Shown: one piece after another, positions 1 to 64,000 of the stretch | Layout: each line of letters begins with the position of its first letter | Position numbering within the stretch: position 1 is the stretch's first letter | DNA from: Chiridota heheva | Taxonomy: Eukaryota; Echinodermata; Holothuroidea; Apodida; Chiridotidae | Reading direction: 5' to 3' | NCBI GenBank assembly: GCA_020152595.1 | Contig: JAIGNY010001633.1 | Location: 453,501 to 517,500 of the forward strand | Length of the DNA: 64,000 bases | The notes under the pieces: generated by a model | Told to the model about the DNA's origin: nothing | Database searches by the model: none | What the model saw: the letters and a program-made list of their open reading frames with translations, nothing else | Program-made: the position numbers and the translations under genes

Positions 1-3000
1 TGTAAAGATGGCTTACCCAATCTATTAAGGGGTGTAAAGATGGCTTACCCAATCTATAAGGGTTGTAAAGATGGCTTACCCAATCTATTAAGGGGTGTAA
101 AGATGGCTTACCTAATCTATTAAGGGGTGTAAAGATGGCTTACCCAATCTATTAAGGGTGTAAAGATGGCTTACCAAATCTAATAAGGTGTAAAGATGGC
201 TTACCCAATCTATTAAGGAGGTAAAGATGGCTTACCCAATCTATCAAGGGGTGTAAAGATGGCTTACCCAATCTATTAAGGGGTGTAAAGATGGCTTACC
301 CAATCTATTAAGGGGTGTAAAGATGGCTTACCCAATCTATTAAGGGGTGTAAAGATGGCTTACCCAATCTATAAGGGTTGTGAAGATGGCTTACCCAATC
401 TATTAAGGGGTGTAAAGATGGCTTACCTAATCTATTAAGGGGTGTAAAGATGGCTTACCCAATCTATTAAGGGGTGTAAAGATGGCTTACCAAATCTAAT
501 AAGGGGTGTAAAGATGGCTTACCCAATCTATTAAGGAGGTAAAGATGGCTTACCCAATCTATCAAGGGGTGTAAAGATGGCTTACCCAATCTATTAAGGG
601 GTGTAAAGATGGCTTACCCAATCTATAAGGGTTGTAAAGATGGCTTACCCAATCTATTAAGGGTGTAAAGATGGCACCCAATCTATTAAGGGGTGTAAAG
701 ATGGCTTACCTAATCTATTAAGGGTGTAGAGATGGCTTACCCAATCTATTAAGGGGGGTGTAAAGATGGCTTACCCAATCTATTAAGGAGTGTAAAGATG
801 GCTTACCTAATCTATTAAGGGGTGTAGAGATGGCTTACCCAATCTATTAAGGGGTGTAAAGATGGCTTACCCAATCTATTAAGGGGTGTAAAGATGGATT
901 ACACAATTTATTAAGGGGTGTAAAAATGGCTTACACAATTTATTAAGGGGCATAAAGATGGCTAACCCAATCTATTACGAGTGTAAAGATGGCTTACCCA
1001 ATGTATTAAGGGGTGTAAAGATGGCTTACCCGATCTATTAAGGGGTGTAAAGATGGCTTACCTAATCTATAAGGGTTGTAAAGATGGCTTACCCAATCTA
1101 TTAAGGGGTGTAAAGATGGCTTACCCAATCTATTAAGGAGTGTAAAGATGGCTTACCTAATCTATTAAGGGGTGTAAAGATGGCTTACCCAATCTATTAA
1201 GGGGTGTAAAGATGGCTTACCCAATCTATTAAGGGGTGTAAAGATGGCTTACCCAATCTATTAAGGAGTGTAAAGATGGCTTACCTAATCTATTTAGGGG
1301 TGTAAAGATGGCTTACCTAATCTATTAAGGGGTGTAAAGATGGCTTACCCAATCTATTAAGGAGTGTAAAGATGGCTTACCTAATCTATTAAGGGGTGTA
1401 AAGATGGCTTACCCGATCTATTAAGGGGTGTAAAGATGGCTTACCCAATCTATAAGGGTTGTAAAGATGGCTTACCCAATCTATTAAGGGTGTAAAGATG
1501 GCTTACCTAATCTATTAAGGGGTGTAAAGATGGCTTACCCAATCTATTAAGGTGTAAAGATGGCTTACCCAATCTATTAAGGGGTGTAAAGATGGCTTAC
1601 CCAATCTATTAAGGGGTGTAAAGATGGCTTACCCAATCTATTAAGGGGTGTAAAGATGGCTTACCCAATCTATTAAGGGGTGTAAAGATGGCTTACCCAA
1701 TCTATAAGGGTTGTAAAGATGGCTAACCCAATCTATTAAGGGGTGTAAAGATGGCTTACCCAATCTATCAAGGGGTGTAAAGATGGCTTACCTAATTTAT
1801 TCAGGGGTATAGAGATGGCTTACCCAATCTATTAAGGGGTGTAAAGATGGCTTACCCAATCTATTAAGGAGTGTAAAGATGGCTTACCTAATCTATTAAG
1901 GGGTGTAAAGATGGCTTACCCAATTTATTAAGGGGTGTGAAGATGGTTTACCCAATCTATAAGGGTTGTAAAGAAGGCTTACCCAATCTATTAAGGGGTG
2001 TAAAGATGGCTTACCCAATCTATTAAGGGGTGTAAAGATGGCTTACCCAATCTATTAAGGGGTGTAAATATGGCTTACCCAATCTATTAAGGAGTGTAAA
2101 GATGGCTTACCTAATCTATTAAGGGGTGTAAAGATGGCTTACCCAATCTATTGAGGGGTGTAAAGATGGCTCACCCAATCTATTAAGGGGTGTAAAGATG
2201 GCTTACCCAATCTATTAAGGAGTGTAAAGATGGCTTACCTAATCTATTAAGGGGTGTAAAGATGGCTTACCCAATCTATTAAGGGGTGTAAAGATGGCTT
2301 ACCCAATCTATAAGGGTTGTAAAGATGGCTTACCCAATCTATTAAGGGGTGTAAAGATGGCTTACCCAATCTATTAAGGGGTGTAAAGATGGCTTACCCA
2401 ATCTATTGAGGGGTGTAAAGATGGCTCACCCAATCTATTAAGGGGTGTAAAGATGGCTTACCCAATCTATTAAGGAGTGTAAAGATGGCTTACCTAATCT
2501 ATTAAGGGGTGTAAAGATGGCTTACCCAATCTATTAAGGGGTGTAAAGATGGCTTACCCAATCTATAAGGGTTGTAAAGATGGCTTACCCAATCTATTAA
2601 GGGGTGTAAAGATGGCTTACCCAATCTATTAAGGGGTGTAAAGATGGCTTACCCAATCTATTAAGGGGTGTAGAGATGGCTAACTCAATCTATAAGGGTT
2701 GTAAAGATGGCTTACCCAATCTATTAAGGGGTGTAAAGATGGCTTACCAAATCTATTAAGGGGTGTAAAGATGGCTTACCCAATCTATTAAGGGGTGTAA
2801 AGATGGCTTACCCAATCTATTAAGGGGTGTAAAGATGGCTTACCCAATCTATTAAGGGGTGTAAAGATGGCTTACTCAATCTATAAGGGTTGTAAAGATG
2901 GCTTACCCAATCTATTAAGGGGTGTAAAGATGGCTTACCCAATCTATCAAGGGGTGTAAAGATGGCTTACCCAATCTATCAAGGGGTGTAAAGATGGCTT

Positions 3001-3271
3001 ACCTAATCTATTAAGGGGTGTAGAGATGGCTTACCCAATCTATTAAGGGGTGTAAAGATGGCTTACCCAATCTATTAAGGAGTGTAAAGATGGCTTACCT
3101 AATCTATTAATGGGTGTAAAGATGGTTTACCTAATCTATTAAGGGGTGTAAAGATGGCTTACCTAATCTATTAAGGGGTGTAAAGATGGCTTACCCAATC
3201 TATTAAGGGGTGTAAAAATTGCTTAACCAATCTATTAAGGGGTGTAAAGATGGCTTACCCAATCTATTATA
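1..3271. repeat. 32-bp minisatellite array, about 100 copies, truncated by window edge
   Basis: Head-to-tail copies of a 32-bp unit containing TGTAAAGATGGCTTACCCAA and then TCTATTAAGGGG. Variants with one-base indels (CTATAAGGGTT), GGAGTG, or CCTAATC recur. No unique spacers are present. It lies in the intron downstream of WDR27-like exon 7. Confidence 0.98.
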
Positions 3272-3356
3272 GGGAGTAGGAAGGATCACCTATCAGGGGC
3301 AGCAAGAACCTAAAAAAATCCTGATAATTTTTTCAAAATGTTAAATTTTAAGCAAA

Positions 3357-3545
3357 TTTCCTAATAATTCACCCAAAATTCCTAATAGTTCATTAAAAAT
3401 TCCTAATAATTCATCCAAAATTCCTAATAATTCACCCAAAATTCCTAATAATTCACCCAAAATTCCTAATAATTCACCCAAAATTCATCCAAAATTCCTA
3501 ATAATTCACCCAAAATTCCTAATAATTCACCCAAAATTCCTAATA
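3357..3545. repeat. 21-bp AT-rich tandem repeat
   Basis: About nine copies of a unit containing TTCCTAATAATTCACCCAAA, some truncated. It lies between the 32-bp array and WDR27-like exon 7 and is unrelated in sequence to its neighbour. Confidence 0.95.
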
Positions 3546-3699
3546 AAGGAAGGAAACATGTAATCAGGTCCCCTCTCCCCCCGTTCTGCAATCTACTTAT
3601 ATTGCAGCATTGCAGGCCATGTAAAGATTCATATGGACTATGCATGCAATGTGATAAATCAGTGCATTATTTGATTCAGTTAGTGAATTCATAATTTAC

Positions 3700-3811
3700 C
3701 TAGGTTGTTGTCCTTCTTCCCCTGCTTGCTTTCCCTCCAAATCATGCGTGAAATATCCACTTGGTGTAGTTTCCGATATCCATTCCCATCACTGAGGTCA
3801 TATACTCGCAC
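3700..3811 (-). CDS. WDR27: WDR27-like coding exon 7, last in window
   Basis: 37 codons plus one base, residues 217-253. Acceptor TTTTATCAAG, donor CTAG|GTAAAT. It reads VRVYDLSDGNGYRKLHQVD and then a basic, Lys-rich stretch (SKQGKKDNN). This matches the end of the fifth blade and the start of the long linker in human WDR27. The next exon lies left of the window, beyond the 32-bp array. Confidence 0.83.
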
Positions 3812-6800
3812 CTTGATAAAAATCAATCATGCAATGTAAGTGCTTTCTTTTTCAATTTAAATGCTAATCATTAGTCTGAACTGTATCACAGCTCACTGCA
3901 CATGTAAAACATGCTTTGCTTGAGATGAATGCATATCTGACTATATATGTTTCATAATGATGATGAGAAATGTTTTCTTAGCATCAATTCTAATATGATG
4001 CATATAAGGACAAAATATTATGGCACTGTACAAGGTAGAACAAATAGAAGGCATTTGAGATGCATACACTTTTTGAAATATTAATTTTGAAACGGCGACG
4101 ACGAGTGAACACACAATTACAATGACAGGGTCATCGCCTGCGTATTCGTTTATGATAGTAACAATGCTATCACGAAACGCCTAATACTACCCGGACGAGA
4201 ACACAGGTACGACGTACGGACAGACATAACATCAACAACCAAGTCAATGTCCACAGCCTTTGATAACCACTTGTGGTGCACTGGAGTGTCTACCCAACCC
4301 AGGCTTGAACCAGGGCCTCGTGGTCTGTAGACAGGTATGATAACCGCTACACCACAGTACGTAGATAATTTTGAAACTCTAAGTTGATAACTAATATTTG
4401 CAGCTACTTTACATTCTCCATTTTTAGCTGAAAGAACAGGTTTAAGCTGAAGACCCTATTTGCAGCTACTTTACATTCTCCGTTCTTAGCTGAATGAATA
4501 GGTTTACCTGAAGACCCTACTAAGTGATGTCATCTACTTAGATCAGCTTCAGCAAACATATCAGATCAATAGGTTATACAACATATGTACAATGATCAAA
4601 TTTCTTACGATACGAAATGAACCAGTGATTTGATTTTTCTACACATATGTGTATCCAACACCTGCTAGGAGACCAGAATGATTTCCTTAAGCCAAACAAT
4701 ATTGATGACCTTAATTGAACAGGATCATAATAATTGGGAAGAAATTTGTGGTTGCCTGCCTGTAGCTGAATAATGATGATGAAGACGATACATTCAGCAA
4801 TATCAATATTTTAAAGCTTTAATGATAATGAAAGATTGGCAACACTCAATATCAATAAAGCAGGATCATCTGGACACTTCATTCGACAAATGACATCCAA
4901 ATTAATTCCACTCCCCTGCTCTTTTATCCTACTGATGATATTACCTCAAGCATGATGATCAAATTTCTTTTGAGTATTTGCCATGTCATGACCAGTGCAT
5001 TAAATCCTGGAAAACCCTTTGAATGAATGGTTTATCTCTTTTTGACAATAGGTGAATTTGCAAACTTGTGGAAAAATCATAAGCTTTTGTGTTTTTTATT
5101 TTCTGTCAATCGTTTTTCATTGATGTTTTTATACGATTTAATGCACTGTTCAAAGGATTTTGTACTCGTGAATGGCCTTCGTAAAGTCATGTCACTCCCC
5201 TCAGGCAAAAAGTCCTTTGCCAAGTGCATTATGTGTATACAAACACTTTGTCTCAAGTACCCATAAAAGCACTAAATGACGTAATGTTAACTAAGTTGTC
5301 AGAGTGAATATTAGGGAATAAGAAATGAAGAAATGGCAAAAGTTCTCAGATATGTTACGAAGCAAAGAAAATGTGTTACTGTAATTGTAACACTAGCATT
5401 GGCAAAAATGCAGATTTTAACTAAATAATTGAGGGAAGGAAGATAATATTTTGCCAATACAACCTTATACAATGAAACCTTATACAATCACAGCTCACCA
5501 AACTTGTTTTTGTTTATATCATGCATGATGTGAACAGCATAAAGAAAAAAGTTGTATTATTTTTCATAATTTGTCAGGCAGTTATCAAACTATGTAGTAT
5601 TCAAAACATAATTTGTTTTCTTTAGAAAATAAAATTATGCAATAAAAATAAATAGTGCATCTATGTTTTGATCAATTTGAATATTAAGAACATATCTTAT
5701 TAAACTATGAAACTGAAAAGGTATTTCTAAATACATGTTTAACACATGTTTAACACATGTTTAACACATGTTTAATGTTTAACACATGTTTAACACATGT
5801 TTAACATGTTTTAGATAATGAACGATACTAGCAGATATTAACAATATTGACATGTGGTAAATGAATGAAAGTATGTGATAGAAGGGTAGGCCTAGCTAGG
5901 TAGGTGCCAGAGACATATACACATTACATATAGCTCCATCTGTCAATCTTAATCACAACAATGCAGCAAATGTTCCTTAACTGTACCTGACCATCTGCTG
6001 AACCAAGAGCAAAACAATCCTGAACGGGATCCACAGCCAGACTCAAGAATGGATAAGCTAATACAAGAAAATAGAATGAAGCGCATATAGATATCACAAC
6101 TTGTGCAAGAGGATGCTAAATGAGCTACAGTACAACACTGACTGCACAAGCAAAAATATACCCTATATTTATAAACTATATAGTGATCTTAATATTGTAA
6201 TATATTCATTTTGTTTTTATCACAATTACTTCTTCACTTGAACTACAAGTTTTAATTAAGACAAAGCATTCATTCATTTTTTGTTGTTGTTTAAGGGGGG
6301 GGGGTGAGGGGCAAAGACAGGACCTACCTATTCACTAATAACTAATCTGTTTGTTAGCACTGAGAATGTACACCATTTATTAGTTCTAATCACACAGAAG
6401 TATAAAAATACTTCATTTTGCATTATAAAGGTATAGATATTCAAATTCAACACATTCATTTATTTCCCTGAATCCTGAAAAAACATCTGAAATTTTCCAA
6501 CCCAATAACAAATATGCAATTTTCAATTGTTATCCACTAATTAAGGTGGGTATATGGAGCAAACATTATATTAAAAATTACTTTAAGCTCTATAAAAACT
6601 CATGAATCTAGCAGAAGCATTGATCAAAATCGGTTAAAAAATGATCATTTTTATACTGCATTTTGAATTTTCAGGAATCAAGGTACAAATTTTAAAACTA
6701 ATTTATGATATATTACAGGTCTGATCTGATTCTGCCATAATTCCAAAATGGGTGCTCAGTGTAAAATTAAAAACTATTCTCCTTTAATCAGTACCAAAAT

Positions 6801-9800
6801 GGACAAGTGTTCATTGCCCAATATTAATTAGCATCACATCACCACTTTTAATTTCATATAGCTATATTTTCAACTGTTCTGTTCACTTATCACTTGTGGT
6901 TCATTGAAATTTAAAAGTAATACAAGATAGGTGAACAGAGCAGAGAGAACAGACTCACTCAACACATTATTAGTATTAAAAAGCCAACATTTATCAATGA
7001 ATATTAATAATAATAATAATAATGAACACTTGTTATGCGCCAGTATCCATCAAAAGTGATGCTCATTGCGCAGCGACACAACAATTAATGCAAAACAATG
7101 TGAACAAAAAAGAAATAATAGTTAAGAATGCTGCAAAATACATACATACAAGAACAAATATAAGCTTAAAGTGAACAGAATCAGAACACATGAGGATATC
7201 TCTAATGAAGACTTAAAAGAATTGAGGGAAGGACTAAGTTTGTTGTTGTCTGGAAGTCTGTTCCATAAAAAGGGGGCAGCAGAAGAAAATGAACGTTTAC
7301 CCCATGTTCTAGAAGTACGTGGAATAGCTAATTGAAGTTTAAATTTAGAACGCATGAACTGGCGTAGAGATTTATATGGGATTAAAAGATCAGAAATATG
7401 TGTGGGAGACCATGCATGAGTAGACTCATACACAAAAACAAGTATTTTGAAAACAATTCTATGATGAATGGGTAGCCAGTGTAAATTTCTTAAAATGGGA
7501 GTAATGTGTTCAGTTGGTTTACTTAGGTAACAATCCTAGCAGCAATATTTTGTAAGCAGGAGAGACATTTGATTTGATTGGCTGGGAGACCATATAAAAA
7601 AGAGTTTCCAATATCAAGGCGGGAAGAGACAAAAGCATGAACTAGTTGTTCAGTGACAGGCATTGTTAAATATTTTCTTAATAGTCCTATGCTACGTAAA
7701 TGAAATGATGAAGATTTAGAAATTTCAGAGATATGGTCAGCCATTGACATATCAGCATCAAAAATGGAGTCACTGACATTTGGAACCAAGAACAATAAAT
7801 TCAGTTTTATCACCATTTAACTTTAAAAAGTTGGAGGACATCCACTTGCGTATTTCAACGATACATGATTCAAGTTTATGTAGTGCAATATTTGCTTCAG
7901 CTTGATTGGGATTAAATGAAATATATAATTGTGTGTCATCGGCACACAAGTTGGTGATGAAGATCATATTTACATATAATTTTACCAATAGAACTAGTAT
8001 AAATGGAAAACAAAATCAGACAAGAGTACACTCCCCTGCGGCACACCATATACAAGCTTAGATGGTGAAGAAGTTTTATCATTAATTTGTTCACATTGTG
8101 ATCTGTTAGTTAGATAGGACTTGAACCATTGTAATATAGTTCCATTAAAACCAATATTTTGAAGATGATTGATTAACAGGCAATGATCCACAGTGTCGAA
8201 GGCAGCAGATAAATCAAGAAGGACAAGGGCAACAAGTCTACCTTTATCCATTGTTGCAAGAATGTCATTTTGGACTTTGGGTAATGCAGTCTCGATACTG
8301 TGATTTGGTCGATAAGCCAATTAATGATTATCAAGAAGATTGTTTTGCTAAAGAAAAGGTGAAATTCTTCAAGGAGTTTTGACAGAAATGGAATATTAGA
8401 CACAGGTCATTAGTTTTTTAAAACATCCGGATTCAAACTTGATTTCTTTAATAAAGGACGAACAAGCGCTGACTTTAAAGATTCCGGAAAAATTCCTCAA
8501 GTGAGTGACTAATCGATAATATGAGCTATTATTGGCACAAGTGAGGCAGCGCAGTCTTTTACCAGTTTGGTTGGTATTGGATCAAGATTACAGCTTTTGT
8601 TTGGGTATTGTTTATCAAATTCTCAAGTTCAACAAATGCGGTTGGTTCAAAGGAAGTAAGTTTTGAGTCACAATTGTCAAGATATGCAACAGATGGCATA
8701 ATACATACATGAGATTCAAATTCATCACGAATTACTTTGATTTCATCACTGAAAATAGTACAGAATTTGTTTGCAAGATTACCATCCAAGTCACATTGTA
8801 AAATTGTTGAAGAATGTTTCCGGTGAAGAAGTTTATCTGTTACACTGAAAACTTGTTTTTGATCTGAACCACAGTCAGTAATAAGAGTAGAAAAATGGGT
8901 CAGTTAAGATTTGCGAATAAGTCCATTTACGAGGTTGCGTGAATACGGCAAAGTTGATGATCAATCTCAAGTCTAGATTTACGCTACTTCCGTTCTAATT
9001 TGCGATGCAGGTATTTCGCCTCAGTAATTTCCTGGCTATACCATGGTACATGAGGTCTTACGCTTATTGTGCGGGTTTTGGGAGGAGCATGTAAATCCAG
9101 AAGAGAAGAAAGACTTGAATCATAATTATGAAGGTTTTGTGAAAGGGAAGCAGTTGAATAGTTACAAAATACTTTTGAGTTTCTGATGTCATCACTGAGG
9201 AAACCAACATTAATATCATTTAGATTTCTTGTAGTTATTGTTTTCTTTGGTGGTTGAGGTTTTTGAAGAGCAAGTGCACATGTTATAATCAAATGATCAG
9301 ACAGACCGTCTTCTACACAAATATTTGAACCAATAGGATCATCAGAAGAACGCGTTATAAGCAAGTCCAAAGTATGTCCCTGTTTATGAGTCAAGGATGT
9401 AATTTGTTGTTGAAGACTGAAAGATGACAATAATTCCAAAAATCGAATGGCAATAGGATCATTGGGGTTGTCAACGTGTATATTGAAATCACCAGTTATG
9501 ATGAGGTTATGAGGCACTAAAATGTATGAGTCAATAAGTTCACTAAATTCACATATAAATTGAGAAAATGGTAATCTCTTCTTTGGAGGTCTATACACCA
9601 AAATCAATGAAATAGATGTTGAAGGAGATGACAGTTCAACTTCAAGCAATTAAAATGTGGTAAACTCTCTTTTATTAGGGATTCTGACAGATAATCCAGA
9701 TTTATAAAGGAAGGCAACACCAAATCCTTTCCTGTTAAGCCGTGGAACATGATAAAAATTGTAACCATTTGGAGTAATATCCCCAATAACGACAGTCTTC

Positions 9801-12800
9801 AGAGCGTAACCATGTTTCACATATAACAACAGCATCAAATTTCTTATCAAAGCACAGTCAGTTGTTTTACTGCGGACTGATTGGGCATTAAGCATACAAA
9901 ACTTTACTTGATGACTAATTCCTAAATGTTTATGTTTCTTCTTTCCTGCTCTTCGTACCCTAGGCCTCCTTTTTAAATCAAGATCATTAATGGCTGATCA
10001 TGCTACAGAAGAAAGTTTGAATTTACGATTAATAAGTTCAAGAAGCTGAATTCTTGAATAACACAGATTTGAATGAGCATGAGTGTCAATATAGTTAACA
10101 ATGTGATTTTAAGGTCCAGGATTTAAATCAATATCACCGGTAAGAAGTAAACAGTGCTGAAAATATGTACAAAAGTTGTTATAATATTCAGCTTTTAGAG
10201 AAAAGGCATCACATTTTTGACAAATTAATAAACACGATTTCCATACAGGAATATGGTAGACATGTAAAGTTTGCTGTACAAGAAAACACAACAGAAACAC
10301 CAACAAAATTTGAAAACACTCCATAATCTGAAAGCACTTTAAGTATCTTTAAGTAGCAGCTTCTATTGTATCCAGATAAGTTCACTAGTGGCAACTCTAT
10401 TATAATGATACTTCAAATGACAATGGGCTTAAGATAACAAAAGAAACCAATGTCAAACAGCAAGCAGCAAGAAAGTTCCTATGCAAAGGATACTAGGATA
10501 GGTCTGTGCAATTTCATGAAAAAAGTTTCAGCAATATTTTACTAAAAAGTAGCAAATTTTGAAGAAAATTGTGAAATATTAATCAATTCAGTGGTGTCCT
10601 GGCATCTATTACTTTTAGATGGTGTAAGAAAAACAGCACAAAACTATTAAAATACAGCAAAAATAAGTGCAAATTGAGGAGAGATGATGTCTGTGTCAGC
10701 CCTCATGAAGGCATCACATCATACTATATCCAAACAAAATATTTATCTTGGATAAATTCTTAAAAATCTTTATAAAATTGGGTTAAAAAATATGATCGCA
10801 GTGAAACATTCCACAATAGAACAATTACATATACAAACTAGTTTGTTTGTTTGATGAGGGCTTAAAGGTACAAGACAGCAAGGGTCAAATTGTGCCTGAG
10901 AATTTAGATCATTCCAGAGGTAGGAAGAAAAGAAAATAGAAGGAGACTGAGAGGAACACAGGGACTAAAAGCCAGGAAGCTGGCATCAAGAGAGGAAGTA
11001 CATGGGTGCAAAAAAGGGGATAAACATAGAGAGAAGGGAATGGAAGAGGACTAAATATGGTTGTAGAGGGAAGCATGATGAAGGAAGGAGATAATATTTT
11101 ATCCAGAGGGTTTTTCTGGAAGAGCTTGGCTATTGAGTTGTAGGGGGCAAGGGAAGCACTGGGAATGTTGTACAAGGGGGCGAGCAAGGAGGATGTGGTG
11201 AACTGTGAGAGTGGAATGGCAATTGTTGCAGAGGGGTGGGGGCGAGCCAACAAGGAGGTGGAAGTGAGTGAGGTGGGTGTGACCTATTTTAAGAGGTGTA
11301 ATGTGGACGTTGTCGTCACGAGACAGATTGCGGATGGTGGATTTGATAGGAATGGTGGGCTGGATGGTGTGCAGTTTGTTATCAATTTGAGAGTCCCATG
11401 CAGTTTACCTGCGGTCACAAACAAGGGAAGCGATAAGGGGTTTGATGTCAGAAAGGCTTTTGGGAAAAGGGTTAGGGGAGGTTGAGGGCAAGCTTAGTGG
11501 CTGCATCAGATATGTCATTGCCGGATATGCCAACATGGCTGGGTATCCAGAAGAAAAAAATACTTTTCCTGCAGGGCGGGGGGTGGGGGAAGGAGTTTAT
11601 GGAGAAGGTAGGACGTGGGGTTATCCCATTTAAGATTGGGTAAAGAGTCAAGGACCAACTTGGAGTCTGAGAAGATGGCAAAGTGGCCGAGCAGGGAGAA
11701 CTTAATAAAGCTGAGGGTGAGAAGGATGGCCTTGGCCTCGGCTGAGAAAATGGATGAGTAGTTGGGAAGCCTGCTATTGAAGGTAATGTCTTGGATGAAG
11801 GCAGCAGCTGCTTGGAGCCATCAGTACAGATGGAAAGAGGTAGTTTGAGAGTTGGTCCTTTATTTGGTTGTGGAGGTTGATGAAGAGGTTAGGGTGGATT
11901 TTGTGATGTGTGAAAAGGCCCAGGTGGATAAGAGGGATGCAGTGGCCCAGTGAGGAAAAGTGGGCCAGGAGAAGGTGCCAAGAGTGGCAGGGTTGATGCC
12001 GAGATGGTGGAGGTTGGCTTTGATGCATAGGCTGAAGGAAGGGGATTGGGTTTTAGTCCTATTAAAGAGGGTGGAGAAATTGGGGCCCTTAATGAGGTTG
12101 TAAACAGGGTTCTGGATGTTGGTGAGTGCTCTAAAAGCATAAGAAAGGCTAAGTTTTCTACACCTTAGCAGGAAAGGTTCGTTGGCTTCAACATGAAGGC
12201 TGGTGATGGGGAGGCTGTAGGCACCCAGACAAAGCCTGGGGGCTTCATTTTGGATGGTGTTGATGTGGTTGAGGTAAGAGTTGTGAGCGGCACAGTAGAC
12301 AATATTGACGTAGTCGAGCTTGGCACAAATGGTGAGCCTAAAGATTTTGAGGAGAGCATAGGGGTTCGCACCCCAAGTGGTGTTGGAGAGGAGGCGGGGA
12401 ATGTTGAGGGAGCTTTTGCATTTCTGTTTCAGCTTGGTGATGTGTTGCTTATAGGAGAGCTTGGGGTCTAGGGTTAAACCCAGGAGCTAAATGTGGTCAA
12501 CTTTAGAGATACGATTGCCATTAAGCATGAGCTTCAGGCTGGGGTGGAGGTTGTTGACAGAAGTGCATGCAGACTGTCTTGTCTTTGGAGAATTTAAAAC
12601 CGTTATTGTTGCACCAATCTTGCAGCCGGTTGAGGCTGAGTTGGAGCTTATCTTCGACAAAAGAAAAGTTAGGGAAGGAGTAGAAGATGGTGAAGTCGTC
12701 CACGTAGAGGGCACGTTTGATGTTGGGGCCAAGGTTGTACATGATGTTGTTAATGCTCAGGTTAAAGAGAGTGGGGGAGAGGATGCTGCCTTGGAGGACG

Positions 12801-15800
12801 CCCTCTTCTTGGGGATAGGAATGGAGAGGGTGTGGCCAATACAAACATGGAACTTCCTGGGTGAGAGGAAGTTTTGAATAAATATGGGGAGGTGGTTTTG
12901 AGGCCGATGGTGTAAAGCTTGTGGGTAATGCCGTATTTCCAACTAGTGTCAAAAGCTTTCTCGAGATCGAAAAAGATGGCAATGAGGTGTTCCTTTTTTG
13001 CAAAGGATTCCTGGATAGCAGTGTTGAGCGTGATTAACTGGTCCAGGGTATTGTAATGTTTCCGGAAGCCGCTTTGGTGAGGGGAGAAGATTCTGTTGGA
13101 TTCAAGGAACCAGTTTAGTCTTTGATCCTTTCCATAATCTTACAGACAGCAGATGACTTGTAATTATTTGATCTTTATTTTCCCCAAAAACACATCTTGC
13201 CATACCCTCCATTTCCTTCCATATACATATCATTGCAGCTCAGGTTGTATATCTCTATGCATTATTTCAACAATAATTGTAGATCAGACTGCAAAGAAAA
13301 CCCACTGAGCTCACAATCTAATTTTTAACTGGTAAATTCAGAACCTCAACAAAAATGGATATTTCAACTTCTACCTTCTTTACACAATTTGTAAAAGCTT
13401 GAGGTGCCAGCCTAGAGACATTTTCTTCAATTCACCAATTAAAAGCTTTAATTTGGAAGTGAAAGAGTCTTTGAACTGTAATTATATTACAATACTGATG
13501 ATCAAAATGTATTGTAATCTAAATTTATTGTAGTTTATTATAAATTGCAGTTATTTGCAAGCCATTAATGGCAGACTTAAGACCATCATATTTGTAAAGT
13601 TGTTTTCATGATGAATGTTTCAGAACCCAGAAGCTACCATGGAAACTTACATGAGATGATTCCTGACTGGTACAGCAGAGAGGACTTGACGATGTCCCAC
13701 ACCTGTACAAACATGAAGGATGAAATATCACATGACCAAAGGTTCTAATCAATGCATTGTTTGCTATTTTTTAATTGTTTAAATTTTGCTACAACATGGC
13801 TTTAGCCCCTAAGGGTTAACGAGGCAAAAACGATTTCATCTATCTTGTTCAGAATTGAAAGCTCCTTCTGACAAGTCCATTGACCTGTCCATCTTTGCAG
13901 CTGAAGTAAAAAATAACAGCACCACAGCTGGCATGTGACATGCCTTGCTTGAAGTCAGGTGCACCAAACTTCGACTGCCTACCATTTTCAAGGAATTCTA
14001 CTACATTGAGCTCCAGTGTGTTAATAACAGGCATACAATGCAAAAACTGACACCCATATCATAACATCGTCACGGTTCAACAAATTGTGCTATCAGTACT
14101 CATTGCACCCCAAATCTATTAGGAAATGGATTATTCTGCCGCCAAGCATTCATGCACTAACTAATATCAAAGCCTTCAAATCAAGTCTAGCCGACATTAA
14201 GCCTCAAGCTGGAAGTATGCTCTTGCATTCAAGCACCAATCTAAGATTTTCACAACAAATAATTCATACATCTCCATAATCTCTGTATACACAATGTCAA
14301 GTATTAATCTCTGTATACACAATGTCAAGTTTTATTGCAAATGACGATCTTCTTTGGTTTTAAGAAACCAATACCAAACGGTTTTTGTGGTTCGATGCTT
14401 TTTTTCATATGCTGATATGTCATTGCATATCATGAAATCTTTGTTCCATGATATTTATTCATAAGTCACACCCACCATGCAGACCAATAAAATAGAAATG
14501 TTGACAACATTAGCATGTGCACAATAATTGACAACACTATCATAGCAAGTATGATGCAAAAATGGTTTATCATTTACCCTATTTCAAGAATTTGTCAAAA
14601 AGCCCCACCTACTCATTAACCCTTACTCTACCACGCGGCTGTAGTATCGCTGTTTTCAAACCACCTTTTTCTAAAAATAAAATCGGGACTTTACCACAGT
14701 CCTATAAGAGTAATCTTGGTATCATTTTAAAGTACTCAGAAATTTCTTCCACAAAATGAAACTTTTTCATAGGGGTCATATTACATAATTTTAGAAAAAG
14801 TACATTGAAAAAGGGTAAAACTCAATAATTGCTAAAAAATTTACAATCTTTTTATTTTTCTCTTTTACATCTTACGATAATTTCAAGATAACATTTTTGC
14901 TTCAAAATCAAACACGCAAGTTCTAAGACATGATAGTATTGGTTTCTGGTATAATTTTTATAATCCCTACGTCCAATCTTTTGTTCTGGAGAAATTTCTT
15001 CAATATTTCATGAATTTCTGCCATTTTTGACCCGTTTTTTCAAAAAATCGTGTAACCCAAACCGTACATCACGCATGCTTTGTTGAACCGCCGTTCGAAA
15101 GCGCTTGAAATTTCCTTTCATTTGATATATAAATAAAGGCATACCCCCCTCTATTTAGAACCTATCCTATAAGAATAAAATTACACCTCTCCAATTTGAA
15201 CGACTACGTGGTGCAGAGGAAATGTACGTAAATAGCGTGCGAGCGCTCCGGGTTCGAGTCTCGCCGTGACCCCTGCGTAATTATTTTTCTGCTGCAGCTT
15301 TCAGGGGACGTTTGACTTTTATCATTTTTTATGTGTTTTTATCTTTCCTTTCTTTTGTAAAAATTATAGATTAGTATCATTGGAAAGGAAATTTCAAAAA
15401 GAATCTAAATATGTAACACAAATCTCTGTTTTCAATACTGACAAGAAGTTATACTTCTGCAAAGATTGACCATTTGTTGACCAAATTTAGCCAAAAATTG
15501 CTTAATTTGCATAATTTTGTCCAATATTTCCTAAATTGGTTTTAATTACTCAAAAGATAAATATCTTAGCATCTATTCCAACCAAACTTGTAACGAAAGA
15601 AAATGAAAGGAAAGTTGTCAAAAATGCATATGAAAAAAAAGTTACGAAAATTGGGGTCGCTATTTTTAAAGCCCTGGTAGAGTAAGGGTTAATATTCATG
15701 GCATTACTACCACAACATTGGAACATATGTACAGACCATGACCAATCTGTGTATGACATATGGCATAAATCCGATACACCATTCATGAGATACAGTATGG

Positions 15801-18800
15801 TGTTTACATCCTTTAGCACTTTCACATTAAACCATGCCTATGAAGCATATTAATGACATCTTTTGATTACATAGGCATGTACACAATGACCAGCAATATT
15901 ATCATGTCCAATATGACGCAAAACAGAAATACACTTGCTCATTAATCACTTTTTTTAAATTTACATTTTAGCCCCGCCCATTTATCATTATGCATGATAT
16001 TACTACCAAAACCTATAGAGCACATCTGCAGACCATGAGCTATCAGTGTACCAAACATGAAGTGAATCCATTTCATAGTTTTTGAGATATAGTGTCCACA
16101 AGTATTTTGTTTATAAAAGCCTATTAAGAGCCGCCCACTTCGCATATTCAAGAAAGACAACGTTTTTATACAATGAACACATACACACTAGCTAACATCA
16201 TTATTATAACAAAAATGGAACAAAACATGGACATGTGATTGTCAAAATAAGAGCACTTCACAATAAAGCCCCACCTAATCATTAATATGCATGATATCAC
16301 CACCAAAAACATTAGGATACATCTACAGACCATGAGCTATCTGTGTACCACACACGATGTGAACCTAGTTCATAGTTTTAGAGATATTGTGCTTACAAGC
16401 TTTTTGTGATATCGTGCTTACAAGCTTTTTGTTTACAAAATCATATCAAGCCATACCCACTATGCATATTAATGAAAGTCAAGTCTTTTTTATACAATAA
16501 AAATGTACACATTAGCCAACATCATTTTTATAACTAATATGAAACAAACCAGACTTGTTGATTGTCAAAATAGGAGCATTTCAAAAATGTTATATTAAGC
16601 CCCGCCTATGACATGAATCCAGTATACCATTCTTGAGATAGTGTTTACAAGCTTTTTTTAGCAAAATTAAGAATGCGAGTTTCCGCTGAAGATATTAAAC
16701 AAGCCAGAATTTCGAACTATTTGTGGTTTTTTGTGTCATTTAAAAGAAATTATTTTCTTTCTACTCCACTCAAGTTGCCAAGATGACTACTTTTTCTTAT
16801 TTACACCATTGAGAATTGTTATACCAGTCTACCAGTGAGTGACGTTTTTTACAGTTATGACTTTTGTGTGGAACATTATGAGCGCTACACAATTTATGTT
16901 TTCTATGTTCAGTGTATTTTTGTTAACAAAAAAAAAAAAAACCTTCTTCCTCAAATTTATGTATTCTCGGAATGAACATTTCGTATTCTTTATTGAAACC
17001 TATATGGTTTTACTAATACCACAAAGCACCCAATTTAATTGTTTTGTTATCAAATGATTAAGAAAAAGAATTTGATAATTTCTTCTTTTAATTGCAAGGG
17101 GTTAGGGGACAAGAATAAACGATTGGACGTTTTTGATTTTCTGAAGCGTAACAGACAGAGCAATATCTATTGTCTGCAGGATGTTCACTGGGAGAGTGGT
17201 ATTGTTGATCATATTAAACGAGAATGGGGCTCTGAATGTTTCATATCTAGTGGTTCCAGTAATTCTCGTGGGGTGGCTATTTTACTTGATAATAATTTTT
17301 CTCATGAGGTTACCGATGTTGTAAGTGACACAGAGGGTAACTTTATTGCTTTGAGCCTAAAGCTAAATAATTACCATATTTCACTTATTTCTATATACGG
17401 TCCCAATAGCGATACGCCCTCTTTCTATGATAAAATCAGTGACCTGATTACCAAGATGAATAATCCTTATTGTCTAGTAGTAGGTGATTGGAATTTGACT
17501 TTATGTCAAGATCTCGATAATTTTAATTACATCCATGAAAACAATCCAAAAAGTAAAAGTTCTGTACATAATCTTATTGAGTGCCACGACCTGGTGGATG
17601 CGTAGCGTGTGCAACACCCTGTTGACAGGCATTTTACCTGGCGTCAAAAAAAACCTTTTAAGCAGGGTCGACTAGATTTTTTTCTTTTATCCTCTGGTTT
17701 AATGAATTTGGTTGTAGATTCCTCCATTTTAACTGCATATAGGTTCGACCATTCCCTTGTTCAATGCAGTTTCAATTTTGATAATGTTGAAGTCGGTCGT
17801 GGCTTCTGGAAATTTAATAATTCCTGCTTCGTGGCCAGTATTACGTCAACATGATTACACAGGTTATTAATGACACTATTGCTGAGCACGCATGCTCACC
17901 CTACGATAAAGCTCATATTTGTAACATGAATTCCAATGATATTCAATTTGTTATCAATGACCAATTATTCTTTAAAACTTTACTTTGTAATGTTCGTGGT
18001 ACAAGTATTTCATATGCTTCATATGTCAAAAGGTCTACTCTAATTAAAAAAGTTCCTTATTGATGAGATTGATTGGATGGATAAAAATGTATCCAAGAAT
18101 GGATGGGTTATTAATTATATGGATGATCTTAACAAGGAATTAGAAAATATTAGAAATGATAGAGTAAAAGGTATGTTATTACGGGTCGTGCTAATTTTCT
18201 TGAGCATGATGAAAAACCATCAAAGTTTTTTCTTAATTTGGGAAGAAAAAACAAGCTGATAAGTTAATTTCTCATTTGACGAATGACCGCCTTGGTACTA
18301 TACGATCCGTAATTATTAGAAATGAAGTTTTTGATTTTTATGATAAGCTTTACAGTTGCCAGGACAATGATATTAATAATGTTGATATTTCTGGGTTACT
18401 TTACGATAACCATGTCTTATCAACAGATGATGCTCGGCGTAGTTTAGAAGGCCCAATTCTTAATTCTGAAGTGTATAATAATTTGAAATTTATGAAGAAT
18501 GATAAATCACGGGTCCAGACGGTTTTACCGTTGAGTTCTTTAAGTTCTTTTGGAAGAATTTAGGAGTTTTTAGTGAGATCCTTGAACTACGGTTATAGTA
18601 ACTCACTTTTGTCAGTTACACAGAGGCATGGTAGTATTACTCTAGTCCCTAAGAAGGATAAACCAAGGGATAAACTTAAAAACTGGAGACCCATTTCTCT
18701 TCTTAATATTTCTTACAAGGTCGCGTCTTCAGCCATTGCTAATCGTATTAAAGGGTTCTTTATAAACTAATTTCTCCGAGCAAAATGGGTTTTGAAGGGC

Positions 18801-21800
18801 AGATACATTGGCGAATGCATTCGTACAATTTATGACACTATGCATAGCTTAGATGAATACAATTTACCTGGCATCTTGTTTGCCATTGACTTTGAAAAGG
18901 CATTTGATAGTGTCTCTCATAAGTTTATCTTGAATACCCTTCTTGCTTTCAATTTTGGCCCTTCTATCATTAAATGGTTAAACGCCTTTTATAATGGGGG
19001 TTTCTCCTCAGTCCTTGTCAATGGCCATCCTACGGACACTTTTCAAATTTCAAGGGGTTGTCGACAAGGCGATCTTCTATCCCCGTATATCTTTTTGCTT
19101 TGTGCTCAAGTTTTAAATTCTTTAGTCAATAACAATGCCTCTATCAATGGTATTTGCTTGGGTGATTTTGAATGTAAACTAACACAATATGCTGATGACA
19201 CTACTTTTTTATTTGATGGTTCAAACACATCTTTCTGTGGTATTATTGACACTCTTTTATTCTTCAGTAAGATATCTGGGTTAAAGATCAACCTTGAAAA
19301 ATGTCTGCTTGTAGGTATTGGTTCTCTTAAGAATAGGTGTAATTTTTTAATGATGATTTTGATATTCCTTGGATCCAGGAGGTAACTTTGGTTTGTTAGG
19401 TATTTTATTTAATGTGGACTTAAATCTCATGATTGACAGCAATTATGCTAATGCTGCATCTAAAATGGATAAGATTATGTGTACCTGGTCTAAACGATAT
19501 TGCACTACGTTGGGTAAAATTACTGTTCTTAAATCTCTGGTCTTACCTCATTTACATTATCCTTTGTTGACTCTACCGTCCCCAAGTGATGACTACTTGT
19601 CCAAGCTTAATTCCGCCTTCTTTAAATTTGTTTGGAATAATAAGCCCGATCGAGTAAGCCGGAACCAGATTATTCAGGAATATTCCTCTAATGGTCTCAA
19701 GATGACTAATGTTCTCCACCATGCTACTGCTCTAAAAGCTTCGTATATAAAACGTATTCTTAAAGCTGATGGTAGCATGAATTTGAATTATTTGTGTACT
19801 TATGGTTTTGATTATAACAAGTGGTTTAATTCAGGTGACGTATATATCAAAACTTTTATTTCTGGAATGTCAAATAATTTTTGGAGAGATGTCTTCAAAT
19901 GTTTTTGCAATTCATGGCAAGTAATTAGTTATACAAATAATGACATGGAACTTGTTCTGAGTCAACCATTATGGCATAATACCAAAATTCAAATTGGTAA
20001 TGTTCCAGTTTTCTACAGACATTGGTTTAGTAAAGGTGTTACTATTGTGAACGATCTATTGAATGATGATGGCTCTTTTCTTTCATACAAAGATTTCATT
20101 CATACTTTTAATATTAATGCAATTTTTTTGGAGTACTACAGTGTCATCAGCTCTTTGAAACATTCTTGGGGTAATATTATTAAGGCAAACAAGAAACTTT
20201 GTTCACCGGTCGACAACCATTATCATGTTATGCTTTTAAAGGGTGATTTAGAATGTAAAGCAATTTATTGTACCCTTATTAAGGATGTTAGGTTTACTAA
20301 TAAAGCTCATACTAAGTGGGAGAATGTTCTTAACTCCGCTTTTCTTGATGACAAGTGGAGACTTTTCTGTTCCATCCCTTTTGATTGCAGCAATGATACC
20401 AAGATTAGATGGTTTCAGTATAAAATCCTCAATTGTTTCTTTCCAACTAATCTTTTGCTAAATAAGATTGGGATAATTGATAATCCGCTTTGTTCATTTT
20501 GTTCAAGTAACACGAATCAATTGTTCACTTATTTTATCATTGTAAATTTGTGCAACCCTTGTGGATTTATCTCAACAATGCCCTTAAAAATGGTCGTATC
20601 AATATTTCACTGTTAGACCCAGAAACTATCTTGCTTGGTACAAATCACGATAAACTGCTTAATTTAATTATTATTCTTGTAAAGTATTACATTTTCATAA
20701 CCAAAACCAATAAGAGGTTTCCAACTATAGTTGCCATGAACTGTTATCTTAAGAACTATTTTAACGTGCAGAAGTTCATTTATGAAAAGAATATGTCTGA
20801 CTCTTGGCAAAAATACTGGCCACCTTGGTATAACTTTTTACATTTATATAACTTTTGATGTTAATGTTTTGTGGTATTATGTAAACATTGTTTTGTTTAT
20901 TCCTTACTTGTGTTTCGTATATACATTGTAACTTGAGGAGAAGAATTCAATAAATAAAAAAAATTAAAAAAAATCATATTAAGCCCCGCCCACTATGCAT
21001 ATTAATGAGATTCAACATTTTGACATCATGAACAGATCTTCAGATATTGTGTTTACGAGTTGACCATCACATACATACATACACACACACATACAAACAT
21101 ACACACATACAAACTCCCATCCTTACATACACACACCCACACGCCATCATGACCGCATAGTTCCTGATGTTATCGCATCGAAATCAATCAAAAAAAAAAC
21201 TCAAAAACACCAAAAAACTTAATATCTATCAAGAGGTACAAGGTATCTGGCTGTTAGTTTGGTATTTTAATTAATTGTGTGTGTGTGTGTAAATTCTACA
21301 GTTCTTGAGTATAATTTTTCCAGTGTAAAGTGCAGCTAAACATTGTTTTGGTAATGCATTATAACAATGTATTAAACTACTTATTGTGTATGCATTAAGA
21401 GCTCACATCTAAGTAGCATTTATGCATCATGAGCTTCTATCTAAGTAGCACGTATGCATCAGAGCTCACATCTAAGTAGCATGTATGCATCAAGAGCTCA
21501 CATCTAAGTAGCACGTATGCATCAAGAGCTCACATCTAAGTAGCACGTGTGCATCAAGAGCTCACATCTAAGTAGCAGGTATGCACCAGGAGCTCACATC
21601 TAAGTAGCATGTATGCATCAAGAGCTCACAGCTAAATAGCATGTATGCATCAAGAGCTCGCATCTAAGTAGCACGTATGCATCAAGAGCTCACGTATGCA
21701 TCATGAGCACACATCTAAGTAGCATGTATGCATCAAGAGCTCACATCTAAGTAGCATGTAAGCATCAAGAGCTCACATCTAAGTAGCAGGTAAACATCAA

Positions 21801-24800
21801 GAGCTTACATCTAAGTAGCACGTAAGCATCAAAAGCTCGCAACTAAGTAGCACGTATGCACCAAGAGCTCACATCTAAGTAGCATGTATGCATCAAGAGC
21901 TCACAGCTAAATAGCATGTATGCATCAAGAGCTTGCAACTAAGTAGCACGTATGCATCATGAGCTCACATCTAAGTAGCACGTATGCATCAAAAGCTCGC
22001 AACTAAGTAGCACGTAAGCATCAAGAGCTCACATCTAAGTAGCACATAAGCATCAAGAGCTCGCAACTAAGTAGCACGTACGCATCAAGAGCTCACATCT
22101 GAGTAGCAGGTATGCATCAAGAGCTCACATCTAAGTAGCAGGTATGCATCAAGAGCTCACATCTAAGTAGCAGGTATGCATCAAGAGCTCACATCTTAGT
22201 AGCAGGTATGCATCAAGAGCTTCAATCTAAGTAGTACATCTAAGTAGCACTTGAAATAAATAAGCTTCAGAACTATGAGAAAACAGCAACTGAGCAGCAA
22301 ATACTTCATCTGTAATTCAAATACAAACAGTACCAGTAACTGAGCAGCAAATACTGCATCTGCAATTCAACTACAAACAGTACCAGCAACTGAGCAACAA
22401 ATACTTCATCTACAATTCAACTACAAACAGTACCTGCAGCAACTGAGCAGCAAATACTGCATCTGCAATTCAACTACAAACAGTACCAGCAACTGAACAG
22501 CAAATACTTCATCTGCAATTCAACTACAAACAGTACCAGCAACTGACCAGCAAATACTTCATTTGCAATTCAAATACAAAGAGTACCAGCAACTGAGCAG
22601 CAAATACTTCATCTGCAATTCAACTACAAACAGTACCAGCAACTGACAGCAAATACTTCATCTGCAACTCAAATATAAAGAGTACCAGCTAGTGAGCAGC
22701 AAATACTTCATCTGCAATTCAAATACGAACAGTACCAGCAACTGAGCAGCAAATACTATCATCTGCAATTCAACTACAAATATCACCAGCAACTGAGCAG
22801 CAAATACTTCATCTGCAATTCAACTACAAACAGTACCAGCAACTGAACAGCAAATACTTCATCTGCAATTCAACTACAAACAGTACCTGCAGCAACTGAG
22901 CAGCAAATACTTCATCTGCAATTCAACTACAAACAGCACCAGCAACTGAGCAACAAATACTTCATCTGCAATTCAACTACAAACAGCACCAGCAACTGAG
23001 CAACAAATACTTCATCTGCAATTCAACTACAAACAGTACCTGCAGCAACTGACCAGCAAATACTTCATCTGCAATTCAACTACAAACAGTGCCAGCAGCA
23101 ACTGAGCAGCAAATACTTCATCTGCAATTCAACTATGAACAGTCCCAGCAACTGACCAGCAAATACTTCATCTGCAATTCAACTACAAACAGTACCAGCA
23201 ACTGAACAGCAAATACTGCATCTGCAATTCAACTACAAACAGTACCAGCAACTGAGCAGCAAATACTTCATCTGCAATTCAACTACAAACGGCACCAGCA
23301 ACTGAACAGCAAATAGTTCATCTGCAATTCAACTACAAACAGTACCAGCAACTGAGCAGCAAATACTTCATCTGCAATTCAACTACAAACAGTACCAGCA
23401 ACTGAACAGCAAATACTTCATCTGCAATTTAATTACAAACAATTTTTGAAGAAAACTTCACTTGAACACTGCCCACCGTACCAGCATGAATTAGTAAAAG
23501 CAGAGATGATCAATGGTACAAAGTTGTAGGTTAACATATAGTTTTAACAACGCCTAATGGTTATTTACAGTCCAATGAAGTGATTGTAATATCTTATCGT
23601 GCCATGATTATTTACAGTCCAATAAAGTGATTGTAATATCTTATCGTGCCAAGTTTTGATGGTAGGTAGTTACTGATATTCAATTATCTTTCTTGACAGT
23701 TAATATTCACATGATTTGAGCTTCCTCCCCAATTTATGAACTTGCAGAGATCATGTTGAAGAGAGAAACATTGTAGTCGCTTGTTTGGCAGTAAAATAAT
23801 GATGAGTATTTTGTATCAAAAGTGAAAATATTCTGTTGTCATTTTTTTGAACACAAATTAGTACATTTTATGTACTAGTTAAAATGTGCCATTTACAACA
23901 GTTTAATAAATTGCCCCAGCATGGCTCTAATTGCAGAGACTAACTTAGATCTCTACAGAACGCTGACCATTTGAAGAGTTGATATCATAACTTGTGTACT
24001 TCTGTGGACAGTTTAATCGTAAGATGGCTCATTATTTATGTCAGGAAGGTAAATAAACACTTTTCCAAAATCTTGAGACTGATGTATTCTTTGCACCATA
24101 TGTATGACCAGTCAGATTTACATATTAGTGAATATCATAATCAATAACATATTTGTATTTTGAAGCATAGGCAGCATTCATGAAACGGAATTACATCCTC
24201 CCCCAGCCAGTTTGGATCGCCATTTTTACTGATACATAAACTCCCAACTTTTTTAAAATGCTCCCACACGTCTAGTAATGGGATCCAACAAAAGGTATCA
24301 CATATCATTATATCTAGAAGCCTTGCACTGGCGTTCCATACAGTACCGCATCTCATTTAAAATCCTGCTTCTAACCTTTCGCTCTATTCATGCTTGGCTC
24401 TGTTTTATACCTCAAACCTTATTTTACATTACCGTGTGTTAAAATTGAAATCAATTTTCAAGCTCAACAGAACATGCACTTACCTTGAAAGTTCTGTCTT
24501 CTGATGTTGAAATAATAGTTCCTGCTATATGCGGACAGAACTCGGCACATGTCACCTTTGCTGTATGGCCTTCTAATGTAGTGTCTAGCCTTTCAATCTG
24601 AATAGAAGTATCAACTCAACATATTATTTCTTTGGAAAATTTGCCAACAGCAGTTAGTAACAAAAACAAAAATTTATACTCCAACTAAACATCGCAAATG
24701 ATGTGAATACCCTCGCTACTGATAACACACCTTCCATCCTCTGCCCTGCATGCAATCACACACTATCTCACCCTATCCCACATGCCAACCTACCTTGTCC

Positions 24801-27800
24801 TACATGCCATCCTACCTTGTCCCACATGCCATCCCACCCAGAACTACATCCCATCCAATCATGTCCCACATGCCAAACCACCCTGTACTACATCCCATCC
24901 AACCATGTCCCACATGCCACCCCACCTTGTACTACATCCCATCCAATCATGTCCCACATGCCAAACCACCCTGTACTACATCCCATCCAACCATGTCCCA
25001 CATGCCACCCCACCTTGTACTACATCCCATCCAAGCATGTCCCACATGCCACCCCACCTTGTACTACATCCCATCCAATCATGTCCCACATGCCATCCTA
25101 CCTTGTACTACATCCCATCCAATCATGTCCCACATGCCATCCTACCATGCCCCACATGCCATCCTACCATGTCCCACATGCCATCCTACCTTGTACTACA
25201 TCCCATCCAATCATGTCCCACATGCCAAACCACCCTGTACTACATCCCATCCAACCATGTCCCACATGCCACCCCACCTTGTACTACATCCCATCCAACC
25301 ATGTCCCACATGCCACCCACCTTGTACTACATCCCATCCAACCATGTCCCACATGCCACCCCACCTTGTACTACATCCCATCCAACCATGTCCCACATGC
25401 CAAACCACCCTGTACTACATCCCATCCAATCATGTCCCACATGCCACCCCACCTTGTACTACATCCCATCCAATCATGTCCCACATCCCATCCAATCATG
25501 TCCCACATGCCACCCCACCCTGTACTACATCCCATCCAACCATGTCCCACATGCCACCCCACCTTGTACTACATCCCATCCAACCATGTCCCACATGCCA
25601 CCCCACCTTGTACTACATCCCATCCAATCATGTCCCACATGCCACCCCACCTTGTACTACATCCCATCCAATCATGTCCCACATGCCATCCTACCTTGTA
25701 CTACATCCCATCCAACCATGTCCCACATGCCACCCCACCTTGTACTACATCCCATCCAATCATGTCCCACATGCCATCCTACCTTGTACTACATCCCATC
25801 CAACCATGTCCCACATGCCACCCCACCTTGTACTACATCCCATCCAATCATGTCCCACATGCCATCCTACCTTGTACTACATCCCATCCAACCATGTCCC
25901 ACATGCAAGCTGCTAAGCTTATCTTCAGGAACGTTGTCGTGATCATGCCTCACCCTTGCTCATCAAATTGCATTGGCTCCCTGTGTCACAGCGAATTTTA
26001 TACAAAACATGTGTTATTGTCTACAAATCCCTGATACATCAATCACCTGAATACATATCCAACAGTCTGAAACTTTATACACCAGCACGATCCCTTCGCT
26101 CCTCTTCTGAAAACTTCCTGACTGAACCCAGAACTAACACCAAAGCTGGTTCTAGGGCTTTTTCAGCTGCAGCACCCCATGTTTGGAACTCTTTGCCTTC
26201 ACACATTCGCCATGCCAGTTCACTTGGACAGTTCAAAACACGTCTTAAGACTTTTCTTTTTTAATCATGTATTACTTACTGAACTTTGGGGCAGCATTCT
26301 GGGCGCTTTGTATCCTATGGAAAAGGCGCCTACTACAAATGAACATGGATGGATGGATGCCACCCCACCTTGTACTACATCCCATCCAACCATGTCCCAC
26401 ATGCCACCCCACCCTGTACTACATCCCATCCAACCATGTCCCACATGCCACCCCACCTTGTACTACATCCCATCCAACCATGTCCCACATGCCACCCCAC
26501 CTTGTACTACATCCCATCCAACCATGTCCCACATGCCACCCCACCTTGTACTACATCCCATCCAACCATGTCCCACATGCCACCCCACCCTGTACTACAT
26601 CCCATCCAACCATGTCCCACATGCCACCCCACCTTGTACTACATCCCATCCAACCATGTCCCACATGCCACCCCACCTTGTACTACATCCCATCCAACCA
26701 TGTCCCACATGCCACCCCACCCTGTACTACATCCCATCCAACCATGTCCCACATGCCACCCCACCCTGTACTACATCCCATCCAACCATGTCCCACATGC
26801 CACCCCACCTTGTACTACATCCCATCCAACCATGTCCCACATGCCACCCCACCCTGTACTACATCCCATCCAACCATGTCCCACATGCCACCCCACCTTG
26901 TACTACATCCCATCCAACCATGTCCCACATGCCACCCCACCTTGTACTACATCCCATCCAATCATGTCCCACATGCCATCCTACCTTGTACTACATCCCA
27001 TCCAACCATGTCCCACATGCCACCCCACCTTGTACTACATCCCATCCAACCATGTCCCACATGCCACCCCACCTTGTACTACATCCCATCCAATCATGTC
27101 CCACATGCCATCCTACCTTGTACTACATCCCATCCAACCATGTCCCACATGCCACCCCACCTTGTACTACATCCTATCCAATCATGTCCCACATGCCATC
27201 CTACCATGCCCCACATGCCATATTCTGTACATCATTCTTTTCTAAACTTCTATCCCCTCACCTCTATCTCTAACATGCCCATTCACCTACAATAATCCAT
27301 TAACCTACCATGATCCATTCACCTACCATCGGCCATTCACCTACCCCTCCTCCCTACCCCTCTACATACCTTTTGCCACCCTCTCATCTATACTTATCAT
27401 TTCAATCTTCCCTATAACCTTCAATCACCCTATTCCATCACAGTTCCTCATTACCTCCTGATAATTTATCATTTAAGCATCAATCCTTAATTTGAATCGG
27501 CAATTATTATTCATTGAAGCAGTGACTATTCATGCTTGTGTTATGAAGCTATACTGAGGAATAAAATGCAAATTGTAGGAAATGATATTAAAGCCTCCAG
27601 GATCCCCATCAATGCTTGCACTGGCTCTGGCAACCATACAAATTTTAATATTAGGTTTTTTGTAATGATTCGGATGAAAAACAACCGCATTTTAACACCT
27701 TAATGACAAAGTATGTGTTTATCCTCTTTACCACATGAGGCTGTTGCCTGCATTGAGGGTACCAAAAGATGCCTCTAATAATCAGGAATTCATTCAAGAG

Positions 27801-30800
27801 TGCATTCACACTTGAGACCGAGCTCCCAATTAAACCCACTGCATGCAATCAGATCCGCCGATCGTTTTACTGTGGGAATGAATGCTCACCAGATTTGATC
27901 TCAGTTACTAGATGTTGATCCTAGTCAATGGTAGGATCACGATCCAGAGCAGGCGATCAGATCCAATAATGAGATTCTCGAAATACGTGCGTAAACGCTG
28001 ATCAGTGAAATATGATCATGTTAGTTAAGCAATATCCTGCTATAACTTTGTTTATTTTGTTTGAAAACTTGGACGGCTTCATAACATTTTGTGGATTTTT
28101 CAATGACCCTTCAACTTTGGGTTCACTCATGTTCCACAATCAGAGCCCCTGCAGTGGGTCTGATCGCAAAATTGCACTCAAGTAAGAATACAATCATGCA
28201 GCTGGTTCATTGTCGGGGCATCATGATCCTACAATCATGGAGCTGGTTCATTGTCGGGGCATTATGATCCTACAATCATGGAACTGGTTCATTGTCGGGG
28301 CATCATGATACTGAAATAAATGACACAGCCCTAGTATGTGGTTTTCTCCAATCTGAAGTCATGCCCTATTTACTTACTCTTGAATCAAGTATTAGTACTT
28401 CATTATAGATGCAAAGAGCCAGCAAAGTGTCATCCGGATTAAAACAGCAGTACTGAACAGGACCAAGCTGCTGGCCAACAATTTGTCCTCGTATTTGTTT
28501 GCCTATTTGCCAAAAAAAAAAACAAAAATTATTGTAATAATGGCATCAAGTATAACTATCCCTTCTGTTTTCAATTCTAAAAGTTTCTAATAGATCGAGA
28601 GTTTCTGATAGATCGGGAGTTTCTAATAGATCAAGAGTTTCTGATAGATGGAGAGTTTTTGATAGATCGGGAGTTTCTGATAGATCAGGAGTTTCTGATA
28701 GATCGGGAGTTTCTGATAGATGGAGAGTTTCTGATAGATCGGGAGTTTCTGATAGATCGGGAGTTTCCGATAGATCGGGAGTTTCCGATAGATCGGGAGT
28801 TTCCGATAGATCGGGAGTTTCCGATAGATCGGGAGTTTCCGATAGATCGGGAGTTTCCGATAGATCGGGAGTTTCCGATAGATCGGGAGTTTCCGATAGA
28901 TGGAGAGTTTCGATAGATCGGAGTTTCGATAGATGGGAGTTTCGATAGATCGGAGTTTCCGATAGATGGGAGTTTCTGATAGATGGGAGTTTCTGATAGA
29001 TGGGAGTTTCTGATAGATCGGGAGTTTCTGATAGATGGGAGTTTCTGATAGATGGAGAGTTTCCGATAGATCGGGAGTTTCTGATAGATGGAGAGTTTCT
29101 GATAGATCGGGAGTTTCTGATAGATGGAGAGTTTCTGATAGATCGGGAGTTTCTGATAGATCGGGAGTTTCTGATAGATCGGGAGTTTCTGATAGATCGG
29201 GAGTTTCTGATAGATCGGGAGTTTCTGATAGATCGGGAGTTTCTGATAGATCGGGAGTTTCTGATAGATCGGGAGTTTCTGATAGATGGAGAGTTTCTGA
29301 TAGATCGGGAGTTTCTGATAGATCGGGAGTTTCTGATAGATCGGGAGTTTCTGATAGATCGGGAGTTTCTGATAGATGGGAGTTTCTGATAGATCGGGAG
29401 TTTCTGATAGATGGAGAGTTTCTGATAGATCGGGAGTTTCTGATAGATGGAGAGTTTCTGATAGATCGGGAGTTTCTGATAGATGGAGAGTTTCTGATAG
29501 ATCGAGAGTTTCTGATAGATGGAGAGTTTCTGATAGATCGGGAGTTTCTGATAGATCGGGAGTTTCTGATAGATGGAGAGTTTCTGATAGATGGAGAGTT
29601 TCTGATAGATCGGGAGTTTCTGATAGATGGAGAGTTTCTGATAGATCGGGAGTTTCTGATAGATCGGGAGTTTCTGATAGATCGGGAGTTTCTGATAGAT
29701 CGGGAGTTTCTGATAGATGGAGAGTTTCTGATAGATCGGGAGTTTCTGATAGATCGGGAGTTTCTGATAGATCGGGAGTTTCTGATAGATCGAGAGTTTC
29801 TGATAGATGGAGAGTTTCTGATAGATCGGGAGTTTCTGATAGATGGAGAGTTTCTGATAGATCGGGAGTTTCTGATAGATCGGGAGTTTCTGATAGATCG
29901 AGAGTTTCTGATAGATCAAGAGTTTCTGATAGATCGGGAGTTTCTGATAGATCAGGGCAACATAAACTGAACCAGTCTAAAATTTAACAAATACTGTACA
30001 TGGCAACAATGCTATTATTATTGTACCGAATATTATAGTGCTAAAATTCATGAAAAAAGCAGGCTCATAAGCACTGTACATGAAATTTCATATAAATTTA
30101 TAAAATTAGAAGTTATAGTCCATATGCTAGCTTAATTATTAAAGAGGTTAGCAATTCACTATGTGACAGATTTTATAATTCTGAGAATTGCAATGGAGGA
30201 ATGGGCAGGTCTTTCCTTTCTTCTGCATTGTTTTTTCTGCTGTCAATGATGTTTTAAAGGGAGAAAAAGGATTTTTACAAGTCATTATCATTATTTTTAA
30301 GAGACAGAAAAAAAATTAAGATTTTTAGATTTCTTGACATTCAAACAAGAAACGATCACAAACAAAGATCTCGGTAGTTTACCATAGACTTAAAGGTCTA
30401 CATTGTTTAATAGTTTCCATATCTGAGCAGATCAAATATCACTTCTAGTTTTTGAGTTATGGCTAAGCACAGCTTGACTGATTCCTAATTAATACTAAAT
30501 TTGTGTATGACTGGGAGGAGAACTCCAAAACTTTGATGTAATTGTTTTAATTTCTTTCCTTAATTCATTTATCAGTAACTGAAAATTATGGCAAAGTCTA
30601 GTCCTGCTAGATTTTTATTGGCAGTATGGAAGAGACTCAAAATATCTTTAACAGTAATTAATATAATGGATTTCATGATGCATCACATGCACATGTTTGG
30701 TAATTCAGCCAACATGACCATAAATCATCAAAGTGAGAGGCATGTTTTGGGCCAATTTGTCGTTTTATTTGCCAACTTACATCGGAGCGTGCAGTGTGGG

Positions 30801-33800
30801 GTGACGGAGCACGATTTTTATTTAGCTTTTTTTATGTTTCTCAATATTGTTGCACGTTTTTAAAGTTAATACAGAAACAATCATGGCCTAAACTTGACTT
30901 TTAGATTTACTACTGAAACGTTAGTACCGTAACATATAAAGTAGTCTAGCCTAGTTGCGCGAAAATTTTGTAGTTCTGTATTAGTTTTTGGTATCGCGAT
31001 ATGTGTTGAAAGGCATATTTCATGTCATGGGAAAAGAGATATCGCGATAAAAGAGATATTGCGATAATAAAGGAATTATGACAGCACTATTCAAAATAAA
31101 GGAATTTACAGGAAAACATGAGATAATTTGAGACACAACTATCAATTAAAACTGTATGAACTATATATTCTATATGACAGATCAGAGAAAGGTACAGCAA
31201 AACCAGTGTGTGGATTCCATACACCTTTCACCACATACTAACAACATTTGGCAATAATAACAGAAAGCTAAAGCAGTGAAATATTCAAATGGAAATGTGT
31301 TTCTTTAAACCCCAAGTCATCTGGATATGCTTTGGGATGTTTAACTTGTTTAATTTTGTAATCGATACTTATGTGTGAATAATAGAATGAAAAAAAAAAG
31401 CTTACTGCCTGTGGTATTTGCCCACTAACCATGGAGATGATAGCAAATTAATGTTACCAAGGTCTGTCAAACTGTTTAATAACTCAATCTTAAATCTGCA
31501 TTATTTGACAAACATCAATCAAACAACATGCACAGCTGCAATTAAATTTGTCAGACTAAAGCGTGCTTAATCAAGCCATTTTGTAAATACATTTGTCTGC
31601 ATTTCAATTGGTTTGCTCTAAGATCTGAATCAATAATCCCTTTAAAATATCTTCTAATTAAGGTCGATAATCTGCTTCAATATTTGATTAAACCACAACA
31701 TAAAATCATTATATGAAGTTCCACATTAAGAAATAATCTTTGGTGTATGAAAATGGTACAGACCTGCAGCAAACAGTTCTCTGGATTTCTCAACATTCCA
31801 AACAATGATATAGTCCTCTGCTGATGTACATAGTAATGTTGGGGAAACTTTGTGTCCAAATCGAACCGAAGTAATCTGCTTTTTGTGTGCAAGTAATTCT
31901 AGAGGCTAAATAAAAGAAGATATTAATTTAGTGTAATATTACCACAAAGGAAAATGCCTATACAGGTGCCATCTAATCTGCCTTATTTCAAGTACATTTA
32001 TCTATGAATTTGTGCAGATAGGCATACATTCATTGGAATGCTGCAAGACCTGAGAAAATTGATTAAAGTTGATTGATGCATTTGGGTGATGTGCCTGATG
32101 TACATGAAAAGCAACAGAAAACGTCACCAAATACTTTGCAAATATGATGCCAATTTTCATATTAAAAGTTAATGAAAATCAGCCAAAACTTTTCTTAAAT
32201 ACAATTATTTTCTAAGCAAAATAATGTGGCCTCTGTGAAAAACCTGTATGCATGCAAAGGATAATTAGACACTACATAAGGAGATACCACTGCTAAAAAC
32301 ATGTATGCCTGCAAAGGATAATTAGACACTACATAAGGAGATACCACTGCTAAAAACATGTATGCCTGCAAAGGATAATTAGACACTACATAAGGAGACA
32401 CCACTGCTAAATACATGTATGCCTGCAAAGGATAATTAGACACTACATAAGGAGACACCACTGCTAAAAACATGTATGCCTGCAAAGGATAATTAGGCAC
32501 TACATAAGGAGATACCACTGCTAAATACATGTATGCCTGCAAAGGATAATTAGGCACTACATAAGGAGATACCACTGCTAAATACATGTATGCCTGCAAA
32601 GGATAATTAGACACTACATAAGGGGACACCACTGCTAAATACATGTATGCCTGCAAAGGATAATTAGACACTACATAAGGAGATACCACTGCTAAATACA
32701 TGTATGCCTGCAAAGGATAATTAGACACTACATAAGGAGACACCACTGCTAAATACATAAATGCCTGCAAAGGATAATTAGACACTACGTAAGGGGACAC
32801 CACTGCTAAATACATGTATGCCTGCAAAGGATAATTAGACACTACATAAGGAGATACCACTGCTAAATACATGAATGCCTGCAAAGGATAATTAGACACT
32901 ACATAAGGAGACACCACTGCTAAAAACATGTATGCCTGCAAAGGATAATTAGACACTACATAAGGAGACACCACTGCTAAATACATGTATGCCTGCAAAG
33001 GATGATTAGACACTACATAAGGAGACACCACTGCTAAATACATGTATGCCTGCAAAGGATAATTAGACACTACATAAGGAGACACCACTGCTGAAAACAT
33101 GTATGCCTGCAAAGGATAATTAGACACTACATAAGGAGACACCACTGCTAAATACATGTATGCCTGCAAAGGATAATTAGACACTACATAAGGGGACACC
33201 ACTGCTAAATACATGTATGCCTGCAAAGGATAATTAGACACTGCATAAGGAGACACCATTGCTAAATACATGTATGCCTGCAAAGGATGATTAGACACTA
33301 CATAAGGAGACACCACTGCTAAATACATAAATGCCTGCAAAGATAATTAGACACTAATGAGGGGACACCACTGCTAAATACATGTATGCCTGCAAAGGAT
33401 AATTAGACACTACATAAGGAGATACCACTGCTAATTACATGTATGCCTGCAAAGAATGATTATACACTACATAAGGAGACACCACTGCTAAATACATGTA
33501 TGCCTGCAAAGGATGATTAGACACTACATAAGGAGACACCACTGCTAAATACATAAATGCCTGCAAAGGATGATTAGACACTACATAAGGAGACACCACT
33601 GCTAAATACATAAATGCCTGCAAAGGATAATTAGACACTACATAAGGGGACACCACTGCTAAATACATAAATGCCTGCAAAGGATAATTAGACACTACAT
33701 AAAGAGACACCACTGCTAAATACATGTATGCCTGCAAAGGATAATTAGACACAACATAAGGAGACACCACTGCTAAATACATGTATGCCTGCAAAGAATG

Positions 33801-36800
33801 ATTAGACACTACATAAGGGGACACCACTGCTAAATACATGTATGCCTGCAAAGGATGATTAGACACTACATAAGGGGACACCACTGTTGAATACATGTAT
33901 GCCTGCAGAGGATAATTAGACACTACATAAGGAGATACCACTGCTAAATACATGTATGCCTGCAAAGGATAATTAGACACTACATAAGGAGACACCACTG
34001 CTAAATACATGTATGCCTGCAAAGGATAATTAGACACTACATAAGGGGACACCACTGCTAAATACATGTATGCCTGCAAAGGATAATTAGACACTACGTA
34101 AGGGGACACCACTGCTAAATACATGTATGCCTGCAAAGGATAATTAGACACTACATAAGGAGATACCACTGCTAAATACATGTATGCCTGCAAAGGATAA
34201 TTAGACACTACATAAGGAGATACCACTGCTAAATACATGTATGCCTGCAAAGGATAATTAGACACTGCATAAGGAGACACCATTGCTAAATACATGTATG
34301 CCTGCAAAGGATGATTAGACACTACATAAGGAGACACCACTGCTAAATACATAAATGCCTGCAAAAGATAATTAGACACTACGTAAGGGGACACCACTGC
34401 TAAATACATGTATGCCTGCAAAGGATAATTAGACACTACATAAGGAGATACCACTGCTAATTACATGTATGCCTGCAAAGAATGATTATACACTACATAA
34501 GGAGACACCACTGCTAAATACATGTATGCCTGCAAAGGATGATTAGACACTACATAAGGAGACACCACTGCTAAATACATAAATGCCTGCAAAGGATGAT
34601 TAGACACTACATAAGGAGACACCACTGCTAAATACATAAATGCCTGCAAAGGATAATTAGACACTACATAAGGGGACACCACTGCTAAATACATAAATGC
34701 CTGCAAAGGATAATTAGACACTACATAAGGAGACACCACTGCTAAATACATGTATGCCTGCAAAGGATAATTAGACACTACATAAGGAGACACCACTGCT
34801 AAATACATGTATGCCTGCAAAGGATGATTAGACACTACATAAGGTGACACCACTGCTAAATACATGTATGCCTGCAAAGGATGATTAGACACTACATAAG
34901 GGGACACCACTGTTGAATACATATGCCTGCAGAGGATAATTAGACACATAAGGAGATACCACTGCTAAAACATGTATGCCTGCAAAGGATAATTAGACAC
35001 TACATAAGGAGACACCACTGCTAAAACATGTATGCCTGCAAAGGATAATTAGACACTACATAAGGGGACACCACTGCTAAATACATGTATGCCTGCAAAG
35101 GATAATTAGACACTACATAAGGAGACACCACTGCTAAATACATGTATGCCTGCAAAGGATAATTAGACACTACATAAGGAGACACCACTGCTAAATACAT
35201 AAATGCCTGCAAAGGATAATTAGACACTACATAAGGAGATACCACTGCTAAATACATGTATGCCTGCAAAGGATAATAAGACACTACATAAGGAGACACC
35301 ACTGCTAAAAACATGTATGCCTGTAAAGGATAATTAGACACTACATAAGGAGATACCACTGCTAAATACATGTATGCCTGCAAAGGATAATTAGACACTA
35401 CATAAGGAGATACCACTGCTAAATACATGTATGCCTGCAAAGGATAATTAGACACTACATAAGGAGACACCACTGCTAAAAACATGTATGCCTGCAAAGG
35501 ATAATTAGACACTACATAAGGAGACACCACTGCTAAATACATAAATGCCTGCAAAGGATGATTAGACACTACATAAGGGGACACCACTGCTAAATACATG
35601 TATGCCTGCAAAGGATAATTAGACAGTACATAAGGAGACACCACTGCTAAAAACATGTATGCCTGCAAAGGATAATTAGACACTACATAAGGAGATACCA
35701 CTGCTAAATACATGTATGCCTGCAAAGGATAATTAGGCACTTAAGGAGATACACTGCTAGAAACCTGTATGCCCGCAAAGGATAATTAGACACTACATAA
35801 GGAGATACCACTGCTAAATACATGTATGCCTGCAAAGGATAATTAGACACTACATAAGGAGATACCACTGCTAAATACATGTATGCCTGCAAAGGATAAT
35901 TAGACACTACATAAGGAGACATCACTGCTAAATACATAAATGCCTGCAAAGGATAATTAGACACTACATAAGGAGATACCACTGCTAAATACATGTATGC
36001 CTGCAAAGGATAATTAGACACTACATAAGGAGACACCACTGCCATAAATGCCTGCAAAGGAAAATTAGACACTACATAAGGAGATACCACTGCTAAAACA
36101 TAAATGCCTGCAAAGGATAATTAGACACTACATAAGGAGATACCACTGCTAAATACATAAATGCCTGCAAAGGATGATTAGACACTACATAAGGAGACAC
36201 CACTGCTAAAAACATGTATGCCTGCAAAGGATAATTAGACACTACATAAGGAGACACCACTGCTAAATACATGTATGCCTGCAAAGGATGATTAGACACT
36301 ACATAAGGAGACACCACTGCTAAATACATGTATGCCTGCAAAGGATAATTAGACACTACATAAGGAGACACCACTGCTAAATACATAAATGCCTGCAAAG
36401 GATAATTAGACACTACATAAGGAGACACCACTGCTAAAAACATGTATGCCTGCAAAGGATAATTAGACACTACATAAGGAGACACCACTGCTAAATACAT
36501 GTATGCCTGCAAAGGATAATTAGACACTACATAAGGGGACACCACTAAATACATGTATGCCTGCAAAGGATAATTAGACACTGCATAAGGAGACACCATG
36601 CCTGCAAAGGATGATTAGACAAATAAGGAGACACCACTGCTAAATACATAAATGCCTGCAAAAGATAATTAGACACTACGTAAGGGGACACCACTGCTAA
36701 ATACATGTATGCCTGCAAAGGATAATTAGACACTACATAAGGAGATACCACTGCTAATTACATGTATGCCTGCAAAGAATGATTAGACACTACATAAGGA

Positions 36801-39800
36801 GACACCACTGCTAAATACATGTATGCCTGCAAAGGATGATTAGACACTACATAAGGAGACACCACTGCTAAATACATAAATGCCTGCAAAGGATGATTAG
36901 ACACTACATAAGGAGACACCACTGCTAAATACATAAATGCCTGCAAAGGATAATTAGACACTACATAAGGGGACACCACTGCTAAATACATAAATGCCTG
37001 CAAAGGATAATTAGACACTACATAAAGAGACACCACTGCTAAATACATGTATGCCTGCAAAGGATAATTAGACACTACATAAGGAGATACCACTGCTAGG
37101 AACCTGTACGCCCGCAAAGGATAATTAGGCACTACATAAGGAGATACCACTGCTAAATACATAAATGCCTGCAAAGGATGATTAGACACTACATAAGGAG
37201 ACACCACTGCTAAATACATGTATGCCTGCAAAGGATAATTAGACACTACATAAGGAGACACCACTGCTGAAAACATGTATGCCTGCAAAGGATAATTAGA
37301 CACTACATAAGGAGACACCACTGCTAAATACATGTATGCCTGCAAAGGATAATTAGACACTACATAAGGGGACACCACTGCTAAATACATGTATGCCTGC
37401 AAAGGATAATTAGACACTGCATAAGGAGACACCATTGCTAAATACATGTATGCCTGCAAAGGATGATTAGACACTACATAAGGAGACACCACTGCTAAAT
37501 ACATAAATGCCTGCAAAAGATAATTAGACACTACGTAAGGGGACACCACTGCTAAATACATGTATGCCTGCAAAGGATAATTAGACACTACATAAGGAGA
37601 TACCACTGCTAATTACATGTATGCCTGCAAAGAATGATTAGACACTACATAAGGAGACACCACTGCTAAATACATGTATGCCTGCAAAGGATGATTAGAC
37701 ACTACATAAGGAGACACCACTGCTAAATACATAAATGCCTGCAAAGGATGATTAGACACTACATAAGGAGACACCACTGCTAAATACATGTAAATGCCTG
37801 CAAAGGATAATTAGACACTACATAAGGGGACACCACTGCTAAATACATAAATGCCTGCAAAGGATAATTAGACACTACATAAAGGAGACACCACTGCTAA
37901 ATACATGTATGCCTGCAAAGAATAATTAGACACTACATAAGGGGACACCACTGCTAAATACATGTATGCCTGCAAAGAATAATTAGACACTACATAAGGG
38001 GACACCACTGCTAAATACATGTATGCCTGCAAAGGATGATTAGACACTACATAAGGGGACACCACTGTTGAATACATGTATGCCTGCAGAGGATAATTAG
38101 ACACTACATAAGGAGATACCACTGCTAAATACATGTATGCCTGCAAAGGATAATTAGACACTACATAAGGAGACACCACTGCTAAATACATGTATGCCTG
38201 CAAAGGATAATTAGACACTACATAAGGGGACACCACTGCTAAATACATGTATGCCTGCAAAGGATAATTAGACACTACATAAGGAGACACCACTGCTAAA
38301 TACATGTATGCCTGCAAAGGATAATTAGACACTACATAAGGAGACACCACTGCTAAATACATAAATGCCTGCAAAGGATAATTAGACACTACATAAGGAG
38401 ATACCACTGCTAAATACATGTATGCCTGCAAAGGATAATAAGACACTACATAAGGAGACACCACTGCTAAAAACATGTATGCCTGTAAAGGATAATTAGA
38501 CACTACATAAGGAGATACCACTGCTAAATACATGTATGCCTGCAAAGGATAATTAGACACTACATAAGGAGATACCACTGCTAAATACATGTATGCCTGC
38601 AAAGGATAATTAGACACTACATAAGGAGACACCACTGCTAAAAACCTGTATGCCTGCAAAGGATAATTAGACACTACATAAGGAGACACCACTGCTAAAT
38701 ACATAAATGCCTGCAAAGGATGATTAGACACTACATAAGGGGACACCACTGCTAAATACATGTATGCCTGCAAAGGATAATTAGACAGTACATAAGGAGA
38801 CACCACTGCTAAAAACATGTATGCCTGCAAAGGATAATTAGACACTACATAAGGAGATACCACTGCTAAATACATGTATGCCTGCAAAGGATAATTAGGC
38901 ACTACATAAGGAGATACCACTGCTAGAAACCTGTATGCCCGCAAAGGATAATTAGACACTACATAAGGAGACACCACTGCTAAATACATGTATGCCTGCA
39001 AAGGATAATTAGACACTACATAAGGAGATACCACTGCTAAATACATGTATGCCTGCAAAGGATAATTAGACACTACATAAGGAGACATCACTGCTAAATA
39101 CATAAATGCCTGCAAAGGATAATTAGACACTACATAAGGAGATACCACTGCTAAATACATGTATGCCTGCAAAGGATAATTAGACACTACATAAGGAGAC
39201 ACCACTGCAAAATACATAAATGCCTGCAAAGGAAAATTAGACACTACATAAGGAGATACCACTGCTAAATACATAAATGCCTGCAAAGGATAATTAGACA
39301 CTACATAAGGAGATACCACTGCTAAATACATAAATGCCTGCAAAGGATGATTAGACACTACATAAGGAGACACCACTGCTAAAAACATGTATGCCTGCAA
39401 AGGATAATTAGACACTACATAAGGAGACACCACTGCTAAATACATGTATGCCTGCAAAGGATGATTAGACACTACATAAGGAGACACCACTGCTAAATAC
39501 ATGTATGCCTGCAAAGGATAATTAGACACTACATAAGGAGACACCACTGCTAAATACATAAATGCCTGCAAAGGATAATTAGACACTACATAAGGAGACA
39601 CCACTGCTAAAAACATGTATGCCTGCAAAGGATAATTAGACACTACATAAGGAGACACCACTGCTAAATACATGTATGCCTGCAAAGGATAATTAGACAC
39701 TACATAAGGGGACACCACTGCTAAATACATGTATGCCTGCAAAGGATAATTAGACACTGCATAAGGAGACACCACTGCTAAATACATGTATGCCTGCAAA

Positions 39801-42800
39801 GGATGATTAGACACTACATAAGGAGACACCACTGCTAAATACATAAATGCCTGCAAAAGATAATTAGACACTACATAAGGAGATACCACTGCTAAATACA
39901 TAAATGCCTGCAAAGGATAATTAGACACTACATAAGGGGACACCACTGCTAAATACATAAATGCCTGCAAAGGATAATTAGACACTACATAAAGAGACAC
40001 CACTGCTAAATACATGTATGCCTGCAAAGGATAATTAGACACTACATAAGGAGATACCACTGCTAGAAACCTGTATGCCCGCAAAGGATAATTAGGCACT
40101 ACATAAGGAGATACCACTGCTAAATACATAAATGCCTGCAAAGGATGATTAGACACTACATAAGGAGACACCACTGCTAAATACATGTATGCCTGCAAAG
40201 GATGATTAGACACTACATAAGGGGACACCACTGTTGAATACATGTATGCCTGCAGAGGATAATTAGACACTACATAAGGAGATACCACTGCTAAAAACAT
40301 GTATGCCTGCAAAGGATGATTAGACACTACATAAGGAGACACCACTGCTAAATACATGTATGCCTGCAAAGGATGATTAGACACTACATAAGGAGACACC
40401 ACTGCTAAAAACATGTATGCCTGCAAAGGATAATTAGACACTACATAAGGAGACACCACTGCTAAATACATGTATGCCTGCAAAGGATAATTAGACACTA
40501 CATAAGGAGACACCACTGCTAAATACATAAATGCCTGCAAAGGATAATTAGACACTACATAAGGAGATACCACTGCTAAATACATGTATGCCTGCAAAGG
40601 ATAATTAGACACTACATAAGGAGACACCACTGCTAAAAACATGTATGCCTGCAAAGGATAATTAGACACTACATAAGGAGATACCACTGCTAAATACATG
40701 TATGCCTGCAAAGGATAATTAGACACTACATAAGGAGATACCACTGCTAAATACATGTATGCCTGCAAAGGATAATTAGACACTACATAAGGAGACACCA
40801 CTGCTAAAAACATGTATGCCTGCAAAGGATAATTAGACACTACATAAGGAGATACCACTGCTAAATACATAAATGCCTGCAAAGGATGATTAGACACTAC
40901 ATAAAGGGGATACCACTGCTAAAAACATGTATGCCTGCAAAGGATAATTAGACACTACATAAGGAGATACCACTGCTAAATACATGTATGCCTGCAAAGG
41001 ATAATTAGACACTACATAAGGAGATACCACTGCTAAATACATGTATGCCTGCAAAGAATGATTAGACACTACATAAGGAGATACCACTGCTAAAAACATG
41101 TATGCCTGCAAAGGATAATTAGACACTACATAAGGAGATACCACTGCTAAATACATGTATGCCTGCAAAGAATGATTAGACACTACATAAGGAGATACCA
41201 CTGCTAAAAACATGTATGCCTGCAAAGGATGATTAGACACTACATAAGGAGATATTACTGCTAAATACATGTATGCCTGCAAAGGATAATTAGACACTAC
41301 ATAAGGAGACACCACTGCAAAATTCATGTATGCCTGCAAAGAATGATTAAACACTACATAAGGAGACACCACTGCTAGGGATAATTAGACACTACATAAG
41401 GAGACAATACATGTATGCCTGCAAAGGATAATTAGACACTACATAAGGAGACACCACTGCTAAATGCATAAATAAATGCCTGCAAAGGATAATTAGACAC
41501 TACATAAGGAGACACCACTGCTAAAAACATGTATGCCTGCAAAGGATGATTAGACACTACATAAGGAGACACCACTGATAAATACATAAATGCCTGCAAA
41601 GGATAATTAGACACTACATAAGGAGACACCACTACTAAACACCACTAAATAAATGCCTGCAAAGGGATAATTAGACACTACATAAGGAGACACCACTGCT
41701 AAAACATATGCCTGCAAGGATGATTAGACACTACATGACACCCTGCTAAATACAAAGGATAATTAACTTAGACACACTGCTAAATACATGTATGCAAAAG
41801 GAGACATGTATGCCTGCAAAGGATAATTAGACACTACATAAGGGAGACACCACTGCTAAAGGAGACACCAAAACATGTATGCCTGCAAAGGATAATTAGA
41901 CACTACATAAGGAGATACCACTGCAAAGGATAATTAAACTACATAAGGAGACACCATGCCTGCAAAGGATAATAATTAGACACTACTAAGGAGACACCAC
42001 ATGCCTGCAAAGGATAATTAGAGACACCACTGCTAAAACATGTATGCCTGCAAAGGATAATTAGACACTACATAAGGAGACACCACTGCTAAATACATGT
42101 ATGCCTGCAAAGGATAATTAGACACTACATAAGGAGACACCACTGCTAAATACATGTATGCCTGCAAAGGATAATTAGACACTACATAAGGAGACACCAC
42201 TGCTAAAATACATGTATGCCTGCAAAGGATAATTAGACACTACATAAGGAGACACCACTGCTAAATAGACACATGTATGCCTGCAAAGGATAATTAGACA
42301 CTACATAAGGAGATACCACTGCTAAATACATGTAAATGCCTGCAAAGGATGATTAGACACTACATACCACTGCTAAAAACATGTATGCCTGCATAAATGC
42401 CTGCAAAGGACACAAGGATAATTTAAGGAGACACCACTGCTAAATACATGTATGCCTGCAAAGGATAATTAGACACTACATAAGGAGACACCACTGCAAA
42501 ATTCATGTATGCCTGCAAAGAATGATTAAACACTACATAAGGAGATACCACTGCTAAATACATGTATGCCTGCAAAGGATGATTAGACACTACATAAGGA
42601 GACACCACTGCTAAAAACATGTATGCCTGCAAAGGATAATTAGACACTACATAAGGAGACACCACTGCTAAATACATGTATGCCTGCAAAGGATGATTAG
42701 ACACTACATAAGGAGACACCACTGCTAAAAACATGTATGCCTGCAAAGGATGATTAGACACTACATAAGGAGACACCACTGCTAAATACATGTATGCCTG

Positions 42801-45292
42801 CAAAGGATAATTAGACACTACATAAGGAGACACCACTGCTAAATACATGTATGCCTGCAAAGGATGATTAGACACTACATAAGGAGACACCACTGCTAAA
42901 AACATGTATGCCTGCAAAGGATAATTAGACACTACATAAGGAGATACCACTGCTAAAAACATAAATGCCTGCAAAGGATAATTAGACACTACATAAAGAG
43001 ATACCACTGCTAAATACATGTATGCCTGCAAAGGATAATTAGACACTACATAAGGAGATATCACTGCTAAAAACATGTACTGTATGCCTGCAAAGGATAA
43101 TAAGACACTACATAAGGTGACACCACTGCTAAATACATGTATGCCTGCAAAGGATAATTAGACACTACATAAGGAGACACCACTGCTAAATACATAAATG
43201 CCTGCAAAGGATAATTAGACACTACATAAGGGGACACCACTGCTAAATACATGTATGCCTGCAAAGGATAATTAGACACTGCATAAGGAGACACCACTGC
43301 TAAATACATGAATGCCTGCAAAGGATGATTAGACACTACATAAGAAAGACACCACTGCTAAATACATAAATGCCTGCAAAAGATAATTAGACACTACGTA
43401 AGGGGACACCACTGCTAAATACATGTATGCCTGCAAAGGATAATTAGACACTACATAAGGAGATACCACTGCTAATTACATGTATGCCTGCAAAGAATGA
43501 TTAGACACTACATAAGGAGACACCACTGCTAAAAACATGTATGCCTGCAAAGGGTAATTAGGCACTACATAAGGAGATACCACTGCTAAATACATGTATG
43601 CCTGCAAGGATAATTAGACACTACATAAGGAGATACATGTACCACTGCTAAATACATTTGAAAGTTATTTTCTATGGAATAAAACATGTACCAAAATTTG
43701 ACCTGCTTAATTCACTAATTGAGTGAAAACTAACTGAAAGAATAAAGAATTGATTGTTCTTATATATGAAAAAATGCAAAAAAGGGAATTTACATCTAGT
43801 TGAGTAAAAACGAATCAGGTATTGAGATTATTTTTGGTACAATTTCTGCTTTCCAGAACATTAGTCCCTTTAAAGAGGGAAGGACATGGGTTTTCATGTG
43901 ACTCTCACTTAAATATTTGGACAATTTGTTACAGATTTATTCCAAAATTTGTGTTGCTTGTATTAGCAGAAATTGGAGAAAAAAGCAAATATAGTCTTCA
44001 ATCTAATCAGCTCATGTGTTTCTCGTACAAATTGGTCAACTTGTTATGACGTCACTCCCAGAACAAAATTTCTTGCGATACTTTTACATCACACAAACAA
44101 GATAGGCGTAGTGTTATTATGTGTGCTCCTTAAAATTTGACGTATATAAACTAGGAGTAGAAAGACTTTTCAGCAATACATTTCTTACCAAGCTGTTATT
44201 ATTTCCTTGAATATATATTCAAATAAGTAATATCTTCAAATTTCATAGAAACATATCATCGCTTTTCGAAATGCCGTAATGATCTGGCCTAAGTGTTATA
44301 AAGCCTATGTCTAATGTTAGGCCTAACTCTGAAACAAGTAAGTTAATGAAGTTGAACATGAAGGCATTAAATATTTGTTTTCATTTCACATTCATAGCCT
44401 ACAATAATATCATATATTGTAGTACATTATTGTCATAGAATTTAAATGTAGCAAAAAACATCACGATGTATAAGTTTTTACAAAAGAAATGATAGGTTGA
44501 AACCAAAGTAATGTCAGCAGCAGCCTAACATAGCTGAAACCAAATATTTTCAATTCTTGCATTGATTTGTTTGAAATTTTGAAGCATCGATTGCTTGGAA
44601 TTTTTAGTTTCAATTTTTTCATTCAAATGTTTTCTTTTGCATTGTTGGGGACTATTGCTTGTTTGGAATTTTTTATTATGGTTTCTTTTTTTTGATGGAA
44701 TATTAACGGACTACACCAAACTGTTATAAATGCATTTTTTATTTTTTTGTGTCATGCCCTCTTTAAATGAATTTATTAACATATGATTTGACACTCTATC
44801 ATCAAAGCATATGCCACATTTAATATCAAACAAAAGTTGTCAATTATTGTCTCTCCTTGTGAAATTGGTCTGGAGTTTCTATCCCTGGATCCCTGGTATT
44901 TATGTTCTCTGTGAATGAATGTTCTACTTTTGATTTTTTTTTTTAAAGGTATTAGGTTCTTTTTTTTTTAATAAAAGGATTTTTCTTTTTTATCAAAGTG
45001 AATATTTTTGACAATTTTTTTTAATTCTTTTTAAATTAAAAGGTATTTTCTGAAAAACATTTTTTTGATCAAATTCCTCATTTTATGTGTCAAACTTGGA
45101 ATTTCCTGACAATAATTATTCCATGTTCTACACGGCACTCCACCTTACCTTTGAAAGAAGGCTCTGCACACTCCATATACCCACAGACGTCTTTGATGAT
45201 GGTGCAGCAAGGTAGGTACAATTGGCATCAAATTGACTATGAGATGCTGGCCACTGTAACCCCAGAGACACCAAGTGTACCAGTGATTCCAT
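3700..45292 (-). CDS. WDR27: WDR27-like WD40-repeat protein, N-terminal part (split gene, 3' end outside window)
   Basis: Seven coding exons on the minus strand: 45149-45292, 31764-31905, 28378-28502, 24484-24597, 13651-13702, 5987-6057 and 3700-3811. Every intron is GT-AG and every phase joins without a stop. The 760 bp give 253 residues plus one base. The product is a run of WD40 blades (beta-propeller scaffold), with WD or WD-like endings GIWSV, IVWNV, LILDS, FKVWD and VRVYDL. Identity rests on exons 2-7. The pattern EFCP..AGT.IS.SEDR.FKVWD, then AYP.LSL, ADGQ and YR at the matching distances, follows human WDR27 as I recall it. WDR27 is a poorly characterised propeller protein, so I assign no pathway. 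Introns of 2.2-13.2 kb hold most of the window's repeats. The rest of the protein should be coded beyond position 1. Another WD40 paralogue is possible, but the exon-by-exon collinearity argues against it. Confidence 0.87.
4094..4365 (-). mobile_element. tRNA-derived SINE with target-site duplication
   Basis: Read on the minus strand, the element opens with a tRNA-like head. Its A box is like TGGTGTAGCGGTTATCA and its B box is GGTTCAAGCCT, spaced as in a tRNA. The anticodon arm does not fold properly, so it is not a functional tRNA. A roughly 200-bp body follows. The direct repeat TAATTTTGAAAC flanks it at 4082-4093 and 4366-4377, the mark of LINE-driven insertion. It lies in the intron between WDR27-like exons 6 and 7. 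Confidence 0.85.
4378..5730. other. intron sequence without recognised features
   Basis: AT-rich intron DNA. A duplicated stretch of about 55 bp sits near 4,400-4,510 (GCAGCTACTTTACATTCTCC occurs twice). I see no exon or element here. The 79-codon open frame at 5027-5266 resembles nothing I know. Confidence 0.6.
5731..5811. repeat. 11-bp tandem repeat
   Basis: About seven copies of AACACATGTTT, with one interrupted unit. It lies in the intron upstream of the exon 6 donor region. Confidence 0.92.
5987..6057 (-). CDS. WDR27: WDR27-like coding exon 6 (WD blade)
   Basis: 71 bp. Two bases complete a serine codon, then 23 codons read YPFLSLAVDPVQDCFALGS and ADGQ. Acceptor TTGTATTAG, donor CAG|GTACAG. 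It corresponds to the AYPLLSL...GCADGQ segment of human WDR27. Ends in phase 0. Confidence 0.84.
6998..10400 (-). mobile_element. CR1/L2-like LINE with 2A-like N-terminal peptide, decayed
   Basis: Non-LTR retrotransposon read right to left. At about 10,112-10,330 there is a hydrophobic leader ending in GDIDLNPGP. Next comes an apurinic endonuclease (9,895-8,984) with LNAQS, GDFNIHVD and SDH motifs. The reverse transcriptase follows (about 8,320-7,520) with LLDLSAAFDTVDH, GVPQGS and CADDTQLY (the YADD box with Tyr changed to Cys). The LINE C-terminal region is at 7,433-7,122 (SFSSAAPFLWNRLP). The 3' tail at 7,000-7,020 is a TTA microsatellite. Several frameshifts and stops, including one directly after the 2A-like motif, make it a pseudo-element. 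It sits in the intron between WDR27-like exons 5 and 6, in the same orientation as the gene. Confidence 0.9.
10401..10839. other. intron sequence between two LINEs, nothing recognised
   Basis: AT-rich sequence. I see no coding motif, terminal repeat or tandem repeat in it. Confidence 0.6.
10840..13150 (-). mobile_element. RNase H-bearing LINE (I/Jockey-like group), 5'-truncated and frameshifted
   Basis: Read on the minus strand from 13,140 down. The reverse transcriptase begins HQSGFRKHYNTLDQL, then FFDLEKAFDTSW, GVLQGSILSP at about 12,800, and YVDDFTIFY at about 12,690. An RNase H domain lies at about 11,760-11,470 (SAEAKAI, SDSKLVLDS and WIPSHVGISGND, giving the E, D and terminal H/D residues). 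A terminal cysteine-histidine knuckle, LCNNCHSTLTVHHILLACP, is near 11,230-11,170. Frame changes between these blocks show decay. The base composition is much richer in GC than the flanks. There is no endonuclease because the 5' part is missing. The 3' end near 10,840 has GTTTGTTTGTTT. Confidence 0.88.
13151..13650. other. intron sequence before exon 5, nothing recognised
   Basis: AT-rich DNA with several short ATT/TAAT runs. No element was identified. The exon 5 donor follows at 13650. Confidence 0.55.
13651..13702 (-). CDS. WDR27: WDR27-like coding exon 5 (52-bp microexon)
   Basis: Residues 176-192 plus one base. Acceptor TTTGTACAG, donor CAT|GTAAGT. The translation VWDIVKSSLLYQSGIIS closes the blade opened in exon 4, corresponding to VWDHCTGSLIYSS in human WDR27. 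The exon is very short and sits between a 10.8-kb and a 7.6-kb intron. Similarity-based gene callers would easily miss it. Confidence 0.83.
14078..14215 (+). mobile_element. LINE 3'-terminal coding fragment
   Basis: The plus-strand translation YSLHPKSIRKWIILPPSIHA followed by AFKSSLADI resembles the C-terminal tail common to CR1/L2/Rex-like reverse transcriptases (F.PR.I..WN.LP......FK..L). No upstream RT remains. Confidence 0.6.
14400..14619. repeat. ~300-bp interspersed/tandem repeat unit, left part split by a DNA transposon
   Basis: The sequence ends AAGCCCCACCTACTCATTAA and continues after the piggyBac-like insertion at 15,689. It shares the ATGCATATTAATGA / AAGCCCCGCC blocks with repeats at 15.7-16.67, 20.97-21.19 and 46.06-46.85 kb. 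Confidence 0.75.
14620..15688. mobile_element. piggyBac-like non-autonomous DNA transposon
   Basis: Terminal inverted repeats are CCCTTACTCTACCA at 14620-14633 and its complement TGGTAGAGTAAGGG at 15675-15688. Both are flanked by TTAA (14616-14619 and 15689-15692), the piggyBac target. Removing the element and one TTAA yields CTACTCATTAATATTCATGG, which matches intact copies of the surrounding repeat. The roughly 1.07-kb interior has no transposase frame, so it must be mobilised in trans. Confidence 0.85.
15190..15275 (+). other. tRNA-like relic inside the piggyBac-like element
   Basis: A B-box-like GGGTTCGAGTCTCGCC is preceded at tRNA-like distance by TGGTGCAGAGG. An acceptor stem and a proper anticodon loop are not convincing. 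It is possibly a SINE or tRNA fragment captured by the transposon. Confidence 0.35.
15689..16672. repeat. ~300-bp repeat, about three tandem units
   Basis: Units start at about 15,689, 15,985 and 16,281. Each contains TAAGCCCC(G)CC, then ATTAATATGCATGATATCACC, a block like CATCTGCAGACCATGAGCTA, and GTTTACAAGCTTTTT. Period is about 297 bp. The last unit is broken by the Tx1-like LINE. Confidence 0.85.
16673..20973 (+). mobile_element. Tx1/L1-like LINE, ORF2 only, decayed
   Basis: ORF2 begins near 17,039. An apurinic endonuclease covers 17,084-17,850 (SFNCKGLGDKNKR, VVGDWN, then LDFFLLS and the terminal DHSL). Reverse transcriptase covers about 18,590-19,330: KNWRPISLLN, IDFEKAFDSVSH, RGCRQGDLLSPYIF and QYADDTTFLFDG. 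A long C-terminal domain runs to 20,858, with a CSFCSSN knuckle near 20,490. AATAAA and an A-rich tail lie at 20,949-20,973. At least six frameshifts or stops break the frame, and no ORF1 is present. It is inserted in the ~300-bp GCCC-rich repeat, whose sequence resumes at CATATTAAGCCCCGCCCAC. Confidence 0.9.
20974..21190. repeat. continuation of the ~300-bp repeat with CATACA microsatellite
   Basis: AAGCCCCGCCCACTATGCAT resumes directly after the LINE tail. It leads into (CATA)n/(CACA)n at 21,062-21,135 and then GCCATCATGACCGCATAG. The same order occurs at 46.8 kb and 47.6 kb. Confidence 0.8.
21397..22250. repeat. 32-bp minisatellite with ATGCAT and GAGCTC palindromes
   Basis: About 27 copies of a unit built from AGCATGTATGCATCAAGAGC and TCACATCTAAGT. 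Common variants are CACGTATG, CAGGTATG and GCTCGCAACT. It lies in the intron between WDR27-like exons 4 and 5. Confidence 0.96.
22283..23452. repeat. 50-bp minisatellite, about 23 copies
   Basis: The unit contains AGCAACTGAGCAGCAAATAC, TTCATCTGCAATTCAACTAC and AAACAGTACC. Some units carry a CTGCAGC insertion after GTAC. It starts about 30 bp after the 32-bp array ends, yet the two units share no sequence. Confidence 0.97.
23453..24199. other. intron sequence with a short duplication
   Basis: A roughly 60-bp segment is duplicated at about 23,560-23,650 (GTGATTGTAATATCTTATCG twice). Otherwise no recognisable element is present. Confidence 0.6.
24200..24430 (+). mobile_element. LINE C-terminal fragment
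   Basis: A plus-strand frame near 24,315 reads LEALHWRSIQYRISFKILLL followed by TFRSIHA. This is the LHWLP..R..FKI motif that follows reverse transcriptase in CR1/L2-type LINEs. It lies just left of WDR27-like exon 4, in the opposite orientation to the gene. Confidence 0.65.
24484..24597 (-). CDS. WDR27: WDR27-like coding exon 4 (WD blade)
   Basis: Exactly 38 codons, residues 138-175. Acceptor TTCTATTCAG, donor AAG|GTAAGT. It reads LEGHTAKVTCAEFCPHIAG followed by STSEDRTFK. The GH dipeptide and the SEDR-F-K signature are the best-conserved stretch in the gene and the main reason for naming it WDR27. The WD that closes the blade is on the next exon. Confidence 0.88.
24775..25906. repeat. 44-bp minisatellite, left segment
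   Basis: The unit contains TGTACTACATCCCATCCAAC and CATGTCCCACATGCCACCCC. Because 44 is not a multiple of 3 and the consensus lacks stops, all three plus frames stay open for about 390 codons. These are artefacts. The first copies are degenerate. The array is in the intron between WDR27-like exons 3 and 4. Confidence 0.97.
25907..26356 (+). mobile_element. CR1/L2-like LINE 3' fragment inserted in the 44-bp array
   Basis: It codes for IKLHWLPVSQRILYKTCVIV, then SRAFSAAAPHVWNSLP and FKTRLKTFLF, a well-preserved LINE C-terminus open for 102 codons. It ends in a short ATGG microsatellite. The array sequence is interrupted after ATGC and resumes at ATGC, giving a possible 4-bp target duplication. 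The insertion therefore postdates at least part of the array. Confidence 0.88.
26357..27222. repeat. 44-bp minisatellite, right segment
   Basis: About 20 more copies of the same unit as on the left, more homogeneous than the left segment. The last copies change to CCATCCTACCATGCCCCACA before the array ends. Confidence 0.97.
27279..27346. repeat. 18-bp short tandem repeat
   Basis: Nearly four copies of a unit like CATTCACCTACCATGATC, in the flank of the 44-bp array. Confidence 0.8.
27350..28189. other. intron sequence, nothing recognised
   Basis: Unique-looking DNA with several GATC-rich stretches near 27,850-28,010. I see no exon or element. Confidence 0.55.
28190..28312. repeat. 41-bp repeat, three copies
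   Basis: Three exact-period copies start at 28190, 28231 and 28272, each containing GGTTCATTGTCGGGGCAT. They lie 66 bp from the donor of WDR27-like exon 3. Confidence 0.93.
28378..28502 (-). CDS. WDR27: WDR27-like coding exon 3 (WD blade)
   Basis: Residues 96-137. A long T-rich tract precedes the acceptor CAAATAG, and the donor is AGA|GTAAGTA. The translation includes GQQLGPVQYCCFNPDDTLLA and then IYNEVLILDS, a degenerate blade without the Trp-Asp ending. Human WDR27 is degenerate at the same place (IFMLD). Ends in phase 0. Confidence 0.85.
28578..29955. repeat. 18-bp minisatellite, about 76 copies
   Basis: The unit is GATAGATCGGGAGTTTCT, with GATGGAGAG and TTCCGAT variants. At about 28,910-29,040 several 16-17-bp units shift the reading register. 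Eighteen bases is six codons, so both strands show long open frames; I do not treat them as genes. It lies in the intron between WDR27-like exons 2 and 3. Confidence 0.98.
29956..31763. other. intron sequence before exon 2 donor, nothing firm
   Basis: AT-rich DNA. TATCGCGATA-like palindromes occur near 30,991, 31,040 and 31,057. The 91-codon plus-strand frame at 30588-30863 resembles no family I know and lies inside an intron, so I do not call it. Confidence 0.55.
31764..31905 (-). CDS. WDR27: WDR27-like coding exon 2 (WD blade)
   Basis: Residues 49-95 plus one base. The acceptor is TTTTATTTAG and the donor GCAG|GTCTGT. The translation starts PLELLAHKKQITSVRFG and ends SAEDYIIVWNVEKSRELFAA. 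It contains the GH-like (AH) start and the WD-like (WN) end of a blade. It matches human WDR27 around its second blade (LRGHHQPIT...IMWN). Phase 1 joins to exon 3 as a glycine codon. Confidence 0.85.
32235..43660. repeat. 57-bp satellite-like array, about 200 copies
   Basis: The unit contains ATACATGTATGCCTGCAAAG, GATAATTAGACACTACATAA and GGAGACACCACTGCTAA. Fifty-seven bases equal 19 codons. On the minus strand, the sense strand of WDR27, the unit reads MYLAVVSPYVVSNYPLQAY without a stop, so frames of up to 1,009 codons (37868-40897) result. Between about 41,380 and 42,420 units are fragmentary and irregular. Elsewhere they are regular. The array fills most of the 13.2-kb intron between WDR27-like exons 1 and 2. 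Confidence 0.98.
43661..45148. other. intron sequence between 57-bp array and exon 1, nothing recognised
   Basis: AT-rich DNA with poly-T runs at 44,930-45,060. No element or further exon seen. Exon 1 of the WDR27-like gene begins at 45149. Confidence 0.6.
45149..45292 (-). CDS. WDR27: WDR27-like coding exon 1 (start codon)
   Basis: It codes for residues 1-48. The start chosen is the ATG at 45292-45290 (M-E-S-L-V), because this frame meets a TAA upstream inside the same exon. The frame then reads HSQFDANCTYLAAPSS and GIWSVQSLLSK, matching the first blade of WDR27. The donor is AAAG|GTAAGG and the exon ends in phase 0. The start context is weak (C at -3, G at +4), so a start in an unseen upstream exon cannot be excluded. 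A different minus-strand frame over this exon is open for 97 codons but is only a shadow. Confidence 0.8.
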
Positions 45293-45364
45293 AAGATGGT
45301 TCTTAAGTGTTCCTTCTTGTAACCAGCGTTAAGGCTTTCAAACAAAACTTGTTTTCTTGATTCT
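45293..45364 (-). other. WDR27: 5' UTR part of WDR27-like exon 1
   Basis: A good acceptor (TTTATTGCAG, ending at 45365) precedes 72 bases that carry an in-frame stop before the ATG. The exon therefore appears to begin as spliced 5' UTR. That implies at least one non-coding exon and the promoter further right, above 45.4 kb. I could not locate either. Confidence 0.55.
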
Positions 45365-46059
45365 CTGCAATAAATTGTACATATAAAACATAACAATCTA
45401 AAAACAGAAGCAGACCCATATAAGTGTTGCCAATACAATAGTTTTCAATACCAAATGTGTTAACTTTTCTGTATAAGTCTTGACTGCTTTAAATCTCTAT
45501 TCATTTACATACAGTAAATATACTAGCTGTACTTCCTTGCTACAGTACAGATACCGATTCATTTAAGAATTTTTTCTTTATAAAATGATTTATGATAGGC
45601 AACATTACTTTACTTGCTAAAAACTCCAGTAAAACCATGAAGACCCAAAATTTATTAATTTACAGACTTTTAAATTTATATGTGTTTATATGGAAAAATG
45701 TTATGCAGATGTCTGAAAGAAGGCCAATCTTTGCATTCTTATATAAATCCCTTGATTTTAATCACATATAGTAACTACAATAGATTTAAGCAGCTGTCTG
45801 TAGTTCTTTTCATTCATATACTCACAATTTGCTCATGTATGAATTTATTCAGCTTCATACTATCCTAATCTATTCCATGAACCAGAAAACCAAAGGTTTT
45901 GAGGTTTTGACGTGCAATATGGATTTTAAGTTATGAACTATTGAATTATAAATGTTATTACACAATAAGCTCAAAATAAGAATGACAACCAAATTCACAA
46001 TTAATTAAATTCAACAATTTTTATCCCATTAACATCTATACACTTCCTTACAACATTAT
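45365..46059. other. region upstream of WDR27-like exon 1, nothing recognised
   Basis: It contains the polypyrimidine tract and acceptor of exon 1, otherwise AT-rich DNA. I see no promoter motif I would defend. Confidence 0.5.
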
Positions 46060-46850
46060 TATTTCAAAGATTTGAACTTTAAGCCCTGTCTACTCATTAA
46101 TATGTATGATATCCCCGCTAAAAACAATAGGGCACATCTGCAGTTCATGGACAATCTGTGTACTACGTATAACCTGAATCCCACGTATCGTTTTTGAGAT
46201 ACTGTGTTTACAAGCCCTCTTCAACAAAATCATGTAAAGCCCTGCCCACTAAGTGTATTAATGAAATTCAACATTTTTGTACCATGAACTGAACATGTAC
46301 ACAATAGCTAACAACATAATCACACCAAATATGAAACAAAATGGACATGCAGTTCTTAAATTATGAGCATTTAAATTGTTTAACATTAAATTCTTCCTAC
46401 TCATTAATATGCATGACATTGCCACCAAATACAATAGGGCACATCTGTGGACCATGGGCTATCTGTGTACCAAATATGACGTAAATCCAGTTTACCGTTC
46501 TTGAGATACCGTGTTTACCAGCAACTTTTCAGCAAAATTATATTAAGCCCCACCCACTTTGCATATTAAGGATATTCAATGTTTTGGTACCATGAACATG
46601 TGCACACTAGCCAACAACATAATTACACTAAATATAAAACAAAACAGACATGCAGTTGTTAAAATATAGGCATTTCAAGATTTTAACATTAAGCCCTGCC
46701 TACTCATTAATATGCACGACATCTCTACCAAAAACAATAGGGCACATCTACGGACCATGGGCCATGTACCACATATGACATGAATCCAGTATCATTCTTG
46801 AGATATCATTTTTACGAGCTAGCATCACATACATACATACATACATACAC
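46060..46850. repeat. ~300-bp GCCC-rich repeat, about 2.5 tandem units
   Basis: The same family as at 14.4-16.67 kb. ATTAATATGCATGACATT-type blocks recur at about 46,096, 46,403 and 46,707 (period about 305 bp), each followed by AATAGGGCACATCTGC. It ends in (CATA)n at 46,822-46,890. Confidence 0.88.
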
Positions 46851-47690
46851 ATGCATGCATGCATCCATACATACACACATACATACACTGGCATGCATAC
46901 AGATGTGCATCTGGTACACCACTGATATTACTCACTTTGGTCACTGGTACCTCATTAGTGCTGATGATTTTTTGTTATGTAAAGCATTTGGGCATCATGC
47001 GTGCCTGTGACAGATACATTATGGGGAACTGGGCATTATTTCTATCATTCTTATGATTGGTGACCATCTCAAATAAAAATTAAGTTTACGGCCATGTGCC
47101 TACAGGTGCATCACTGGTACACCCACTAATATTACTGAATTTGGTCACAGATACCTCCAGTGGGTACGGTTGTTACCTACATAAAGGTTTGGCGGGTCAT
47201 AGCTGCGTGCCTTTGACATAAACATTATAGGGAACTGGGCATTATTTCTAGCATTTTTATGATTGGAGACAATGTCAAGTAATAATTAAGTCCACTGGCA
47301 TATATACACATGTGCATCTGGTACACCTCTGATATTACTCCCTTTGGTCACTGGTACCCTATTAGTGGCGATGATTGTTTGTTACATAGAGCATTTGGGC
47401 ATCCTGTATGCCTGTGACAGATACATTATGGGGAACTGGGCATTATTTCTAACATTTGATGATTGGTGACCATCTTAAGTAAAACGTTAAGTTTACGGCC
47501 ATGTGCCTACAGGTGCACCACTGGTACACCACCTAATATTACTGAATTAGTTAACAGATACCTGTAGTGGGTACGGTTGTTACCTATGTAAAGGTTTGGC
47601 GGGTCATAGCTGCATACACACATACATACACACACATGCCATCATGACCACATAGGTTCCTGCTGCTACCACATTGGAACCAAAAATGTT
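46851..47690. repeat. ~400-bp dimeric repeat downstream of the CATA microsatellite
   Basis: Two alternating halves of about 200 bp recur at about 46,905, 47,101, 47,305 and 47,505. Each opens with a GTGCATCTGGTACACC-like block and contains TGGGGAACTGGGCATTATTT. It ends in another CATACA run and GCCATCATGACCACATAGG, paralleling 21,130-21,165. Confidence 0.82.
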
Positions 47691-48011
47691 CAAATCTCCA
47701 AATCTCCAGAGAAATTTGGTTACTGCAATTTCACTACCCTGGGAAAAACATATGAGTCCTAAGCAATTAATGTACAAAATAAGTCAAATTTGATAATGAG
47801 AGATTACGTGAGTAAATGATGATTTATTTCAATGCGGGATTATTAAAAGCCAACCAGTAATAAATGGTTTGAAATACATAATAAGCCTTCTCCCACGCAG
47901 TTAGCAATGTATAATACACCAAGAGCTGGCAGTGAAAGAGTATTAAAGATTTGTTCAAAGACTTCTATGATTTGAATATTCTAATTAGTTTTTCAAATGA
48001 TTATCCCTTCT

Positions 48012-48765
48012 AAACTGCTTGAAATACCAATTCATACTTCCTCTTATGATAGTCCCTTCTACACTGCTTGTATATCAATTCACACTTCCTCTTATGATAG
48101 TCCCTTCTACACTGCCTGTATATCAATTCATACTTCCTCTTATCATAGTCCCTTCTACACTGCCTGTATATCAATTCATACTTCCTCTTATCATAGTCCC
48201 TTCTACACTGCTTGATATATCAATTCATACTTCCTCTTATCATAGTCCCTTCTACACTGCCTGTATATCAATTCATACTTCCTCTTATCATCGTCCCTTC
48301 TACACTGCTTGATATATCAATACATACTTCCTCTTATCATGATCCCTTCTACACTGCTTGTATATCAATTCATACTTCCTCTTATCATAGTCACTTCTAC
48401 ACTGCTTGATATATCAATTCATACTTTCTCCTATCATAGTCCCTTCTACACTGCTTGATATATCAATTCATGCTTCCTCTTATCATAGTCCCTTCTACAC
48501 TGCTTGAAATATCAATACATACTTCCTCTTATCATAGTCCCTTCTACACTGCTTGATATATCAATTCATACTTCCCCCTATCATAGTCCCTTCTACACTG
48601 CTTGTATATCAATACATACTTCCTCTTATCATAGTCCCTTCTACACTGCTTGATATATCAATTCATGCTTCCTCTTATCATAGTCCCTTCTACACTGCTT
48701 GTATATCAATTCATACTTCCTCTTATCATAGTCCCTTCTACACTGCTTGATATATCAATTCATAT
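48012..48765. repeat. 47-bp minisatellite, about 16 copies
   Basis: The unit contains ATATCAATTCATACTTCCTC, TTATCATAGTCCCTTC and TACACTGCTTG. Lengths of 46-48 bp alternate through TGTATATC and TGATATATC variants. Confidence 0.96.
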
Positions 48766-49204
48766 CTCCTCGTATTAGTTTCATCTTTCAATGATCTCTA
48801 ATTTTATTCTTTTCATTAAACTTTTATTATAATTTGTATCCTTTTTTGACAGGCAGCTACATTTATCTTAATATTGTTTTCAATATTTGAGATTCCTATT
48901 CTTATTCACTTGGGTTTTACTCATTAAAGGTAAAATTTCTGAGAACACTGTTTACAATTGGCTGGTTAAAGACTACATGAACTTACACCATCACATTCCC
49001 CCAAACCTTGGGTGTGTTCTACTAGTTGGTTAAATCCCATCAAGCCTTAGAGGCTTCAAGAGCCGGTGCTGAAACATTCTTACATAACTGATGTTATACC
49101 ATGTACTCTCATCTCAATGATTAAAAAGCACATTTTTCAATCATATATAGAAAGTGTTGATTTATTTTCAAATGCAATGATTATTGCAATGATGATTGTT
49201 TGTT
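48766..49204. other. no recognised feature
   Basis: AT-rich DNA between the 47-bp array and a LINE 3' end. I see nothing coding. Confidence 0.55.
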
Positions 49205-49700
49205 TGTTTGATTAGGGCTTAACGGCACCACAACAACGAGGGTCAAATTGTGCCTGAGAGGTCAGATTATTCTAGAGGTAGGAAGGAAAGGAAACAAGAG
49301 GAGAATGAGAGAAACTTAAGAACAAAAGGTCAGAAAGTTGTGATCGAGAGGGGAGGTGCATGGTTGAAACAAAAACAAAGTAGAGAGGGGGTGGAAGAGG
49401 AGAATTAAATATGGTTTTAGAGGGAAGCATGATAAAGAAAGGAGATAATTATATCCGGAGGATTTTTCTGAAAGAACTCAGCAATCGAGTTGTGGGGAGC
49501 GAGGGAAGCTCTGGGAAGGTTGTACAGGGGGCAAGCAAGGAGAACGTGATGGATTGTGAAGGTGCAGTGACAATTGTTGCAGAGAGGTTGGGAGGAGCCA
49601 ATAAGGGGGTGGGAGTGAGTGAGGTAGGTGTGACCAATTTTAAGATGGGTAATATGAACGTTATCGATACCAGAGAGGTTGTTGATGGTAACAAAATACT
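49205..49700 (-). mobile_element. 3' end of the RNase H-bearing LINE family (second copy)
   Basis: Closely similar to 10,840-11,300. Both contain GGGTCAAATTGTGCCTGAGA, and the minus strand encodes the same knuckle (LCNNCHCTFTIHHVLLACPL). Only the last roughly 500 bp remain. Confidence 0.85.
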
Positions 49701-50294
49701 ATAGGAATGTCTTTGTGACATCACACTAGGAAATCACAACTTATCACACCAGTTATTTTTAAGTACACTTGTGGAATCTTGGAAATTTATAGGCTTATAT
49801 TCAGCAATTGTTTCATGTTTTCACCATGTTTCTTTAGTTGTGTTGCATTATAGAATGCACATGTATGACCATGAAAATATTCCTATAGTATTAAATGAAT
49901 AAAATAGAAATATTCTTTACATGTGCTACATCTAATAATTTGCTTCTAAATATCTATAATGCCCTATAGATGCACTGTGCATAGCAAATGCTCAACACAT
50001 ATTATTATGTCAAAAAGGTAATAAAAAAGCCAGAGATGGAGAAATTTCATACAAAAATTCCTCATAGTAGGTGAGAGATTTAACCATTCTTTAATTACTG
50101 TGAAGAAGCATTCTCTAATTTCAGTAAACTTTAGTGATCTATTTTGTAAAGATCAGATTTATTTCTTAATTTTTCTAATTATAATCGTAGTATTTTGTAT
50201 TCTTTTATAGACTTAAAGATTGATATGTTATATCACAGGAAAACACAATCTTACTGCCTAACCCCAGGTCACCTTGGATAAACAAACAGGTTTA

Positions 50295-50645
50295 GTTTGG
50301 TTGGTTTGTTGGTGTTTGACGGCACTGCGACAGTCAGAGTCAAGTGTGCCAAGAGGTTTGAAAAACTAAGGTGCTTGAGTTAGAACAAGAGAGGAAAGAG
50401 AGGTGGAATAGAGGGAAGGAGGGAGAGAAGGTTGATAAGGGATAGAAGTTAAGGTAATAAAAGAAAGGTGACAAAGGTAAGGCAGAGAAGGGAAGGAAAG
50501 GGAGGTTAAGATCAGGTGGAATAAATTGCTGTTGCGGAGAAAAGTAAACAATGTTTAAATCCCTCAGTGTTTCAACTTCAAATAAAGATATGGTCTCAAG
50601 AGGATGTGAGTGTCTCACTGCAATGATAAACTTAAGTCTCACTTT
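50295..50645 (-). mobile_element. 3' end of a related LINE (diverged)
   Basis: GTTTGACGGCACTGCGACAG then GTCAAGTGTGCC parallels the 3' ends at 10,850 and 49,210. A purine-rich stretch (GGAAGGAGGGAGAG) follows, as in those copies. No coding motif is left. Confidence 0.6.
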
Positions 50646-51650
50646 TTGATACTCATTAATAAGTTTATCATCTGTATATGGACTGTATATACAGGTAAAT
50701 ATTAGTTCCTTTCAATTTAAAATTATATCAATCTTCAAACATTGGGGAAATTGAGATTGAAAATGGCAGCCACTTTGAATTTCGTCAAAATACAACACTC
50801 ATAGTTATTCTGAAATTACTACTGAATAAAGCTAAAGACTACATTTGGTACATAAGTATTTTAAACCTTGGGGACTACCAAATATGATATTTTAGTATGC
50901 ATTAGAGTACCATAAAGTAACTTTATAAGGTTTTAACTGTTTAATTGTGAAAAACATTTTGGCGAAACATTATTTTTAGCCCCTCATAAAAAATTGAAAT
51001 ATTTTTGATGTGAGACACCATTTACAGAGCTAAAATTTTGTGCTTTAAAGAATCATGTAATAAGGGGATTTCATGTCAAAATTGTGTTGGTATTTTGTTT
51101 CTACGTGGAGACACCTCCTTTGCTTTTGAATTATACGGTAAATTTTACGATTTGAAGTCAATATTGCCATTATTGGAACTCAAAATTCCTACCAATATAG
51201 GGCATAGTGTTTGTCCTCTGGTAAATATTATTAGCAAGTGCCCCAATTTGTGCTTGTATTGTATTAAGGATGTACATGCCGAAAAGTTTCTCTTTAAGCC
51301 TACCCGCACCCGACACCTGAGGTAATCCTGAAAACTCAGGTATGATAATTATCAATCCGACTTTCTGTTCAGTGTATTGTGTTTCCACTCCAAACAATAA
51401 TTGTTTATCTGTCATTTGCATGCACACCACAGCCAAGTAGCTAAGGTTATTTGTGTGTATAAGATTACACAAAGCCAGAGGTAAATAATCATGGCACTTT
51501 TGTGATTGAAATCACTCATCCTTGTTAGGTATCTTAGTGGGAGAAGTTTGTTTTCAAACTGGTGATAAAAATAGCTGTGTATAATAATGCCTGAAATAAT
51601 AATGTGCATTAACTGTGAATGATTGACAGACCATTTCTCCTAAGGAAAGA
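50646..51650. other. no recognised feature
   Basis: AT-rich DNA. The 95-codon frame at 51038-51325 contains several cysteines but fits no family I know, and I would not call it. Confidence 0.5.
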
Positions 51651-51689
51651 CAGTGCTTCATGTAGTACTATGAATACGCTAGTGTTGAT

Positions 51690-52680
51690 CAGAAAATTAC
51701 TGTTTGCGGATGATAGCGCTTTGGTGGCACATACTTAAGAGAGGATGCAGCATCTTACAGATGCTATTGCAGTGGCAGCAACCGAATATGGACTGCAGAT
51801 AAATATAAAGAAAACTGAGGTGTTGGTGCAATTACCACATGAGAATGATGGAGACATAGCAATCACTATAATTATCTGGTCAAGAACTGAAGTGTGTAAG
51901 TAAACCAGTTCACCTATCTTGGTAAAGCAGTTCACCTATCTTGGTAAAGCAGTTCACCTATCTTGGTAAAGCAGTTCACCTATCTTGGTGAAGCAGTTCA
52001 CCTATCTTGGTAAAGCAGTTCACCTATCTTGGTGAAGCAGTTCACCTATCTTGGTAAAGCAGTTCACCTATCTTGGTAAAGCAGTTCACCTATCTTGGTA
52101 AAGCAGTTCACCTATTTTGGTAAAGCAGTTCACCTATCTTGGTAAAGCAGTTCACCTATTTTGGTAAAGCAGTTCACCTATCTTGGTAAAGCAGTTCACC
52201 TATCTTGGTAAAGCAGTTCACCTATCTTGGTAAAGCAGTTCACCTATCTTGGTAAAGCAGTTCACCTATCTTGGTAAAGCAGTTCACCTATCTTGGTAAA
52301 GCAGTTCACCTATCTTGGTAAAGCAGTTCACCTATCTTGGTAAAGCAGTTCACCTATCTTGGTAGTAGCATAACTGACAATGGTAGGATGGATACAGATT
52401 GGCAGGAGAACTCATATTTTGGACATTTATACCAAAGACTGAAACTCCCACGTGTCACTGAAGACAGTGTCAGTGTCAGGTTTACTCTCAACCCTAGTGT
52501 ATGGAGTTGAGACATTGACACAATACAGCAAACAAGACAAAAAACTAAACTCTTTCATGATGCAACACCTCCGAGTAATAATGAAGGTGAAATGGTGGCA
52601 GAAAGTGACAAATGTGACTTTACTAGGGAAAGCAGTACTCACAAGCATGGATCATTGGATCCACTGATTCAACGGAACTT
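51690..52680 (+). mobile_element. LINE reverse-transcriptase fragment split by a 22-bp minisatellite
   Basis: The plus strand reads LLFADDSALVAHT, a stop, then YGLQINIKKTEVLVQ (RT boxes around FADD and the K-T-E motif). After the minisatellite it continues LGSSITDNGRMDTDW and, with frameshifts, on to about 52,670 (VLTSMDHWIH). The FADD...KKTEVL...YLGS order fits RTE-like or related LINEs. Stops and frameshifts make it a pseudogene. Confidence 0.8.
51905..52366. repeat. 22-bp minisatellite inside the RT fragment, about 21 copies
   Basis: The unit is AAGCAGTTCACCTATCTTGGTA. In the RT frame one unit reads KQFTYLG, the conserved motif that precedes GSSITDNG. The array therefore arose by duplicating RT codons in place. 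TATTTTGG and GGTGAAGC variants occur. Confidence 0.93.
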
Positions 52681-52929
52681 TAAAAAAATATGTTTATATA
52701 AAGTGCAAGTGTTAACAATAGCCACACCAGAAAATGACTAAGTAGTTCCAATGGGCCAACCAAAAGGTTCACTGCTGTTCAAGAAATAAAAACAAGTACA
52801 CAAGACGCAAACAAAAATGAAGGGAATAGCAGAAACAGAACGCTAAAAGCAAGGTAATTATAAATATCACATGACCAAATAGTAGGCACCAATAGTAGGC
52901 ACCAATATAGCTGTCCACCATTTCGAACA

Positions 52930-53450
52930 GATTAAAACCCTCAATCATGTCACAGGCAGGAGGTAATAATGGACACGGGTCTTAAAAGCTTGTATGCCGT
53001 TATCAGCTTTATTACCAGCAGCATCAACTGGAAGAATATTCCAAATTCTAGTGGCAGTATGGAGGAAACTTCTGTCTTAAGAGTTTGTCCTAGCAGTAGG
53101 CAATGAGAGAGCAAGATTGAGTGCAGAAGTACTTGATCTTGTGGTACGCCTTCTGACATAAAGTGTAGGCTAGGACTGAAGGTCTGCGGGGAAGTGGCTA
53201 GTGTGCATCTTGTACAATACAGTAACTGCTAAAACCTGTCTTCTATGGTGAAGACTATTGATGGAGAGCATGTTTGTGGCAGTAGCCTCGTCCACACTAA
53301 TAATTTTCAGTGCCATCCTTTGGATGGTGTTGAGACGCCCAGGGTTGTAGGGATGCATTTATTCGAGCTAAGCATGCACAATTCATGATACTTCGAATCT
53401 GAGCTTTGTAGACAGTAGCTCTGCCTACAGTGTCAATTAATTTATTATTG
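52930..53450 (-). mobile_element. LINE C-terminal fragment
   Basis: The minus strand reads TVYKAQIRSIMNCACLA, then LNTIQRMALKIISVDEATA and HHRRQVLAVTVLYKMHT, and lower down DRSFLHTATRIWNILP. These are the usual post-RT blocks of jockey/CR1-like LINEs. Frameshifts separate the blocks. Confidence 0.75.
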
Positions 53451-53635
53451 ATTATTAAATATTCCAGTAGAAATTTAAAACAATTGTAAAAAGGAAAAAA
53501 AGTACATACATATACAGTACGCAATAATACACGTAGCAGAAATTAAAAGAATATAAATAAATAAACAAACTAGAACAGTAAATACTGCCATTGTTCGCAT
53601 GCCCATGCAAATTGACACCCATATAAAATGGCATC

Positions 53636-54560
53636 TCATGTCCCACATGGCATCCAATCCCTTATCCCACATGGCATTCCACCATATCTCCCACATGGCA
53701 TCCTACCCCATGTCTAACATGACATCCCATCCCATGTGGCATTCCACCATATGTCCCACATGGCATCCCATCCTATGACCCACATGGCATTCTACCCTAT
53801 GTTTCACATGGATCTCATCCCATGTGCCAAATGACATCCCACAGCATGTCCCACATGACATCCCATCCCATGCCCCACATGGCATTCCACTATATCTCCC
53901 ACATAGCATTCCACCATACAGTATGTCTCACATGGCATTACACCATAAGTCCCACATGGCATTCCACCATATGTCCCACATGGCATCCCACCCTATGACC
54001 CACATGGCATCCCACCCTATGTCCCACATGGATCCCATCCTACATGTATGTCCACATTAATCCAACCATATGTGCCACATGACTCCCCTCCCTATGTCCC
54101 ACAAGGCATCCCTATCTGTGTCCCACATGGCATCTCTCCCTATGTCCCACATGGCATCCCACCATATCCCGCATCAGTGGCTTCCCACATGATGTCCCAC
54201 ATGGTATCCCACCCCATGTCCCACGTTAGATCCCACCATATGTTCCACATGGTATCCCTCCCAATGTCCCAATGACATCCTACTTTATGTCTCACATGGC
54301 ATCACATCGCATATCCCCATGGCCTCCTACCCTATGTCCCACATAGCCTCCTATCCTATGTCATATGGCATTCCAACCTATGTCACACTCTGTGTTACTC
54401 ATGGCATCGCACCCCACTTCCCACATGGCATCCCACCCCATGTCCAAAATGACATCCCATACCATCCCATGGCATATTCCACCCGCATGGTATTCTACCA
54501 TATATCCTACATGGCATTCCACTCTGTTCCACATGGCATCCCACCCCATATCTCACATGA
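53636..54560. repeat. ~24-bp degenerate minisatellite, CCCACATGGCAT type
   Basis: Units resemble CCCACATGGCATCCCACCCT followed by ATGT, with much variation in length and sequence (about 38 copies). A few further units occur at 54,750-54,800. The core CATGTCCCACATG is the same as in the 44-bp array at 24.8-27.2 kb. Confidence 0.9.
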
Positions 54561-54599
54561 CATCCTATAGGCTCCATAAGAAGTCTCATCCTTGCTATA

Positions 54600-54999
54600 A
54601 CAGTCCCTGATTAAGCATACTATGTATGAAAGTGTCAGTTCATATAAAAACTAATATGCAAATAAGAATAAGAAAAAAAGGCAGTCAAATAATTATGCCT
54701 GATATAGCCCTTGGTGTATACCACATGGTAAAAAATATATCATATGTCCTGCATGGCCCCCATCCATGTCCCACATGGCATCCCTCCCTATGTCCATATG
54801 CAGTCACATCCTGTCACACTCCCTGAGCATACTAAATAAATAAGTCTGGTAATTCCAACTCTCCTGTCTGTAAGTAAATTGTCGCATGGTAAATGAATGA
54901 ATTTTAACTCAAATATTACAAAAAGATCAAATGTATGATAAACTCAAAACAATATAGTAAACTTTACTTAAAATTTTGGACACATTATGGGGAAAAGTC
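54600..54999. other. no recognised feature beyond stray repeat units
   Basis: AT-rich DNA with two or three isolated CCCACATGGCAT units near 54,760-54,800. Confidence 0.55.
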
Positions 55000-55560
55000 A
55001 GTTTATCATCAATACATACATACACCAGTTTTTACACATTCTGCAACTTCTGAACCTAAAATAAATATCTTGTCTGATTTTGATTTCAAATGTTTGACAT
55101 TTTTATTTGCAAAGCACATTTCCTTTGAATTCTTTAGGTTTAGCAGCAAGTTCTGTTCATGACATTTTGACAGTTTCATCAACAATTGACTGGTACTCCA
55201 CTTGATCCCCATTTACATAATTGTTAGCAATTCTACATGAACTAGCAGTATCATCCACATACTTTATCACACAAATATTTTTTGTTTGATCTAATTCCGT
55301 CGGTATAGATGGTGAAAAGTACAGCAGATAAAGGGCCTCCCTGTGGTACACCTACATTTATTTCAGATCATTTTGACACACCTTTGTCCAGTTGAAATTG
55401 TCTTGTCCACCCTTGAAGAAACTGTGCCAACCAATGAATGAGCCACGGGTCTTTTATAAATATTGTCAAAACTTTAAGTAGGTAGTTTGGCAAGACTGTA
55501 TTGAGAGCACTTGAAAAATCGATAAAAAGAACCTTTGACATGGTCGTTTCTTTACAAAAA
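55000..55560 (-). mobile_element. LINE reverse-transcriptase fragment (Rex1/CR1-like)
   Basis: The minus strand reads VLFIDFSSALNTVLP, a GVPQGGPLSAVLF block near 55,350, KYVDDTASSCRI near 55,250 and NLLLNLKNSKEM near 55,140. These are successive RT boxes with stops between them. The 3' domain is missing. Confidence 0.78.
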
Positions 55561-55589
55561 AAAAGTTTATTAGCAACGTTTTGCAGTGC

Positions 55590-56400
55590 TTTGAGCCTTT
55601 GACCAGCTTTATCGCAGTCTTGGAAAGATGTTTGGGCCATGACAGCTTGCTGTCTATTGTAACACAAAGATGTTTGGACCATGACAGCTTGCTGTCTATT
55701 GTAACACAAAAATGTTTTGACCATGATAGCTTGCTGTCTATTGTAACAGAAAGATGTTTTGACCATGATAGCTTGCTGTCTATTGTAACACAAAGATGTT
55801 TTGACCATGACAGCTTGCTGCCTATTGTAACACAAAGATGTTTTGACCAGGACAGCTTGCTGTCTATTGTAAAACAAATATGTTTTGACCATGACAGCTT
55901 GCTGTCTATTGTAACACCAATAATGTCAAGCTCTTTCTTGATGTCTAGCTTACGGTTTCTAAAGTACGTAGTAGGCTTGGCAGGTTCCCTCTTCATAGAA
56001 ATACAATGGCCTTACACATTACTTTGATGGTTTAAAGGTTATCATTCATTTGTCCTCCCATTCTTTTATTCTCTCAAGATCCATGTTCAAGCTGAAAGAT
56101 GCTAAGTCACCCCCACCTGGTAGAATTGGTGCAAAAAGAATGGAATCATCAGCATATCGCTATAACTCATTATCACACACTTCAACCAGATCCCCTATAA
56201 AATCTGAAAACAAAAGTGGGCCCAGCATAGAACCCTGTGGACTCTGTAACCAGGATAGCAGCTTGCCAGACACTCCTTTGGACTTCATCTTTGCACCCTG
56301 TCCATTATGCCAAACTTTATCAAAGGCTCCTTTTATGTCCAGCACAATAATACACACTTCATCTCCTTTATCCAGCAAGCATGGATACCCCTATATTGTA
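55590..56400 (-). mobile_element. LINE reverse-transcriptase fragment with internal 42-bp minisatellite
   Basis: The minus strand reads VLDIKGAFDKVWHNG, then SPQGSMLGPLLF, YADDSILFAPI near 56,150, and LDIIGVTIDSKLSWSKH near 55,920. Past the minisatellite it reads DKAGQRLKALQNVANK near 55,600. Box order and spacing fit a jockey/CR1-type RT. Frame breaks occur before and after the array. It abuts the different RT fragment at 55,560. Confidence 0.8.
55629..55922 (-). repeat. 42-bp in-frame minisatellite, seven copies, inside an RT
   Basis: The anchor AGCTTGCTGTCTATTG recurs at 55644, 55686, 55728, 55770, 55812, 55854 and 55896, an exact 42-bp period. On the minus strand each unit encodes the 14 residues VTIDSKLSWSKHLC. 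This is the conserved LGVTID..LSW..H segment of the host RT, and the amplification is in frame. Confidence 0.95.
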
Positions 56401-56688
56401 ATGAAAAGTTTCAAACACCATTCTGTAGCAAAAAGAATGTGCTTTCACATGGATTGCTGCAATAAAAGACATACCCCCTCGATTGTTGCTAAAACCTTTT
56501 ATAGTTACGTCACTCGACTTATTTTTAGATTTTTTGACATTTACGTTGAGACGACAGAAAAATGTGTATCCTGAATCTTGTTTAAAAGTGAAACTGAGGA
56601 TTAGTAAATGTCAGAAAGCTTATCGCCAGTGATGTAGATCTTTTAGTACCAAGACCCAACCCAGAAGAGGCCTAAAGATTATCAGAAC

Positions 56689-57249
56689 CAGGGTTCGAAA
56701 TTAGCACACTTTAAGCACTAGCCCGTCGAGCTAGCTTGACTCCTTTTTTACTAGCCCGAATAGACTGCTGACTTGCCCGAGAAAACGTGCGTTAAAAAGC
56801 TAAAAACCTTGGTCCCTACAGAGAAAAGATTGAAGTAAACAATGCTTTTCTTTCAACTCAAATATATTTTCACATACCCCAGTCGTAAAACTAACGTTAT
56901 GTATAGCAAAATCTGTTTTGAGTACGAAAAACCACACTTAGAACAATGTCAGAACAATAATAAAGTATGCAAAAGTTTGTTATAAAATATGTAACATGAT
57001 GATACAAAATTAGGCCCCTACAATACTACAAGGCTAGGCCGGCATAAAGTGTAACTTCAGACCAAAAAGTGGACAATTATGCATTTTGGCTTGTGTAAGT
57101 GATGTGTAATAATGTATTTTTGAAAAGTCTAAGGTATATATTTTTTTCTAATTACTTGCCCGGCGGGCTCGGAAAGATCAGTTTCAGCTAGCCCGGACGT
57201 AAGTTCTACTTGCCCCAGGCTAGCGGGCCTACGTTAATTTCGAGCGCTG
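56689..57249. mobile_element. hAT-like non-autonomous transposon
   Basis: Ends CAGGGTTCGAAATTAGC at the left and, inverted, CAGCGCTCGAAATTAACG at the right. The flanking 8-bp duplication ATCAGAAC lies at 56681-56688 and 57250-57257. An 8-bp duplication and a CAG start are typical of hAT. Subterminal ACTAGCCCG / CTAGCGGGC blocks are also inverted. No transposase is coded. Confidence 0.87.
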
Positions 57250-57257
57250 ATCAGAAC

Positions 57258-57979
57258 CACGTGAAATGATTTTTTTCAAAATTCCACAATCGCGAGAGCA
57301 TTTTTAAACTTCATGCTTACTAACGTTACTCATTAGGCTTAACATTAGGCATACTGTAGCTAACGTTGGTTTCGATCCGTTCAAAATTAAGCAAAAACAG
57401 TGTAATTTAGCTGGGATTATTTACTTGTGAGGATTATAAACAAGTAAATGGGTCACTAGAATCCAACGTAATTAACATGAATTGTCTTTATTATAGTAAT
57501 TTTCGATAAAACTTTACAGATCAATCTTCAATTTGTAGTGCAACAGTGCCCATATACATGTACCAATTTCACGAATTCTCGATTCCATGTTGTGAGGTTG
57601 TGGTGCAGTAGAGTAGGATCAAAATTTTAAAGGGAAAGGGTCCCATTTTGTTGGAAAGAGACACATGTTGAAGCAAGAGACCCATGGTTGGGGCCAAGCA
57701 GTCTTATGGTGGGAGCCAAGCTGTCCCGTATAGGGGGAAATTATTTTCTTTGAAGCAATTTGGATCCTGGAAGAGGGCCATATTTTGGGAGGATGGCATT
57801 ACACCTGGTCCCCCTCCCAATATAAATAAACCAGAATCCCCACCCCACCCCCAACCCCTGTATCTGATTAAAAACACTTGAACTTGTATTTCTCTTAAGG
57901 ATATTCCTGTATTTGGACGAATTTGTTGACATTTCATATGCGGTACCAACTGTCACTGAAGGATACCAAGTCTGGCAAC
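57258..57979. other. region between two hAT-like elements, nothing recognised
   Basis: Unique-looking DNA with a C-rich stretch at 57,810-57,860. The open frames here are short and mirror each other on both strands. Confidence 0.5.
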
Positions 57980-57987
57980 GTCAACAT

Positions 57988-58854
57988 TAGTGTTTACATG
58001 GGTACCTGAAATATCCGGCTACCCGACCAATTGAATTGCTACCCGGTTCCAAAAATACAACCCGGGTATAGATTTTCATAATATTACCAATTGCAAACTG
58101 TTTCCGTTTCAGAATTGTAAGTTAAAAGAATAAATCTTAATTTACAAGAATTATAAAAGTGTTTGTTTCCTTTCTATTCCAACGCAATGCAATATAACAA
58201 TCATAAAATATTGTCACAGATCGCAGAAATGATGTTGAACGAGCGATGTGGCTAGTAAGGTACAGTAGATACGCTGGTAGTACTACATGTACTAGTAGCA
58301 CAAAACTTAAACTCTCTAAACTTCGCTGTAAAAAAAAAGATATACAAACCAGCACACAACAAGCAGTGTGTGTAGAATGCTGCATGAAAAATATGTTGCG
58401 GTTGTACATTACCAAACTATTTTGAAAGCATGTCTGCTATTTGCTGAAATAAAATGTAACACCTATTATAAACCAATCACAAGTTGTGTTCAAATAAAAT
58501 TGTTACGTGCTACTAAGCGTGCTTGAACAGAACCGTGGAATCACGTATTATTCCAGAAAACACCCGTTCCGTAAAATTTTGAGGAATTGAGTATATTATT
58601 ATAGTACGGTATTTTATGAAGGCAGGCCAATAAAAGAAACTAGAAAGATTTGTATTTTATTTCTTTATTCACAAAAATAAAGATACAATTGAAAAAACAA
58701 GAAATGTCACAAGATTTTACAAGGTACACTGTTAGATTTTAACACATACTACTTCCGCGAAAAATATTGAAAAGGCCTTGTCGGCATGTCGGATACCCGA
58801 CCAATAATGCAGGTCGGGTACCCGGTCCGATTTTTGGACCCGGTGCAAACACTA
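57988..58854. mobile_element. hAT-like non-autonomous transposon (second family)
   Basis: Inverted ends are TAGTGTTTACATGGGTAC at the left and TAGTGTTTGCACCGGGTC at the right, read inward. Subterminal TACCCGACC blocks are present on both sides. The 8-bp duplication GTCAACAT flanks it at 57980-57987 and 58855-58862. No transposase frame. Confidence 0.87.
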
Positions 58855-58862
58855 GTCAACAT

Positions 58863-61545
58863 GATTACTGATGCTCTAAATCCATTCTTTTCACCAAGAA
58901 TTCCTATAGGAATCAACAAAAGTAAGTTTCTACAAGACTTTCAGGATATCCTAATTAGATATAACTATTTTCAAAGCTTCCAATGGCTGAAATTGGCTCA
59001 TAAACCTAAAGTTTCAAGCCTGTGCATTATAAATGAGGTAAATTAGCTAATTTGCATATCATTTGCATAACATTTTAATTTAAATATTGGTGTAAACTAT
59101 TACCTATTTATATTATGTTAGTTTTGTGCATCATAGAAAGGAACAATGCATGTTTATAGGAAAGTATAGTGCAAAATCCTATCAGATAGATCATTGGTAA
59201 AATCAGAGGTCCATTTTTAGGTCCAAAAAATTAAAATTGACAAATGAAATTTTTCCTTGCTCCAAAAAAATCAAGAGTTTAAAAAAAAAATCAACTGAAG
59301 GGTCCTTCTTTTAACAATTCATTTTTTTTTCCAATTAGCCACAAGTAAGCAGATCATCACAAAGATAGCAGTTTTAGGACATCTAATAATCTGAATTAAT
59401 GACTCATTTGCATAAATTTGCACATTTGACCAGAGAATTATGCAAAGCAATGTAAAGTTCAAAGTCTTAGCTTTCACATAACATAAACTTATTACAGTAA
59501 AAAATGAAAATAAATTTGTGAAAAAGCCCCATTTCCAAAAAGTTCCCTAAAATAACACTTGTAATCTCAAATGCTCTGGTAGAGTAAGAGTTAAATGCAC
59601 AAAAAAAACTACTACATTTTACATAATCTGCAATTTATGGTGAATTCTCCCAGTTTTATGTGAGCCTAGTAATATTTATCTAACAGCATCCAAAAATGAG
59701 TTTTTCATAAGTTTAACTTTTTTCAGATGTGGAAAATCAAATCCAAGTATCATTCTATGCACTAACAATAGGTACAAAGGGACGAGACATTTTTGTGGAA
59801 AAAAATAAGCCTTAAATGTTACACTATGTAAGTGCATGTACCTATTACACAAAAATGTCACAGCAATTCAATGAAGCAGATGAACTGAGCAAAAAGCTCT
59901 GATTTTCCCTCGTTTTCAGCCATTCCAAGGTGCAGAATAATTAGATTTCTGGGAGTTTTTAGGTGAAGTATGTGCAATTTTGGTCGAAATCACAAAAAAT
60001 CGTGTTTTCTCCCATTAACCGTAATGATAAGTGCAGATTAAATTTTGGGTGAGCCCTATACTGAGATGGGGAATGAACTAGGGGTGGAGATATGCACCAG
60101 AATTGAATAAGAATCAATTTTTATTTTGGTGTAAAGACATATAAATACATTCATTGATTTCTCCTTTTCATATACATAATAAATTAATAAAAAAAATATA
60201 AAAAAATTATCCAGTTATTCATCAGACAAAAAAAAAGTTATGTTTTTCCAGCAAATCCGAGTATTTGAGTGTTCAGGATGACGTCATAAAAAAAATGTGC
60301 ATAAATCTTAACAACCAGTTTGTCGGTGAAAACAAAGCAGCTTACTGTTACAGCCAGAGTAAAATCTGTCGCCTTTAGAGTCTGAAATCTCCAAGTTTGC
60401 TTGGGTATTTGTACAGGAAATTGTTGCGAATCTGGTGGAAATTTTTTTAGAAAAAATATTTTCAAAGTTTAAAAAACACAATGTAGGTATATCGTTCGTA
60501 CGTAGGCTAAAGCGTGATTGTGTTCACTTATGCAAAACTCATTGCATGTTTACACAGACAAAATGTCCCAGATGTTCAAAATGATCAGATGACTCCCAAT
60601 ACAGTAGTTACTCGAATAAGTTTGTGCACCAATGTTTATCACATGCAATAATCTTTTCACAGTTGTACCAGTAAAGCGTAAAAAGGCTTAAACTAAAATA
60701 CGGGGAAGAAAGAATTTGAAAATTAATATATTTGAAAATGCTTATTTACTGAAAATATAGCATAGACAGTTATATTTTAAAATTTCCTTAAATACCAGGT
60801 AAAATCATGAGTTTGATTTGATGTCCAAGTAGGACTCGGGTCCCTATGACTGCAGGAACTTCAGGCCAATAAGTTAGGCTACAACTCGAACGGGAGCCAA
60901 ACAAACTTTGGGCCTAAGCTGCAAGAGATCTCTGTCACTGCAAGGCCCCCTTGGTCACTGAAAGTGGTTGTTAGACATCTAATAATTTTGTGTTGCTGTA
61001 ATTTTGACACACTTTTCGAGATACATACCAACCAAAGCTTCATTCACTGCACTTCAGTTGCCATCTTTACGCTCCAACTTCACAACCAAAACAAACTACC
61101 GATTTAAGAAGAAGCACTCGACTATTATTGGTACCACATGTGCGCACTTTAAATGATTTTGAGTTAGTATTAAAATGTGATGGTGTCTCTGCCACCTTGT
61201 TATTAGTTATTTAAGTAATGATTCTGGTGAGATGTGGCTAAAGCTTTACCCCCTTCTTTATGCTGATACAATTTTACTAGGAGTGCTAACCAAGGCCACA
61301 AGCCTCCAGCTACCTCTCAACTCAATTGACATTTGACATGTAAATTTGCCAATTCTTGTGATTGTGAGATTTGGGGTTTTAATAATTTGGCTAATGTTGA
61401 AAATTTCAATCATTTTGAGAAAATTTCTCAACGGTAACAGTTTTGCAGTTAACCCAATGATCTATGGTAAAGTATATAGGAAAATATAAACTTCAAAACA
61501 TTATTGAAAAAAGAATGATAAATTATTGGAGTAGGTTGTTACAGG
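58863..61545. other. AT-rich region with no gene seen
   Basis: Apart from the short transposon end at 59,576 I see no coding motifs, tandem arrays or paired terminal repeats. Several poly-A/T runs occur (59,280, 60,190). Confidence 0.5.
59576..59594. mobile_element. possible solitary right end of the piggyBac-like family
   Basis: CTGGTAGAGTAAGAGTTAA differs by one base from the right end of the element at 15,688 (AAGGG changed to AAGAG) and keeps the TTAA. I found no matching left end, so the copy is truncated or diverged. Confidence 0.55.
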
Positions 61546-61553
61546 TAAACAAT

Positions 61554-62237
61554 CAGAGGCGTCAATCCTTAGTCATAGGTGGGGGGACACAATATTTTTG
61601 AGGATTAAGCAAGATCTTCGCTGAAGTGCATGACCAAATTCCTTTATTTGTCCGCTAAAGGATTCGCTTGGTCGCCGGATAATTAGCCGGATTTTTGGAA
61701 ATATACCAATATCAAGGACGTAACCAAAAATTTGTTTTAAATTTATTTAAATATATATAGGCCTATATATATTTGGAGGGGGGATCTGTCAGCTGTATAC
61801 GCTTTTCGCATTCGGCGTGGGGTCTAGGAGACCGTGCCGTAGTGGGATCGAGGGGTGAAGCCCCTGGAAGCTATGCGTTTTGGGTGCCTATAAACGCCTA
61901 ATATTGTATTCAATCGCGTGATACATCAGCTTAGTAAAAATGTAAAATCATATTGAAAATGATAAATTTTACTGTCAACGACTACTCATTTGAATAGGTT
62001 GATCATTTTTTTAATTTAGTTTTTTTGGGGAGGGGGCGAAGCCCTGTAAGCTATGCGTTTTGGTGGACTAGACGGTGCCTAAAAACGAGTAATATTGTAT
62101 TCGATCGCCCAATATATCATCTAAGTAAAAATGTAAAATCATATTGAAAAATCACTGTTAACGACTACTCATTTGAAAAGGTTGGTCCTTTTGGGGGGCC
62201 AGGGGCGACCGCCCCATCGTCCCTGAATACACGCCTG
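61554..62237. mobile_element. hAT-like non-autonomous transposon (third family)
   Basis: Ends CAGAGGCGTCAATCC at the left and, inverted, CAGGCGTGTATTCAGG at the right. The flanking 8 bp are TAAACAAT and TAAACAAG (7 of 8 match). The interior holds two diverged tandem copies of about 170 bp, both with AAGCTATGCGTTTTGG and AACGACTACTCATTTGAA. Confidence 0.75.
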
Positions 62238-62587
62238 TAAACAAGTTTTAACTTTTTCAAATAAATTGATATCAAACTTCAGTTGCCTTAGCAAACCTTT
62301 CAGATAGGAAGGGGAGGGGGGGTGGTGCGGTCGCCGAGGAAAATATTTGGACCTTTTAGCAGATTTTCATGACCATTTTAGTATAATTCTACCATTACTA
62401 TTTTACTTTTAAGGGGTGGGGATCGTGCGACCCTGTCGACCCCCGTTGGCTACACCCATGAAGTTCTGTCATCTTTCTGTCACGGCTATACACGTGCGTC
62501 AATCAGTTATCAACCAGAACATGCGTGTTGTAATCACTCAGACACTCATTCGTACTTGTACGATGGAGCGCATAGTCTGTACGCATG

Positions 62588-62978
62588 AAGGCCGTGACAC
62601 ACCGAACGCGACGCGGCGAGCGTTTTTTTAAACAAAATTGAATAAAACAAAGGAAAAGAAACATTTTGACCTCTTGTTTTTAGAGAAGGATCTTCATCGC
62701 ATGGCTATTCAGATGATAACTAAAAATTGATTAGAAGGGCGTTTCTACGCCCATTATAGCAAAATTCGCGTCGCGACAGAGAATCGCGCCCCACTAAAGC
62801 GAATTTCTCTACAGTTTGAACAAAAAAGCATTTATAGCAAATTTTCTAGCATCACCAGAAAGCCTCATTTATAAACTTTATTGTGTGTAAGCAAAAAGTG
62901 AAAGCATCCTGTAATATTTGTTTCCTGTATAATTATCTAAAATATCGCTCGCCGCGTCGCGTTTGGTGTTACGGCCTT
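62588..62978. mobile_element. short DNA transposon (MITE-like) with GC-rich inverted ends
   Basis: AAGGCCGTGACACACCGAAC, then GCGACGCGGCGAGCG, is repeated inverted at 62,940-62,978 with few mismatches, giving terminal inverted repeats of about 35 bp around a 391-bp element. I could not define a target-site duplication. The ends resemble PIF/Harbinger-type repeats, but that is a guess. Confidence 0.72.
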
Positions 62979-63069
62979 TAAGACATAGGCCCTAGTAAAG
63001 TTACGTTTCATAAGCAGCGCGTGCGGTAGAACACCAAAGTGACGTTAAGACATTGCAATATGCAATTAA

Positions 63070-63230
63070 GTGTGTGTGTGTGTGTGTGTGAAGGGGAGAG
63101 GGTTTGGGAATTTGATATTGTGATATTTTGTTATATTAAAAAAAATAAGGGAACATATTCCCTGTCCCCCCCTCCCCCCCCCCTCTTTCTTCCCCCCTCC
63201 CCCTCTCTCCCTCCCTCCCGGATTGTCGCC
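63070..63230. repeat. GT microsatellite and polypyrimidine tract
   Basis: (GT)n at 63,072-63,090, followed by a C-rich tract at 63,160-63,220. The frames open across it are low complexity. Confidence 0.9.
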
Positions 63231-63509
63231 CATGTAAACAATCAAAGTACTCATCAAGAATATACGCTGCTATGAAAGCACTGCATTATTAACATTAAGT
63301 CCAGCTGGATCAGTAAATTTAATAATATTCTCAATAATTGGTCTCAGGAATATTTGGCCCAAGGGAACCATGGTGATGGTCCAAACTGGTTTATAAATGC
63401 AGTTAATCAAAGACTTACTGCATGATATTGATCAACAAATCTGGTTAAATGTTGTTTCGTACAACAGTTTCTATAATACTTACAGAATTTTGAAACATGA
63501 CCGCAACTT

Positions 63510-64000
63510 TGAATACTATAATAATAATAAAGTACTTATACTGCGCCATTATTAAAAAGATATTCTATCGCGCTTTCCAATCAAGATGTAAAATAATAAA
63601 ACACACTCAGAAACTGCCAAAAGAACCAAAGAAGAATAAAGATAAAAATTAATTAAAGGTCAGCTTGAAAAGGTGAGTTTTAAGGTTACGTTTGAATGAG
63701 GTAAATGATGAATTAGACTTTACTGAATCAGGCAGGTCATTCCATAGTTTGGGACCGATGGAACAAAATGCACGAGAACCGAACAAAGTATGAGTACGGG
63801 GTAGAGAAAGAGGAGAATTACATGAGCTGCATGAATTATATGTGGATTTAAGGAACTGAATTAGCTGTTTGAGGTAGGCTGGAGCATGGTTATGAATACA
63901 TTTAAAAACAAGACACAGAACTTTAGATTGGATACGTTTAACAATAGGAAGCCAATGCAGTTCCTTTAGACAGCTTGAAGCACTATCGAATTTGCGTTTT
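63510..64000 (-). mobile_element. CR1/L2-like LINE 3' part, continues past the right edge
   Basis: The minus strand reads LHWLPIVKRIQSKVLCLVFK, then SRAFCSIGPKLWNDLP and FKRNLKTHLFKLTFN, ending near 63,655. The 3' UTR ends in GCGCAGTATAAGTAC and an ATT microsatellite at about 63,515, the same arrangement as the LINE tail at 7,000. The reading frame is intact in what can be seen. Confidence 0.87.

Follow-up and report, generated by a model that had tools for sequence, protein, structure and literature searches.

The coding start of a very probable WDR27 orthologue, carried by short exons among repeat-filled introns, in Chiridota heheva

The minus strand of the 64,000-nucleotide stretch of Chiridota heheva DNA analysed here (hereafter the window; C1631:453501-517500, in a genome of 1.1 Gb) very probably carries the 5' part of an animal WDR27 orthologue that is apparently single-copy and intact, and whose product would be a WD40 beta-propeller scaffold. 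We infer the name from a provisional human WDR27 sequence, a reference that is not a database record and that serves as a lead only; on the sequence comparisons given below, the name is very likely right. The first part of the gene lies in the window, and the rest continues well beyond it on the same contig.

Exons and introns in the window

The original prediction, made from the raw sequence, had placed seven exons of 52-144 bp between positions 45292 and 3700. All of them were found there on the minus strand, exact to the base, and are given below in the order in which they would be transcribed, together with the introns that separate them.

Exon 1, 45149..45292, minus strand: 144 bp, opening with the ATG at 45292; donor GTAAGG, phase 0 out; position of the 5' end uncertain
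Intron 1, 31906..45148, minus strand: 13,243 bp, of which a single array of 57-bp units makes up 86%
Exon 2, 31764..31905, minus strand: 142 bp, WD40 blade; donor GTCTGT, phase 1 out
Intron 2, 28503..31763, minus strand: 3,261 bp; tandem repeat 43%, chiefly an 18-bp array
Exon 3, 28378..28502, minus strand: 125 bp; donor GTAAGT, phase 0 out
Intron 3, 24598..28377, minus strand: 3,780 bp; tandem repeat 57%, chiefly 44-bp arrays
Exon 4, 24484..24597, minus strand: 114 bp, WD40 blade; donor GTAAGT, phase 0 out
Intron 4, 13703..24483, minus strand: 10,781 bp; tandem repeat 21%, with LINE endonuclease/reverse transcriptase pieces on the plus strand
Exon 5, 13651..13702, minus strand: 52 bp, VWDIVKSSLLYQSGIIS; donor GTAAGT, phase 1 out
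Intron 5, 6058..13650, minus strand: 7,593 bp, with LINE endonuclease/reverse transcriptase pieces on the minus strand
Exon 6, 5987..6057, minus strand: 71 bp, YPFLSLAVDPVQDCFALGSADGQ; donor GTACAG, phase 0 out
Intron 6, 3812..5986, minus strand: 2,175 bp; tandem repeat 9%
Exon 7, 3700..3811, minus strand: 112 bp, includes VRVYDLSDGNGYRKLHQVDISR...; donor GTAAAT, phase 1 out

Joined in silico, the seven exons amount to 760 bp and give a stop-free product of 253 aa. The phases agree at all six junctions and all six introns are of the GT-AG type, so that the correct phases and the 760 coding bp announced for this gene both stand. Because exon 7 terminates at a donor in phase 1, the gene runs on past it; the span 3700-45292, which had been presented as the place of the gene, does contain the seven exons but corresponds to its first part only, and 3700 is not the gene end. 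The number behind the description of the gene as "extremely dilute" is right (760 of the 41,593 bases between 3700 and 45292, or 1.8%) but does not set this gene apart. Large introns full of repeats are common in big animal genomes, the human WDR27 gene is also large (of the order of 200 kb to a few hundred kb), and 1.8% coding sequence, though low, is not unusual among large animal genes.

Translation likely starts at the ATG at 45292, which has an in-frame stop 13 codons upstream. This start is likely rather than proven, since similarity to the provisional WDR27 reference begins at residue 17 of the product, the first 16 residues being unaligned, and since the spliced alignment (see below) recovered the donor of exon 1 but opened the exon at an acceptor at 45253 and not at the ATG. 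When the product was searched against its own genome by tblastn, exon 1 was recovered at 98% over query residues 1-49.

Further exons outside the window

Downstream of the window and on the same strand, 11 further exons were found in WDR27 order (that of the provisional reference), leading to a stop codon. Exons A-C (C1631:435466-412596) form one open chain of 118 aa; exons D-K extend from C1631:404757 to the stop in the exon starting at 360743 and are open up to that stop, which comes after LFSDR. Phases agree within each of these two chains after the ends of exons B, D and J were shifted by hand from their alignment positions for this purpose; one of the three has a GC donor. The last intron (C1631:366868 to 360743) appears to be GC-AG, with the donor GCAAGT, the other donors of both chains being GT; once this GC-AG intron is allowed, no gap is left in the reading frame or in the WDR27 alignment. 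A tblastn search with the reference protein, in which nine of the 11 downstream exons were covered, gave significant matches for five (1e-10 to 7e-6) and weak ones for three (0.019-0.044), and left one unlisted. From the ATG at 45292 (contig position 498792) to the stop, the gene extends over ca. 138 kb, and the coding bases found in its 18 exons amount to 2,080 (sum of exon lengths).

The stretch matching residues ca. 278-405 was found neither by low-threshold tblastn, which returned chance-level matches only, nor by motif, which returned no match, and one tiny exon is probably missing before the D-K chain. As a consequence, there is no join between the two chains, or between either of them and exon 7. 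Several small exons offered by the spliced alignment were rejected as forced. These were the ones it put ahead of exon 1, those it put in the stretch of residues 278-405, and two exons of 10 bp, the last of which was unneeded with the GC-AG intron in place; three forced exons were judged by eye (one in a tandem repeat, one with a weak acceptor) and the rest from the alignment table. A separate observation relates to C1631:404757 (minus strand), where the acceptor of the downstream exon and the bases that follow it are duplicated in tandem, 35 bp apart, resulting in two acceptors.

When both halves of the protein were compared with the genome itself by tblastn, good matches occurred on the same contig only, the best ones elsewhere having E values of 0.0042 and 0.0037. 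With the best place off the contig reaching only E ca. 0.004, the gene looks single-copy. These data also bear on whether the locus might be a decayed, unexpressed WDR27-type pseudogene in which repeats would have gathered without opposing selection. Introns heavy with repeats would fit such a relic, as would a protein stretch (ca. 278-405) that was not found, yet decay is very unlikely in view of 18 exons that are stop-free, bounded by GT-AG (one by GC-AG; three ends hand-placed) and closed by a proper stop codon, and of an assembly that holds no second, better copy.

For the apparently intact orthologue that we favour, transcription of the minus strand would produce one precursor RNA of at least ca. 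138 kb, from which splicing would remove the satellite- and LINE-filled introns and join the many short exons. The product would be a WD40 propeller scaffold protein about as long as WDR27. The window would supply its coding start and 253 codons, and the eleven outside exons would carry the rest to the stop, save for residues ca. 278-405, a counterpart of which presumably exists, and for the probable tiny exon.

Family assignment and the exon join

Pfam comparisons agree with the WD40 protein that had been predicted: the general WD40 model (PF00400) matches the joined 253-aa product at 53.5 bits against a cut-off of 27 (2.5e-14), with two stretches passing singly, and it matches the 249 aa from the downstream exons at 79.9 bits (1.1e-22). 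The more precise description of the gene as WDR27-like has also held. With the provisional human WDR27, the window product aligns gap-free along 222 residues, of which 39% are identical (E = 2e-53), and to this are added the 11 downstream exons, in WDR27 order to the stop. The assignment is strong because of the order and the length of this agreement, which extends over DNA independent of the reference. At the positions of Arg467 and Thr542, two residues reported for human WDR27 in one publication (PMC9978490), the provisional reference instead carries M467 and A542; this reflects either an isoform difference or an error in the reference, and bears on the letters and the isoform of the reference and not on the gene of the window.

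WD40 repeats resemble one another, and the WDR27 reference is a provisional one, so that the gene might belong to some other WD40 family, with two propellers and an N-terminus like that of WDR27, and have been misnamed. Among the best 25 of the 36 Pfam families matched by the window product, 23 are below their cut-off; the other two are the general WD40 model and a single specific one, WDR75_2nd (34.7 bits against a loose cut-off of 27). With the downstream half, ANAPC4_WD40 is the only specific model that passes among the best 25 of 30 families (25.5 bits versus a cut-off of 22.9, likewise loose). In searches of the PDB, no entry called WDR27 occurred among the best 60 of 559 for the window product or among the best 60 of 285 for the downstream half. 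The two specific models that exceed their cut-offs speak for such a misnaming, which is nevertheless slightly less probable still than a pseudogene when set against the gap-free identity over 222 residues, an order kept across most of the 827-residue reference protein, and listed families that nearly all remain below threshold.

The exon join was examined by a spliced protein-to-DNA alignment of our own, with the provisional human protein (827 residues) as query and 176 kb of the contig as target, the predicted exons not being supplied. This alignment recovers all six window junctions at identical bases, and every internal boundary of the seven-exon reading is confirmed. Over the 176 kb, its score is 1134 versus 291-315 for seven controls (the other strand, the reversed protein and five shuffles). 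When restricted to window positions 3601-45500 and to the first 260 query residues, the score is 397 versus 88-130 for 22 controls, namely 95.7 on the opposite strand, 108.4 with the protein reversed and 88-130 with 20 shuffled versions of it.

Taken singly, two of the seven exons are significant by tblastn with the reference protein, exon 2 (1.4e-8) and exon 4 (9.9e-8), the others having E values of 0.17 (exon 3), 14 (exon 5), 0.95 (exon 6) and 11 (exon 7), with exon 1 unlisted. Since most exons are weak on their own, the evidence lies in the join. A scan of the window with a WD40 regular expression gave no match, the pattern being overly strict and some blades being split by introns. Even with exons that are short and mostly non-significant singly, in a region that is long, it is practically inconceivable that open stretches flanked by GT-AG in repeat-rich DNA came together like this by chance, given a real score at least three times that of every control and six identical junctions recovered by an alignment blind to them. 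A reading of raw sequence can thus locate seven exons, each of 52-144 bp, and join them in phase across 41.6 kb that is mostly repeats and other intron DNA.

Repeats in the introns and comparison with known genes

Tandem repeat represents ca. 43% of the six window introns (17,485 of 40,833 bases). Pfam was also run on eight further open frames in the window; five of them, in introns 4 and 5, match endonuclease or reverse transcriptase families, and the remaining three have no match. In three of the six introns, a satellite array is located close to the 3' splice site:

57-bp satellite array, 32238-43633: ends ca. 330 bp upstream of the exon 2 acceptor
18-bp satellite array, 28582-29953: ends ca. 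80 bp upstream of the exon 3 acceptor
44-bp satellite array, 24776-25904: ends ca. 180 bp upstream of the exon 4 acceptor

Within the first of these arrays, an open frame of 1009 aa (37868-40897, on the strand of the gene) corresponds to the 57-bp satellite read in frame, 57 being a multiple of 3. It is unlikely to be a gene because the whole array contains 148-331 stops in each of the six frames. A piece located at 25956-26264 is flanked on both sides by blocks of one 44-bp satellite and, judging by a motif, resembles the terminal portion of a LINE reverse transcriptase frame. At 55466-55996, a 42-bp tandem repeat occurs in seven copies, in frame (repeats of VTIDSKLSWSKHLC), inside a LINE-like frame that is presumably of LINE origin, a pattern that would fit a minisatellite arising by expansion of a coding motif of the transposon. 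As a further observation on the assembly, a search for COX1 gave no match, so that the assembly seems to lack the mitochondrial genome, unless it was overlooked.

According to one report (PMC13253961), introns of mouse Wdr27 and Wdr95 hold piRNA clusters, and mice with a 13.9-kb Wdr27 deletion are healthy, with fertile males. By analogy, the transposon- and satellite-bearing introns might be a source of piRNA in Chiridota heheva, the gene being kept large for a job of the introns themselves, a proposal to which we attach very little probability. We regard the gene as an ordinary one, conserved and apparently single-copy, with its first part in the window; it would add one more likely orthologue to a conserved and little-studied scaffold gene.

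The propellers of WDR3, THOC3, Prp19, WDR75, WDR5 and ANAPC4 have the general WD40 repeat in common with the Chiridota heheva product, whereas the specific Pfam models of other WD40 propeller families are listed below their curated cut-offs, with the exceptions of WDR75_2nd and ANAPC4_WD40 mentioned above. With respect to vertebrate WDR27, differences are found in the level of identity (ca. 39% over the 222 N-terminal residues), in residues ca. 278-405, whose counterpart is not located, and in the first 16 residues of the product, which do not align. When compared to the provisional human sequence, the likeness covers the order of the blades, conserved stretches including SADGQ, and a C-terminal half found downstream, and the gene is large, as it is in human.
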